Below are positions 1 to 64,000 of a stretch of DNA of 64,000 bases, one piece after another (the first letter of the stretch is position 1; each line of letters opens with the position of its first letter). The DNA is from Xanthostigma xanthostigma. Taxonomy: Eukaryota; Arthropoda; Insecta; Raphidioptera; Raphidiidae. The translations under genes were made by a program, and so were the position numbers. The DNA lies in NCBI GenBank assembly GCA_963575645.1, contig OY754466.1:44858001-44922000 (forward strand), given 5' to 3'. The notes beneath the pieces were generated by a model. It worked only from the letters and a program-made list of their open reading frames with translations. It was not told the DNA's origin and did not search any database.

Positions 1-115
1 GACCAGCAGTGTATCTAATTTATAAATTGATAACGTTTTTCTCAAATATTTTCTTAGGTAATTTTATGAATGTTTTACATGTATTTATAGAGAAGAATAA
101 TCTAAAAAATTTTTC
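1..115. repeat. Dispersed repeat, partial copy (family of 57.5 kb)
   Basis: The segment with 'aaattgataacgtttttctc', 'atattttcttag' and 'tttatagagaa' recurs near 10.7 kb, at 11.09-11.36 kb and, longest, at 57.47-57.88 kb. No coding capacity is visible. It is cut by the window edge, so its true end is unknown. Confidence 0.6.
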
Positions 116-204
116 TTTAAAACAAACTTTTATTATAAAATAAAATAAGACACCTTGATATTATGAAATTAACGGGATACAAGGCTAAATATAAAAACAA
201 TTTT

Positions 205-270
205 TATTCAATAGAACTTAATTTAATAGTCAACGTTTCGGCAAGCAATTATTGCCTTCTTCAGGACCTT
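205..270. repeat. GTTTCG-hairpin-TCAGGA motif
   Basis: The order is 'caacgtttcgg', a short hairpin (GGCAA...TTGCC) and 'ttcttcaggac'. The same architecture (a GAAACG/CGTTTC core, a small hairpin with unrelated sequence, then a CCTGAAG/CATCAGG core) recurs near 3745, 5215 and 50620. It is probably a conserved non-coding module of mobile elements. The family is not identified. Confidence 0.4.
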
Positions 271-321
271 AAAAAAGCTCTTATTAGTTGATAATAAAAA
301 TGAACTAAAAAGTTGAAAATA

Positions 322-507
322 ATTTTATTCTGATTAGGAACAAGTCGTTTTATATACATACTTATCACAGTCTCAAGTTTTCAAATAAAAGCGTGTTGCA
401 CCGTGTTTTCTTTCTCTCTTGTTATTAAAATATAACACGCTTTTATTTGAAAACTTGAGACTGTGATAAGTACGTATAAAACGGCTTGTTTCTAATCGGA
501 ATAAAAA
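322..507. repeat. Foldback (inverted-repeat) element
   Basis: Two arms of about 70 nt, 322-392 and 433-507, are near-perfect reverse complements. Each contains 'cacagtctcaagttttcaaa' or its complement. They are separated by a ~40-nt loop. There is no open frame. It looks like a foldback MITE or a local inverted duplication. Confidence 0.7.
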
Positions 508-1044
508 TGTGTAAAGAAAACTCATAGAGAAAATACTTTAATTACATTACATTACATATCATCCCTTTTACACACATTTTTCCTTTTTTGAAAACTCTTT
601 TTGTAAGCGCGGTCCGGTTATTTACAGTCCGCAAACCGCCTGTTGCCGATTTTTGCTCTATCGTATCCAATAAAAACACGGTCACGGCAACATTGTACTT
701 TCACAATGAAAAGAAGACCCGGCCCTTCACGCCGTACTATTTTCCGTTCAATATATTATCGCAAAGATGAATAGTGACATAATATAGAAAATATCCGTCT
801 TTTTCTATCGCATTTATCTTAATAAAATACCGGACATACCTCCGCCAAAATCGTATTTTCTATATTTTTTATACAAATATAAGCGGATCATGAAAATCTG
901 AGATGAGCCACCGTTGTTTATTACATTTTCCAGAAAGCCAAAGAAAAACAAAATAATCAGATTAAACAATTTCAAATGTGCATTAATATTAGTTTATGTA
1001 TATCTAGGTTGTAATGCATTATTTTATTGACGACATTATGTTAA

Positions 1045-1434
1045 CCTGTTAACGGAGCGAGACGTATAAATACGTCAAACGTAAACAAAAGCGTGTATGG
1101 GTAGGACATATGAATACGTCCTTGAAATATATGTTGCGCCCTGGAACGGGTGATCCTGAGCTGAAATCCCGTTCGAGACTTCGAAAATGGAAGGATACAA
1201 ATGAAGCTGAAATGAAGATTTTTTAGGGCTCCTAATTATAGGTACAAGGAATAATTGGAAAACCGGCTTTGGAACTTATTTTTTCAGGAAGAAGAATAAC
1301 TGAGATTTTAAACATAAATAAAAAAATATTATGAAATTACGTTCTCCGGGCGTGACGTACTGACACGTCCTAGTGAAAGAGCTCGCGCCCGTTATATGCT
1401 GCGTAATTAAAAAGGGAATTCCCCGGTTAACAGG
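1045..1434. mobile_element. piggyBac-like MITE with TTAA target duplication
   Basis: The element is bounded by TTAA on both sides (1041-1044 and 1435-1438). It has terminal inverted repeats beginning CCTGTTAAC (left) and ending GTTAACAGG (right). TTAA duplication is the hallmark of the piggyBac superfamily. At 390 bp it is far too short for a transposase and no convincing frame is visible, so it would need a transposase in trans. A GACGTATAAATACGTC near-palindrome sits just inside the left end. Confidence 0.72.
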
Positions 1435-1883
1435 TTAATAACGAGCAATTAGCGAGTTTTTACAGTTACATGAGTTAGAAAAGCATTACAAGCGACATAC
1501 ATACCTCAATGACTTTGGTACATCCATAATCTATACAATAAATAAATTATAACGAACTATCGGTACGAACATTATATAATATCTAATCCCGGTTAGCACA
1601 AGGTTCCACTGTACTATAAGTGTATAAGAACACTTCGGCGTATATATCTTGTGAGATTACATCCAATTTTATGCCATATCTACCATCTACTGTACTGCGC
1701 TTCTGCATCTATATAGAAGTAAGCTCATAATACAGAGGGCTTGCTTCACGCGGGCTTGCTACAGTGGAAGTACGACATGCACAGAGCAGGCTCCGGGTCG
1801 ATTTAGGAGAAGTTCCTGTAGAAATGTTATCGGCACCGTTAGCCGAGGCCTGAGAATTTTCCATTCATCGTGCATATATGTAA

Positions 1884-2497
1884 CTAGCGGTCCCGTCCGG
1901 TTTCACCCGGGTGTAAAAGAACGAATGGGGAAGGGAGGAACATGAGTACACACATTCATCTTAGTTTACCGAGATTAATGTTGTGTCCAAATTTCATGAT
2001 GATCGGAGTTACCGTTAAAAAGCTTTTGTCGATAAAAACCTGTATTTATACTTTTTTTAAACTAATAATTTTTTTTAATTAATTAAACAAAATTAAAATA
2101 AATTTAAATGTAAGCCTTAGAAGAAAGCAATGTAGAAAATAAAAAAAAAATTAAAAATATTTTCGCCCAACGTGGGGCTTGAACCCACGACCCTGATGTC
2201 GACAGTCGCATGCTGTACCGATTGAGCTAGCCGGTGTTGTATTCTGACTACGCTAATATGAGTTAATTTAGTTAGTGCATTTCACCTGAATAGAAGCTTA
2301 TTTTTGAGATACATTTTGCAACATTTTTCATTAATGCTCCGCTCCTAATGGTCGTAGCGTGATATTATATAGCCTATAGCCTTCCTCGATAAATGGGCTA
2401 TCCAACAAAAAAAAAAATTCAATTTGAACCAGTAGGTCCTGAGATTAGCGCGTTTAAACAAATAAACAAACTCTTCAGCTTTATATATTAGTATAGA
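1884..2497 (-). mobile_element. Non-autonomous Helitron carrying a tRNA-Lys-like block
   Basis: On the minus strand it starts 5'-TC (TCTATACTAATATATAAAGC) after an A. It ends with a CACCCGGGTG palindrome followed by ...CTAG and then host T. This is the A|TC...CTAG|T insertion signature of Helitrons, and the sequence resembles the lepidopteran Lep1-type elements I know. At 614 bp it carries no Rep/helicase. The middle ~280 bp, absent from the short copies at 9107 and 34837, holds a tRNA-Lys-related sequence (2164-2236). Confidence 0.88.
2164..2236 (-). pseudogene. tRNA-Lys-derived sequence inside Helitron
   Basis: The reverse complement reads like tRNA-Lys: a D-arm with TAGCTCAATCGGTA (A-box region), a variable-region GGGTC, GTGGGTTCAAGCCCCAC (T arm and B box) and a 3' acceptor GTTGGGCG. 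The anticodon loop is CTGTCGA, so positions 34-36 read GTC instead of CTT. The anticodon stem is badly paired and the acceptor 5' strand is eroded (CACCGGC). It is a relic rather than a working tRNA, although the T arm is intact. Homologous relics lie at 4862, 46987 and 55857. Confidence 0.8.
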
Positions 2498-2585
2498 TTA
2501 ATAACGGACATTTTTCTGTATTTTTGTAACATATTAAAGTCAATATATTATATTGGTTAATACCAAACCATAGAGATATAAGTAA

Positions 2586-2785
2586 CTAGAGTACGCTATT
2601 TCGTATGCTTGCCATAAGTGAAAATGTCCTCAGTTGAGAGAGAGAGAACGCTGTAGAAAAACCAGAAAACCAGATATTTGTTTACTCAAATCAGCATTGT
2701 TTTGTATCATTAGTTACCATAGAGATAAGGAACTGTTCTCTGTCTGAATTGCAGACACTTTCACGGCTCACTCGCGTACTCTAGT
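2586..2785. repeat. Small inverted-repeat element
   Basis: The ends are CTAGAGTACGC (left) and GCGTACTCTAG (right). Complementarity continues imperfectly for ~70 nt, including GTGAAAATGTCCTCA against the complement of the right-side CACTTTCAC region. The 200-bp element has no coding frame. It is MITE-like and its superfamily is not assigned. Confidence 0.5.
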
Positions 2786-3481
2786 CTAATATCTCTATGT
2801 ATCAAACACATTGTATAGTGTTAAATAATGTTAATTTATAATGTAAGGTTAAATAATATTATTTTTAATTAATTATAGCTCAGTGTTTGCTATTGTTGTT
2901 GTGTGAAACACACAGTCCTTGTTACAGTTACAACTTACAATGCTATATATAAAAAAAATTACTTTCCAACAGTGTCACTATCGGGACTGAAAGCCGAAAA
3001 TTGCACTATCGCGGCGGATGATTTATAATCAGTTCTACAATGACACATAAGAACAATCAGTCAGTCTCATAATAAAGCGTATTCCACATACTCCGAGATC
3101 AAAATTAAGTATCGATGTACTATACTGCATAAATGGACTTAGTAGGCCAGGGGAAAATGTCACATGCGTTCGTACCGCGCCAGCTCACCGAGTTGCCTCA
3201 TGCGCAAAACGTACCAAAAGAACTTTTAGTTCAATAGATATAAAATAGTTAATATGATAAAATATTAGATCCGACCCTGCAGGACACATGTGCTAAAGCT
3301 TAACATACAATACATGAAGAAAATATAAAAAAATATTCCGGGGAGAGTATCCTCGCTTTGAATCGATAAGAAATTCAAGATCGTCTTTACTTGCTTATAT
3401 GAATCTGTTTCTTTCTAAAAATTTAAACGTCTTTAAAAAATATAATCAAATAACTAGCAACAATATAATTTTATGAAGTGA
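2786..3481. other. No gene seen
   Basis: This is A+T-rich sequence. I find no splice-framed exon, RNA gene or element with clear ends on either strand. Confidence 0.5.
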
Positions 3482-3680
3482 CTATAGCGGTCCCACCCGG
3501 TTTCACCCGGGTGCAAAAGAACGAATGAGAGGGAGGTACATGAGTATTACGCACGTTCATCATAGTTTACCGAGATGAATGTTGTGTCCAAATTTCATGA
3601 TGATCGGAGTTACCGTTCAAAAGTTTTTGTCGGACGGACAAATTTTCAGTTACATTTGTCATTGATGCTCCGCTCCTATT
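3482..3680 (-). mobile_element. Helitron 3' half, 5' end missing
   Basis: It matches the 3' half of the Helitron family: CACCCGGGTG hairpin region, the 'catgatgatcggagttaccg' block, then the GATGCTCCGCTCC block, where homology stops. The terminus reads CTATAG rather than CTAG, a change shared with the copy at 9107-9443. A foldback element abuts the broken end. Confidence 0.75.
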
Positions 3681-3681
3681 A

Positions 3682-3933
3682 GAAAATAGCCAATAAATAC
3701 ACAGATTAAATATTATATATTCACATATTTTTTAATACGTTCGACGTTTCGTGGATATCTTTGTCCAGATCATCAGGAATCTAAAATTTATAATACAAAA
3801 AATTTTACAAACCAAATTGTTTGTATTATAAATTTTAGATCCTGATGATGTGGACAAAGATATCCACGAAACGTCGAACGTATTAAAAAATATATGGATA
3901 TATAATTCATCTGTGTATTTATTAGCTATTTTC
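3682..3933. repeat. Foldback element with GTTTCG motif in each arm
   Basis: The arms are about 117 nt, from GAAAATAGC at the left end to GCTATTTTC at the right end. Each contains 'cgttcgacgtttcgtggat' or its complement, followed by a hairpin and a CATCAGGA/TCCTGATG core. The loop is only ~20 nt. No protein-coding potential is visible. It abuts the truncated Helitron, so one may have inserted next to or into the other. Confidence 0.75.
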
Positions 3934-3985
3934 CTGTTAATCTTTACTATCATAGTTTGCGATATAGTCGTTATTTTTTTTTTAA

Positions 3986-4200
3986 TGTAGATACTTATAA
4001 TACTCCACGTTTATAGGTTAGGTATTATGATCAATGTGGCGGCCATTATTATTTTATCAGGCGAATAAATATTTATACCCTCGAAGTAAGACAGGATAGA
4101 TTTATACCTACAGTAAACATATCGCTATTTATTCGGTGGAATAGTTATCTGAAGAAGAAATAAACCGAATAAATAACTACTTATGTTCGGTGAATATGGT
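3986..4200 (+). repeat. Dispersed repeat, inverted partner at 13.9 kb
   Basis: The segment with 'tactccacgtttataggtta', 'gcggccattattattttatc' and 'tatttattcgg' is repeated in reverse orientation at about 13902-14045. It is non-coding, and the family is not recognised. Confidence 0.6.
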
Positions 4201-4449
4201 CATAAGAAGTAAACATGTTCTGTTTCGGAAGGATACCAAGAATCCGCTGTTTACTTTTTTGTCGAATATATTTCGAACTTATCTACGACTGTATTCCATT
4301 TGAACAAATTCAGTACCTACTCACTTTAGTTGAAACCGTCACGATGTCTGCTTTAATACATAAATCAGTCAAGGAGAATAATAAATTTGGGAACAAATTC
4401 GTTTATGGCTATTGTAAGTCACAGCGCTCTTCAAGTGAAGTAAGAAGAT

Positions 4450-4560
4450 CGAAAAAAAAGATGAGTTACAGTCGCGGTGGGACTGTGGGATTGAGTCGAA
4501 CCTACTTGTGCAGGGTTCACACGCGACGCCCAAATATCTAACGCTCTTATACAATATAGG
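4450..4560 (-). repeat. Possible tRNA-related SINE head
   Basis: On the minus strand a GTAGGTTCGACTC block resembles a Pol III B box. It is preceded by 'aagagcgttagatatttggg' at roughly A-box distance and followed by 'cccaccgcgactgtaactca'. The layout suggests a tRNA-derived SINE head, but no second copy is in the window and no proper cloverleaf can be drawn. Confidence 0.35.
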
Positions 4561-4587
4561 CAATTGATCTTTCAATTTTATTTAATA

Positions 4588-5192
4588 CTAGCGGTCCCGC
4601 CCGGTTTCACCCGGGTGCAAAAGAACGAATGGGGAAGGAAGGGACATGAGTACACACATTCATCTTAGTTTACCGAGATTAATGTTGTGTCCAAATTTCA
4701 TGATGATCGGAGTTACCGTTCAAAAGTTATTGTCGATAAAGAGCAGTATTTAAACTTTTTTTAACTAATAATTTTTTTTAAATGAATTAAATAAAACTAA
4801 AATAAATTTAAATGTAAGCCTTAGAAGAAAGCAATGTAAAAAATAAAAATAAAAATATATTCACCCAACGTGGGGCTCGAACCCACGACCCTGATATTGA
4901 CAGTCGCATGTGCTACCGATTGATCTACCTGAGGTTGTGTTCTTTCATCACTAATATGAGTATATCTAGTTAGTGCACTTCACATGAATAGAAGCTTATT
5001 TTTGAGATACTTTTTGCAACATTTTTCATTAAAGCTCCGCTCCTAATGGTCGTAGCGTAATATTATATAGCCTATAGCCTTCCTCGGTAAATGGGCTATC
5101 CAACAAAAAATTTTTATTCAATTTGAATCAGTAGTTCCTGAGATTAGCGCGTTCAAACAAACAAACTCTTCAGCTTTATATATTAGTATAGA
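4588..5192 (-). mobile_element. Non-autonomous Helitron carrying a tRNA-Lys-like block
   Basis: This is the second member of the tRNA-bearing subfamily, 605 bp, with canonical A|TC and CTAG|T borders on the minus strand. It is very similar to the copy at 1884-2497 through both flanks and the tRNA-like block. This includes the T-rich 'aatatatttttatttt' stretch immediately 3' of the tRNA sequence and the 'ctacattgctttcttctaag' block beyond it. Confidence 0.88.
4862..4934 (-). pseudogene. tRNA-Lys-derived sequence inside Helitron
   Basis: It keeps GTGGGTTCGAGCCCCAC (a perfect T arm with B box) and CAATCGGTAG of the D arm. The anticodon loop is CTGTCAA (34-36 = GTC), as in the neighbouring copy at 2164, so those two share ancestry after the anticodon changed. 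The acceptor stem is damaged at both ends (CCTCAGG against GTTGGGTG). Not expected to yield a functional tRNA. Confidence 0.78.
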
Positions 5193-5211
5193 TCTATTAA
5201 ATTCAGTATAT

Positions 5212-5256
5212 GTCTGTACTCCTGAAGGTGGACTGATTGTCCGAAACGATCGTCGA
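5212..5256. repeat. GAAACG-hairpin-CCTGAAG motif
   Basis: The segment has CCTGAAG, then GGAC...GTCC as a small hairpin, then GAAACGATCGTCG. The layout matches the motifs at 205, 3745 and 50620 with a different hairpin sequence. It lies immediately 3' of the 89-codon minus-strand frame, where the 3' untranslated end of a mobile element might be expected. Confidence 0.45.
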
Positions 5257-5282
5257 GAGAGAGAGAAAATATTTTGTTTTTA

Positions 5283-5552
5283 TTATTTGTTATTAAATTT
5301 CCTTTTCGAAATATTTTCTTTTTTTCTCATATACCAAACATGGGAAGCCTTGTGATCGTGCAAAAATTTCGACTTTGAGTTTTTCAAGTCCTCTGAATTC
5401 ATAGTCAGAGTGCCCGTCGGCAAAAATTTTACTGACAAATACTCTCCCCAAACTTTGCATATGGCTTCATTAGGCCTATTTCCTCTATGACTTTTTTTGA
5501 TTTTGGGACGTTTTCCCTCTAAATTTTCCGAAAGATGTCGTTTTGACGACAT
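5283..5552 (-). CDS. Unrecognised basic ORF, probably mobile-element remnant
   Basis: An ATG-initiated minus-strand frame of 89 codons ends at TAA. The product is strongly basic (N-terminal KRHLSENLEGKRPKIKK, C-terminal RKKENISKRKF), with the central segment AICKVWGEYLSVKFLPTG. I recognise no domain, signal peptide or membrane segment. Codon use is ordinary for the A+T-rich surroundings. No promoter or splice context is evident. The GAAACG-hairpin-CCTGAAG motif just downstream suggests the 3' end of a mobile element rather than a host gene. It could also be a chance frame. Confidence 0.3.
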   Translation of the reverse strand: MSSKRHLSENLEGKRPKIKKSHRGNRPNEAICKVWGEYLSVKFLPTGTLTMNSEDLKNSKSKFLHDHKASHVWYMRKKENISKRKFNNK

Positions 5553-5640
5553 GTAAAAAATTTATAGATACTGTTTGTTTTTTTAATTGGATAGCTTGAA
5601 AACTTCAACCAAAACGCTAAAATAACGTTCTTTAACAAAT

Positions 5641-5720
5641 AACATGAACCATTTAAAATGTTCGACACCTCGAATATGTCGACATATTCGAGGTGTCAGA
5701 CATTTTAAATGGTTTATGTT
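5641..5720. repeat. 80-bp near-perfect palindrome
   Basis: The arms AACATgAACCATTTAAAATG... fold back without a spacer around a central GTCGAC, with only a few mismatches. There is no flanking element homology elsewhere in the window. It would extrude as a cruciform. Confidence 0.75.
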
Positions 5721-6444
5721 ATTGCCCTTGACAATTAGGACTAAGTCCTATTAGTCCCTTATAGATCCCTGTCGATCGTGCCAAAAGATCGAGAATTAAA
5801 AATACATCATGTTGGCCAAATGACGGGAACCTTAAAATATGTTTGATGTTATCTTCTGTCAATGATAACCATTCTGTTGAAATTACTGAAGAGTATTTTC
5901 AACTTACTATAAATATAGTTTACAATTAACAACCCTATATCGATAAACTGAAGGCCCCTAGGGCTTAATATCTCGAACGTGGTAACTAAATCTGGCTGGA
6001 TATGTCTACCTTTTGTTTACGTGATCGTGTTGACCGAAAACTCTCTGCTCCTATCAACGTGATCTATGTGTCTAGGTTATTTGTGACCGGCGTTGTTTTG
6101 TTTCAGACTGTTTTATATTTTTAAAGCCAAATACTTTGTCGAATTGCATCAAAAATGTGTTCTTGAAACGTGATTACTACAGATGCGCCGAGTAAGGTAC
6201 CGATTTATTACTCAATACTCGGCAATTCGGCAGTATTTTTTGTTGTACCCGGCCGAATAACTCGGTTAAAGTGACAATTCATGTAATTCGGCTAAAAATG
6301 TAAATGACATTGAAAATTATACACACTTGGGATTTTTAGTCTTTCAGAAAAAGTTTTTTTTTTTTAATTGTTTTATTATCTAATTGTAAGGTACGTTCGC
6401 AAAAAGCGAGGGACGGGCCCCATTCTTGTTCACAATGAAAAATA
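5721..6444. other. No gene seen
   Basis: No exon, RNA gene or bounded element can be supported. The segment contains only scattered short frames. Confidence 0.5.
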
Positions 6445-7035
6445 CTAGTGTGACCTGTGCGAATTATTCGCACTAAATAAGTATAATAATTATCACTTTA
6501 CAAAATTATTTTTTAAATATGATTGCAGGTATTCAATTCGTTTCTAATTTTGCACATTTCTTATAACGTTCTTCTTTTTGTTGTATTACAATATGAAACT
6601 CAGATGACAGATCGAAGAAATATTTTACTAAAATTGTCATATAGAGGCGTAAGTAGCAAAGGCGTTGAGCTAAGCCGTCGGATGGCATCATGCAGCATTG
6701 TTGTGACGTTGTTCAGCGTTGCTCGCTGTTTCAAAATTAAAGCCGTCAGATGGCAGTATGCAGTATTGTGTCTGTTGTATTACAATATGAAGGTTAGATG
6801 ACAGATCGAAGTGTTGACGTTGTTTCAAAATTCAAGCTGTCAGGTAGCAGACGTTGTTCAGCGTTGCTGTATTTTAATTAATTTACAAAAACAAAAGCAA
6901 TAATAAATTTGTCGATGTCAGTACAGCAAGCAATTATCTGTAAAATGATATATAATTTATGTGGAGAAATTGTGTGGTTTTTTCTAAAAAGGGAGGCAAA
7001 CATCTTTAACCTTAGCGTATTAATATATTATATGA
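6445..7035 (-). mobile_element. Second Helitron family, non-autonomous copy 1
   Basis: On the minus strand it begins A|TCATATAATATATTAATACG. It ends in a perfect hairpin GTGCGAATAATTCGCAC 11 nt before CTAG|T, which are classic Helitron termini. It is 591 bp. A frame starting near QVFNSFLILH is shared with the copies at 23150 and 39284, but it has no Rep/helicase motif and is best read as conserved non-coding sequence. Relative to the other two copies it carries an extra segment repeating the GATGACAGATCGAAG block. Confidence 0.82.
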
Positions 7036-7372
7036 TTCCTACTCGATTTTTCGTGCGCATAATTTTTTAATCAGACGAAATATAATAAAATTAATTAGAA
7101 ACTTCGAATTGGAACCACAAAATATATTTATGTGATATATGCAGGTTATTTATATATAGAAGTTTCTATACTTTCTCCGTTCTTACCAGGTCTAAAGCAA
7201 ATAAATGTCAGTATTTTGACCATAATTTTAACTTATCACACGAATGTTGATTTATTTTAATTTTATATATATAAATTGGCTTCTGAAATATAAAAAGTAT
7301 ATAATATATTTTGCAGCTACCTTGAAGTCTTAATATTTAACCAAATATAATAAAAAAAAAACTTTTTAAAAA

Positions 7373-7535
7373 AATGGAACCTCCGTCAAAAAACGGTCAC
7401 TATAATAACAAAGTTTTGAAGTCGGCACGAATATAAAACGTTATAGTAATCAAATTAGTGCCGACCTCAAAACTTTGTCATTTTACGCTTGTTACTGAGC
7501 CATTTCTGAAAGAGGTTCAATTTTTGTCAAGTTTT
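7373..7535. repeat. Foldback MITE
   Basis: The inner arms 'acaaagttttgaagtcggcac' and its complement are nearly perfect around a ~37-nt loop. Weaker pairing extends outward (GGAACCTCC against GAGGTTC). It is about 160 bp and has no coding frame. Confidence 0.6.
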
Positions 7536-7774
7536 TTATTTTCCATGTTCAAATTTTGTGCTTTTTTTTAGAAATAGAAAAATAGTCGACAACTAAGTAA
7601 TGTTGGAAGATGTCACCCTGTATATAAAATAATATTTCAGCGCACTCAAAACATATTTCTAGCGCTTAGGATTTTTTAAGATTGTGAATTCAATGGATAT
7701 CCCTATATCTAAAATCTCGCTAAACATATCTGTAGCTCAAAATCTATTAGTTCTTAGCATATATTTAATAAATT

Positions 7775-8155
7775 ACTATATGAATAATTGTCTATCTACT
7801 CAATGTGCGGTGAGTGAAGGCAACAAAGCGTATCGAAAATATATCTGCGTCTCTTTCTTCGATGTAATTCCCTGATTTCTCCGATGATAGGATTGGTTAA
7901 TGTACTTGCATTCAATCTGAATAAAGTATCTCTGTTTCAAAAACTTTGTCTTTTTCTATGACGTTAACATGGGCGTACCCAGCTTTTGGCACAGGAGGGA
8001 ACAAATTAGAAATTTTTTAAGCCGGGTCCCCCGTGCTTGTTTTGCCCTCCTGGATACGCCAATGCTTACGGCTTAAAAAAGACCGAAGTATATGTTTTGC
8101 ACCCTAATGGTTCGATTGCGGTTTTATTCCTATGCTCAGTATAGAATAAAATTAT
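7775..8155 (+). repeat. Dispersed repeat family U, copy 1 of 3
   Basis: The segment from 'ctactcaatgtgcggtgagt' through 'tttctccgatgataggattg' to 'taatggttcgattgcg' is shared with 44163-44556 and 51786-52140. Copies 1 and 3, but not 2, contain a ~95-bp insert running from GGGCGTACCCAGC to CTGGATACGCC (about 7970-8064), whose ends are inverted repeats. That looks like a nested miniature element. No coding capacity. Confidence 0.7.
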
Positions 8156-8756
8156 ATGGACACTTTTTCTTAGTGACCTTTAAACTATAAAAATATAAAA
8201 CCATTTTCGATCAATTTAACCGAAAGCCAAATCCCATAAGGATTGTGCGGGGTTCTTTGCTTGTTTTTGCTGGTTTATGCTCTTCAATTGCAGGTTGAAG
8301 GTTTGTACTGTGCTGGTCGTGCAGGTGTATGCTTGACAAGTGTGCGCGGTCTTTAAATGCGAAGCAATGACGTCAACAATTATTTGCAACACTTTCAGTT
8401 CGAGATACGGTGTAATGTGAATTTTATTATAGCCTTATAAGATTTATCAGCACAAGGTGTGTGATATTTATACATCAAAATTACATCATTTCTAGAGCTC
8501 TCGGCGTCATTTGCGGTACCAAGTCGAACTACACAGCCCACGCGTATTCAACAGTATTTAGTAACATATCATTAAAGTTATTATGCGTGAAAAACCGCAA
8601 ATTGATGGTTATATCAAACAGGATTCGGTTAAATATTCTATATTGAAACACTTCGCAGTCTTCAGACTCGTGTCTGTCTACATTACAGCGCAGAAAAAAA
8701 AACCTACAGCTACTGGTATAATTAATACTCAAGAAAATAAATAATTATAATAAAGC

Positions 8757-8850
8757 GTTTGACGTCCGTTTCTTGACTTTGAGTCATAACAGACTTCATT
8801 TGCACCATTACTATTTTCCATCTATCACACTTCCCGTTATTTTGTGCACG
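8757..8850 (-). repeat. SINE tail fragment
   Basis: This is a reverse-orientation match to the 3' part of the SINE at 14455-14812 ('ggaaaatagtaatggtgc', 'aaacggacgt'). Only the tail portion is present, with no tRNA-like head. Confidence 0.65.
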
Positions 8851-9106
8851 ACATAAATAAGTGTTCTAAATAAATATAGAGATAAATAGACATTGGGAGA
8901 TATAAATATTATGTGTAGATAATAGTTTAGTGTTATTGTTGTTGTTTTATAATTCGTTTGTTTGTTGTTATGTATTTTATTATTTCATTTTTCATTATTA
9001 TTAGAGAAGTACTTTTTAGTTTGTTTTTGTTAACGTTTCTTTTTGTGTAAATAAATATTTTAACCACCGACTAAGAACAGTTTTGTTACAACTTATTAGA
9101 TAACTA

Positions 9107-9443
9107 TCTATACTAATATATAAAGCTAAAGACTTTGTTTGTTTGGTTGGTTGAACGCGCTAATCTCAGGAACTACTGGTTCGATTTTTTTTTTTGATAG
9201 CCCATTTATCGAAGAAGACTATAGGCTATATAATATCACGCTACGACCAATAGGAGCGGAGCATCAATAAAAAATGTTGCAAAATATAACTCAAAAGACA
9301 AAACTTTTGAACGGTAACTCCGATAATCATGAAATTTGGACACAACATTCATCTCGGTAAACGAAGACGAACGCGCGTACTCATGTCCATCCCCCCCATT
9401 CGTTCTTTTTGCACCCGGGTGAAACAGGGCGGGACCGCTATAG
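9107..9443 (+). mobile_element. Short Helitron without tRNA block
   Basis: It starts A|TCTATACTAATATATAAAGC and ends CACCCGGGTG...CTATAG|T. At 337 bp it joins the 5' and 3' modules directly ('tgttgcaaaatataactcaa' to 'aaacttttgaacggtaact'). It lacks the ~280-bp tRNA-bearing centre of its relatives. The CTATAG end matches the fragment at 3482. Confidence 0.85.
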
Positions 9444-10144
9444 TAATAAAATGATGAATCGTGCCATCATTTTATCATCATTATATTCGACCAGATCATT
9501 TCAGCGGATTCACGTATAAAAAAATTAATATCTCCGCATAATTTAAAGACATCGGCATCAGCATTTTTAAAGTTATCCTTATATTATTTATTTCCCGGTT
9601 TTTCCGTTTTCCCGGTCGCTAGAAACCCAGTATACAATATTTATTCTCCGTTCTACAAATTTCGACTGGATAGACAGTAGTTTCCGTCTTACACCTATCT
9701 TGTAAGCCAATAAGGAAGTGGACCGCTGTGAAGTTTAAATCAAACATAATCTTCTGTATGTAAACATGCACACTTACATACACTACACTGCACAAGTGTC
9801 TCAAAAGCTTAAAAACTTCTTCTAAAGCTTGTTTACATTCGATTTAATTCTGTGATTTAGTGTAAACAAACACCAACTTTACCTTAAACTTTTATCTTAA
9901 TATATTTTATGCATCGACAATACTACACAGATTAAACGGATAAACTTACTTAAGAGCCGGTTTTATAAACGTTAGTTAAATTTAAATTGCCAACTAAATT
10001 AGGCGCTTGAGAATAGCTAATCAAACAGTGACACTGTTGTTTACAATATGACGTTTTTATGACTTCTCTATTAATTATCAATTTATTAATTAAATACATA
10101 TAATAGTAATAATTATTGTTAATACTTTACACATGTGTGGAGTC
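9444..10144. other. No gene seen
   Basis: This segment is A+T-rich. Part of the right end ('acacatgtgtggagt') belongs to the dispersed repeat that hosts the following hAT element. No exon or RNA gene supported. Confidence 0.5.
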
Positions 10145-10679
10145 CAGCGTTGCCAGTTTTTTTTATTGCCAAGTCGGGATTTTGGAACTCTTTGAGTGAA
10201 AACAGCGGGATTCTTTCGTCGAAAGCGGGACATAGTAAAAAAACGTATATAATCAGAAGTTTTGAAATACCTACATATTTATCTTTTTATTTGAATTAAA
10301 ATTACGTTTACGTGACAATAGATAGCAAAAATAGCCATAGAAAATGTATTTTAATAAAAATATAATATTTTAAATCAGATTTATCCTATCGTTAAATAGT
10401 TGAGTCTTATTCGTCTTCAGAACAAAAAAAAAAAAAACAGAAATCAAAATCAAAAAAGTTTTATTCATTAGAGAAATATGGCGTTTCAAACAATAGTCTG
10501 TGAATTGCAACTTACAATAAGAGAATAATTATTTATGAGAATTACTTATTCATGATATATCTGTGAAGATTTAACTTCTTTTAAAGTTATCCCCGAGTTA
10601 TCCCCGAAAAGCGCGGGACATTTAATTTTGATTTAAAAATCGGGACATCCCACCAAAATCGGGACGTCTGGCAACGCTG
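10145..10679. mobile_element. hAT-type non-autonomous element
   Basis: The terminal inverted repeats are CAGCGTTGCCAG and CTGGCAACGCTG. They are flanked by a perfect 8-bp target duplication GTGGAGTC (10137-10144 and 10680-10687), diagnostic of the hAT superfamily. It is 535 bp with no transposase frame. Subterminal regions are rich in CGGGA/TCCCG motifs. It interrupts a dispersed repeat that resumes at 10688. Confidence 0.9.
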
Positions 10680-10687
10680 GTGGAGTC

Positions 10688-11360
10688 CTATGAAAAACAA
10701 TAATTATTACTGTGTATTTAATAATAAATTGATAACGTTTTTCTGGAATATTTTCTTATATAACCTTATGTAACTAGTTTTTTCTCTATAAATTATTAAT
10801 TATTTACACATGCGTGGAGTGCCCAAAACATATTTTTTACTGTTATGTGTATTATATTTCTATACAAATATTACAAAGAGAAAAGATTTGCATTTTTGTA
10901 TTTTGGTTTATAATTAATAAACTCAAAAACTACCGGACCGATTTTAAAAATTCTTTTACTAATAGAATGCTACATTATATCACTGAGTAATTGGACACGA
11001 GATTCATCTCGGTAAACTCATGACCCCCCCCCCCCCCATTCGTTCTTTTGCACCCGGGTGAAACCGGGACGGACCGCTAATAATTAATAAATTGGTAACG
11101 TTTTTCTCGAATATTTTCTTATGCAACCTTATGTAAATTTTTATGAGTTTATAGAGAAAAAAAATGGAGATTTCGAAAATGTAAAAAAGAATATATGTTG
11201 TCATTTGAAAAAAAAATGCAGTTCCGGTTGAGTATGAAGTATATAGGTACCTCAGCAATTACTGATAGTTAATCTTGAGTTGAACAAAAAACTATTTAAA
11301 CTTTTTGTTTGTACCTATCTAGTAGGATACACGAATTATTGTTACTACTTTCGGCAAACG
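10688..11360. repeat. Dispersed repeat (57.5 kb family) with Helitron inside
   Basis: The blocks 'taattattactgtgtattta', 'ataacgtttttct', 'atggagatttcgaaaatgta' and 'gttgaacaaaaaactattta' match 57.47-57.88 kb in order. A degenerate Helitron at about 10918-11080 splits the copy. The family is non-coding and unnamed. Confidence 0.65.
10918..11080 (+). mobile_element. Degenerate Helitron fragment with poly-C tract
   Basis: The 3' end CACCCGGGTGAAACCGGGACGG...GCTAA and the upstream 'gattcatctcggtaaac' match the Helitron family. The 5' part ('aaactaccggaccgatttta') matches a different lepidopteran Helitron head. An uninterrupted C run at about 11025-11037 replaces the usual CTCCC segment. The terminal CTAG is mutated to CTAA. 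Confidence 0.6.
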
Positions 11361-11820
11361 CACTGTACTGAAGTTAAAGAAATTGTTTTATTAGATACTT
11401 GCTTGCGACACGCTATCAGATTGTTATTATGAAACAAAAATGATTAAATAAGTAGTTTCTGTGTGTTTCCATAAATTTTGTTTCATGTAAATAAGCTCAT
11501 TTTACGAGGCATATTCGAACAAAATCTTAAAGATAAAAAGGAAAAGGTTTATAGTACAAGAAATAGTCCACATATCCCTTATCAATTTGCTGTCAGGCGA
11601 TGGTTTTTAGTTCCTTCTTCTATTTCTACATCTGTCCCGGACGTCCGTGATTTATTGAGAGCCGGTATATACAGTATAGTTCAAAATGTCATAACCAAAT
11701 AATAGTAGGAAAGTACCTATAGATAAGTATTACAACACAAGAAAAACAGCTATACCATACCGCATAGAACAACGTTTTTCGAAAAAGGGTCGATTTATAC
11801 CGGCTTAAAAATATTTGAAA

Positions 11821-12383
11821 AAATTGGTTGTCTGTAAAGTCGGTTTACGGACGATAGTTTTACGTGATAACGTATTCCATTATACATAACTTAAATTTAT
11901 ATAATAATTATAATAATTCGAATCTATGATATTGCATCTTTTGCTTTAAATTTAGGTTAATTTTATTTATTAAAATTACTCACCACCTATAATATAATTG
12001 TTTTTTTAACTTTCTTTCTTTCGTATTTATTTTAAGTCTCAAAGATTAACTGTCATAATATTTTGAAAACAATTGTTTCATTGTTTATATTATTTTCATA
12101 CGTCAAAAAATTGATTTTTATAATGATAAAATTTGTAAGAAAACGATTTTTTCGAGAGATGAGACCTAGCTAAAACGATTTTTTGCCCCCCAAAATCCCT
12201 TTTCAGTAAATTTCATCCAAATCGTTAAGGCCGTTTTCGAGAAAAGCACGCACAGGGTCAGGCGGAACGTTAGGAACGCTAGGAACGTTAGGAACGTTAC
12301 ACTTTTTCGTGCATGCAGCCGGTGTTTTATCAATTTATAAGATTGGTGATTCATCAATTTATAAGACGTTATCACGTCAAAAA
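11821..12383 (-). mobile_element. Element family Z (ACGTGATAACGT ends), copy 1 of 5
   Basis: One end carries ATTGGTTGTCTGTAAAGTCG and 'tttacgtgataacgt'. The other carries 'aagacgttatcacgtcaaaa'. The GACGTGATAACGT ends are inverted. Copies with the same ends lie at 31822, 36094, 45041 and 52832. This copy and 52832 share a duplicated 'cttataaattgat' unit and an iterated AACGTTCCT tract. No transposase frame is visible, so the superfamily is not assigned. Confidence 0.65.
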
Positions 12384-12749
12384 TTACCAAACAACTTAAA
12401 AATTGAAAAAAATCCTATAAAGTTTAATAAAGAGCTAAAAGAATATTTAATATATAAGGAACCTTACTCCTTACATGAATTTTATAACAAATTTTTTTTC
12501 TTCTTTTGTGACGTATTGTATATCCCAAAATGGGCACAGCAATAAATGTTTATTCTATTTTATTCTTTTCTATCAAACATTTTTCGGTAGGCGTGAAAAT
12601 TTGTGGAACATTACTTTTGTAATGTCTGAACACAAAATCGAAGACCTGGTTGAAGGGTAATGAAGCGTAGCCAAGCAGTGAATTTTAACTACGCGAAATT
12701 TTATTTGCAAAAAAAACTCCTTGAGCCGTTTTGAAATTTTAATACCTTC

Positions 12750-13462
12750 AAAGGACCCCGCACGGAACATATGGGAATCGGCCCTCGGTTAAAATCTTCC
12801 ATACTCGGGGATATTATCCAAAAATCGACGCTGATCAAAAGTCTCCATGGGCACGAAGTCCGGAAATGCGATCCCGGGGAGTTATTATTATGTTGATTGC
12901 AATAAAAGTATACTTTTATTGCAATCAAAATAGGGAAAATGAGCAAATGCACCCGTCTCCTTGTGATATTCTATTATAGACATATCTACATCACATAGAT
13001 ATATCATGTACAGTATACCTATATGTCGCCGGGATATTGTCAAACCCGTGATATTATAATTTCACTTAGTGAAATTGTGATATTATAATTTCACTTAGTG
13101 AAATTGTAATATCACGAATCTTTGTCAATCGTAATATTGTAATTTCACTAGTGAAATTACAAAATCACGAATTTGACAATATCTCGGCGACATATATACT
13201 GTATATGATATATCTATGTGATGTAGATATGCCTATAATAGAATATCACAAGGAGACGGGTGCATTTGCTCATTTTCCCTATTTTGATTGCAATAAAAGT
13301 ATACTTTTATTGCAATCAAAATAATAATAACTCCCCGGGATCGCATTTCCGGACTTCGTGCCCATGGAGACTTTTGATCAGCGTCGATTTTTGGATAATA
13401 TCCCCGAGTATGGAAGATTTTAACCGAGGGCCGATTCCCATATGTTCCGTGCGGGGTCCTTT
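12750..13462. repeat. Giant palindrome, ~330-nt arms
   Basis: The left end AAAGGACCCCGCACGG... and right end ...CCGTGCGGGGTCCTTT are reverse complements, and pairing continues almost without mismatch to the centre near 13106. Each arm holds the same G+C-richer block (CCCGGG...GGACTTCGTGCCC), a ~40-nt inner palindrome, and an outer frame that can be read in both arms. The centre is a short tandem array of TATAATTTCACTTAGTGAAAT units. It is unlike nearby short foldbacks in size and identity. Confidence 0.85.
13281..13322. repeat. Perfect 42-bp palindrome within the giant palindrome
   Basis: The two 21-nt halves meet at the central GTATAC with no mismatch or spacer. The mirror copy in the left arm (about 12891-12930) is nearly the same but has a changed outer edge. 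This yields palindromes nested within a palindrome. Confidence 0.85.
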
Positions 13463-13901
13463 AGTATCTAAATAATACATAATAAATAAGCCAAATCATT
13501 TAGTCGGGTCCAAATTAAAAAAGTTTAATGTCAAAAAATCAAACATGATTTTTGTTGTGATTTTGTGTGGAAAGCGACCTGCGCAAAAAATGGTCGTCCA
13601 TAACGTGGGAAAAGCATTTTGTATCTCGCTGTACGTTTACATTAGGCATGTAAGACGATATGACTGAATCAGAATATTATGTGAAACACTAACACGATTC
13701 CCTATATTTTTTTACTCAAAAGTCAAAACCTTTCTTATTTCATTCAACACTGATATTTTGACAATAAAAAAAGGAATGAAATATATTCTTTAGGATATTC
13801 TTTATATTAAACTTTCTGTCTTTATGGTACCACAATTCTCTAGAAATTTTAATCTTATAAAATATATCTAAGTATTTCATCTATTACTGGTCGTAAGTTA
13901 A

Positions 13902-14045
13902 TATTTATTCGGTTCATTTGTTTAAATCTATCCTGTCTTACTTCCAGGGTACAAATATGTATTCGCCTGATAAAATAATAATGGCCGCCACATAGATCAT
14001 AATACCTAACCTATAAACGTGGAGTATTATATCTGCACTTACTCT
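13902..14045 (-). repeat. Dispersed repeat, inverted partner of 3986-4200
   Basis: In reverse complement it matches the 3986 copy across 'ataggttaggtattatgatc' and 'ggcggccattattatttt'. It is non-coding. Confidence 0.6.
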
Positions 14046-14454
14046 TGTGAATTTATTTATGTGTTGTTTATTAACCTTTTGTGAAGTTTGTAGTTGTAAA
14101 ACATTAAATTTAGTGGAAGTTTTGTATGTGCAATTGGGTTAGGATAAAACATTAAATTATTTCAGTGAAACTTCTTTTTTGACGTTTACACTAACGCCAT
14201 CGGTCGGAATTTTGGGCGAACGTCACAAATTCAACAAAAATACCAAGAAGTATAGTGCAATGTGTATTTATTCTTCAACTAACTATTTTACCTGATAATT
14301 TGGTGGGTGATGAAAGTAACTTTTATTGTAACGAATAAATTTGTCATTTCTATTTTTAATAGTGTTCGATGAATATGGCCATACCTATGTCAATCAAACA
14401 ATATTACGTTTGTTTGGTATCAATATTACATACTTTATAAACGTAACCGAGCGG

Positions 14455-14812
14455 GGTTCGAATCCCGGCGGGGGCAGATGTGACTGGGACTTTTTCCTGC
14501 TGCCTCTCGCCGAGAAACGGCAATCCCTGTATTGGTTTTTCGTGGTTTCCCTCAACAATTCCAAATAAATATCGAAATGGTTCCTTATTTAACACCGATT
14601 ACCTGTCGAACTCCTATACTCAAAATTTGCCAACCTTATCCTAATGTCCTAAAATTCCTTCATTCGCCCATTGCTATTAATTAAGTGGAAGTTTAAAAAA
14701 AAGTAGAAAATAATGGGAAGTGTGATAGATGGAAAATAGTAATGGTGCGAATGGCGTCTGTTATGACAAAGTCGAGAAACGGACGTTAAAAACGCGTTAT
14801 TATTATTATTAC
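14455..14812 (+). repeat. tRNA-derived SINE, head truncated
   Basis: It begins with a Pol III B box (GGGGTTCGAATCCCG) and continues into a body with 'tggttttcgtggtttccc'-like sequence. It ends in 'aaacggacgttaaaaacgcg' followed by (TTA)n. The A-box half is missing or degenerate. Fragments of the same SINE lie reversed at 8757 and 48173. SINEs rely on a LINE for mobility. Confidence 0.75.
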
Positions 14813-15336
14813 TTTATAAAACGTGTACAACGGTCTTTCAGAAACAAAGAAGATTAAGTTGAAGGAACAGTTTATAAGGATTATGTGTATTGTTCTTACT
14901 CCTTTTAGTTAAAGAGCAACATCAAAGTCATCCCGTTTCCTTTGTATAGTAATTGTGAGTCGGTTGTACTTCCGGTCAATTGAATTCTCACAAAATCCCG
15001 GATCACTCTTCCTGCACTACAATTCCGGTATTTCTGGGTTAACCTACATAGGTACAATCTAGAATAATATTGAAGACTAACCAACTAATAAGATGAAGTT
15101 TGAAAAAAGGCATGTTTGTTATTTATAAACTTTTTAATTTAACTTCGCGTACCGTATACATTTGTTTGTTTGTTTCAAATCTTTTACGAGCGATTTTTCA
15201 CCCACTTCCCGTTAACCGATTGAGTTGAAATTTTGTACACATAAAATGTATTTTCGATGTAAATACATAAATGATTCGATTTTTGAATTAAATAATCAAT
15301 TAATGTTTCTTAGTGTCAGTGGGGTCTAGTCAAGCC

Positions 15337-15665
15337 TTTAATTTTATTTACAAAAAAATATCCTTGAGGCATTTTGAAATTTTAATATCTTCATATTTAT
15401 TATATAATAAAATAAAAAAAATATAAATAAGCAATATTATTAAGTTGGGTCTATATGTTTGCCAGGCGATTTTAAAATTGCAGGTGTGAGAGAGAGCAAC
15501 TATCACACTTCAACCTGCAGTTGAAGTGTGAGAGAGAGCAAATGTTTATATAGTCAACTAAATGATCTTGCTTATTTATTTTTTATTTTATTAAATACTA
15601 TATTTGAAGATATTCAAATTTCAAACTGTCTCGAAGATTGTTTTTGCAAATAAAATTTTGCAAAG
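15337..15665. repeat. Foldback element, ~95-nt arms
   Basis: The left arm ('aattttatttacaaaaaaat', 'gaaattttaatatcttcata') is the complement of the right arm (15568-15662). The loop contains a second palindrome around AACCTGCAGTT flanked by GTGAGAGAGAGCAA repeats. The arm sequence is also found at about 12660-12748, immediately left of the giant palindrome, so the two structures share an end type. Confidence 0.7.
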
Positions 15666-15759
15666 TTAAAAATTCACGGCGTAGCTAGGTCCCACTACCC
15701 TTCATCCAAGTCTTTGATTTTATGTTCAGTTCAGAAATTACAAAATAATTGTTTAAGCC

Positions 15760-16105
15760 ACTTCACACGAGGCTAAAAACACTCACAAGATAGATTTTAA
15801 AATTAGAACAGGTATTATTTTTCTTGCTAGGTCGTCTGCTGGGTATGAGCAAGCACCAATCAGGAAGCAGTGAGCCCACAAACAGACACTCTGTGTTCTG
15901 TTCAGAGACAATAAACGTCCACTTTTGTTAGCGTTCTATCACTGCTCGTGCACCGAATCTACCTACAGAGCAAGCTTGTAAAGACGTCTCGTGTGAAGCG
16001 AGCACATAATAGCAATCAAGAAAACCAGCGCTAGAAAACTGGTAGTGAAATCTAGCAAGGAACCTAGCGGCAAATCCAGCCTCGTGTGCAGCGGACTTCA
16101 CACAC
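15760..16105 (+). repeat. MITE family M, copy 1 of 4
   Basis: It carries 'cacaagatagattttaaaat', 'tctgttcagagacaata', 'tctacctacagagcaagctt' and 'gaaaaccagcgct'. It is shared with 24430-24725 (reverse), 51540-51655 (partial) and 61173-62372 (split by a LINE). It is non-coding, and the ends are not sharply defined. Confidence 0.65.
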
Positions 16106-16602
16106 ATTTTCACGCTGTCTTAAATACCTATACCCAAAAATGTTTGATATCTCTTCCACGGTGTGTGATTTTGCAGATGGCACCACGCACCGCAGTCGAC
16201 CGCTCTGAAGATGTAACAAAAATACTAAAAATTCGACATAGACAACTTTGACTTGAGGTTACAAATAAGCCCACGCTATGTTATCGTGCTTTCAACCAAA
16301 ATCCAATAATAATATTATTTTGTTCTTATAGGTGTCGTTAAACGATCTTTTGTAACAACGTGCGCTATTAATACTATTAAAACTGGAAGTCTGAGTTATT
16401 ATGGTGAACCGCGATCTCGATGGGAGACGCCTTTCAGCTATTCGAAAAATAACTGCGAGATTTTAGAGACTCTAACTGAAATACAGTGGAGTGGGCCTCC
16501 TTCTATTTGAGCGCGTCCATACTATGTCGGTTTATGCGCATCTTGAATCTTGATCCTCCGACATAATATCCCCGACAAAATATCCTCTGACATAATATCC
16601 AG

Positions 16603-16762
16603 GGTCGTGTCGATGCATTGGCGTTTTTTTTTGCGCAGTGAAATGGGAAGGCGTTTATAGGGAGTTCTTGAAAAACAATTACGAGGTCGTGTCGATGCAA
16701 TGGCGTTTTTTGCGCAGTGAAAAATGGAGAGCGTTAGAGGGGAGTTTTTTTTAAACAATTAA
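16603..16762. repeat. Two-unit tandem duplication, ~82 bp period
   Basis: The units starting GGTCGTGTCGATGCA at 16603 and 16685 share GGCGTTTTTT, GCGCAGTGAAA, a G-rich AGGCGTT/GAGCGTT block and AAACAATTA. The first unit has a longer T run. No coding function seen. Confidence 0.75.
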
Positions 16763-18850
16763 TTAATGCGTTTGTGGTGAGCACTAGGGGAAACTTCAAC
16801 CTCAAATTTTCCGTATGTCATTGAGCAATGTTTATTAAAAGTGAAAATAGTTATAATTTTATAAAGTTTTTTTTATTACAAAGAAAACATGGACAAAACT
16901 AAGTGATCTGGAAATGCTTGTTGTGTTCCGGGCTGTTGCGCTGATGGCGAATTAAGTAAAATAAAGACCATTGGCGCCATAATTTGACGTTACGCTGTCA
17001 GTGTAAACAAATTAATTATTTATATATTGTATGTCATAATGGAAAAATAAATATTTCTCACATACCTTTTATGTTATGCTATTTATATAATGGTTTACAA
17101 TCTGAATTTTATGGTATATAAAAAAGTTTTCCTAATTACATTTTTTTTTTGACACATGGCCAAATAAAGTTTTTGACTTATCACCTTAGAAACATGTCGC
17201 GATTTCCATAAAAAGTGAGTTCTCTATTACCCACTAGCGGCGCTAGTAGGCTTCGTGCACACATCCTATTACTGTTTACATTCTTTAGAAACGCACCACG
17301 TGAAATATTCAGAATAACAAAAGATATCGATGTATACCTCTGTCATACTCTAAATTCTTTCAGTTGCGTTTGAAGCAGATTATTATCATTGTCAAGGGTC
17401 TAATATACATAATATTATATTATGTCGTATCTGTTTCTAATCTGTCTCATTCTTACAGTTAGTTTTCGACGCTATACATACATACAGAGATGAAATCGTC
17501 GGCGAGAATCCCGGATCCCCATTAGGAGCAGATATATGTTCCCTAGGGTCCTATAGACGAACTAGTGCACTATATTATAATGCTATATCCCCATCACTAC
17601 GTCCACATTAGCCACTTCGTCTTTAGCTGTGTGTTGTAGAAAACTGAACGTATTTCCATTTTGAATTTGTTGTATTCTACTTAATAGAACTCTAACACTG
17701 ACACTGACTGACGGACAGACAGCCTAAACCGATGAGTCTAGAAGCATGAAATTTTGCACAGGAGAGTTATATGAATGAATCTGCACTTCACACAAAGATT
17801 ATTGACACCCACGATGGTTCTTATCATAAGTTGAAACTTAATAAAACCACGTACGACACTAGAAAATAGGTTCAGTTATTTTTAATTCATACAGCGCAAA
17901 TGTGTAGTTAATTAACTGTGTCCGTTTCAAGAAAAGGAAACAGGTTACATTCAAGTAATTCCTGGACTTGATCCTATAATCTTAAGATCCTTAAATCTAA
18001 TAATAAAGATCCAAAAGATCCTATAATCTTAATAATACAAAGATACAAAAATACAATTGATCCACAGATCTTAAAAATGATAACTCTGTTCTATTAAACA
18101 AACTATATTTTATAAATAAAACTAATTTAGAAATAAATAATATTATAAACAAAAATCATTTTTATAAATAAAACTATTTTATAAAAATAAAACATATATT
18201 TTTTTGTTAACCGCAAACGCTCCGCAGTTAACTGGAGCTCCTTATATAACGTAGGTGAGCACTAAGAAACGATTTTTTGAAAATTCATCCCCAAAAGGAG
18301 TTAATCTACTCCAACAAGCTTTCTGGATGTCTTGGAGGTAAATTATTTTTAAAATTTGTGATCCGACTATTTAGGTCCTTTCTCATTAAGGCCTAATCTA
18401 TGTTTAGGCGTTCTTAAATCAGAGCCATGAAATAGCTATGATTTGTATTATGTTCCAATTCTGTGTAATCAACAGATAGCGCTCCCGTTGCTGTTAAACA
18501 TTTAGTTATAGCGTGTATTGCTTTAATGTTTAAAAGATGGCGCTTCCGTTGCCGTAAAATATTTAGTATTATAGTGTGTGTGGCTTTTACGTCTAACAGA
18601 TGATGCCGTTTTTTAAAAAAAACATGTTTTCACCTGTCACAGGTGTGACATCTACAGTATGTAAAAGCGTAAGGTGCACATAAGGAAAATAGCATTGGGA
18701 AAAAATACTTGGATCAGAGTTAGCCATGACTGCATTAATTGTTATTTCTATTGAATTATCGTGGTAATCTTGAGGATTTCTACTTTATTTTGATTTATTT
18801 TTATTTTACTTGGCTTTTTTAATAATAAAAAGCTCTTATAAATTATAATA
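16763..18850. other. No gene seen
   Basis: This is A+T-rich intergenic sequence. Near 18245-18335 a block ('cactaagaaacgattttttg', 'aaaattcatcccc') resembles the interior of the Helitron ending at 21779. Near 16889 a short ATG frame with NACCVPGC hints at a zinc-chelating remnant but stops after five codons. Nothing else supported. Confidence 0.45.
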
Positions 18851-19885
18851 TAATTAATTTTTTTGTACAAAAATAAAACAAAAAAACAACTCCATCTGTT
18901 TGGAAACATTTAATTCAAAAATTGTCTGACGTATGCGCGTTGGTAAATCAGTGACCCAATGTCTTTAGCTTCAACACGAATAGGCGGAGATATTTTATCT
19001 CGCACCATATTTATGTATTTTTGGGAATTTAATGTCCCATTAATAAAAAAAGTCCGATTATGTTGTAATCATTTGAATATTTTCTTCGGTAGTACACACA
19101 TTCATTATGCAAAAGAATATTATCTGTCAAATTGAAAAAAAAGATTTCAAGGCTCACTCTGATCCAGTCATTTTTTCCCAATGTTAATTTTCCTATGTGC
19201 ACCTTACGTGTTTACATACTGTATATAATAGGTAGGTATATAAAAATACGTGCGTATTCGAATCCAACTATGTGTCAAAATTTCAAAGCAATCGGTGAAA
19301 TACTTCGGAAATTTAAGATTTTTGAACAAACTAACATTACCATTTTTTATTTATACAAATGTTTTAAACGTTTCTCTGCGAGATTCTCTCGGAGCTAAAG
19401 CTATTGTTGCAGAAATGACTCACTAATACGTATAATGGTGCTTCAACCTACATTTTAGCTGTGTTCGCAGTTTCGTCGCGGCAAAAATTTATAACCGTCG
19501 ATCGTTGAGAATATCCGTTTTATCTTCGACATTGCGCAACCCATCTAAACCTATGATAATTAATTAGGACCGGAATTTTTTCCGCAGCATAAGTACCATA
19601 CTAGTCCTTTGTTATCGGCGATATAATACCGGATATAAACTTTATCGTCGAACACGGGAATGTTAGTGTTAAGTTCGGTTCACATATTCTACTTCGCACT
19701 ATGTATACAGCGTAAGCGGTACAGTTTTATGCGTGGGCAGGGACGAATGGACCCACAGGAATTATGGTAGACCGAGGCCCGCCGAAACTAGGGTTACCAT
19801 ATGTAAATAGAGGGACGCCTGTCTATGGTACCTAAAATGCCTGATTTTTCAGAAAAATGCCTGTCTAAAGCAAAACGCTGTATAG

Positions 19886-20268
19886 CAGCGGTTGCCAAAG
19901 TGGTGGTCCGCGGACCACTAGTGGTCCGCGAGAAAATTTCGCTGGTCCGCAGAAAAATGTGGAATATACTTACTCATCATGTTAAGTTATGTTTTAAGAT
20001 GCATTAAAACATGATTCAATTCATAACAATACGTGACAAGTTATAAAAACTGCTGTTTTATTTTATTATGGTTTATTAATAAAGCTTTCATAACTTGGTT
20101 ACTATTAATAGTTTCATTTTATTAACTAAGTAGGTACATTTTATGTGTTCTTTAATCACAATTTTTTTTTATAAATATATTTAACACTTAAAAAATCCTA
20201 TTAGTGGTCCGCGGGATTTAAATTATGAATTAACTGGTCCGTGAGGTCAAAAAGTTTGGCAGCCGCTG
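19886..20268. mobile_element. hAT-type element nested in another hAT
   Basis: The terminal repeats CAGCGGTTGCCAAA and the complement TTTGGCAGCCGCTG are bounded by the perfect 8-bp duplication CTGTATAG. Subterminal GTGGTCCGC motifs repeat in both orientations at both ends, typical of hAT transposase-binding sites. It is 383 bp and non-coding. Confidence 0.92.
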
Positions 20269-20329
20269 CTGTATAGGGTAATAAGTAAAAGCCAACAGAT
20301 AATAATGAAGAAGGATGTTTATTACTGAT

Positions 20330-20472
20330 ATTTGTCAGAGACATTATTTTTTTCAATAGTTCTTTCTTTTCTAATACATAAACGTAAAAATCTTCACAAG
20401 ATACAGTTTTGTAATTTTCCTGAGTAATCAATATTGCTTTTACAGATTCAAATGTCAGCCGATTTGAAATTT
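20330..20472 (-). pseudogene. hAT transposase C-terminal remnant
   Basis: A minus-strand frame includes NRLTFESVKAIL, then ENYKTVSCEDFY and ELLKKI. This resembles the C-terminal dimerisation (hATC) region of hAT transposases, where an NRLSVE.L.ALL-like helix is followed by a C..F...L segment. The upstream catalytic part is missing. It lies within a hAT-bounded element, which supports the assignment. Inactive. Confidence 0.55.
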
Positions 20473-20569
20473 GAAAATGCCTGTCTCAGACCAATGCCTG
20501 TGAAATGCGGCAAACGCCTGTCATAATATGGTAACCCTAGCCGAGACCGATAGGTCGATTACTTATATC

Positions 20570-21190
20570 AGTTTATAACTTTTTTGAAGAAGTAAAACTT
20601 CTTTAGGCACGCTTGGCTTGGGGAGTAAGGTGGTAAATGCCTGACGAAAGCGTTTACGGAAGTGCATCTTCGGACGAGACGAACGGTAGTTGAGAGGGAG
20701 ATATAAGTTAGTGAAGATAGTAAGAAAGAGAGTTACATTTCGTATATTGGAAGTTCAGAGGGAGATAAAAGTTAGTAAGTGCGAAAAAGACGGAGCATTC
20801 ATCGAAATTCTTTTTTTTTTGACAACTATTTTACGTTCAAATGAAAACAATTGTTTTTGTATTAAAAATACATTTCATCGAATTTTTCTGCATTTTGTAA
20901 CGGGAAATAATGTAGGTTAGTTAATGAATCCTTTTATATGTATTATAAATTATGCTAATAAATATATATACATATTTTGCCTGTTAATTAATAAAAAATT
21001 ATATTTTAAACATTTCGTCTTTGTAGATATGTGCTACAGAGTGAGGTTATATTGTGTCGTTATATCAGGATGTCTAATCAAAATATGGTGATAGATTATC
21101 GAATATTATTGTATCATTATTATATATTAGGTATATATGGCAGGAAGAAGTTTTACTTCAGTAGTGTGGTCTAAGCACAATCGCTTTTTT
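20570..21190. repeat. Probable repeat bounded by GAAGTAAAACTTC-type ends
   Basis: The left side has GAAGTAAAACTTCTTTAGGC. The right side has 'gaagttttacttcagtagtg' followed by GTGGTCTAAG, which reappears reversed near 33826. The interior includes a duplicated AGAGGGAGATA(T/A)AAGTTAGT motif (20693 and 20757). Ends are uncertain and no protein is recognisable. Confidence 0.35.
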
Positions 21191-21309
21191 GTTTACTGGT
21201 TATGTCCACGGTAGACACAGTAATATCCACGTGACCAACTATACTAAGAACCAATCAGGGGACCCCATAAGTACAACAAAAATTATCAAAATCGGTCAAG
21301 CCGTTTAGT

Positions 21310-21779
21310 TTAGTTTGACTGATTGACTGACTGACTGACTAATCTATCAACGCACAGCTCAAACCACTGGACGAATTGGACTGAAATTTGGCACACGGAT
21401 AGTTATTATGACATAGGCATCCGCTAAGAACAGATTTTTGAAAATTCAACCCCTAAAAAGGTATAACGGGGGTTTAAAATTTACATGGAGAAATCATATA
21501 AAATGTATTAATTCGAAAATAGGCAGGATTACTCCTGTCAACAAATAAAAAACACGTGTTTCACGCTTTTTCAAAAACAACCCCTTCAGATGGTGAAAAG
21601 AGGTAATTAGTCTAAAAAACAACGTGGGTGTCATTTTCAAGGTTTGTTAGGACGTTGATCACGTGAATGTCATCAATTTTAAATTTATAAGAGGGTCTAC
21701 GTCGGGAAAGGAGTAACTATGCCAAATAAATGCATCCGTGTTTCGTCTCAATCGCGTGCGAGCCGCGGTTAACGGCTAG
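21310..21779 (+). mobile_element. Helitron-like element, diverged family
   Basis: The 3' end GCGTGCGAGCCGCGGTTAACGG...CTAG|T is the common lepidopteran Helitron 3' terminus. Upstream lies the usual 'ggacgaattggactgaaatt' block. The 5' TC end is not certain because of a (GACT)n-like run near 21320. It is non-coding. Confidence 0.6.
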
Positions 21780-22080
21780 TTATAACATAAAGATAATTGA
21801 CACCGTTGCAAAGTCACACTGTATAAATACACTGTATAGATATAATACAATGTACCTAGAGGTGGTGATTTGTTACGGTGAAAAATAACGTCACAGTAAG
21901 AAGCTAGCTGACTGTGCGACGCTCCTAGCTCCTGGAGGAGCTACATACACATACAACATCCGTAATGCAATGCAGAGCTCCGGGCAAGCCAATTCCCCGA
22001 CCTACAATTTGACGCCGGAGACTATTCCAATGTTAATATAAAAAGACGTCACAGATCAGTGATGGCTGCGTACTAATATA

Positions 22081-22840
22081 CAGGCTGATCCATTTAAGTA
22101 TTGCGAACGATTTCAGGGGGTGATTCCTTGGATCATTCTAAGAAAAAAGTTCCGAAAATGCTTACCTGTTGAATGGGACAAGGTCAGCAATAGACTACCA
22201 AACATTTTTATTTCAATTTAAGAGTACAAAAATACAGGAAAAAAATGTAGGTTGTAGGTAGTCATACTTTGAAATAAAAAATGTTTTTTCTTCATACCTC
22301 AATCGAAAGTGCATACTTTCGGCATCAATCGTAAGGCAGAAAGCCTAACATTTTCTCCTTGGTGGGATTACACGCACCAATGCGGAAAGTTCGTACGTTC
22401 GGGCAGTAGTAAAGCAAAAACAACCAATCAACTGTTGTTTAGATGTCGTTTCCATAGCAACCCTATTACATTTTAGCTAATAGTGGCAAACAGCTGTCAT
22501 TCGTGTTTTACGTATAACCTCAAAGCTTGCTTAGAATTTATGTGTTTTTATGTTATTAAAAAGTAATTAATTGATTAATGTATTTAATAAGCATGCTTAC
22601 GACCGAGGTATACAGAAAAATAGTATACACCACACTGGCCGAAAGTGTGATACCTTGCCCTTCGCATGGCACGAAGGGCAAGATATCACACTTTCGGCCC
22701 TTGTGGTGTAATATACTATTGTAGGACTATAGCTCAACGGGTAAGCATTTTCGGACTCATAGGTTTATGGAAACTTTTCTCTTAGAATGAGCTAAGAAGT
22801 CATCGCCTGAAATCGTTCGCAATACTTATGAAACAGCCTG
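22081..22840. mobile_element. Tc1/mariner-like element with TA target site
   Basis: The ends are TA|CAGGCTG and CAGCCTG|TA, with imperfect inverted repeats extending ~75 nt (AGTATTGCGAACGATTTCAGG at the left, its complement at the right). The TA duplication fits Tc1/mariner. The interior has no DDE frame and contains at least one further palindromic element (22618-22728). Probably a non-autonomous relic. Confidence 0.65.
22618..22728. repeat. Nested palindrome
   Basis: The arms AATAGTATACACCACA...CTTGCCCTTCG pair with their complement across a loop of a few bases near 22672. Its sharp ends within the larger TA-flanked element suggest a later insertion. Confidence 0.7.
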
Positions 22841-23149
22841 TATACGCGGTGCGAATTGTTTAGAGTCATTCTCAAAGACGGCACGTGTATTTTATAACAA
22901 TATTCCGTCAGGGACAAAGCGTTAGATTCTCAAAACCATTCGAATGAGCAAACTTTCCGATTATTAACATCAACGATTATTTCCAACTCTAGTTATAATT
23001 ATTGAAAGATTTTTTAATTCACAAATGTTTTTACAGTGTGAACACCTTTAATATAATTATTACTGATTGTAAATCTTTTAAATATTCTGATATTTTAATA
23101 TTAATTGTTGATAATTCTTATCTGTATGTACAGCTTAAAAGAGGAAAAA

Positions 23150-23730
23150 TCATATATATTAATACGTTAAGGTTAAGATGTTTGCCTCCCTTTTTAGAAA
23201 AAACCACACAATTTCGCCAAATAAATTATATATCATTTTACAGATAATTGCTTGCTCTACTGACATCGACAACTAAAAAATTTATTATTGCTTTTGCTTT
23301 TGTAAATTAATTAATTAACAGCAACGCTGAACAACGTCTGCCATCTGACGGCTTAAATTTTGAAACAACGTCAGCACTTCGATCTGTCATCTAACTTTCA
23401 TATTGTAAATACTGCATACTGTCATCCGACGGCTTTAATTTTGTAACAGCGAGCAACGCTGAACAACGTCACAGCAATGCTGCATGATGCCATCTGACGG
23501 CTTAGCTCAACGCTTTTGCTATTTGCGCCTCTATATGACAATTTTAGTAAAATATTTCTTCGATCTGTCATCTGAGCTTCATATTGTAATACAACAAAAA
23601 GAAGAACGTTATAAGCAGTGTGCAAAATTAGAAACGAATTGAATACCTGCAATCATATTTAAAAAATAATTTTGTAAAGTGATTATTATTATACTTATTT
23701 AGTGCGAATAATTCGCACAGGTCACGCTAG
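23150..23730 (+). mobile_element. Second Helitron family, non-autonomous copy 2
   Basis: It starts A|TCATATATATTAATACG and ends GTGCGAATAATTCGCAC + 10 nt + CTAG|T. It is 581 bp and highly similar to the minus-strand copies at 6445 and 39284. The element contains tandem-like GTTGTTCAGCGTTGC/GACAGATCGAAG blocks on the opposite strand. No replication-initiator protein. Confidence 0.85.
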
Positions 23731-24354
23731 TATACTATAGGTACTATACTAAAGTCAAGCATTTTGTAACAGCCTGTACATTATAAGATCACGAAGCGTC
23801 ACATAAGGATTTTCTGTCGCCGACTTCGCTCTGTCCGTCCACTGTAACAAATTATATAAGCATTGCCGCAAGCCACGTTTTTTTATTTAGTTAATTTTAC
23901 ATAAATTATGTGAAAACGATTTTGAATGTACGTAGATAAGTGAATTTATTTATCAACCTTTTTTGAAAATTATAAAGTATAAGTAGCTGTTTTCAAGATT
24001 AGTTCCGTAAAACTTAAATTTAAAATTGCTATATTAAAAAAGGGAATTATAAAACGGTCGAATAAAAAAAAATAATTTGGTGACTGCGATGATCAGAAAC
24101 TGTTTTAATAACTTGAGATATTAAAATAATAGTTGGGTGACTAAATTACTAAGTGAACGATTAGAATGCCTTCGGTAATTTTGAAGCAGATATCTTCTTT
24201 TGTTTTTATTTTTTATTTTTTTTTCACTTTGACACTACAACTTAAAACTCATATTTTCATGAAGATTGAAAACCACCACTTTTTTTGATAAAGGGGTATG
24301 CGAATTGTCTCGCAGTGAAACGCAATGGGGCAAAGGTGGAGTTTTTAAAAAAAA

Positions 24355-24429
24355 TAATTCCGGGGTGAACGATAAACGGGTATGCGAATTGTAATTCCGG
24401 GGTGAACGATAAAGGGGTATGCGAATTGT
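24355..24429. repeat. Two-unit tandem repeat, 38-bp period
   Basis: The 38-bp unit containing CCGGGGTGAACGATAAA and GGGTATGCGAATTGT occurs twice head to tail. A third partial unit (ATAAAGGGGTATGCGAATTG) lies at about 24289. Confidence 0.8.
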
Positions 24430-24725
24430 GTATTGAAGCTTGTTTTGTAGATGGGTTTGGTGCGCACGCAGTGACAGTTCGAATGTTAACAAAATTGGAC
24501 GGTTATTGTCTCTGAACAGAACACACACCATGGCACAGTTTACGGGCGTTTGCTCATGTCGCCCACTTGACAAAATACTGTCTCCTGATTGGTTCTTGCT
24601 CAGAGCAAGCAGAGAACCAAGAAAAAAAAAATAACGCCTTTTGTAATTTTAAAATCTATCTTGTGAGTTAGCAGGCGAGCTTGCAGTGACGTCATTTCGT
24701 CTCGTCGTCAGCCTGCCGGCCAGCA
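24430..24725 (-). repeat. MITE family M, copy 2
   Basis: This is a reverse-orientation copy of the 15760 repeat: 'gaagcttgttttgtagatgg', 'attgtctctgaacagaaca' and 'aaaatctatcttgtgag' all match its complement. It is non-coding. Confidence 0.65.
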
Positions 24726-24807
24726 GTATTTCTATAGCCTCGGTCTTTTGTTACACCATAATTTAGTCTAAATTAAGCTGCCGATGCATTTTCTCTTCGA
24801 CCTAGCT

Positions 24808-24827
24808 AGAAACTTCTAGAACATTCT
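24808..24827. promoter_or_regulatory. Four-unit heat-shock element
   Basis: GAA-N2-TTC-N2-GAA-N2-TTC occurs in exact alternating register (GAAACTTCTAGAACATTC), a perfect binding array for heat-shock factor. No TATA box or gene follows within a few hundred bases, so activity is uncertain. A three-unit version is at 37639. Confidence 0.45.
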
Positions 24828-25399
24828 GTATCATTATTCAAGCATGTTGTTAATGTTTATGGTATCATGTATATTGTATGGAACATTATTATAAACGCTG
24901 TTATTCTTTTAATTTAAATGCTACTTATTTACATTATTTATAGCATTATTAAGTTGTCAGCACTCAGCGTGCGTTCGCCTTACTAACAGCAGCAACATGA
25001 TACGCTTTTATTACATAAAGTTGGTACACCTGATGTTAAATACTGAATATATAGGCTATGTACGCGTTTACTACTAGTTCATAATTGAAATTGAAAAATC
25101 CTGTAAATGATTATCTACTATGTCCGTCTGTCTGTCTGTATTTCTAGGCCCTTCAGAAAGCCCCCGTTGATCAAGAAAGCCCAGAGCAGTAATTATAGTA
25201 TGGTATGAAAGAGTTCAAATTAATAATAACAAAAAAATTGTGATAATAGTATAATATTATATTACTATGCGAAGGTATTGCATAAAAACGTCATTTAGAA
25301 AAACTCTGTGCGTGTGTTTGTCTGTGAACACGATACAGGTCAAACGGATGTACGGATTGAAATCAAATTTTGGGAGGATGTTTGATAAGCACAATATAT

Positions 25400-25520
25400 G
25401 AAGTTTTTAGGGGAAATCGGCGCATGCGCAAAAGAGATATATGCTAGAACGTTGTTTTTTTTATGTAATAATGGTATACTTTTCATAACGGCTTATTATT
25501 CTATATTTATTTTTTCAAGA
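25400..25520 (+). repeat. Single monomer of the GCGCATGC minisatellite family
   Basis: The segment 'ggggaaatcggcgcatgcgc' ... 'ttttcataacggcttattat' matches one ~125-bp unit of the array at 54571-54976. It is likewise preceded by 'aaattttgggaggatgtttg', so a whole element, not only the array, is shared. Confidence 0.7.
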
Positions 25521-25713
25521 AAGTTTTGTTGCTTAATTTATTTTTCTAAACTTTATTGTTAAAAAATATTTTGAAAATAAAAAAATCACTTGTTCTTTTG
25601 TTCTGTAGATCTGTCAGAAATAAACTAGTTAAGCATGCTTTGATTAATTTTTTACATGGCGTGGAACATATTATGTAGCTAACCATGGAAACGAATAGTA
25701 AATATATTGAATA

Positions 25714-25895
25714 CTAGCCATTACCCGCGTCACCTCACGCGATATCAAAAATTTCATTTTCTTTATTATAATCAAATGTCAACATTTTTGAAGTTGGAAT
25801 GGTCCAGTCGCCCAATTGGCTTGAATTTTTTTTTATTCGGAATGGTCCCGTCGCCCAATTGGTTAGATTTTTTTTATCCTGTACCCGTTTTTAAT
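25714..25895 (-). mobile_element. Helitron 3' end fragment with internal duplication
   Basis: CTAGCCATTACCCGCG after an A resembles the complement of a common lepidopteran Helitron 3' end. A ~46-bp unit (GGAATGGTCC(A/C)GTCGCCCAATTGG) is duplicated at about 25796 and 25841. The 5' end was not found. Confidence 0.4.
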
Positions 25896-26514
25896 TAAAA
25901 TGAAATATGAACAGATTCCAGGCACTAGAAATGAACGGGTCGTATGTCTTACTAGCAGATAATAGTGACTAAACATGTCAGACTTAATCAGCGATAATTC
26001 TAATTAAATTGTCGTTTCGGAAAACAACAGCCGACGTTTAAATTTCCATTCCAGTTTATGCATCCTTCATTGTAACTTATTTACCAACAATTCACTTCAG
26101 TAATTGGTAGTTAATTTATAATTATAATAATTTAATTTCAAGAAAATTACCGCACTCCTATTTTTGGTCTATTTTTTTAATTAAAGTATCTTTGAAATTG
26201 TTTATAAACGCGTAGTTTAAACGCTGTGATTATAAATTTAATAAAAATATTAAAAATTGGTATTCTCGTTCAGTTCAACCTAATGACTAATCAGATATCC
26301 GGAATAGAGACTAAGGTATTAAAATTAAAGCATGAAGCCATGAACTAAAATGTGAGCACATGGGCTGTATAAAGCAGGTTCGGGTAAGACCGGCAGGCAG
26401 TGACGGCTCGTGAACATTTTAAATGAGGCTCAACTGAAGATAGCTCCAAACACGGGAGTTTGGATTGCGGTGGAGGTGGTAGTGTATTTAAAAAAACGTT
26501 CCACATTAATTAAA

Positions 26515-26655
26515 TTGTGAATCACATCCATATTTATGATGTTTTAATTATTTACTTTTTTCAAACATCGTTGGCAACAAACTACAATATATCTACACTG
26601 TAACACTAGTCACTACTGCAATAAGCCGTGTGTCATGTATAATACAGCGGTACGT
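26515..26655 (+). repeat. Repeat, inverted partner at 29.4 kb
   Basis: The block with 'gtgaatcacatcc', 'tagtcactactgcaataagc' and 'cgtgtgtcatgtat' recurs reversed at 29340-29480. The two enclose three kilobases containing two hAT elements and a foldback. The family is unknown. Confidence 0.6.
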
Positions 26656-26927
26656 TTGTACGAGGATTCCGTATCATCAACCATATATTATTTGACCTTG
26701 AATTTTAAAAGTTATAGCTGATGGAAACGTCATAAAAATTTTCCTGTCGCCAATAGGTTCTTTTTTTTTATTTTAGCTGTACTAGTTTTGAAAATAGAGT
26801 GGAATCAGTGGAAAAGCATTTTCAGGAAAATCACGAAAAGTATACGTAACACAAACTACTTGTCATAATTATTTATTATTCTATTCATTTTTGCAAGGTT
26901 TTATAAAAAAAAACTGTGTGTGTAAGG

Positions 26928-27474
26928 CAGAGGTTCCCAAACTTTTTTGTCTCGTAGACCACTTGCCATGTTGTTCGGTTTTCTGATATTGATTTTTTGC
27001 AAATTCAATAATTTCAAATGTATTTTTGACAACCGGTATAGTGCTACTCACTTTGAACGATTTAAATTTATAACGGTAGTCAAATGTAGTGTGAAATGTT
27101 TAGTTTTATACATTTTTTAGATTCAAATTAAAACGAACCAAATTAAAATTGAATTTCTGTTACATAAAATAACTAAGCAAAAAATAAATGCTTTTAGTGT
27201 GAGGGATGAACCTGAAGCTTTAATAATAAATTTTCAACATTTGGCATCAATTTAGTTAGATTTAATCTTAAATCTCTTCGATAAATAAAATTATCTAAGA
27301 TTTAAATCTCTTCGGTTAACGATGTCCAGTATCTTTCTTTTTTTGTTAGGAGATTCACTATCGTTGACCCCCATTTTCATTTCATGGACCCCCAATTTTT
27401 TTTCCCTGACATGGACCCCTTGAGAGTTGTCGTCGACCCCTGGGGGTCGATATAGACCACTTTAGGAATCACTG
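26928..27474. mobile_element. hAT-type non-autonomous element
   Basis: The ends CAGAGGTTCCCAAACTTT and TTTAGGAATCACTG are imperfect inverted repeats inside a perfect 8-bp duplication GTGTAAGG. CAG...TTCCCAAA ends with GACCAC/GACCCCC subterminal motifs are a common hAT layout. It is 547 bp and no transposase frame survives. Confidence 0.88.
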
Positions 27475-28210
27475 GTGTAAGGGGATATATATTAATTACA
27501 TGACGTAAAAATAGACAAAGGGTCCGACAAAATCTCACCCAATCTCATAAGAGACGGTGGGTATAAATTTTAAGGTAAACTTTACGTAACCACCACATCT
27601 TATCAAATCTCACGAAGGATGCGGAATGGGTCTTAATTTAGAAAAAAATACCTCAATGGACGTCCCCTAATCAGTTTTACTTGTGTAGTGTGTAGCGCAA
27701 AATACACAGTTTCTCTTTTTTTATAAAAAAATGCGGAACTGCCACCAGTTAATTATTACTGTACTAGTTTCGGTTCCTTTGTAATAATTAACATAAAATC
27801 AAAGTTATCAAATTGGGTCACAAAGAGAGTGGTTAAGTCCATTAATTTAAGTGACGTCATATGAACCACTTAAACAAGATTATTTTTAATCTAGTGTGAT
27901 GGAGATTCAACAAAAACATATGTTCGCATTTAATAGGAAGTCTGCACGTTAACAGATTAACAGGTAAATAAAAATCTATGTTATAAACTATAAATATTGT
28001 TATTTTTATTATACTGCTTGAAAAATTTCAAGATTTGATACATGTGGTTGCCGAACAGAATATCATGCGGATTTATAATCTAAATTTTCAGATTATATTT
28101 TTAAATTAAGACCACCGGGCGCTCAATCATTTAATTTTTAACGTACCTTTAGAGCAGTGTTGCCAGATTGAAGGGTTTTCCTCTAAATTTGAAAGCAGTA
28201 GCCTTTAGAG

Positions 28211-28483
28211 CAGGGGCGGGCAAATCTTTTGATCGTCGGGCCACATTGCTGATGAAATTTCACCGTGGGCCAAACATTTGGAGAGCAAAAAAAAGGTCCT
28301 TTCATTTCCGCAACAAAAATTTGGCGAGCAAAAAGAAAGGTCCTTTCATTTCCGCAATAAAAAAAAATTGGAGAGCAAACTATTTTTGCTCTTAATTATC
28401 TCATTTATAAAATGCTTCGCGGGCCGGACAAAAGTCTACTGCGGGCCGGATCCGGCCCACGGGCCGCCATTTGCCCAGGCCTG
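28211..28483. mobile_element. hAT-type MITE
   Basis: The ends CAGGGGCGGGCAAAT and ATTTGCCCAGGCCTG lie within the perfect 8-bp duplication CTTTAGAG. It is 273 bp and contains a tandem ~50-bp unit (GGAGAGCAAA/AAAGGTCCTTTCATTTCCGC) plus GGGCC-rich subterminal sequence. Confidence 0.92.
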
Positions 28484-28557
28484 CTTTAGAGGGATGCAAA
28501 AGTGCAATTTCACCTCAGTATTTTATTGGTTACTATATAAGGTGACCAGTAATTGCT

Positions 28558-28970
28558 CGTATTCCTCTCGGGAGAAAAAACTATATGATTAATTTGGAAT
28601 GATTTAAACTTATCACTTGGGGGTCGGAAATGCGTCATTTTTTATGATAATGACACGTCTGTGACGAATTTTTATTTAATATTTTTTATTTATTTATATT
28701 GTAAATAATTACACAACATAAAATCTAACAGTAAGTATCGTAGTTTTTAGCTTTAGGAAGGTTGGCAATTAGTAAGCTATCAGATCATGGAAAAATTCAG
28801 GCCAAAAAGTGAGAATATTTTTTTTTTTTAATTTTTAACTCCCAGAAATCGGATTTTTGTAAAAAGAAAACTTAAGTAAATTTTCTCGAAAATGACGCAT
28901 TTCCGACCCCTAAATGATAGAGGTTAAATCATTCCAAATTAGTCATAGTTTCTTCTCCCGAGAGAAAAAA
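28558..28970. repeat. Long-TIR MITE family S, copy 1
   Basis: The arms from CTCTCGGGAGAAAAAA through 'ggggtcggaaatgcgtcatt' are mirrored by 'aaaatgacgcatttccgacc' to TTCTCCCGAGAG. It is about 413 bp with a non-coding centre. A second copy is at 37893-38262. Superfamily is not clear. Confidence 0.75.
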
Positions 28971-29339
28971 ATTATTTTGAATGGAAGATAAGTGTGTGTC
29001 ATTAACCATTTGCTAAAGAAGTGAATAATTTTTTATGTCGTTGCGTTGGTAAGCATTTGACATTTTATCTGAAGATAGATGTCAATAGGGTGTGAATTGA
29101 AGAAAGCAAGCCTAAGAATGTGCATAAGGAAATCGATACGTTCCTTGGAAATAAATATGACCGGAAGCTCCTCACCATTTTCACACATTGAACAAAAGAA
29201 TTGACTGCAATTTACGACATCTTATACGCGTATGGTTAAAACCAGTGATTTCAAACAGCTGAAGTGTTGATTATACTTCGCGCAGCATTACAAAATTATT
29301 GACAACATTGCGTCCTGACTACAACACCTTTGTACAATG

Positions 29340-29480
29340 TACATACACATACATAATACACGACACACGGCTTATGGCAGTAGTGACTAGAGTTACAGTA
29401 TATATTGTGGTTTGTCAGCAGTGTTTGAAAGAAGTCAATAATTGAAACATCTTAAACAAGGATGTGATTTCATAACCCCC
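29340..29480 (-). repeat. Repeat, inverted partner of 26515-26655
   Basis: The reverse complement matches 'taagccgtgtgtc', 'ctagtcactactgc' and 'caaaccacaatatatactg' of the other copy. Confidence 0.6.
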
Positions 29481-30191
29481 TCCTCATTCTTAGCCCGCGC
29501 TAGGAGGATCTGCTTCAGGTTGACCTTGCGGAACATCCATTTAAAATATTCCCACGCTGCCACTTGGTATCGACAGTGAACAGAAGTCAAAAATGTTCGG
29601 AACTGATGCCCTTAAAAAACCGCGCACACTTGTCAAGCCTGAACCTGTACGACCAGACCAGCATGGAAGAGAAAAGCCTTGTTTCTTTTTATTGCAGAGA
29701 AAAAAAGATTATTGGTGATTTACCCACTCACTAGAGAGCTAATAATAGATTTTCATGTTATCAACGGATAATTTTACTGGGCAGATAACTTTTATCTGGA
29801 TACTATAAAACGGGACTTATTATTTTGTTTGTGATTCCCTTGGTAAAACGTATCGGACGCACATATTGTCTGACTCTATGGCATAACCTCACGGCTTTTA
29901 ACAGAAAATCAATAAATGTACTTAAAATGCATTGTGGTGTTCTTGAAAGAAAAATGCTTTTAAAAAATAGTCACGAACAAATAAAAGTATTACAACTTAT
30001 AAGTAATGCAAGAAATAAAAAAAAAGTGATACGTTGTGATTAGTCGATTTTATACAATAGGCAGGGGTAGAGAAGACTGTCGTTTCTTTCAAGAATTCTT
30101 AGAAATTTAAGTGGTTTGAAGTTTTTATTTGATACGTGGAGTTCTTTCATCTCTGCTTGGAGTCTACTGTCTGAATAGGAACCCCTTTTCC

Positions 30192-30581
30192 TAGGGTAAC
30201 TATTTTTCTCGTAACACAATGCGGGACAGAAAATATTTGTTCAGTTCGCAGAAAAAAGACCTTTTTTAGTAGCTTAAGGCCTTAAGTTACTTCAACAAAT
30301 ATCAAAATATCAACATGCGCCAAAACGAATGATTTTTTTTAATAGCCTGACTTTCATAAATATCAACCTTTGCGCGGGCACGAATAATCTTTTTTTTTTC
30401 TTTGCTTTCAAGGGCAAAAATGCAAAGATTATAAGATCGTCCCTGCTCGCGCGCAGAAAAATATAATAATCGAATGTTGTAAATTTAACATCAGGGACGT
30501 GTTCCGGGACACATATTGATGCGGGACACGAGACTTCAATGCAGGACTGTCCCGGAAAATCCGGGACGGTTGGTCACCCTA
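30192..30581. mobile_element. hAT-type non-autonomous element
   Basis: The ends TAGGGTAACTAT and GGTTGGTCACCCTA lie inside a perfect 8-bp duplication CCTTTTCC. The interior contains CGGGAC/GTCCCG motifs near both ends. It is 390 bp and non-coding. The TAGGGT end relates it to the outer element at 19789. Confidence 0.88.
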
Positions 30582-30589
30582 CCTTTTCC

Positions 30590-31821
30590 ACACTATTTTG
30601 ACAACGATGAATGAATGAAGATTAGTGTTCTTTCTGTCTATCCTCCATTTTTTTTACCAACGAAAGTCACAGCAATTCAATATCATTATTGTATTCAGAC
30701 TATTGTTAGCATAATTGCCCACGCAAAAATCTGGATGACATAAAAATATTTTAAAATTTATAAAAATACTGAAAAATGAAATTACAATATATATATATGT
30801 TTGAGCGAGTATGTGTTAGCTTAAAGAGCAGCGAAAATGTTGATAACCCACATATTGTTTTGACAGGACGTTAAAAGCATTTAGAGACTGTCTTACTAAC
30901 TTAAAAAATATTTGGCACCCAAACACTATAGCTTGGCTAACGACCTCTTGTTATGCGACATTTCAAATTCAATTCATATTTCAGTCAATTAATATTTCAC
31001 TTTCATTTCAAATGACTAATGTAGTGTAATGACGTAAATATGGATTTTGAAACATCAACTTGCGAACCTTTTATTTTCGATATGAATAAACTTGCTGTTG
31101 GATTAGAACAGAATTAAATCTTTATTTTGGCGAAATCAACTATATACATAGATCATAAGTATACAATATTTTTTTGAGCCACGGGGTATAGGTAATCGAA
31201 AACTAAGCAAGGTACAAAAATCTTTTTAAACAAAAAATGTTAATCTGCTCGAAATCACGAAATTCTTCTTTATCAATTGTATGGTATCTAGTTTTTGTGT
31301 CAATGGATTTCACAAAGGCGTAGATATTAAGGGTAATTACCCCCCCTCCCAGGATCAAACTAATAAAAAAATTAAAGTGAAAATGATACGAATACCTGGC
31401 TAAAATTTAAAGTTTAGAAATACTTTTTGAAAAAGCATTTGTAAAATTTGTTTGGAAATTAATATTTTGCTTGACACCTTCCTTCGTGAGTATTCTTGTG
31501 TGATATTAATAAAACTCAAAAAATATTGATTTTTCTGCTTCCCTCCAGAATGAAAAAATATCTACGCCCTTGGGATATCATACTGTTTTTGTCAAAAGCC
31601 AAAAAATGTGCAAAAAACCTTTAATCTTTAGTTATCGTCTTCACTGTCTATAAACCGTTTTTGAAACCACGTAGTGCAAGCCTATTTTCGTTCAATTTCT
31701 CGAAAATCAATTACGGTGCGAAAAAAAATTTAAACGAAAAGTGTAGAATGTATATTATATCCGGTCGTAATTCACAAAATATTTCTTTGTCAGTTTTTTT
31801 GAACCACGATATTCCGTGCAG
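30590..31821. other. No gene seen
   Basis: This is A+T-rich sequence with a C-rich patch near 31340. No exon, RNA gene or bounded element can be supported. Confidence 0.5.
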
Positions 31822-32075
31822 TTTTGACGTGATAACGTCTTATAAATTGATGAAACGCCGGCTGCACGCACGAAAAAGTGTCACGTTCCGCCTGAGCCTG
31901 AGCGTGCAAGCGAAAGCGCGGTATAAGCGATAGAGAGGCACGATCGGCCCAAGCGTCGGCTTGTACGCATTTCTCTCTCTTCTCGCGTGACGTCAGAGAG
32001 TTCATCAATGTTTCTTTATGACGTTATCACGTAAAACTATCGCCCGTAAACCGACTTTACAGACAACCAATTTTT
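31822..32075 (+). mobile_element. Element family Z, copy 2
   Basis: It starts TTTTGACGTGATAACGTC with CTTATAAATTGATGAAAC and the GGCTGCACGCACGAAAAAGT block. It ends ATCACGTAAAACTATCG... ACAGACAACCAATTTTT. It is 254 bp, close in size to the copy at 45041. Non-coding. Confidence 0.7.
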
Positions 32076-32164
32076 GTTCATTTTCTCGAACACCAAATAA
32101 GATAACATACAAAAATCTTTTTAAAACAAAGAATGTAGATCTGATAGAAATTCAGTAAATAAGG

Positions 32165-32325
32165 TAATTATTTAGAATTGGGGCTCCAGACAAAAATCAC
32201 TCAAAAAATTTTTTTAATGATTTAAATAGTTTCTAGTACCTTTAAATAGAATATTTAAGAGGGGGGTGAAAAATTTTTTTGAGCGATTTTTGTCTGGAGC
32301 CCCGATTCTAAATATTTACCGTAAA
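32165..32325. repeat. Foldback element
   Basis: GGTAATTATTTAGAATTGGGGCTCCAGAC at the left is mirrored by GTCTGGAGCCCCGATTCTAAATATTTACC at the right, with pairing through an A/T-rich CACTCAAAAAA/TTTTTTGAGCG region. It is 161 bp. Confidence 0.75.
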
Positions 32326-32625
32326 TAATTCTTTATCATGTTCCCCGTCTCTTAAACCATATGAGTCGCTGTACTCGGGGAATGTGTGCATCTTTTTTCC
32401 AATAATTAAGCGACATCAACACGAATGTACAAATGCACATTCTGTTTTCGTGTAGATAACTATATGATCTTCGTATCAAACAACTGTTTGTCAGACTAGA
32501 CGGCATTTAATAGAACTACGCTTAGCGTAATGAAGTTTAAATATAGCTAACAATATATTTAGTACGAGTGTTTCACGGCTCTACAAGCTACTAATGTCTA
32601 CAACATATAGTTTCTCCTACGTTAT

Positions 32626-33098
32626 TTGTGTTTATGTTGCGGTTAATGTTCGGAATCCGGGCAATGTCGACAATGCCCAGGCAATGTCGACATTGACCGG
32701 TCAATTTCGACAATGCCCGAGCCACATCGGGCAATTTTTTATAAACATGAAACGCTGAAATTTGCGATTTTATGTTTATCATGATAAGTTATCATTAACG
32801 CTTTATGGAATTTTTATCACTGATATCAACTACTGAAGAATATATTTTTCAGCTTTCTATTACAATTATTGATGATTGAATAGTTGATATCAGTGATAAA
32901 AATTCCATAAAGGGTTAATGATAACTTATCATGATAAAGATACAATCAAATGTCAGCGTTTCATGTTTATAAATAATCTATTTTTTGAACCTTGTCCGAT
33001 TTCAGACATTGCTCGATGTGGCTCGGTAATTGTCGACATTGCCCGGGCATTGTCGACATTGCCCGGATTCCGGATATTGACCGTAACATTTATAAGCT
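32626..33098. repeat. Foldback with iterated GCAATGTCGACATTGC boxes
   Basis: The arms are about 200 nt, from TTATGTTGCGGTTAATG to CATTTATAAGC. Inside each arm the palindromic core AATGTCGACATT is repeated two to three times next to GCCCGG. Towards the loop, 'tttttatcactgatatcaac' and 'tatcatgataagttatca' pair with their complements. The iterated boxes look like protein-binding sites rather than coding sequence. Confidence 0.75.
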
Positions 33099-33289
33099 AT
33101 AACGGACAATGTGCTGAGAAGAAGCCAGTATCTCCCAAAATTTTCTATAGCCACGGTAACAAGTTCCACATAATATAACCATTTTCTAATCTTGAAATAA
33201 TAAAATCGTCAACAAACACTTGAACCTAAGAAGTACTTATTTTTTTAATAACTTTGAACGAAATAGTTTCTTCGCTCTCTCTTCATTTT

Positions 33290-33465
33290 ATTTATTGTAG
33301 ATTATAAATATTCGACAACTAAAGTCATTTGCATCTCATTTACATGAAATAAAAATTAACAACATCGCAAAACAGTCACGAGCGGAGATGAGATTCGAAC
33401 CCATAACAGATTGATCCAAAGGCCAGCACCCTAATTGTTACATCAAGCTGTTCTTCTAGAATCTA
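33290..33465 (-). repeat. tRNA-like SINE candidate
   Basis: On the minus strand, GTTATGGGTTCGAATCTCATC is a convincing T arm and B box. It is preceded by GTGCTGGCCTTTGGATCA, which resembles an anticodon arm, and by a weak A box. A body ending 'aataaataaaat' follows. It is not a clean cloverleaf and no second copy was seen. Confidence 0.4.
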
Positions 33466-33825
33466 TACAGTTTAGGCTGTGGCTTGTCCGTCAGTCAGTT
33501 ATTTTTTAAGTAGAGACGTATGTATTTTTTAAATATCGTGTTGAAGTTTTCCCAGCCCTGTTTGTTTACTACGTTGCTGTAGGTGAATGTATCAATAAAT
33601 ACGTGTTGACAGCTACATGTGTATATTTTTTTAGATACCTACTTTAAAATAAAAAGCACAGTTCACATAATTGACGCATCAATAAGTATAATGAATAATT
33701 TTGTACCGGAAGTTCGCGCGTGCAGATTAAATAATTTTTTCAATAGCTCAAGCATTTAATCTTTTATTTCTATATTTATTTCAAACGTAAAAAAATACAT
33801 AAAGAAAAAAAACAAGTGTGCTTTA

Positions 33826-34175
33826 GACCACACGACTGAAGTAAAACTTCTTTAGCTCCATCTATATGTATGTATATATGCATATGTTTAATACATGTAA
33901 GAAATCACCGTTCGCGTAACACTAGCTTACTCGCAAACGAACTACTGACTGAGATATATATATATTTCATGCACTGGCTATGAGAGGAAGAGAGAAAGAA
34001 AATGTGCGCGCGCACTGCTCTCTCTTGCTCCTACAGTGTGATACAGACAATAAGCCTGCACTGTGTCTTAGATATATTACAAAACGTAACTGCCTCGCCC
34101 GATCACACTTTTCGTAACGCTCTCGTCACGCATTCACCAGCTTACAAGCGTGCGTAAATAAATTTTACTTCAAAA
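33826..34175. repeat. Repeat with GAAGTAAAACTTC end
   Basis: CTTTAGACCACACGACTGAAGTAAAACTTC is the complement of the right end of the 20570-21190 repeat. The far side has 'aataaattttacttc'. The interior includes a GTGCGCGCGCAC palindrome at about 34002. Family not recognised. Confidence 0.35.
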
Positions 34176-34242
34176 ATCCACAAAATTAGGAAAATTATAT
34201 AAATGATAGAAAATTTATAAAAATCGAAATCTGTCGATAATT

Positions 34243-34332
34243 AAAGCATTACAGAAAATCTTTCCACATAACGTGCAACATAGATCAAATGTCCAAGGGA
34301 GGTTATTATAACAAACGATTTTCTGTAATGCA
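34243..34332. repeat. 90-bp foldback, short perfect ends
   Basis: CATTACAGAAAATC at the left is matched by GATTTTCTGTAATG at the right. The interior is unpaired. Confidence 0.55.
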
Positions 34333-34836
34333 TTAATGATTTCCATAGCTAGCGTATCAACAAAACGTTTTTAATACCAGTTGTTGGGTTCAAGAAACTC
34401 GAAAATGTGAAAATTCAAAAAAAACTCGTAATCGAATTTTTATACGATCACTCCGTATAAGCGAAAATAATATTAAAGCAGTATATTATATCAAAATTTA
34501 ATATAAATATCAGTGACAAAACATAAATGAATATACTTATTTCACAACTTGATATATAAAAAAAGACTTCGTAAAGGAACTTGGAGATATATATTGTAAT
34601 CGTTGTTTGTAATTGTTTGCATGAAAGATTAAAGTTTCGCTTCCTTAGTGGAATAATTAAATCCAAATCTAACAAAGGATTCAATTCTTGCAACGGCGCG
34701 TAAATTTTGCTCGTTTTAAATATTTTTTTTTTCTAAAGCAAATAAGTCCAAAGAATAAAGATTCCGATCGCACTGCAGAACTTGGCCGACTGAACTTACT
34801 AACTTTATGAAAGTATTAATTTATGAAGTGTTGGTA

Positions 34837-35197
34837 TCTATACTAATGTATAAAGCTGAGGAGTTTGTTTGTTTGTTGGTTTGGTTGAACGCGCTGATCT
34901 CAGGAACTACTGGTTCGAATTAAAAACAATTTTTTGTTGGATAGCCTATTTATCGAGGACGACTATAGGCTACATAATATCACGCTACAACCAATATAGG
35001 AGCGGAGCATCAATGAAAAATGTTACAAAATGTAACTCAAAATTTGTCTGTCCGACAAAAACTTTTGAACGGTAACTCCGATCATCATAAAATTTGGACA
35101 CAACATTCATCTTGGTAAACTAAGATGAATGTGCGTACTCATGTCCCTCCTCCCATTCGTTTTTTTGCACCCGGCTGAAACCGGGCCGGACCGCTAG
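34837..35197 (+). mobile_element. Short Helitron without tRNA block
   Basis: A|TCTATACTAATGTATAAAGC ... CACCCGGCTGAAACCGGGCC ... CTAG|T, 361 bp. The tRNA-bearing centre is absent, with 'atgtaactcaaaatttgtct' leading directly to 'acaaaaacttttgaacggta'. One base of the terminal hairpin is mutated (CCCGGCTG). Confidence 0.87.
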
Positions 35198-35663
35198 TCA
35201 CTTATAAATTAGGACTGTATGGAATTTGGCGTGGACTCTAGATTGATAAAAGACTTGCTGAATTTTGAAACAGAAAAATTTAATTATTTTAAAATGACTA
35301 ATTTATTATTTTGTCTATAAATACGTTACAATGCCACAATCATGTATTAACATATACGCAGTTAATGCATAAATATTAAAGAGTTTTTTAACTTTTTCCT
35401 CGTCATAATTATAATTATTAGGGGTCACCCCAAAATTCACTAGCCTTAAGTTTGAACGTTATTGAGGTTCTTTTGTCATTATATGGATTTCTCCTGAATC
35501 GATTTTATGGTTTTACCTGTGTAAAGTCGTACACATCGCGATGAAACATATGTTGTGCACTTGCTCTCATTGAAGAGAACGATCTATGATTCATTACAAT
35601 GTGTGCGAATGAACACACTTAAACCGGTACCATAACTTGTTTCCTTTCCGAATTTATATATAA

Positions 35664-36003
35664 ATAGCGATCCCGCTCGGTTTCACATGAATGGGGGGAG
35701 GGACATGAGTACGCACATTCATCTTAGTTTACCGAGATTAATGTTGTGTCCAAATTTCATGATGATCGAAGTTACCGTTCAAAAGTTTTTGTCGAACGGA
35801 CAAATTTTGAGTTACATTTTTCATGATGCTCAGCTCCAAATAGTAGTAGCGTGATATTATATAGCCTATACCCTTCCTCGATAAATGGGCTAGTCAATAA
35901 AAAAAATATCAATTCGAACCAGTAGTTCCTGAGATTAGCACGTTTAACCAAACAAACAAACAAAGCCACAAACAAACTCTTCAGCTTTATATATTAGTAT
36001 AGA
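35664..36003 (-). mobile_element. Short Helitron, 3' terminus damaged
   Basis: A minus-strand copy with an intact 5' end (A|TCTATACTAATATATAAAGC). At the 3' end CTAG has become ATAG and the CACCCGGG hairpin is largely deleted. No tRNA block. Confidence 0.82.
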
Positions 36004-36093
36004 TTTATCACTTTTTTCTTTTAAAAAAATTCCGACTTACCTTCTTCTAGTTTCATTTTTGAGCAGTCGGGTTTCTTGTTTTTTTAAAGAATT

Positions 36094-36750
36094 ATTTTTG
36101 ACGTGATAACGTCTTATAAATTGACGAAACACCGCCAGCACACACGAAAAAGAGTAACGTTCCGCAAGCGAGAGCGCGATATAAGCGATAGAGATGCACG
36201 ATCGGCCCAAGCGTCGGCTTGTGCGCATTTCTCCCTCTTCTCGCGTGACGTCAGAGAGTAGTGTGCGTTCAACATTTTTTCGGCTGTTCCAGCGAAAGCT
36301 ACATCTGACAGATGGCCTTTGTTTTATAAACCGTGGAAATTAAGACTCAAAATCAAGATATCTAATAAAAATGTCATAAATTATCGAATTTTTAAAGCGA
36401 TTTTTCAGATAATACATCGTTATTTGTCAATTGATAGTTTGTACACAAACGCAGCTACATTTTGTATCAAAAACAAATCTTGAGAGATATCTGCATTTTA
36501 TAACAGCAGATAAATTATCTATACGGTTTGTTAACAAATATATAATATATATACATTCTTTTAAATGTCTTTTATAATTGCTTAAAAATATGTATTTTGC
36601 TTTGGTTGATCAAATTATTAGTCGGTAAAAATATAGTTTGACAGCTACTAAAATTTAGGTTATGTATTATTAAATATGATATTCGAGCGGAATACGTTAT
36701 CACGTAAAACTATCGTCCGTAAACCGACTTTACAGACAACCAATTTTTTT
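36094..36750 (+). mobile_element. Element family Z, long copy 3
   Basis: It has the same ends as the 31822 copy, but a ~420-bp unrelated interior between the CTCGCGTGACGTCAGAGAG block and 'tatgtattattaaatatgat'. No coding frame is recognisable. Such shared ends with different middles are typical of non-autonomous families. Confidence 0.7.
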
Positions 36751-37289
36751 ATCCAATTTTAGCGATTATCAGTTTCATAAAAAGCGCTGCGTGAGTGGCA
36801 CATGGTCACTCACAAACACGGTCGTGACCCTACGTCAAAAGAGTATTTTCTTTGGATATTACATCATTAAATCGGAAAGACAGGGGGTTTCCAGCTAAAC
36901 CGTTGTCGTAGGTTTCGTCCCATTAGAGAGCTCAGATCACTCTTGTAAGCTAATGTATGGAACAGAATGTGGGTAACATATTTAATTAATTGGGTACAAT
37001 TTGTTATCCAACGTTCTCGTTAACTGTTGCCCGATTACGTATTCTGTTGTCGATCCGATTTAATCATACTGTTGTCTTGCACATCTCTCAGTCATAGCAC
37101 AAAATAGTCACCGTGTAATGTTGCCCGCCGGCTTCCCTCCGTCGTCCCCTGTCGCCTCTTATCGTCGTGTCGCTTTCTATACGGCACGATTAGCTCTAGA
37201 TCGGTTGAGGTGTAACTCTTTATACACTCGTATGTCATAAAAAGCTACACCACTCTTTTAGCTTCACTAATTGCAGTGTGGATGTATCT
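36751..37289. other. No gene seen
   Basis: No exon or bounded element supported. There is slightly higher G+C near 37120-37160. Confidence 0.45.
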
Positions 37290-37515
37290 ATGTATAATAA
37301 TAATAATTTTATTCATTTCAGAAGAGCTCTGTTGAGCATGAAACAGTCATAATATACAAATACAAAATTTAAAATTTAGTCACTGAAAAACTCCAGAGTA
37401 CTATAATAACATTTCTCAATGAGATACTTAATAAGATACCTATTATAGTTAAATAGCTTGAAAGATGCTGCATTTTTTATGAAATCCAGCATTCTATTGT
37501 TGCGCGCTCTTTGTT
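37290..37515 (-). pseudogene. LINE 3' end, reverse transcriptase ORF C-terminus
   Basis: On the minus strand a frame encodes NRMLDFIKNAASFKLFNYNR... KCYYSTLEFFSD and a stop, followed by ~70 nt and AATAAAATTATTATTATTATTA. This C-terminal peptide type and an (ATT)n tail are familiar from insect non-LTR elements. The copy is 5'-truncated, as expected from incomplete target-primed reverse transcription. Confidence 0.6.
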
Positions 37516-37538
37516 GGGACAACTATGCTTTCTGTGGA

Positions 37539-37716
37539 ATATTCTCGCAACAACAACAATGGAAAGCAGGTAGTCAAAACCCGACATTCATAAAGTTGCC
37601 TTAAGAAGGCGATACATGTAAAGGAAGGATATCGGTGCTTCTAGAACATTCTACCAGGCGGAGGACGAAGCTATAAAATGCGAGTGGAGTGGTTGGCAAG
37701 GGAGTCAGTCAGTCAG
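37539..37716 (+). promoter_or_regulatory. Heat-shock-type core promoter (HSE, TATA, Inr)
   Basis: A GGAATATTCTC HSE lies at 37539. TTC-N2-GAA-N2-TTC (TTCTAGAACATTC, 37639-37651) is followed 21 nt later by TATAAAAT (37672-37679). TCAGTCAGTCAGT begins 30 nt downstream and matches the arthropod initiator TCAGT. The spacing is that of an hsp gene or a stress-responsive LTR. No protein frame follows; an AATAAA-containing leader (37762) suggests a solo LTR, but no TG...CA ends with a target duplication were found. Confidence 0.5.
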
Positions 37717-37892
37717 TTGGTTAGTTGCAGCGTACGTACAGTGGATTACAGACAACTGTGAAATAAATTGTTCAGTCGGTACAGCAAGACTGAGGCAACT
37801 GCTGAGATAAAAGATAAATGAGCTGTGTAAACCATTGTGTGCAATTATATAAATCTGGTTTTACATAAATAGCTTTTAGTAAATAATCGTGT

Positions 37893-38262
37893 GAATTATT
37901 TAATCTTATCACTTGGGGGTCGGAAATGCGTCATTTGTTTATGATAATTACACTTCTTTAAAGAATTTTTAATTTGTTTTCTTATTTATTGCAAGTTTTA
38001 ACACACAACATAAAATCTAATAGTAAATTTCGTGGCTTTTAGTTTTAGGAAGGTTGATCAATTAGTAAGCTATCAGATCATGGAAAAATTCAGGCCAAAA
38101 ATTGACAATAAGTTTTTTTTTTATTTTCAACTCCCAAAATTCGGATTTTTGTAAAAAGAAAACCGAAGTAGATTTTCTAGAAAATGACGTATTTCCGACC
38201 CCCAAGTGATAGAGGTTAAATCATTCCAAATTAGTCAGAGTTCCTTCTCCCGGGAGGAATAC
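37893..38262. repeat. Long-TIR MITE family S, copy 2
   Basis: It is homologous to 28558-28970 across both arms ('cacttgggggtcggaaatgc'; 'atttccgacccccaagtgat'; 'tccttctcccgggagg') and the centre ('aagctatcagatcatggaaa'). The outermost left arm is lost. Confidence 0.75.
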
Positions 38263-38803
38263 AATCAATTACCGGTGACATGTATAAACATAGTCACTTG
38301 CGTGTTGGTTTTTAGGGTTTCCATTAAAATTTGGGTTTGTAAAAAACTGAAAAAGACACTCTTTATAGCAATATGGAATAAAAAGTAAAAATTAATTTTT
38401 AAATGTAAAGATTTTGTTCAACAGCGATAGTTGAAGGACTTCCTTATCCCTTTTTTTAGATCGATAAAGAATATAGTGCCCGCGGTGAGAGTTGAAGCCA
38501 GGCAAGTCATCAATAATATGGCAGTGAACGCCTACTTGCCCGCAGTAAATTCGACATATCCATTTATAGCGGTAGAATAAAAATAAACATTCGACGCACA
38601 CGGATCTCCAAAACAGCCAATAGCAAGCTAGAAGGCGGGCGCAATGTGTTCACGTCACTATGACACGGTGGCTTCATCTTTCGTCGCAGCTATTCTACCA
38701 CATTGCGTTACTAAGGCTGAAGGTTGACGTTTGCGACGAGTGGTGAAGTTTGAAACCGAGCGAAACGACGTGGCTATCGCCGACTTTCTGCCCTAGTGAC
38801 ACA

Positions 38804-38969
38804 AAGTTTGTTCCAAGCAGCGAACGGTAATAGAACCGTACACAGTCTGGTCACTGCGCAAGACTGTCTTGCGCAGTAACGATTTTTGAGCTAGTGCGCA
38901 AGACAGTCTTGCGCAGTGACAAGACTGTGTACGGTTCTGTTACCGTTCGCGGCTGCTTGGAACAAACCT
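38804..38969. repeat. Foldback with GCGCAAGACTGTCTTGCGC boxes
   Basis: The arms begin AGTTTGTTCCAAGCAGC and end GCTGCTTGGAACAAAC. In the middle, the 19-nt palindrome around AAGACTGTCTT occurs in two inverted versions separated by ~17 nt. Pairing is nearly perfect over ~70 nt per arm. Confidence 0.8.
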
Positions 38970-39283
38970 ACAATATTATTTTTGTAATAATTAAGTGCAT
39001 GCTGTGACGAATTCGGTTTATTTTGATCAAGACTGTAATCGCAGTAGACATTTATAGACTGTTGAAGACGTTTTGCTTTGCTAAACGCGTTGCTTAATGT
39101 AATTGAAAACAGCACAATGTGCCGCCACTTGCTACTTGCTACACGGCTGCTTGATTTCGTTGCCGGTTTCTTCGTGTGGGGTTCTTGTTTTATGTCCTCC
39201 TACGGTACGTACTCACCGGAGTCCTCGCACATACTCATTTTAACCTATTGTTGCCCGCTTAACTCTTTGTATTATTGATTAGA

Positions 39284-39793
39284 CTAGTGTAACCTGTGCG
39301 AATTATTCGCACTAAATAAGTATAATAATTATCACTTTATAAAATTATTTTTTAAATATGATTGCAGGTATTCAATTCGTTTCTAATTTTGCACACTGCT
39401 TACAACGTTCTTCTTTTTGTTGTATTACAATATGAAGCTCAGATGACAGATCGAAGAAATATTTTACTAAAATTGTCATATAGAGGCGCAAGTAGCAAAA
39501 GCGTTGAGCTAAGCCGTCAGATGGCATCATGCAGCATTGCTGTGACGTTGTTCAGCGTTGCTCACTGTTTCAAAATTAAAACCGTCAGATGGCAGACATT
39601 GTTCAGCGTTGCTGTATTTTAAGTAATTTACAAAAACAAAAGCAATAATAAATTTTTTAGTTGTCGATGTCATAAGAGTAAGCAATTATCTGTAAAATGA
39701 TATAGGTACAATTTATGTGGAGAAATTGTGAGGTTTTTTCTAAAAGGGAGGCAAACATCTTAACCTTAGCGTATTAACTATTAATATATATGA
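39284..39793 (-). mobile_element. Second Helitron family, non-autonomous copy 3
   Basis: It is bounded by A|CTAG... on the left and ...GA|T on the right (minus-strand orientation), with the perfect GTGCGAATTATTCGCAC hairpin. It is 510 bp and is the shortest copy, because the internal duplication seen in copies 1 and 2 is reduced to a single unit. Confidence 0.84.
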
Positions 39794-39876
39794 TGTGGCC
39801 GGCGGCTCGACTCGCACTCATTTCGAATTGATTGCTTAGTAATTTCTGTCAGAGCACGGAAATTTATATAGGTCAT

Positions 39877-40188
39877 AATACGCGCCACGAATCTAAAAGG
39901 CTCGGAAGTATGATGCTTGCGCTTGTACAGTCTGTTGAAAAACTACAAACTCGCAACTCAGCAAAACTAAAATAACAATAACAACTTGGCAATAGCGTAC
40001 TCGATTGTACTTTAAAGCAGGAAAGCGACAAGTGACAAAGGCAACGAGCGATCACGGCCAATCACCGATGAGCGCACGTTCCGTGCAGGTAGCTGGGAGG
40101 TGGTGGGAGTCTGAACGGCTCTAAAATGTGCCTTTGCGAAGGTGTTTGTGACTAGCTTCCGAACCTTTTAGATCCATGGCGCGTATTA
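39877..40188. mobile_element. TIR MITE family T, copy 1
   Basis: The ends AATACGCGCCACGAATCTAA and the complement TTAGATCCATGGCGCGTATT pair imperfectly. The ~310-bp body is repeated at 52149-52466 with high similarity ('aaactacaaactcgcaactc', 'gagcgcacgttccgtgcagg'). No transposase. A TA or ATA duplication is plausible. Confidence 0.75.
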
Positions 40189-40190
40189 TA

Positions 40191-40430
40191 CTAGCGGCCC
40201 GGTTCGGCTTCGCCCGAATTTGTAGATTACCAACGTTTTTTGGTCGACTTAGGTTGCAACATTAGTCTCCGCGGAAAGCGCTTTTATATTAACGCGATAA
40301 TATAATAGCCTTATGTCCATCCTGAAGGTCCGTTCTAAATATTGATGAAAAAAATTTTGAAATCGGATGAGTAGTTTCGGAGATTACCTCCTACATTCAA
40401 ACTTACAAACTTTACCTCTTTATATTAATC
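40191..40430 (-). mobile_element. Diverged Helitron
   Basis: It begins CTAGCGGCCCGGTTCGGCTT right after the MITE and ends near 'actttacctctttatattaa'. Read on the minus strand this is a typical lepidopteran Helitron head (ATATAAAGAGGTAAAGTTTG) and tail. The interior 'gaaactactcatccgatttc' is also typical. Confidence 0.6.
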
Positions 40431-40448
40431 GTACCTATAGGTTACCTT

Positions 40449-40669
40449 TAAGGTATGATTCCGAATGCGACCGCAGACTGCAAACCGCAGACTGCAGCGG
40501 CAGACAGCAGGCGGCAGTACTGGTATCCATATTTTTCTAATTTTTCTATTAAATGCATTCGGAGCGCGGCGGCACTGTCGGCTGCAGACCGCACTACTGC
40601 TCCTGAACCAGTACTGCCGCTGCAGTCTGCGGTTTGCAGTCTGCGGTCGCATTCGGAATCATACCTTTA
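40449..40669. repeat. G+C-rich foldback with CTGCAGTCTGCGG boxes
   Basis: The arms (~60 nt) start AAGGTATGATTCCGAATGCG and end CGCATTCGGAATCATACCTT. They carry repeated GCAGACTGCA/CCGCAGACTGC units. It stands out from the A+T-rich surroundings. It is flanked by TTA-rich sequence on each side (TTAA left, TTTA right), so a cut-and-paste MITE is likely. Confidence 0.75.
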
Positions 40670-40691
40670 GGCTGAATTTCTGATACGATTG

Positions 40692-40848
40692 TCTGCTTTA
40701 AATCTAGATTTAAGAATGTCATCGTCTATGACCTTTCTTGTTGATCGTCTATAATTGACAAAGAATGTCAATTGTTTTCAACTAAGTGAAGATCACAATT
40801 TACTTGATAACAACTAACTTCTTAAATCTATAAGATTTAAAGCTAAAA
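40692..40848. repeat. Short foldback
   Basis: GCTTTAAATCTAGATTTAAGAA at 40700 is mirrored by TTCTTAAATCTATAAGATTTAAAGC at about 40822. The rest is unpaired. Confidence 0.5.
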
Positions 40849-42656
40849 GTCGTAGGCTGCAGCGGTGCACATTTATTCGCGCAGTCAAATAACCGTAGTT
40901 TTTTAGCGTCTATAATCTACAATCTAATAAATATTTCGCAGCTGCTCGACCCCCAGTTCACAACAGTGAAGCAAAATGGAATCAAATTGAAAATTTCTAA
41001 ACAGCCGGATTATTCTCTTTTGTAAGTCAGTTAATAATAGTTATAACCAGAGATATTTCTATGGTTATAACAGATTATAAAGATTAAATCTCAATGATTC
41101 GTTTTCTTTAAAGAATCTTTCATATATATGAAAAAATTATATCTACTTTAGAATCTCAGGAAATATCATAATCTCAAATCTAGTCGCGAAAATTAATGGA
41201 TCGTGCAGCATTTATAAGAAAATGAAAAAGTTTTTTGCAAGAAAATAAAATCCAATTTCCCGCATAATGTCAAGCTTAAATTGCGTGTGAAAAAATGAAA
41301 GTTTGAGAGAGTAAAATAACAACTTTATCAACCGGCATCAAATAATTCTAAAAGTATAGGTTTGAAATTCACAATGACTTTTTTATACAAAAAACAAAAC
41401 TAATTTTTAATTCATTCTCAGCATAATTTTCACTGATACGTCTTTGCTTTGACAAACTCTCGTCTATGATGTTATATGGAGTAAATAAATATTATTATTA
41501 TTATTATTATTATTATTTTCAGTCAATTTTCATTCATAGACACAGTATTTTTAAGGCAAAAACACCCGTTATTTGTAAAAATCCTTTAGGTTAATAATTT
41601 GAGAATGTGTAAATTTAAAAATTGCTCTCCTGTAAACCAATACAATAAACTTGATCAATAAACCCGCAAAATTTTCTTATAATTTCCGTTTAAAAAAGTA
41701 CAAAATATCTAAATGATATAAATATTAAAAGTTGTAAATCTATAAAGAGATGGATACTTTACCTTTATTCCAGAAGATATACCTCGGCCCAAATTGAACG
41801 CAGCAATTACAAATCACATCGTTTATTACAAAACAATTTTATTATAAATTCACAAAATACACCAAACTGTAAAATTGGAACAAATACTGCAGTAAAAAAT
41901 TGCAGTCACAAATTTTTTACATGACTCCACACTTAGCTCAAAAACAGAACTATAAATGTAAATAAATAAAAACACATTACACTCAAAATACGAAACATAA
42001 AAAACAAAATTGTATTAAAATCAGCAAGATTCTAAAGTTATTTCGATTTAAAACAAATGTCCAAAAAAAAAAAAACAGTCACGATTTTAAAAATTCGATC
42101 AACATGGCTTGCAATATTTCATTTAAGTACTGCTCTAAAATAGATACTAAAATTAGTAGCTAAATGACCTCTAAATGAGAATTTTAAATATTAAACGAAA
42201 CAAGATTCGACAACATTGTATTAAATACTGCATCTTTTGTTATATTATGTAATATTTAATAAAATCGCATAATACGACATCTATTAGATAAATAAGCAAT
42301 CAAATAGACAAATAATCAATTTTAAATAAAGTGCGAGGGAAATATTACGAATAATCAGGATGAATATTTTTGTAATTATTTCTGGGTAGTGAATATTTTA
42401 GAGATAATTTGCTCAGTGGCGTAACTATACCGTTTGAGGACTGTGACAAATTTTACTAAAAGTTGTAAAAATGTTGCTGGTCCTGTCATCCTATTTGTTG
42501 CGCCGTTGAATTCGGTTATCTCTTTGTAACTTTAAATGGGTTCCGTGTCGATTATGAGGTCATGACTTATCTTGGCAATTTCATGGTTGTGGATGAATTG
42601 TTGATATTGTTCATTTCAGACTATTCGAGAGTGCTTTTCGGAATTTTGTGTCTTGA
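40849..42656. other. No gene; (ATT)n microsatellite
   Basis: This is an extremely A+T-rich stretch. A perfect (ATT)n run at 41489-41517 follows 'gagtaaataaat', which could be the 3' tail of a decayed LINE. No protein-coding exon seen. Confidence 0.5.
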
Positions 42657-43337
42657 GGCTCAATTACATTGAGCGAGTTTACAAGCTGCTTGTTGGCGAA
42701 TTCGCTAGTTGCTAGTAAACTCGCTCAGTGTTGAGTGTAATCAGTTTACTAGCCAAGTAGCAGATTGTAAACTATCTGCGAGTAAAGTTGAAAGCCGGTC
42801 AACTTTACTCGCTACTCTCTGGCGTTTGGTATTGTTAGCTAGTAAACTAGCCGTGTTTCATCACAGTTGCTAGTGAACTAGATGCGTCTTGGTAGTTTCT
42901 GATTTCAGTGTCTACAAAATGTCGACGGAAGTAGTTCGTGCGGGAATCGTTATTTTAGCTCATGCTATAAAAAAAGGAGTTAAAAAAGAAAAGCACAAAT
43001 TGAGGCAGAAAGACGTTGGAAATATGGTGCATCGATCAGTTTACTGAAAGAGTTGAAGGACGAAGATCCTTTGGCTTATCGCAATATTTTGAGATTAGAC
43101 TGTACCCATTCTAATGATTTACTGCAGATGATAGATGGAATGCACATTTTAAACACTTAACAGGAGAACAGGAAATGAAAGAAAAACAACAACAAATTCA
43201 CAATACGTGGTTCGTTAGCTAGTGGCTAGTGAGCGACTGAGAAGTTTGTGTGTCATCATTCGTATCTCACTAGCCAACTCGCCCGCTTCTAAACTCACCA
43301 ACGAGCAGCTTGTAAACTCGCTCAATGTAATTGAGCC
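42657..43337 (+). mobile_element. PIF/Harbinger element, internally deleted
   Basis: The 33-bp terminal inverted repeats GGCTCAATTACATTGAGCGA... and ...TCGCTCAATGTAATTGAGCC are perfect or nearly so. If one more base is included (A...T) the flanks are TTG and TTA, consistent with a 3-bp TTA duplication with one change. Subterminal GCTAGT(A)AACT boxes are numerous. The interior retains the start of a Harbinger transposase. Confidence 0.85.
42919..43160 (+). pseudogene. Harbinger transposase N-terminus, frameshifted
   Basis: ATG opens MSTEVVRAGIVILAHAIKKG. After about residue 29 a frameshift is needed to continue into ERRWKYGASISLLKELKDED followed by PLAYRNILRLD and LLQMIDG, then TAA. Harbinger transposases carry a basic RRWW.. 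segment, then LL.EL..ED...Y.N.LR and F..LL before the DDE domain, so the match is good. The catalytic domain is entirely deleted, and the copy is dead. Its place between intact inverted repeats shows how the element became non-autonomous. Confidence 0.75.
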
Positions 43338-44160
43338 TTTAGCGACCGATTTGTTCACCAACTGGTGTGGCAACTTTGACATATTTTTACAGCTCCCCAC
43401 GGGGGAAACAATATTGATCCTAGCACTGGGTATGCCAAGTTGGGTGGATTAATTTAAAATATTAGTTAGCAAAATAGTTTGCATTTCGATGTTTTGTAGG
43501 AATCAGCCCTTTCAGGAGCTAAGCTCGTACCATTCGAATTGCGTATATTTTTACAGCTATCTTTAATGCATCTTATGCGTAGTGTTGTCAGATCCAATAT
43601 GCCAAATTTTGAACCAAAACGTTAAAAAAACCGGATATTATTAAGGAAAATGGATATGACTCAGGGAAAAAATTAAAAGTGATACAAAATCAGCCTCAGG
43701 GAATACCGGGACTTTTCCCGGTGGGCCGGTCCGGATTTGCTTCTTCTTAGTTAGACGGTTTCGTAGAGGCGTTTGACAATTTTCCCGGTAATTTTTTAGG
43801 TCCCAGACCGATCCTGTACAAAATTACAATTCAGGAAAAATCAAACTATTAAAACTCACAAAATATAGCAAAGCAGTTTCTAATAAATAAACAAAAACTT
43901 TAACTGTTGGTTGCAAATGTGTGTTTACACTTTAATTATTAACAAAATCATTAACCTCTTAAATAAGATTATTTGAGGAGCTCAGACGGTTTATGTTTGG
44001 GGCGTTATTTAACGCTCGATGTCTGCACACATTTCAAATAGAGGCCGATAGACGTGACATAATAATATATTTTGCGTATTAGATGAGAACATCTTGTTTA
44101 CATACAGAGAGAAGTCTTAAAATACATCGCAGTCATAGTATCTAATAATTAACTATATCA
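43338..44160. other. No gene seen
   Basis: A C/G-patterned block at 43685-43830 (CCGGGACTTTTCCCGG) may be a diverged element, but clear ends and a target duplication are missing. Nothing else supported. Confidence 0.45.
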
Positions 44161-44162
44161 AA

Positions 44163-44556
44163 CAATCTATTTACTCAATGTGCGGTGAGTGAAGGCAACA
44201 AAGCGTATCGAAAATATGTCTGCGTCACTTTTTCCGAAGTAATTCCCTGATTTCTCCGACGATAAGATTGAGGTGATGTACTTGCATTCAATCTGAACGA
44301 AACTTTGAAATAAAAGATATCTCTATTTCAATTTAACAAAATGTAAATAAAGCCTTTGACACAGTTGTTAATGCAATTGACAAAACAAAGCAGTCAATAG
44401 TATCTCTGTTTCAAAAACTTTATGTTTATCTATGACGCTAGTCAATCAGAGCCAACGAGTTCTTACGACTTAAAAAAAGACAGAAATATATCTTGGCACC
44501 TTAATGGTTCGATTGCGATTTTATTTCTATGCTCGGTATATAATAAAAGTATAATA
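44163..44556 (+). repeat. Dispersed repeat family U, copy 2
   Basis: It is homologous to 7775 and 51786 but lacks the GGGCGTACCC...GGATACGCC insert. It carries instead an extra ~110 bp with 'tgaaataaaagatatctct' and 'aattgacaaaacaaagcagt' between the shared blocks. Confidence 0.7.
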
Positions 44557-44890
44557 TGGTCGCAGTAGATTAGTTGCTATCGCAAAGAACGTTCCATACT
44601 CCTTGCTTAAATTTAAATGAACCAGTTTCAATTGTCCATTCTTCTTTCAATGAATTCCCGTCGACAATCACCGATATTGTTATGTTGCTAGGCAACAAGA
44701 AAAGTGACGGTTTGATTGGTTACAAAATTTTCAAAAACAAAACAGAATATGTGAAATGATTAATCGATTTCTCCGCTTTATTTCTTAAAACATTAATGCT
44801 TGGGTTGCAGAAAGGATTGTCAAAAAATCTGATTTGATAATGACGTTAGATTGTGACCACACATATTTGTCCATAAGAAGAGCATTGAAG

Positions 44891-44915
44891 AATCATAGGT
44901 TCGCCACCCCTGGCC
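44891..44915 (-). mobile_element. Solo hAT terminus
   Basis: CATAGGTTCGCCACCCCTGG is the complement of a widespread hAT terminus (CAGGGGTGGCGAACCTATG). No partner end or 8-bp duplication was found, so only an end fragment remains. Confidence 0.5.
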
Positions 44916-45040
44916 TAGAACGCTACTGTATACCTAATTACGCCTCTGGTGGTGAGGTCCCGTCGCGTCGGGAAGATGTTTCATCGGGAAGAGGCCCTAT
45001 CCGTAGATGGCTTATGCATCGAGTTTTTAGCAACAAAATA

Positions 45041-45297
45041 TTTTTGACGTGATAACGTCTTATAAATTGATGAAACACCAGCTGCACGCACGAAAAAGTG
45101 TAACGTTCCTAACGTTCCGCCTGACCCTGTGCGTGCCAGCGAGAGCGCAGTATAAGCGATAGAGAAGCACGATCGGCCCAAGTTTGAAAGCTACTAAAAT
45201 TTAGGTTATGTATTATTAAATATGATATTCGAGCGGAATACGTTATCACGTAAAACTATCGTCCGTAAACCGACTTTACAGACAACCAATTTTTTTT
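45041..45297 (+). mobile_element. Element family Z, copy 4
   Basis: TTTTTGACGTGATAACGTC ... ACAGACAACCAATTTTTT, 257 bp. It shares 'agcgatagagaagcacgatc' with 31822 and 36094, and 'gatattcgagcggaatacgt' with 36094. Confidence 0.72.
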
Positions 45298-45659
45298 ATT
45301 ATATGAGCATTGAGCAGTTTTCTGTTTAAACTTTAACTACCAAGCTAACTAGAAACTTTGTAAGCTATCAGTCTGTATTATACAATAATATGCTCGGTGT
45401 CTTACGCATAAAGAACCGCAAAAGCACACGCTGCGGCATGCGGCGTCGGCTGCGTCAAACAGTGTTGTTTGCTTCCAATGGAATTCATGTACTCGACGCA
45501 ACTTGAATTTAGTAACTCGGAATATTCCATGGTAAATAACGTACATAGAGATGATTATTTTGCCGCGTGAGAACTTTAAAGATCGTAGATGGAGAGCCCA
45601 CCGTCAGATTTGCTATGTATCGAATACGCTGGCAAATTTGTCTATTTGGTTATGGTCTA

Positions 45660-46334
45660 AGAGCTGGCTACGGAGAAAATGGGTGACGGTGCAGAGCTGA
45701 AAATTTGCAGAATAATAGGAGATAGTATAAGTAAGTAGGGAAAAAATTGCCAGAAGGCTAGGCGGAAGATAAAGAGCCGCCAGAAGGCGCTAATGTTGCG
45801 AAAAATCAGTGCACTTCTGGCAATTTCTATACTTATTCTGTAATTCAAAACTAGATTATATATTATATATATTATACATTATATAGTTATAAGGGCATAC
45901 TGAAAATTCAAACATGATATAATAATTACATTCGACAAATATTCAAAATTATTAATGACATTTTGATAGAAATGTCATATACCTATATTCATTAATAAAA
46001 TTACGTTGTTATAACAACGTAATTTTATTAATTTATTTAATTTTACTTCTATCAAAATGTCATTAATAATTTTGAATATTTGTCGAATGTAATTATTATA
46101 TCATGTTTGAATTTTCAGTATGCCCTTATAGCTATATAATGTATAATATATAATCAAATTTTGAATTACAGAATAAGTACAGAAATTGCCAGAAGTGCAC
46201 TGATTTTTCGCAACATTAGCGCCTTCTGGCGGCTCTTTATCTTCCGCCTAGCCTTCTGGCAATTTTTTCCCTCCTATTATTCTGCAAAATTTCAGCTCTG
46301 CACCGAGTCACCCATTTTCTCCGTAGCCAGCTCT
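45660..46334. repeat. Giant palindrome, ~330-nt arms
   Basis: The left end AGAGCTGGCTACGGAGAAAA is mirrored by TTTTCTCCGTAGCCAGCTCT at the right. Pairing runs with few mismatches to a perfect central palindrome. Each arm carries GCCAGAAGGCG, CGCCTAGCCTTCTGGC and TGCCAGAAGTGCAC motifs. A frame is readable outward in both arms (RISxEIARSALIFRNISAFW) but has no family match. Near the centre the two arms differ for ~20 nt just outside the 42-bp core. Confidence 0.88.
45991..46032. repeat. Perfect 42-bp central palindrome
   Basis: The two 21-nt halves (ATTAATAAAATTACGTTGTTA and complement) join with no spacer at 46011/46012. It is the centre of the larger palindrome. Confidence 0.9.
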
Positions 46335-46703
46335 CCATCTATTAGCCTTGGGGCCGACCAATAGAGAGTCATGATTATTATTCTTTTAAGACCCTCCGCA
46401 CACGGGTCGACTGGACCAATTTACTTTCGAATCATATTGACGTTAAGACGTTCCGATTAGCATTATAACAAATCTAATAACATTTTTTATTCGAGAGATT
46501 TCGTGTAAAATTCATTTTTTGCTGTATTTATGTTTAAAAAAACGTCTTGACCGATTTGGTAAAACTTTTTAGGATCATTTTGACATTAATCTTTATGATT
46601 ATAAAATCGGAGAAGTTCATCCAAAATAGTTAATTAGAATTTATTTAATTTAACAGCATCGGTACGCGATTTAGCTAGCCAACCCATGTGCGATCAATCT
46701 ATA

Positions 46704-47473
46704 TCTATACTAATATATAAAGCTGAAGAGTTTGTTTGTTTGTTTGGTTGAACACGTTAATCTCAAAAACTACTGGTTCGAATTAAAAAAAAAAATTAAT
46801 TTGGATAGCCCATTTATCGAGGAAGGCTATAGGCTATATAATATCACGCTACGACCAATTGGAGCGGAACATCAATGAAAATGTTGCAAGATGTATCTCA
46901 AAATTAGTCCGTCCGACAAGTATTATCGGGTGAAATTCCTTAACTAAATATTGCAATATTAGCGCCTCACATTCACACATTCACAAGCCCGAATAGCTCA
47001 GTCGGTAGAGCGTAAGACTCTTAATGCCAGGGTCTTGGATTCAAGCCCCACGTCAGCGAATATATTTTTATTTTTTTTATTTTCTACATTGCTTTCTTCT
47101 AAGGCTGACATTTCAATTTTTTTAAATTTTATTACGACTAATTAAAATTAAATTAATCTAATTAAAAACCCATTTGAAAACTGTTACAACTATAGTTACC
47201 TATATAAAAATAATTTTCCTACAGTGTTTCCAATTAAATATTTATTATATTTTATTAATAATTACAATAATTATTGTTTTAAAAGAAATTTATTACTTAA
47301 AAAAAGTATAAATACTGCTTTTTAACGACAATAACTTTTGAACGGTAACTCCGATCATTATGAAGTTTGGACACAACATTCATCTCGGTAAGCTAAGATG
47401 AATGTGCGTACTCATGTCCCTCCCTTCCCCATTCATTCTTTTGCACCCGGGTGGAACCGGACGGGACCGCTAG
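46704..47473 (+). mobile_element. Non-autonomous Helitron carrying tRNA-Lys(CTT)-like block
   Basis: A|TCTATACTAATATATAAAGC ... CACCCGGGTGGAACCGGACG ... CTAG|T, 770 bp, the longest copy. Beyond the tRNA block it has an additional ~140-bp A+T-rich stretch (47160-47300) compared with the 55592 copy. The tRNA-like block still has the Lys anticodon. Confidence 0.88.
46987..47058 (+). pseudogene. tRNA-Lys(CTT)-derived sequence inside Helitron
   Basis: GCCCGAATAGCTCAGTCGGT, loop CTCTTAA with anticodon CTT, GGGTCTTGG and TTCAAGCCCCACG show direct descent from tRNA-Lys(CTT). The anticodon stem (TAAGA/TGCCA) no longer pairs and the 3' acceptor strand has lost a base (GTCAGCG). This is the most informative of the four copies for the origin of the block. 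Confidence 0.85.
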
Positions 47474-48172
47474 TATAGGTATATTAGTATCTAATGAGGT
47501 ATCTTTTATTTAAATTTATAACGGCCAGAAACCGCTAGTGCTGCCGCCGGTAATAATATTAGGAAGTAGTAAGTGTGAGAGTGAAGTGAAGACACGCATG
47601 TACGCACTAGTCTGTCGTATCAATAATTTACTTATTTTGTGTAATTAATATTATTTGATTTAATGTATTTATTTTGTTAAATAAACCGCTCAACCATTTT
47701 GATACTACACTAATATATAATCTTTGTCACCATCAAATAGCAGATGCCGGTATATACATATTTCTAACACCGGATCTCGCACTATATTTAAATTTTAAAA
47801 CTTTACATATTTTTAACCTCACCTAGCTTTCTGTAGTAACAGAATACGGCTACTTGGAAACAGCTGGCATAGAATAACACCTATAATAATATTTCATCGT
47901 GGAGTTGTCACGATCTGTCAATCTATTTGTGTGAATGTGCGGATCTGTCAAACCCCGTTGACGGATGACAGATCAATGTATCCGTGTCATACATGTCGTG
48001 CAAACAGCGTGTTCATTTTCCGCCTCGTTTCCGATATGTTCTGACTTTTCTTAATAACTAATAAAGAAGTTTTAACAGAAAGAAACACAACCAGCGACGT
48101 ACGATGGGAATTCTGAAACAAAATTAAAGGAGATGTTATAATGTTCCACGTGATCACATCTTATGTAACTTT
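47474..48172. other. No gene seen
   Basis: No exon or element with defined ends. A GATCTGTCAA/TGACAGATC inverted pair lies near 47910-47970. Confidence 0.45.
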
Positions 48173-48390
48173 ATGTCATAACAGACGCCATTCGCACCAT
48201 TACTATTTTCCATCTTTCACACTTCCCGTTATTTTCTACATTTTTAAATTTTTACTTAATTAATAGCAATGGGCTAGTGAAGGAATTTAGGATTTTAGGA
48301 TAAGCTAGGCAAATTTTGAGCATAGGAGTTTGACAGTTAATCGGCCATTGCCTTGAATAAGGAACCGTCTCGATATTTATCTGGAATTAT
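48173..48390 (-). repeat. SINE, reversed partial copy
   Basis: It is the complement of 14540-14780 of the SINE: 'cattactattttccatcttt', 'aatggg', 'cctaaattccttcac'-type and 'tggttttcctcaa'-type blocks in order. The tRNA-like head and the (TTA)n tail are missing. Confidence 0.7.
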
Positions 48391-48464
48391 TGAGGAAAAC
48401 CATGGAAAACCTCAACAAGATGGACGGTACAGAAATTATCGTTTCTCGCGATTTAGAAAATTTT

Positions 48465-48533
48465 TTACACTTATTTTAAAATGAAAATTTAATCGTCAGC
48501 CCCCCTGACGATTAAATTTTCATTTTAAAATAA
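48465..48533. repeat. Palindrome with short C-rich loop
   Basis: CACTTATTTTAAAATGAAAA...CGTCAG pairs with its complement across CCCCC. It belongs to the repeat unit described next. Confidence 0.75.
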
Positions 48534-49080
48534 GTGCTGTATCGACCTTACAGAAAAAAGTCCGCTGAATCGAATGAGCACAAGCGCAGAACTGTATCTC
48601 TTCTGGTTTCGAAGTTATGAGCATTTCAAACTCGATTATCTCCGAAACTAGGCAAGATACAGAGCTGCACCTGTGCTCATTGGATTCAGCGTGTCAAAAT
48701 TTACCGGGTAACCGTAATATCAACCCGTTCTGGAAGACTTCGATTTTGAAAATTTTTACAGTGGGGGGGGGGCGACGATAAAATTTTCATTTTATAAATA
48801 AGTGCAGTATCGACCGGAAATTTATAGAATATTATGGTTGAAAATGACTTAGTCCTATGCAAAAAATCATGATGAATCGAATGAGCGTGCCTAGAAGTCT
48901 GTAGCTATTGTAGTTTACAAGTTAAAGCGTTTTTAATTTTTTCCAGAAAAATTTAAAAAAAAGCGTCTAACTCCTAAACCAAAATAGATACAGAGTTGCG
49001 GGTGGTTTCATTGGATTCAGCGTGATTTTTTCCATAAGTATGCTTAATATTAACCGTATCGGAAGGCTCATAGTGCCTCA
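48480..49080. repeat. Diverged direct duplication, ~280-bp period
   Basis: The blocks 'aaattttcattttaaaataa', 'gtatcgacc', 'tgaatcgaatgagc', 'gatacagag' and 'attggattcagcgtg' occur in order twice (from about 48510 and about 48785). The second copy is strongly diverged and preceded by a G9 run at 48762. TGAATCGAATGAGC and CTCATTGGATTCAG also form an inverted pair inside each unit. Confidence 0.6.
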
Positions 49081-49564
49081 AAAAGTCACCGATTTGCGAA
49101 AACATCGAAAATGTTGCTCAGCGTGTTAATGTTCTCTGCTCGGTCGTACTTCACTCTTCTGTGATTGGTCGTAAAAAAGGTAAGAACACCAGTCGTCGAC
49201 ACAACTGTCTTTGAACCGCCTAGAAAGGCACTTCACCCGCTGCCTCATCGTCTTTGATAGTGTCTACCGCAGTTGTGGACGAAACGTCGAGTAGAAATAC
49301 CAATGGACCACGACCTACAAGCCCGGAAACCAAGAAGACTTCGAACTGGACCGGTCGTGAAAGCTTACACAAACGATCTATATTGATACCAACAGGCCAC
49401 GTTGACCAACTTGGTTTACTGTCCAAAGCGACCTTATTATTAGTGTATTTGCCATAAGGCACTTACACTATTGGCGTCGGTCGGATGGCGGGACCTAGAG
49501 GTCGGACCAAAATTTCTCGACGTTTCATAGCCCCCTAAGAAGTTTGGCACCATTTTTGGAAAAG
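49081..49564. other. No gene supported
   Basis: Frames open on both strands at 49220-49462 across a G+C-richer stretch, but neither gives a recognisable protein, splice sites or a start context. Treated as non-coding. Confidence 0.4.
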
Positions 49565-49711
<147 letters not shown>

Positions 49712-49883
49712 GGGCTATAACTTTCGAAAGAGTTAATTGATTTTAACGAAATTTGGACCACACGTTGGAAACCATCACCGCACGAAGCCTATTTAAAATG
49801 GGCCCAATCGGGCCATGTTAAGGGTGGTATTTAGGGGTTGAAAACAGTTTTCGGGCCCAAAAATACCGAAAAATTTCTCCGAA

Positions 49884-50222
49884 TCGTTTCAAAATTGAAA
49901 TTTAACCCTTTAGTAATTATTAAAATGTGCTGCTAAAATTTTAATAAAATCGGCCCGACAGGACCGGACTTACAAATTTTGTGAAAACGCAAGTTTACTG
50001 ATATGGATGTACATACTGAAGGGTGTATATAATTTGGTACAGATGTTGAATTGATATTAATATTGAAATTAAGTAAAAAAATTTTGTTTTAAGGGGTGTA
50101 TTAAGGGGTATTTTTTTATTTTGCCTTAAAACAAAGCTAAGTTCATATAATAGAGCCACACTGCCTATAAAAGCAAATACACTATATTGTCGGCAGGGTT
50201 TCGCACTGCGACCCGAGTTTTT
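49884..50222 (+). repeat. Dispersed repeat V, copy 1
   Basis: 'aaaattgaaatttaac', 'cggcccgacaggaccggact', 'aaggggtgtattaaggggta' and 'atattgtcggcagg' are shared in order with 56663-56996. It is about 340 bp and non-coding. Confidence 0.75.
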
Positions 50223-50556
50223 GAGCTTTGATGTGGACACTAGACTGTCGTTGTAAATAACGTTGCGTATAACATACGTTGTTGTAATGCGGCCTTTACA
50301 ATTTATTCTGGTTATACGTTTTTGCGCCACGACATTGCTAATATGGTATTATGAAGTTGTAATAGAATCGTTAATTGTTGATTTACTTCACTGTTCGCTT
50401 ACTAATAGGGATGGCGATGGATACTCGAGTAAAATCGAGTTCCCGGATTCAAAATGCATTCAACATTGCTTTTTAAATGTAACAGGAAAGGGGTCTTTTA
50501 TAAATTATTATGAACTTAAATTATTAAAAATATATATTAGATATCGTGTCCATCGA

Positions 50557-50998
50557 GATAATTAATAAGAAAAATCGCAGGATTGTTGACAAAAAGTTAT
50601 TTATTTAGAGTAGGTACGACGTTTCGTCTATATATTTAGACTTTTTCAAGTACAAATGTGAAAATTTGAAACAATAATTATGAAAATAAACATAAATTAC
50701 TAACCATAGCATCAAAAACATGGCATTTTTATGTAGGTATACATTTTAAACAATAAAAATAAAAATACGAAAGTTAGTTCAATTTCATAACATAGTTATA
50801 CTGACTTATGTTTTTGACTTATGTACCTTAACTTTTGTTAATTGCTATGGTTAGTAATTAATGTTTATTTTCATAATATTATTGTTTTAAATTGTCACAT
50901 TTGTACTTGAAAATGTCTAAATACCTATATAGACTAAACGTCGTACACTAAAAAATAACTTTTTGTCCACAATCCTGCGATATTTTTTATTAATTATT
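50557..50998. repeat. Foldback element with GTTTCG motif
   Basis: The arms (~150 nt) run from TTAATAAGAAAAATCGCAGG to CCTGCGATATTTTTTATTAA and include 'cgacgtttcgtctatatatt' in one arm and a degraded version in the other. The ~130-nt loop is unpaired. It has the same motif class as 3682-3933. Confidence 0.75.
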
Positions 50999-51284
50999 AA
51001 AAATGTTTTCCTTTTTAGTACATTTTAATTATTTTTATGAAAATATTAGGTATCTTCTTTTTAGTCCCAAAATTTTTACTATTTTAAAATTGATTGATAA
51101 TTTAATTCTAAAAACGACTGAATCTTTTTTAGTAATCGGGAATATGTGTACAAAATTTCAAATCGATCGGATATAAGGCGTCCGCCATATTAGGTTTACA
51201 ATGGCGTCACATACAGTATCGTAATCCACTTGTCAAACTCTTTCAGTTCATGTTAAGAGGGTTATGAAAAAAGGTAATCCGCCA

Positions 51285-51335
51285 TATTGGAGCGTCCGCC
51301 ATATTGGAGCGTCCGCCATATTGGATTTATGTATT
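51285..51335. repeat. Three tandem CCGCCATATTGGAGCGT units
   Basis: The 17-bp unit is repeated three times, the last ending in GGATTT. A single related unit (GTCCGCCATATTAGG) lies at 51181. Confidence 0.85.
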
Positions 51336-51539
51336 GTCGTCAAACTTATACACGTATACAAAATTTCAATATTCTAGCTTCTTTACTTTAGTATTTTCTC
51401 GTATTGTCATCTAATTCTGAATTATATTAAAAATTTTAAGTCTCTATCTCATCAAGAAGTTAGTTTAAAATCAATTACAAAGTTCCGCCCGACATATACG
51501 AAAAGCAAGTTGATGTAATCGTGGTAAAATAATAAAATA

Positions 51540-51655
51540 GCCCTTGTTCTAATTTTAAAATCCATCTTCTGAGCTAGCGAGCCCGCAGTGACGTCATTTC
51601 CAGCCTCGTCGCCAGCCTGCCAGCCAGCAGAAGCCCCAGCCTCGTATGCAGCAGC
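51540..51655 (-). repeat. MITE family M, end fragment
   Basis: 'ttctaattttaaaatccatc', 'cgcagtgacgtcattt' and 'cgtcgccagcctgcc' match one end of the family M element (compare 24630-24725). Confidence 0.6.
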
Positions 51656-51785
51656 CTTAATTAACCTAGATGTAGGTAACTATTGGTACGAACAAAACTC
51701 AGTTTTGGTGCGCAAAGCGTTAACTTGTTGGCGGGATGTGTAATAAGCTCATATATTTAATAATTTACTATATATGAATCATTGT

Positions 51786-52140
51786 CAATCTACTCAATGT
51801 GCGGTGAGCGAAGGCAAAAAAGCGTATCGAAAATAAATCTGCGTCTCTTACTTCGATGTAATTTCCTGATTTCTCCGATGATAGGATTGGTTGATGTACT
51901 TGCATCTGAATAAAGTATCTCTGTTTCAAAAACTTTGTCTTTTTCTATGACGTTAACATGGGCGTACCCAGCTTTTGACCCAAGAAGGGGCAAATTAGAA
52001 ATTTCTTAAGCCGGGTCCCCCGTGCTTGTTTTGCCCTCCTGGATACGCCAGTGCTTACGGCGTAAAAAAAGTCAGAAGTATGTGTTTGCACCCTAATGGT
52101 TCGATTGCGATTTTATTCCTATATGCTCAGTATAGAATAA
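51786..52140 (+). repeat. Dispersed repeat family U, copy 3, interrupted by MITE
   Basis: It is homologous to 7775-8155, including the GGGCGTACCC...GGATACGCC insert. Homology stops at 'agaataaaagtata', where a family T MITE begins. Confidence 0.72.
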
Positions 52141-52148
52141 AAGTATAG

Positions 52149-52466
52149 TACGCGCCACGAATCTAAAAGGCTCGGAAGTTAGATGCGAATGCAGGCTTGC
52201 GCTTGTACAGTCTGTTGAAAAACTACAAACTCGCAACTCAACAAAACTAACATAGCAATAACAACTTGACAATAGCGTACTCGACTGTACTTTAAAGCAG
52301 GAAAGCGACAAGTGACAAAGGCAACGAGCGATCACGGGCAATCACCGACGAGCGCACGTTCCGTGCAGGTAGCTGGGAGGTGGTGGGAGTATCAACGGCT
52401 CTAAAATGTGCCTTTGCGACGCTGTTTGTGACTAACTTCAGAAACTTTTAGATCCGTGGCGCGTAT
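52149..52466. mobile_element. TIR MITE family T, copy 2
   Basis: GTACGCGCCACGAATCTAAA ... TTTTAGATCCGTGGCGCGTA. The ~315-bp body is very similar to 39877-40188, implying recent activity. It sits at the end of repeat U. Confidence 0.78.
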
Positions 52467-52831
52467 ACTATATATGAATTAGCTGCATCTTTCTTAAGAC
52501 AAAGACTTATTTTCCGATCACGCCACATGTAAAATCGTACAACCTGATCTCGCCTGTTAATTATATCGACGATAAAGTCGATGAGTTATTGTGTTCTCAG
52601 CCGCGTCAAACAGCAACTGAACACAATTCACGGAGCTATTACTTGCAGAGTGAAGTCACAGTCAAGTGACAGCAATTAATGTTATTTACACGCACTATGT
52701 CTCATGGCAATCAGCACAAATTAAATTGAGGGTGTAAAACCGTGCCTGCTTTTTGTGTGCGTTAAACGCAAACGTCTTTATTTTTAACCGACTTCAACAA
52801 AAAGGAGGAGGTTCTATGTTCGTCTGTATAT

Positions 52832-53504
52832 TTTTTTTTTGACGTGATAACGTCTTATAAATTGATGAATCACCAATCTTATAAATTGATAAAACACCGG
52901 CTGCATGCACGAAAAAGTGTAACGTTCCTAAATCCTAACGTTCCTAACGTTCGTAACGCGTAACGTTCCGCCTGACCCTGTGCGTGCTTTTTGCTAATTT
53001 CTCGCTCAATTTAAATCAGATCGGTTTGAAACCAGTCTTAAACGAAAGAGGAGAACATTTTACATAGATTTCGTATAACAGAATTTGCCTAAACAGTTTT
53101 TTTATACAAATTTATATAGAAAAATAGCTGTATAAATGCAATGTTGTCTAATGCATGGCGCGACGCGGTCGGTCGTCTTTGTTTGCCGTACATGGAAATT
53201 AGAAGATAACGTATGTCTTGTCTTAACATGAAAACGGCTGCATTTCTAATGTTTAATTCAATTTTTTGACATTAGTATTTTGTGAAATGCAACGCCTTCT
53301 AAGTTAAGTATTGGAATAACTAATTATTATTAGAACATAATACTTTGACAGTTGCAAACGTCACTTTTGACATTTCTTATCATTCCGACACCAAGGATAA
53401 GCGGATTGAAACCAAATTTTGGGAGGTTTAGGTTATGTATTACGGAATACGTTATCACGTAAAACTATCGTCCGTAAACCGACTTTACAGACAACCAATT
53501 TTTT
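52832..53504 (+). mobile_element. Element family Z, copy 5 with exchanged interior
   Basis: The ends are as in the other family Z copies, with the duplicated 'cttataaattgat' unit and an iterated AACGTTCCTAA/CTAACGTTC tract as at 11821. Unlike them, its middle (52995-53428) is a ~430-bp sequence that recurs outside any family Z ends at 54105-54535. It lies in the poly-T of a repeat with 'aaaaaggaggaggttctatg'. Confidence 0.7.
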
Positions 53505-53715
53505 ATGGACCGATTTTCAATTTTTTTTTTTTATTCGAAAGAGTGCACCTCAGAGGTGGTCCCATCGGAACCAAGTCAGGATCTGATGGTGGAATCCGGA
53601 GAAATCGAGGGAAACTCTCAAATTTCAAAGACACGCATAATGTTTTTTATGTATGTTTACCGATTTTTAGTGTTAGATTAACACTAAAAAGAGAAAAATA
53701 AAATATTTTTAACAA

Positions 53716-53881
53716 AAAAATTGAACCGACTTCACACTAAAAAGTAAAAAATAATTGCGTATTGAAATGTTTTGGAGTCGGTGTAGTTCTCGGAATAGAT
53801 TTCATTTCGGCTGACACCGACTCCAAAACATTTCAATACGCAATTATTTTTTACTTTTTAGTGTGAAGTCGGTTCAATTTT
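53716..53881. repeat. Foldback, perfect ~70-nt arms
   Basis: AAAATTGAACCGACTTCACACTAAA... and its complement are identical to the last base I could check. The loop is 28 nt. The outer edge is fused to 'aggcgcgattagcgtaagct', the start of the next repeat. Confidence 0.85.
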
Positions 53882-54104
53882 TAGGCGCGATTAGCGTAAG
53901 CTAAAGCGCCTTATATGTACTCGCTTTGTCTGTGAATCTGTGAGTCACGCTTTTTGTATCCAGCGTACAGCCCAAACGCCTTAACCGATTTTAAAAAACT
54001 TTTTTTTGTTCGATTCGTCTCCGGATAACTTAAATCCTAACGTCGCCCGATTTTTGAATTTTGACCCCAGAGGGGAGCAATAAAGAAAAAACGAAGTTTT
54101 TTGC

Positions 54105-54535
54105 TTATAACTCACTCAATTTAAATCAGATCGGCTCGAAACCTGTCTTAAACGAAAGAGGAGAAAATTTTACATAAATATCGTACAACAGAATTTGCCA
54201 AAACAGGTTTTTTATACAAATTTATTTAGAAATAAATTCAATTTGATATAATCGATGGCAAACATCTTTCGGTTATCTCTCTCTGTTGCACGGTTTAATA
54301 TGGTAATATAAAGATTACGTTTGTTCTGTCTTAAAATAAAACGATTGCATTTGTTCAAAAACGGATGGCATTTCAAATATTTGTGAAATGCAACGCCTTC
54401 TGAGTTAACAATTTGAATAACTAATTATTAGAACATAGATAATACTTTGACAGAATATGCAAACGTCATTTTTGACATTTCTTACCATTTCTACACCACG
54501 TATGAGCGGATTGAAACCAAATTTTGGGAGGATGT
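54105..54535 (+). repeat. 430-bp repeat also found inside family Z copy 5
   Basis: 'actcaatttaaatcagatcg', 'gtcttaaacgaaagagga', 'aatgcaacgccttct' and 'gcggattgaaaccaaatttt' match 52995-53428 in order at moderate identity. Confidence 0.75.
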
Positions 54536-54570
54536 TTGATATGCAAATATTAAGTGGCCTATTGTTTTTT

Positions 54571-54976
54571 GGGAACATCGGCGCATGCGTAAAAGAGTAT
54601 ATCTTTTATAATGTTGTTTTATATAATAATAATATAGTTTTTAAAAAGACTTATTATTTTATTTATTTTTACATGAAAGTATTGTAAATTTTTTGGGGAA
54701 AATCGGCGCATGCGCAAAAGAGATATGGGCTATGACGTTGTTTCTTATAAGTATAATAATGCTTTACATTTCATAACGGTTGATTATTCTATCTGTTTTA
54801 CAAGAAAGTTTTGTAATTTATTTTTGGGGAAAATCGGCGCATGCGCAAGAGATATTATGTGCTATAACGTTTTTTATATAACAATGGTATACTTTTCATA
54901 GCGGCTTATTATTCTATCTGTTTTACAAGAAATTTTTCTATTTTATTTCGGTAAAAATCGGCGCATGCGGAGATAT
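54571..54976 (+). repeat. Minisatellite, ~125-bp period, GCGCATGC core
   Basis: Units start at 54571, 54695, 54826 and 54950 (spacing 124, 131, 124). Each begins GGGGAAAATCGGCGCATGCG followed by AAAAGAGATAT and an A+T-rich remainder with 'ttattctatctgttttacaa'. The last unit is truncated. One isolated monomer is at 25400. Confidence 0.88.
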
Positions 54977-55429
54977 AATATGTTATTACAAGAAAAATAA
55001 AATAATAATAAAAAGAAAGTTTTTATTGAAATGTACCAAAATGGAAATATAATTATTTTAATAATTTAGGGTAATAATTATAAAAAAGTTGGTTGTGACT
55101 AATTATTAATAAATTATTAAAATGATTTTTTCCTTTCTGTGTTTCAATATTTTCAACTGTAATTTTTTTCGTAGATTAAGTTAATTAAATTATATTATTA
55201 AGCTCAAAGTGTCGTTAAAAATATACAACAATTTTCAAACATAACGCCGGGGTATATTTTATAGAATTTCGCGCCTTGTAATTCTTGAATTACTTGTGTC
55301 TTCAGACAATATTTTTTTTGTTAAAAATATTTTATTATAAACGCAGTCCTGCAGACCTATATTTAAGCAGTTTAAAATTATTCCGTTATCATGCATATAC
55401 ATATATGAATGTTTAAAATCAATTAAAAA

Positions 55430-55591
55430 TAAAGCAGATCAATACAATCGTAACACTGATATCCATAATTACTGCACTAGAGATAGTTTAAATATTAGAA
55501 CACCCAAACATAACTTGTCATTTTTTGAGCAAAGCCCTACATATTGGAGGCACAAGTTTTATAACAAATTGCCTTGTAATCTATATCTATA
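55430..55591 (+). pseudogene. LINE reverse transcriptase C-terminus, part 1
   Basis: The frame NTDIHNYCTRDSLNIRTPKH and FFEQSPTYWRHKFYNKLP is the familiar H.Y.TR...L..P.....  ....G...YN.LP signature near the end of insect LINE ORF2 proteins. The copy is cut by a Helitron at 55592 and resumes at 56213. Confidence 0.7.
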
Positions 55592-56212
55592 TCTATACTA
55601 ATATATAAAGCAGAAGAGTTTGTTTGTTTGTTTGTTTGAACGCGCTAATCTCAGGAACTACTGGTTCGAATTGAAAAACATTTTTTTTGTTGGATAGCCC
55701 ATTTATCGAGGAAGGCTATAGGCTATATAAAATCACGCTACGACCATTAGGACCGGAGCATTAATGAAAAATGTTCCAAATGTATCTCAAAAATAAGCTT
55801 CTATTCAGGTGAAATGCACTAACTAAATATACTCATATTAAGCACGTGTACACCCAGCGCCGACTGGCTCAATCGGTAGAGTACGCGACTTTCAATATTA
55901 GGGTCCTGGGTTCAAGCCACACATTGGGCGAATATATTTTTATTATTTTTTTTTTATTTTCTACATTGCTTTCTTCTAAGGCTTTTATTTAAATTTATTT
56001 TAATTTTATTTAATTAATTAAAAAAAATTTATTAGTAAAAAAAAGTATAAATACTGCTTTTTATCGACAAAAACTTTTGAACGGTAACTCCGATCATCAT
56101 GAAATTTGGACACAACATTCATCTCGGTAAACTAAGGTGAATGTGCGTACTCATGTTCCTCCCTTCCCCATTCGTTCTTTTACACCCGGGTGAAACCGGA
56201 CGGGACCGCTAG
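55592..56212 (+). mobile_element. Helitron with tRNA block, inserted in a LINE tail
   Basis: A|TCTATACTAATATATAAAGC ... ACACCCGGGTGAAACCGGAC ... CTAG|T, 621 bp, the fourth member of the tRNA-bearing subfamily. It follows two extra 'ctatat' repeats, and the flanking LINE frame continues on both sides. The order of events is therefore LINE first, Helitron second. Confidence 0.9.
55857..55930 (+). pseudogene. tRNA-Lys-derived sequence inside Helitron
   Basis: GGCTCAATCGGTAGAG, loop CTTTCAA (34-36 = TTC), GGGTCCTGGGTTCAAGCCAC and a 3' end ATTGGGCG. The anticodon stem is unpaired and the T stem has mismatches. It is a relic like its sisters. Confidence 0.8.
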
Positions 56213-56400
56213 TTTAAATATATTAAAAATACAAGTACTTTTCTAAAAGATTGCAAAGCCATGTTAAGTAATAAGTGTTATGTTATAGTTGTAAGGAATA
56301 TTTAAATGACACGATCTGATTTTGTATGTACCATTTCTTGACTTTTCAACATGTACCTACTACCTATGTATACATCATATGAATAAAATTATTATTATTA
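56213..56400 (+). pseudogene. LINE C-terminus part 2 and (ATT)n tail
   Basis: FKYIKNTSTFLKDCKAMLSN and KCYVIVVRNI end at a stop, followed by a short 3' UTR with AATAAAATTATTATTATTAT. The peptide continues the part before the Helitron, in the position where related LINEs have F...L...L....YY. Confidence 0.65.
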
Positions 56401-56662
56401 TTTGGGTTCCGTAGCCAAATGGCAAAAAAACGGAACTCATAATTTTGTCAGGTCGGTCCGTTCGTATGTCTCAGCCTAGCTCCGCCATCTTTCCATCGAT
56501 TCAGATGACATTTTAACAGATTAGTGTCTTATGTAAACCGCCATACAACTGTGTAACGAAATTATAAAAAAAAAATTTCGAGTAGCTTTTCAATTTCATA
56601 CATAGAAACTTTTAAGGAAAATCCCAAACGTATGTTCAAATACAAACCAAAAAAAATATGGC

Positions 56663-56996
56663 ACATGCGTTGCAAAATTGAAATTTAACTCTTTAGTAAA
56701 AATTTAAATGTGCCACTGATAATATAATCGGCCCAGCAGGACCGGACTTCACATTTTTTGAAAACACTAGTTTGCTGATACAGATTTACTTACTGAATAT
56801 TGTAGTTTTGGTGCAGATTTTGGATTGACAGTAATATTGCAAATAAGAAAAAAATAATTATTTTAAGGAGTGTATTAAGGGGTATTCTTTTCTATTTTGT
56901 CTAAAAAAAATGTTAAGTTAATATAAAGTCACATGCTTGTATTTAGTACCTAAATACGCTATATTGTCGGCAGGTTTTGGCACTGTGACCCGGGAT
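56663..56996 (+). repeat. Dispersed repeat V, copy 2
   Basis: It matches 49884-50222 in order ('cggcccagcaggaccggact', 'gtgtattaaggggtatt', 'atattgtcggcagg'). It ends ~220 bp upstream of the CCAP receptor exon. Confidence 0.75.
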
Positions 56997-57216
56997 TTTT
57001 TTTATTATACTTGTGTAATTAGCCGCGTCCTTCTTCTAAATTATTATTTACCATTAGTCATTATTCTCCCTAATCTATTAGGGGATGATGAACGATCAAA
57101 CATTCGTTCTTCTCCTATGCATTCTTTGATTCATAGACCAGAAAACCTATTAATCTATCTATCAACAACAGTTCAAGAAAGTAACAAACCATTAATAGTT
57201 ATTTCATTTGTTTCAG

Positions 57217-57352
57217 ACTGAGCAATTCACAGTCCTGTGGATTCTGTTCGCAATGATTGTGTTAGGAAATTCGGCTGTCCTTGGAACGTTAATATTCAAC
57301 AAAAGTCGGAAATCAAGAATGAATTTTTTCGTCAAACAATTAGCAATAGCAG
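57217..57352 (+). CDS. CCAPR: CCAP receptor exon: TM1 and first intracellular loop
   Basis: The exon is framed by an acceptor 'catttgtttcag' and a donor AG|GTAATA. It starts in phase 0 with [20 protein letters not shown] (TM1, with the GN pair at N1.50) and continues through [18 protein letters not shown] (first intracellular loop and start of TM2). It ends with one base of a codon (G). Insect CCAP receptors have almost this same sequence here, including the Q/TEQFTVLW entry to TM1. The receptor is a plasma-membrane GPCR for the cyclic peptide CCAP, which controls heart rate and ecdysis behaviour. The G joins AT at 62417 to form the conserved Asp of TM2 (D2.50). Exon(s) for the N-terminal ectodomain must lie upstream; I could not identify them. 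Confidence 0.9.
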
Positions 57353-57469
57353 GTAATAAACATATCATTCATCATATAAATCGTTTTAAATTTTCAATAT
57401 AACAGAATTTTGTCCAAGAGGAGCAAGAGTTACGAAAATAAACACGAGTATTCAGTCATAAAAATTAAG

Positions 57470-57880
57470 GGTACATAAGAAAATATTCGAGAAAAACGTT
57501 ATCAATTTATTATTTAAATACGCAGTAATAATTATTATTAATAATTTACACATGTGAGTGCTATATGAAAAATAACTATTACTGTGTATTTAATTAATAT
57601 ATCGATAACGTTTTCCCCGAATATTTTCTTATGCAACGTTATGAATATTTTATATGAATTTATAGAGAAAAAAATGGAGATTTCGAAAGTGTAAAAAAAC
57701 ATATTTATATACACTTCCGGTTGAGTTTGAAGTACAAAAAAATATACCTCAGCAGTTTCTGATAGTAAATCACGAGTTGAACAAAAAACTATTTAAACTT
57801 TTTTTTGTATCTAGTGGGATACACGAATTATTCACTGTTACCAATTTCGGTGAACACACTGTATTGTATTTATGTTTACG
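57470..57880. repeat. Dispersed repeat, longest copy (family of 10.7 kb)
   Basis: It shares 'cgttatcaatttatt', 'tttacacatgtg', 'atggagatttcgaaa', 'cagcagtttctgatagtaaa' and 'gttgaacaaaaaactattta' with 10.69-11.36 kb. The first part ('gaaaaacgttatcaatttat') and a later segment ('atatatcgataacgttttcc') are inverted copies of one another. It is non-coding. Confidence 0.7.
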
Positions 57881-58927
57881 ACGGTGGTATTCCGTTAAAA
57901 GGCATAGAATATTGTTATGCAGATATAACGCAATCGCGTGTGTACTCATTAACCCTTCAGAGTTCAGCCCTTTGGGTAATTAATTGGAACGCTTAATTGT
58001 ACTCCTATAACCAGACTTTATTGTCTGTAGTTAGAACACAGTTATGTGTGTGAAAACTTACAACTCGTATTAAATGAGATGTGGCTCTCTTCATTTACTA
58101 CGTAAATTAGAGATAAGCGATCTCAACGAAATAGAAGTTGCGACTGTACCCCCCCCCCTGGCTTACAGACAGAGGACAGAAAAAAAGATGCAAGATGAGT
58201 AGGGTTATACATATGCATAATTTTTGAAAATATTTAAAATCAATTATTTTCATATTAAAAGTTATCAAACACATGAAATAATTCATTAAAACATTCTTAT
58301 TGAATTAAAAAATGAATATTCTTTTTGAGCAAGCTATTTTGATTATTCAAATGCGCCGTTTTTGCGCGGTTTTTCTGTGACGTCATAATACTTAAATAAA
58401 TTTATACTGAAAAAGAGGCAATTATTCTATGGCAGCCATGTGTTAACGTGTATTTTGACGTCACATTACGGTTTAATTCAATAGCATTGCGTTTCGATAT
58501 TTAATATTTCGCGCGTATTTATTGCATTTTTGTTTAATAATAACCTCTCGCATAACTATGGCTGAAAAAACATTAAAAAAAGGAACCAAAAAAAATATAT
58601 ACCCAAAAAATAGGAAAAAACTGAAATCGACAAAAGTATCCTGCGGCGACATAGGTACAGTTCACGACACAAGCATTTTGAATTTTGCACCCTCTTGGAA
58701 ATAATCCTACCGGCGCCCATGTCGATCTGCGACAAGCATTTTTATTTTCCGTACACATATTACATCCATATAAAAATTAGTTTTACTTAAATTGATTGAA
58801 TATTTACTTTTACATCCACGAAGCGCGTTTTTTTAAATTAAATTTTAGACGATACGAAATTGAATTTAGTTTCCCTAATCCGCGTGTTTACATGTGTGTG
58901 GTTTACAATTTTCGGTGACTTTGTTCA

Positions 58928-59060
58928 TATAGCCTTCCTCGATAAATGGGCTATCCAACAAAAAATTTTTTTTTCATTTCGAACCAGTAGGTACTTCCTG
59001 AGATTAGCGCGTTCAACCAAACAAACAAACAAATTCTTCAGCTTTATAGATTAGTATAGA
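58928..59060 (-). mobile_element. Helitron 5' end fragment
   Basis: A|TCTATACTAATCTATAAAGC (minus strand) is followed by the GTTTGTTTGTTTGG, GCGCTAATCTCAGGA and GATAGCCCATTTATCG blocks. Homology stops at 'ggctat', so the 3' two-thirds is missing. Confidence 0.8.
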
Positions 59061-59431
59061 TTATCAATTTAACATCTGCACCAAAATAAATACACCCTTT
59101 AGTAAGTAAATGCGAAATTCTTTACATCATTAGGTAGTTCCCCGATGGTCTGCCAAACCCTAGCATCAAGACTGTAGGTTGTACATGAGTGTACTGAGTA
59201 CAGTCACCCGTCAGCATTTCTTATAAGACGACAGGTCACGCTCGAGCTAATTAAACCAATTAACTACTTTGAACTTACGTATTCTACACCCGCGCTACTA
59301 CCAGCGCAACAATATTATTGTTTACTTTATTATAATTCCGCAACTGCACTGAGTTTAATATTACGATTTTACCCGACTGACGTTTATAATTTCTCACTCG
59401 AAATTTAAGCGTAACTTTTCGTGCAGACAAA

Positions 59432-60650
59432 TTAATCAATCAGAACTTTATCGATTGAAAGATATTTGGATTCAGGGCCGTATCTAGGCAGGGATAACAG
59501 GGGCTCGTGCCTATAAAGGTTCATTTTTTTCCTTTTAATAAGAATAATAATAATACTCTTTATTTTATCTAATTTTACATTATAGTAAAATTTACTCAAC
59601 TTGTTGAGTATAATACATGTCAGAAAACTTAAATTAAATGTATAAAAATCGTCCAAAGTGTATGGTGCTAGTTTTAACAATTCCTGTTTTAATTTATTTT
59701 TCAGTCTACTATTATTTAATTTTACGAAAGTATTAGGCAGTTTGTCATAAATGTTTGCTATTGTATTATTTAAACCGCTATTTACTGCCTCCAAATTGGT
59801 CTGAATTTTTTCAACATTATTTTTGTTCCGTGTGAGGTAATTATGTATATATTATGACTTCGGTTAGTAAACAGATCTGTATTTTTTCTGTAAAACATGA
59901 CACATTCTAGAATGAAGATACCTGTTACAGTTAAAATTTTTAGATTTCGGAAACGTGGTTTGCAGCTGTCTTTGTGCTTTATATTTTTTATTGTTCTAAT
60001 AATAAGTTTCTGTTTTCGTATAGTATAAGATCGATGTGTGATGAAGCTCCCCAGAAGATTATTCCGTATTTTAAACGATAATGTGCAAAAGCATAATACG
60101 CATTTATAACTATTTCCTCTGATGCAATTTTTCTTAATTGTCGTAAAAGATACGTAGTTTTGTTTAAATTTTCAATATGAGGTTTCCAGGAGAGTTTGTG
60201 GTCTATTGTAACTCCTAAAAACTTAATAGATTTTTAGACTTGAAAACTATTATTGTTCATTTTTAATGTGTTTGTTATTGTTCCATATGTTCCCAGTCTT
60301 AGCAGTTTGGTTTTATTAACGTTTAGCGATAGTTCGTCATCTTCATACCATTTCTTAGCCATATCTATTGTATTATCTATTTCGGTTGTTAGGTTTAAGT
60401 CGTCGCTTGTTTCAATTAATAGTATCGTGTTTTCCACATACATAATGGTTTTGTGTGGTATTTTTATAGGAAAATCATTTGTATAGAATATAGATTATAA
60501 AAAGCAGGGGTCCAAGTATTGATCCCTGAGGCACACCCTTTTTTATAGTCAGCCATTTAGAATGTGGAAATATTATTGTTTTCCAGAACTGGAATTTGTA
60601 CACATTGTTGTCTGTTTAGGGTACGAAGCCCTAAAAATGAAAATTTAAAT
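59432..60650 (-). pseudogene. LINE reverse transcriptase relic, minus strand
   Basis: In order on the minus strand: GVPQGSILGPLLFIIYI (RT motif B'); then, after a frame change, MYVENTILLIE, in the place of the catalytic YADDT (the Asp pair is lost); AKKWYEDDELSLNVNKTKLL (motif D); a K.LGV.ID..L.W..HI-like stretch; and the C-terminal frame MEAVNSGLNNTIANIYDKLP with LKQELLKLAPYTLDDFY. Several frameshifts and the altered active site show it is dead. It belongs to the Jockey/CR1-like non-LTR group by motif style; the exact clade is not decided. Confidence 0.75.
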
Positions 60651-61172
60651 CCAATTTTTTTACCTTCTACAAGAGCCGTCTCACCTTTCCGGGGACACAC
60701 TGTATAACTCTAGAAATCCGTTCCAAAAAACTGGCACGTCTTATAAATTCGGTCCTACGCCCCTGATTGAATAATCCCCAAAACACCCATCATTGAGCTT
60801 TCCACTTTCAGGGCACAGTTGAATGAACACACTCCTGTAATATAAATTCGTTTCGCTGACATTCAGTTTTCAGCAGTATTTTATTCGTGATTTCACGATT
60901 TGAGCACTGAAGCAAGTAATCGCTGATAACACGATGGCTTCTATTATAGGAGCATTCCAAAGTAAACGACAAGATCGCATCTGGAAAACTCTTTACACTA
61001 TAAACAACTTTTAATAAAGTTTGCTATGCCGGATCAATTTATTATACGAAAAGACAATTAAAACAGTGACAGGATGATTTATAAAGGTGTAAAAAGTTAT
61101 TTTAATCAAAAAAGTCTATCCTATTAATTTTAATTACGGAGTTGTAAAATTAAAAAAAAAATCTGAGCGTTA

Positions 61173-61366
61173 AGACCGCTGCACACAAAGTTGGTTTTGC
61201 CACTAGAAACACTGCTGCGGGACTTAAGCTGGGTTGCAAAGATGGAAATGATGTCACTGCGGGCTCGCCTGCAAGCTCACAAGATAGATTTTAAAATTAA
61301 AACCGGGGATACTTTTATTTCTTGTTCGGCTGCGTGCTTTGAGTAGAAACCAATTAGGAAGCAGCA
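61173..61366 (+). repeat. MITE family M, left half (split by LINE)
   Basis: 'cctgcaagctcacaagatag' and 'ttaaaattaaaaccggggat' match the family at 15760. Homology stops at 'aattaggaagcag' where the LINE begins, and resumes at about 62146. Confidence 0.7.
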
Positions 61367-61408
61367 TATAAAAAAATGTAATGTCATGCGTTTTTCACGT
61401 AAGATGAT

Positions 61409-62065
61409 TAATGTCAATTTTAATTATAAAATGAATAATCTTATTTGAATTTTAAAAATGAAACTAGAGACTTAGGTGTTTTATTAGACAAAAGACTGGA
61501 CTTTACCGAACACATAAAAAATATTAGTGTTAAAGCACATAAAGTACTTGGTTTTATTATAAGAAACACAAAGGATTTTCAAAATATCAATACTATTTCC
61601 TTACTATTTAAAACTCTACTTTTGCCAATTTTAGAATATGCCTCAATAATCTGGCGTCCGGTTTATAATGTCCATATCTACAATTTAGAAAACGTTCAAA
61701 GAAAATTTTTAAAATATTTGTATTTTAGAAAGCATGGGCTGTATCCCTACCAAGGCTATGATCATAGTATGCTATTGGATGAATTTAATTACAGATCCTT
61801 AGCTAGCCGGCGTAATAATAATTCCATATTATACTTATATAAAGTTCTACATAATATGATAGATGATTCCAGATTTCTAAGTCAAATACCATTTGATTCG
61901 CGTGTTGGTAGGACACGAACTACTTCAACTTTTTATTTAGACAATGCTAAGACAGTAAGAATGGCAAATTCACCTTTATAATATGTTATGTGCAATTTAG
62001 TTGATGAGAATAGTATTGATATTTTGAATATATCTTTAAGATCATTAAAAAATATTTTATTGTAA
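61409..62065 (+). pseudogene. LINE reverse transcriptase C-terminal half, plus strand
   Basis: The frame has DLGVLLDKRLDFTEHI (the LGV.LD..L.F..HI connection region), then LLLPILEYASIIW (the LP.LEY.S.IW thumb signature) and LENVQRKFLKYLYFRK. TAA interrupts at 61979-61981 in ANSPL|Y; the same frame then continues YVMCNLVDENSIDILNISLR to TAA at 62063-62065. The 5' palm domain is missing and there is an apparent frameshift near 61445. Inserted in a family M MITE. Dead copy. Confidence 0.8.
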
Positions 62066-62145
62066 ATTTTAATCTTTGTGAGTTGTTAGGCATAATTGTC
62101 TGTATACTCTTTATTATTATATATTAAACATTAAACATCTTGTCA

Positions 62146-62372
62146 CGTGGGCGACACGAACAAACACCCACAAACACTGCGTCATAGTGTGTGTTCTGTT
62201 CAGAGACAATAATATCACTGCGCGTGCACTAAACCCATCTACAAAGCAAGCTTCAATACATGCATCGTGTGAAGCGAACACATAAAAGCCATCACGAAAA
62301 CCAGCGCTTGAAAACTATAGTAGTCAAATCTACCGGCAAAACCAACCTCATGTGCAGCGATCTCAACTGCTC
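62146..62372 (+). repeat. MITE family M, right half, abutting the receptor exon
   Basis: 'gttctgttcagagacaataa', 'tctacaaagcaagctt', 'gtgaagcgaacacataa' and 'cacgaaaaccagcgctt' match 15890-16090. It ends about 45 nt before the exon at 62417 and lies over the usual branch-point region. Confidence 0.7.
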
Positions 62373-62416
62373 TCTTCTCGCCGCAGGAGATACGAGTGAT
62401 GTAATTCCTGTTTCAG

Positions 62417-62614
62417 ATTTGGCAGTAGGACTAATCAACGTACTGACGGACATAATCACAAGGATAACGATCACGTGGCATGCCGGTAATGCAGCGTGCA
62501 AGTTGATCCGTTTTGTAGAAGCCGTTGTCACCTTTTCGTCGACTTATGTTCTAGTCGCCCTCACCATAGACCGATACGATGCTATCACCCATCCCATGAA
62601 GTTCTCCGGTAGCT
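62417..62614 (+). CDS. CCAPR: CCAP receptor exon: TM2, ECL1, TM3, DRY
   Basis: Acceptor CCTGTTTCAG|AT and donor AGCT|GTAAGT. With the preceding G it reads [19 protein letters not shown] (TM2, D2.50 at the junction), [14 protein letters not shown] (extracellular loop 1 with the conserved Cys of TM3), [20 protein letters not shown] (TM3 ending in the DRY G-protein switch) and [10 protein letters not shown], then one base T of the next codon (Trp in other insect CCAP receptors). It is 198 nt, phase 1 in and phase 1 out. The sequence closely follows known insect CCAP receptors and no stop or frameshift is present, so the gene looks functional. The next exon, expected to start GG and run into TM4, is not found before 64000. 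Confidence 0.92.
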
Positions 62615-63035
62615 GTAAGTAAAATTATATACTGACATGACTACTGTTGAATCTACTGCTCTCTTCATTAAGCTAATCTTTCAGAGTTTGTAAAAAAAAA
62701 TAGTAGATCCTAATGGAAAAAACAAATTTAGAAACGTTAACAATTAAAAATAAAATGAAATACTCATTGTTAAAGTTACAATGAAATATTGGAAAAAATT
62801 TATTGTTCAATGTCACTGTTGGAACTCAAGCTCGGATCAATTCGGCGGCTGAATTATCATATACAGAATTGGTCCTTCTTTTTTAACAGCGTGTAGAAAT
62901 CAAATAGACGAACAAATTTTTTAAGTAACCTTTTTATCAAAACATAAAAACAAGAGAGAAACAGCCGTTCAAAGTTTAATTAAATTTTATTTAAGTAATT
63001 AAAATCTTTGATTAACGTCTGAATAGAACTCTTCA

Positions 63036-63158
63036 AATAAATAAAATTGTCGACCAATTTTTTTCAGATCGGGTTGAAACGTCATCTTTTGTTATATTGT
63101 TTTATATTAATTTTTTGTCAATATATGGTCTGAAAAAAATTTGTCGACAATTTTATTT
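63036..63158. repeat. Nested palindrome
   Basis: AATAAATAAAATTGTCGACC and its partner GTCGACAATTTTATTTAAT, with TTTTTTTCAGA/TCTGAAAAAAA inside, pair across ~65 nt. It interrupts the mariner-like element upstream of the transposase relic. Confidence 0.65.
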
Positions 63159-63159
63159 A

Positions 63160-63334
63160 ATTAATTCAAATGCCACACGCGAAGAAATGATAGCACGAAT
63201 CGAAAATGCATCCGAAATAATTCGCGGAAGACCCTTACTGCTACTACAAGCGTGTACAGAAACATGGCTACAAAGTACGACGCACGCATTTTTGTGTCCA
63301 ACAAAACGGGGACAACTTCAAACAATTTCTGTAA
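63160..63334 (+). pseudogene. DDE transposase C-terminal relic (frameshifted)
   Basis: The frame NATREEMIARIENASEIIR with LLLLQACTETW is followed, in another frame, by FCVQQNGDNFKQFL and a stop. Many IS630/Tc1-mariner-related transposases end with RI..A...I......L..A.....R...C....G..FE.LL, which fits if one frameshift is allowed. No catalytic residues are present. Position inside TA-flanked inverted repeats supports it. Confidence 0.5.
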
Positions 63335-63495
63335 ATAAGTACTCGATAATGACATAACATATTTCCATAGTGACGTAACATAACGCAAGACCGACCTTTA
63401 ATAAAACTTTGAAAGCCTTTTTCTAATTCGTTTTTAAGTTTTGATAAAAAAGTTGCTTGAAATATTTGTTCGTCTATTTGATTTCTACACGCTGT

Positions 63496-64000
63496 TAAAA
63501 AAAAGATTCAACTTAAAAATCAACGTATGCTCAAGCTCAGGGTTTCCTTTCGTGTCCAGACCCCTAACTGGTCACCCAGTTCGCGTTATGGGACACATAT
63601 TGATCATTTGAAAATAATTAACAATCAAATAAAATTTTATTTTTAATGGAATTGATGTCAATTAATATTTAGCATTTCATGTAATCTTTATAATCTGCTT
63701 TCAAATGAACTGTCAGGGTTTACTTGATAGTTACGAAGCACTATTAACAAAACTTTTAATGATTAAATCATATTAAATCAAATTTAGATGTTCATTAAAA
63801 CATAAAGACCACGTGTCAAACAATGTGGAAATTAAATTATATAATCCGTGATCATACTTAGCACGAACTGGTGATGTAACGAATGTTGATTTTTAGACAT
63901 TCGCGAATGCCAATGCGAACATCTGACGCCGATATTTGCGAATGCGAATATCAAAAACCTCCTGAAATCAAAGATATACAGAATCTAGACGTTTTACACG
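63496..64000. other. Intron sequence, no exon seen
   Basis: I looked for a TM4 exon of the receptor (a GG-starting, phase-1 exon with a hydrophobic helix) and saw none. Near the end, 'acattcgcgaatgcc', 'tttgcgaatgcgaat' and related words repeat loosely. Confidence 0.5.

Follow-up and report, generated by a model that had tools for sequence, protein, structure and literature searches.

A tRNA-Lys-like gene unit carried by non-autonomous Helitrons of Xanthostigma xanthostigma

Helitrons shuffle pieces of protein genes, and non-autonomous Helitrons are mobilised by the Rep/helicase protein of an autonomous partner. Helitrons with captured gene fragments are known from maize, bats and Bombyx, and in insects as Hel1 (PMC6544945). 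For tRNA genes, the closest case is an Arabidopsis tRNA-Cys cluster that overlaps annotated Helitrons. Its authors discuss tRNA gene capture by a Helitron, but three Helitron prediction programs failed to place a reliable element over these genes, which form a local array; that paper also describes the spread of an entire tRNA gene unit by a Helitron as undocumented (PMC10701932). A search of the titles and abstract openings of open-licence literature returned, among the matches listed, no report of tRNA-Lys gene capture by a Helitron. Here we describe a family of short Helitrons with an internal tRNA-Lys-like block and propose, with a probability of about 0.83, that a non-autonomous Helitron lineage once acquired a host tRNA-Lys(CTT) gene with its flanks and spread it by rolling-circle transposition.

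The window analysed is a 64,000-nucleotide stretch of contig OY754466.1 (positions 44,858,001 to 44,922,000). An earlier note on this DNA had pointed to four Helitrons with a tRNA-Lys-like sequence at the same internal position, and alignment recovered all four at full length:

1884..2497, minus strand: H1, full-length non-autonomous Helitron, GTC subfamily (TC..CTAG ends between A and T; alignment)
4588..5192, minus strand: H2, Helitron, GTC subfamily (alignment; end motifs)
46704..47473, plus strand: H3, Helitron, CTT subfamily (alignment; end motifs)
55592..56212, plus strand: H4, Helitron with its own anticodon, TTC, grouping with the GTC subfamily (alignment, end motifs, tree)

Each of the four is preceded by a host A at its TC start and followed by a host T after its CTAG end; no target duplication was visible by eye in their 15-bp flanks, and all are too short to hold a Rep/helicase protein. 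As a candidate 3' hairpin, the palindrome CACCCGGGTG lies sixteen nucleotides upstream of CTAG, and the predicted fold of 47433-47473 was no better than those of shuffled sequences (z 0.29). Of 51 copies checked for the two end motifs, with mismatches allowed, 34 had both, 16 had one and 1 had neither. The right context is common to all four window copies, as the note had held; the left context 'gcactaactaaatatactca', said to be equally shared, occurs only in H1, H2 and H4, and H3 has a clearly diverged version of it (63-67% identity to the other three).

The tRNA-Lys-like blocks lie on the strand of their own element in all four copies:

2164..2236, minus strand: block of H1, loop GTC (RF00005, 21.7 bits)
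4862..4934, minus strand: block of H2, loop GTC (BLAST, alignment)
46987..47058, plus strand: block of H3, loop CTT, 3' acceptor strand short of one base (RF00005, 20.0 bits)
47065..47069, plus strand: TTTTT, Pol III terminator-like, 6 nt after the H3 tRNA (T5 in all four window copies)
55858..55930, plus strand: block of H4, loop TTC (BLAST, alignment)

For comparison we used a reference sequence that we take to be an insect-type tRNA-Lys(CTT), and the Lys identity of the block is putative insofar as it rests on this reference. BLAST of the reference against the window returned the blocks of H1-H4 as the only strong matches (E 7e-18 to 1.4e-13; next 0.42). When tRNA-Lys types were compared, the four-copy consensus agreed with the CTT-type reference at 65/72 positions and with a TTT-type reference at 53/72. 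The CTT loop at 46987 and the GTC loop of two copies had been read correctly before; the fourth copy, H4, reads TTC.

To place these copies in the host genome (623 Mb), it was searched with two queries, yielding the best 40 of 1859 and the best 40 of 2579 first-look candidates. The listed places were ranked by tRNA similarity; 71 of these 80 were read, and three incidental blocks brought the total to 74. A Helitron left or right module adjoins the block in 74/74 cases, in a sample chosen mostly by tRNA similarity and therefore biased, in that a non-Helitron copy whose tRNA is less similar could have escaped; on this evidence the block is part of the element. In 62/74 the left, insert-left, trailer and right modules were all detected. 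The ratio of CTT-type to GTC-type copies, 32:42, mirrors the two queries only. Nine copies without the right module were considered as sharing an alternative 3' end, but their breakpoints differ in position and lead into unrelated sequence, which marks these copies as truncations. Searches of virus and prokaryote collections with three patterns in viral contigs and two in genome contigs gave no match.

Resemblance to tRNA-Lys persists in the consensus of many copies. Against the reference tRNA-Lys(CTT), the GTC-type consensus matches at 65/73 positions (exceeding 35, equalling 3 and falling below 4 of its 42 copies) and the CTT-type consensus at 64/73 (exceeding 17, equalling 15 and falling below none of its 32). 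A T5 run follows within 20 nt of the tRNA in 73/74 blocks, against a background of about 6% of sampled window positions with T5 at a comparable distance, and CCA follows in 0/74. Together these features point to capture of a tRNA gene from genomic DNA and away from a tRNA copied by reverse transcription.

The copies fall into two subfamilies, with loop CTT in 32/32 and GTC in 42/42 copies of the two sets. The CTT type, mostly picked by similarity to H3, has lost an acceptor-stem base and has a changed anticodon stem in 32/32 copies, and few derived tRNA states are common to the two subfamilies. We built a tree from the Helitron ends alone, using 53 copies with both end modules, namely 31 named GTC-type, 19 CTT-type and 3 empty. 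Each group was separable with none misplaced; node support was 0.989 for the CTT type and 0.907 for the split of the GTC type from the rest. Any copy without CTCTTAAT was named GTC-type, and it is because of this rule that H4 (TTC) counts as GTC-type in the tree. The tRNA type thus tracks the Helitron ends. H3 is not simply an ancestor that 'still has CTT' but a member of a separate subfamily with defects of its own.

Most copies of the tRNA look degenerate. ARAGORN called none of H1-H4 as a tRNA gene in the window; H3 (20.0 bits) and H1 (21.7 bits) fell short of the RF00005 cut-off of 29, and whole-window Rfam scans list no tRNA. In the window copies 2 or 3 of the 5 anticodon-stem pairs are formed, and the cloverleaf is not intact. 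Among the loci read, ARAGORN called 1/60 a tRNA, and the RF00005 cut-off was reached in 8/20 loci, hand-picked from 71 distinct ones (8/12 GTC-type, 0/8 CTT-type). Some GTC-type copies do pass, such as the best copy, L035 (RF00005 40.6 bits; ARAGORN tRNA-Asp(gtc)). A-box and B-box patterns occur together in 59/74 blocks, in a sample of which all but three copies were chosen by tRNA similarity. Predicted folds of the four window blocks were no better than shuffles (the H2 stretch being offset by 2 bases). A candidate pre-tRNA hairpin in the GTC-type consensus, GCGTTGT..ACAACGC, was followed through 43 copies, a further copy without the anchor (L060_2) being dropped; its pairs are mostly kept, and with no two-sided compensated change it gives no support for a conserved structure.

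Comparison with collinear elements that have no tRNA defined the insert and its junctions:

3485..3680, minus strand: Helitron right module without insert, 5' part missing (alignment)
9107..9440, plus strand: collinear Helitron without insert (alignment, ends)
34837..35197, plus strand: collinear Helitron without insert (alignment, ends)
about 35689..36003, minus strand: collinear Helitron without insert, damaged 3' end (alignment, ends)
2032..2301, minus strand: H1 insert, 270 bp
4736..4999, minus strand: H2 insert
46914..46919, plus strand: left CGACAA of a 6-bp direct repeat around the H3 insert (read from sequence)
46920..47325, plus strand: H3 insert relative to empty copies, comprising left flank, tRNA, T-rich trailer and an extra A+T-rich segment
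47326..47331, plus strand: right CGACAA of the direct repeat (read from sequence)
55793..56064, plus strand: H4 insert

Of three tRNA-less copies proposed previously, those at 9107 and 34837 stand, and the one placed at 35664 is in fact on the minus strand, at about 36003-35689. About 65 bp of insert precede the tRNA block, and the trailer 3' of it is 94-96% identical between H3 and the other window copies; the H3 leader has an 8-bp duplication of its own. CGACAA is doubled around the H3 insert; the empty copies at 34837, 36003 (minus), 3680 (minus) and L048 have it once, and that at 9107 has it shortened to GACAA. The 6-bp repeat fits loss of the insert by a filled ancestor as well as it fits acquisition.

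The insert has one position, one strand and shared flanks, is co-inherited with the Helitron ends, occurs in two subfamilies and carries a mostly degenerate tRNA. The earlier proposal of one tRNA-Lys capture followed by spread with the Helitron is supported by the modules beside 74/74 blocks, by tRNA types that track the ends and by the resemblance retained in the consensus. The acquired stretch would have been at least about 270 bp of host DNA, which included a tRNA-Lys(CTT) gene and the sequence flanking that gene on its 5' and 3' sides, taken up by repair or template switching at the 6-bp microhomology CGACAA, which is the filler-DNA route. Empty elements would have given rise to a CTT type that kept the old left junction, and this to a GTC type without it. 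The unit has since reached at least dozens of places, judging from the copies read, and probably thousands, judging from the search candidates. The tRNA would be a passenger, most copies being pseudogenes in which the internal promoter boxes are often intact.

The order of events could also be reversed, with the tRNA-bearing Helitron older and the empty copies arising by deletion between the two CGACAA repeats. Loss between such repeats would give exactly the empty junction seen; the three complete empty copies, however, form a separate group in the tree rather than scattered losses, which is weak evidence at n = 3. We consider this unlikely, and the proposed polarity of empty and filled states is tentative, given three complete empty copies that group together. 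Separate captures of different tRNA-Lys genes by the CTT and GTC subfamilies would account for the few derived tRNA states that they have in common and for left insert flanks only 63-67% alike between H3 and H1, H2 and H4. Both subfamilies nevertheless share an identical insertion point and strand, and the 94-96% identity of the trailer would require recent duplicates of one gene; such a double origin is very improbable.

A single insertion of a tRNA-derived SINE into a Helitron, with amplification of the resulting composite, would likewise bring a tRNA-like part with Pol III boxes, in an insert of 270 bp in H1, and a short direct repeat like that flanking the H3 insert. For Heliconius, PMC4016481 mentions a composite in which the SINE subfamily Metulj 4 is joined to a Helitron-like element. 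A SINE would, however, have its tRNA head at the 5' end, and here about 65 bp precede the tRNA. The T5 directly after the tRNA (73/74) is expected to stop Pol III transcription, the right end of the insert has no A-rich or repeat tail, the direct repeat is merely 6 bp, and none of the 74 blocks, in a sample chosen by tRNA similarity, lies outside a Helitron. We regard a SINE origin as improbable. The earlier note had named a tRNA-like block in an unrelated element as evidence against capture, and none of the 74 blocks read was without an adjoining Helitron module.

Transcription may have left a mark on the captured genes. In 4/6 copies outside the genome search's selection, divergence is higher in the leader and tRNA than elsewhere in the element; in the other two it is not, and H3 shows no such excess. 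The initial test of local divergence covered three window copies only. In the GC/CpG control, a reference containing the 8-bp leader duplication of H3 spoiled the leader counts of the two CTT-type copies; the comparison of regions given above uses another reference for them. Tentatively, and on balance doubtfully, Pol III could have transcribed the captured tRNA genes in the germ line during the spread of the Helitron. Its mark would be a local excess of mutations in the tRNA and chiefly in about 16 bp immediately 5' of it, whereas the trailer and remaining element would be unaffected. If so, the family would offer a natural experiment, replicated across copies, on transcription-associated mutation at tRNA genes that selection no longer constrains, and the GTC subfamily would provide tRNA-Lys bodies bearing an Asp anticodon throughout the genome.

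Capture and spread by a Helitron would, if correct, account for the very large numbers of tRNA pseudogenes found when genomes are annotated and show that a Pol III unit can spread without reverse transcription. It would also supply many copies for measuring mutation at tRNA genes free of the usual selection, and the dispersed copies may be a natural record of tRNA gene decay.

Among known systems, the gene-capturing Helitrons of PMC6544945, as far as the available text describes them, resemble this family in being non-autonomous, in co-amplifying internal host DNA and in having filler-DNA-like junctions. Their cargo consists of gene or other host fragments, whereas the present family carries an entire tRNA gene unit, terminator included. 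By description only, the lepidopteran Lep1 and Hel-2 share with this family a 5' TC, a 3' CTRR or CTRY/CTAG, an A/T target, short length and many copies, and the word tRNA is absent from the main texts of their papers (PMC4038834, PMC4344730). The Metulj/Helitron-like composite of Heliconius, in the available account, is similar in that a Pol III tRNA-like unit is co-amplified with Helitron-like sequence to high copy number. Metulj, however, is a tRNA-headed SINE that also transposes by itself, and its composite is given by the authors as 'data not shown' (PMC4016481); here the tRNA is internal and has a terminator, and no copy among 74 lies outside Helitrons. Unlike the Arabidopsis tRNA-Cys array, the family described here consists of elements with both ends, dispersed over many contigs.

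The window (64 kb, 33.7% G+C, in a host genome of 623 Mb in 28 contigs) contains four complete Helitrons of 605–770 bp that carry a tRNA-Lys-like block, together with collinear copies without the middle part:

1884–2497, minus strand: tRNA-bearing Helitron H1
4588–5192, minus strand: tRNA-bearing Helitron H2
46704–47473, plus strand: tRNA-bearing Helitron H3
55592–56212, plus strand: tRNA-bearing Helitron H4
3680, minus strand: collinear Helitron without the middle part, 5′-truncated
9107: collinear Helitron without the middle part
34837: collinear Helitron without the middle part
36003, minus strand: collinear Helitron without the middle part

The blocks pointed out by the earlier note are real: each lies on its element's own strand, and all four elements start with TC preceded by a host A and end with CTAG followed by a host T, termini that we take to resemble lepidopteran ones and that may point to a moth or butterfly host. 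A left module of about 190 bp and a right module of about 148 bp are common to tRNA-bearing and middle-less (empty) copies. In H3, the leader (the ~16 bp directly before the tRNA) contains an 8-bp tandem duplication (CACATTCA; 46968–46983), which makes the spacing before its tRNA 8 bp longer.

Compared with assumed reference sequences, the window copies match tRNA-Lys(CTT) at 57 to 62 of 72–73 positions, and their majority consensus matches it at 65/72, versus 53/72 for tRNA-Lys(TTT). A BLAST search of the window with tRNA-Lys(CTT) gave E = 1.4e-13 for the weakest block and at least 0.42 for the next-best places. The four blocks are degenerate: 2 or 3 of 5 anticodon-stem pairs are kept, Rfam tRNA scores are 20.0 bits (H3) and 21.7 bits (H1), both below the cut-off of 29, and ARAGORN called no tRNA gene anywhere in the window.

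We searched the host genome with the H3 block (the 40 best-scoring of 1859 first-look candidates) and with the H1 block plus some flank (best 40 of 2579). Of the 80 listed places, 71 were read, as 78 loci including seven duplicates (L009–L015); three incidental blocks in fetched flanks brought the sample to 74, which includes H1 and H3 and excludes H2 and H4. A left or right Helitron module adjoins the block in all 74, and every module was detected in 62. Fixed differences divide the blocks into a set of 32, with anticodon CTT and a single base absent from the 3′ acceptor strand, and a set of 42 with anticodon GTC; the relative sizes of the sets reflect the two queries used. ARAGORN called one of 60 loci, a GTC copy (L035, Rfam 40.6 bits), as tRNA-Asp(gtc), and among 20 hand-picked loci of the 71 distinct ones the Rfam cut-off was reached by 8/12 GTC-type and 0/8 CTT-type; the majority of copies look like pseudogenes. 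Likeness to tRNA-Lys(CTT) persists in the consensus sequences, at 64/73 for the CTT type (a better match than 17 of its 32 copies and a tie with the other 15) and 65/73 for the GTC type (better than 35 of its 42 copies, tied with 3 and worse than 4). Beyond the targeted copies, ~125 kb of fetched flanks held the three incidental blocks, one an internal duplication, and this yield together with the candidate counts suggests, as a rough estimate, thousands of copies in the genome. The internal duplication (L060, 393–1218) lies in a single Helitron, runs in tandem from the tRNA anticodon arm through the trailer (the T-rich stretch after the tRNA) into the right module, and has its junction at a short microhomology. 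Another copy (L032, 1610–1757) has part of its left module and the left flank of the insert duplicated in inverted orientation.

A tree built only from the left and right modules of 53 copies with both nearly complete matches the tRNA types: all 19 CTT-type copies form one clade (support 0.989), all 31 named GTC-type copies split from the rest (0.907), three complete empty copies stand apart and none is misplaced. Because of this match, and because the trailer of H3 is 94–96% identical to those of the other three window copies, we conclude that the block travels with the Helitron. Neither the tree nor the trailer comparison gave any sign of repeated insertion, and the pattern is that expected of one event followed by vertical inheritance. 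At least five T lie within 20 nt after the block in 73/74 copies (T5 occurs in a comparable place at ~6% of sampled window positions), CCA follows the tRNA in 0/74 and ~65 bp of insert precede it; these features indicate a piece of genomic DNA with a tRNA gene and its terminator, and thus a gene copy rather than a SINE. CGACAA stands on both sides of the H3 insert and once in empty copies (shortened in 9107), so the insert may have been gained through filler-DNA repair with microhomology at CGACAA; later deletion of the insert fits this pattern equally. The GTCCGTCCGACAA-like left junction of empty copies is retained in the CTT type; most GTC-type copies in the alignment have ATAAGCTTCTATTCAGG at this place, suggesting that empty copies came first, then the CTT type and then the GTC type. 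The capture-then-spread reading of the earlier note is largely upheld. We give a single capture of a host tRNA-Lys gene that spread with the Helitron a probability of about 0.83, slightly reduced by the tie between the CTT-type consensus and 15 of its copies.

In some copies, change is locally concentrated in the leader and tRNA. Among H1, H2 and H4, variable columns number 10/14 in the leader, 21/73 in the tRNA and 55/516 elsewhere (Fisher 3e-8), and none of 5000 permutations equalled the scan statistic at any of the four window sizes. Divergence of leader16+tRNA versus the rest of the element, measured against a subfamily consensus built from copies chosen by tRNA similarity, was raised in four of six copies outside the genome-search selection, H2 (0.157 versus 0.047, p 6e-4), H4 (0.247 versus 0.029, p 3e-10) and the incidental L050_2 (0.125 versus 0.021, p 7e-4) and L003_2 (17/88 versus 16/401, p 5e-6), and not in H1 (0.079 versus 0.039, p 0.16) or H3 (5/88 versus 20/390, p 0.79); all six were still first spotted by tRNA likeness (by an earlier reader or by BLAST of fetched flanks), and the internal duplication L060_2 was left out as a seventh. 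In genome-search-selected copies, mean differences from consensus (GTC-type, CTT-type) were 0.069 and 0.089 for the leader, 0.045 and 0.009 for the tRNA, 0.015 and 0.021 for the insert just upstream of the leader, and, with some inflation from force-aligned truncated ends, 0.071 and 0.090 for the left and 0.103 and 0.147 for the right module, so the leader exceeds the neighbouring insert but not the end modules. Median BLAST identities of near-complete modules to the window copy in the two sets were 94.5 and 92.9% (right) and 90.6 and 90.6% (left).

Transcription-associated mutagenesis raises rates in the immediate flanks of tRNA genes, according to the part of PMC8113476 that cites Thornlow et al. 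(2018). Germ-line Pol III transcription of the captured genes during Helitron spread could have left such an excess, a doubtful reading that loses further weight from the selected copies, whose leaders diverge no more than the end modules. Sub-lineages from masters with different leaders could also produce it, as could a structure-prone site; a leader hairpin is not supported by any compensated changes. A/T and G/C sites were both raised (the reference for two CTT-type copies carried the H3 duplication, which upset the leader counts of those two), and base composition is not obviously the cause.

Other features of the window are:

38856–38914: hairpin GCGCAAGACTGTCTTGCGC...GCGCAAGACAGTCTTGCGC
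53710–53883: long, near-perfect inverted repeat, foldable on both strands
54565–54969: tandem array, 125-bp unit, 3.2 copies
61439–61981, plus strand: open frame of 180 aa
62233–62622, plus strand: open frame, 7tm_1 match (E 1.4e-12)

The inverted repeat hits several miRNA models from plants or animals, all below cut-offs, and is more likely a foldback (MITE-like) element. The 62233–62622 frame is a probable exon of a receptor of the rhodopsin family; the 180-aa frame had no Pfam match and presumably resembles the terminal part of a reverse transcriptase from a non-LTR retrotransposon.

According to passages of PMC10701932, the Arabidopsis tRNA-Cys cluster, if Helitron-amplified, would set a precedent as the first case of a non-coding RNA captured by a Helitron; in that study no Helitron could be predicted reliably across the tRNA genes. 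A SINE–Helitron composite in Heliconius is mentioned, as data not shown, in a section of PMC4016481, and the papers on Lep1, Hel-2, Hel1 and silkworm Helitrons do not use the word tRNA in their main texts. Capture by Helitrons is a known behaviour; what is unusual here is the cargo, and the scale is large.
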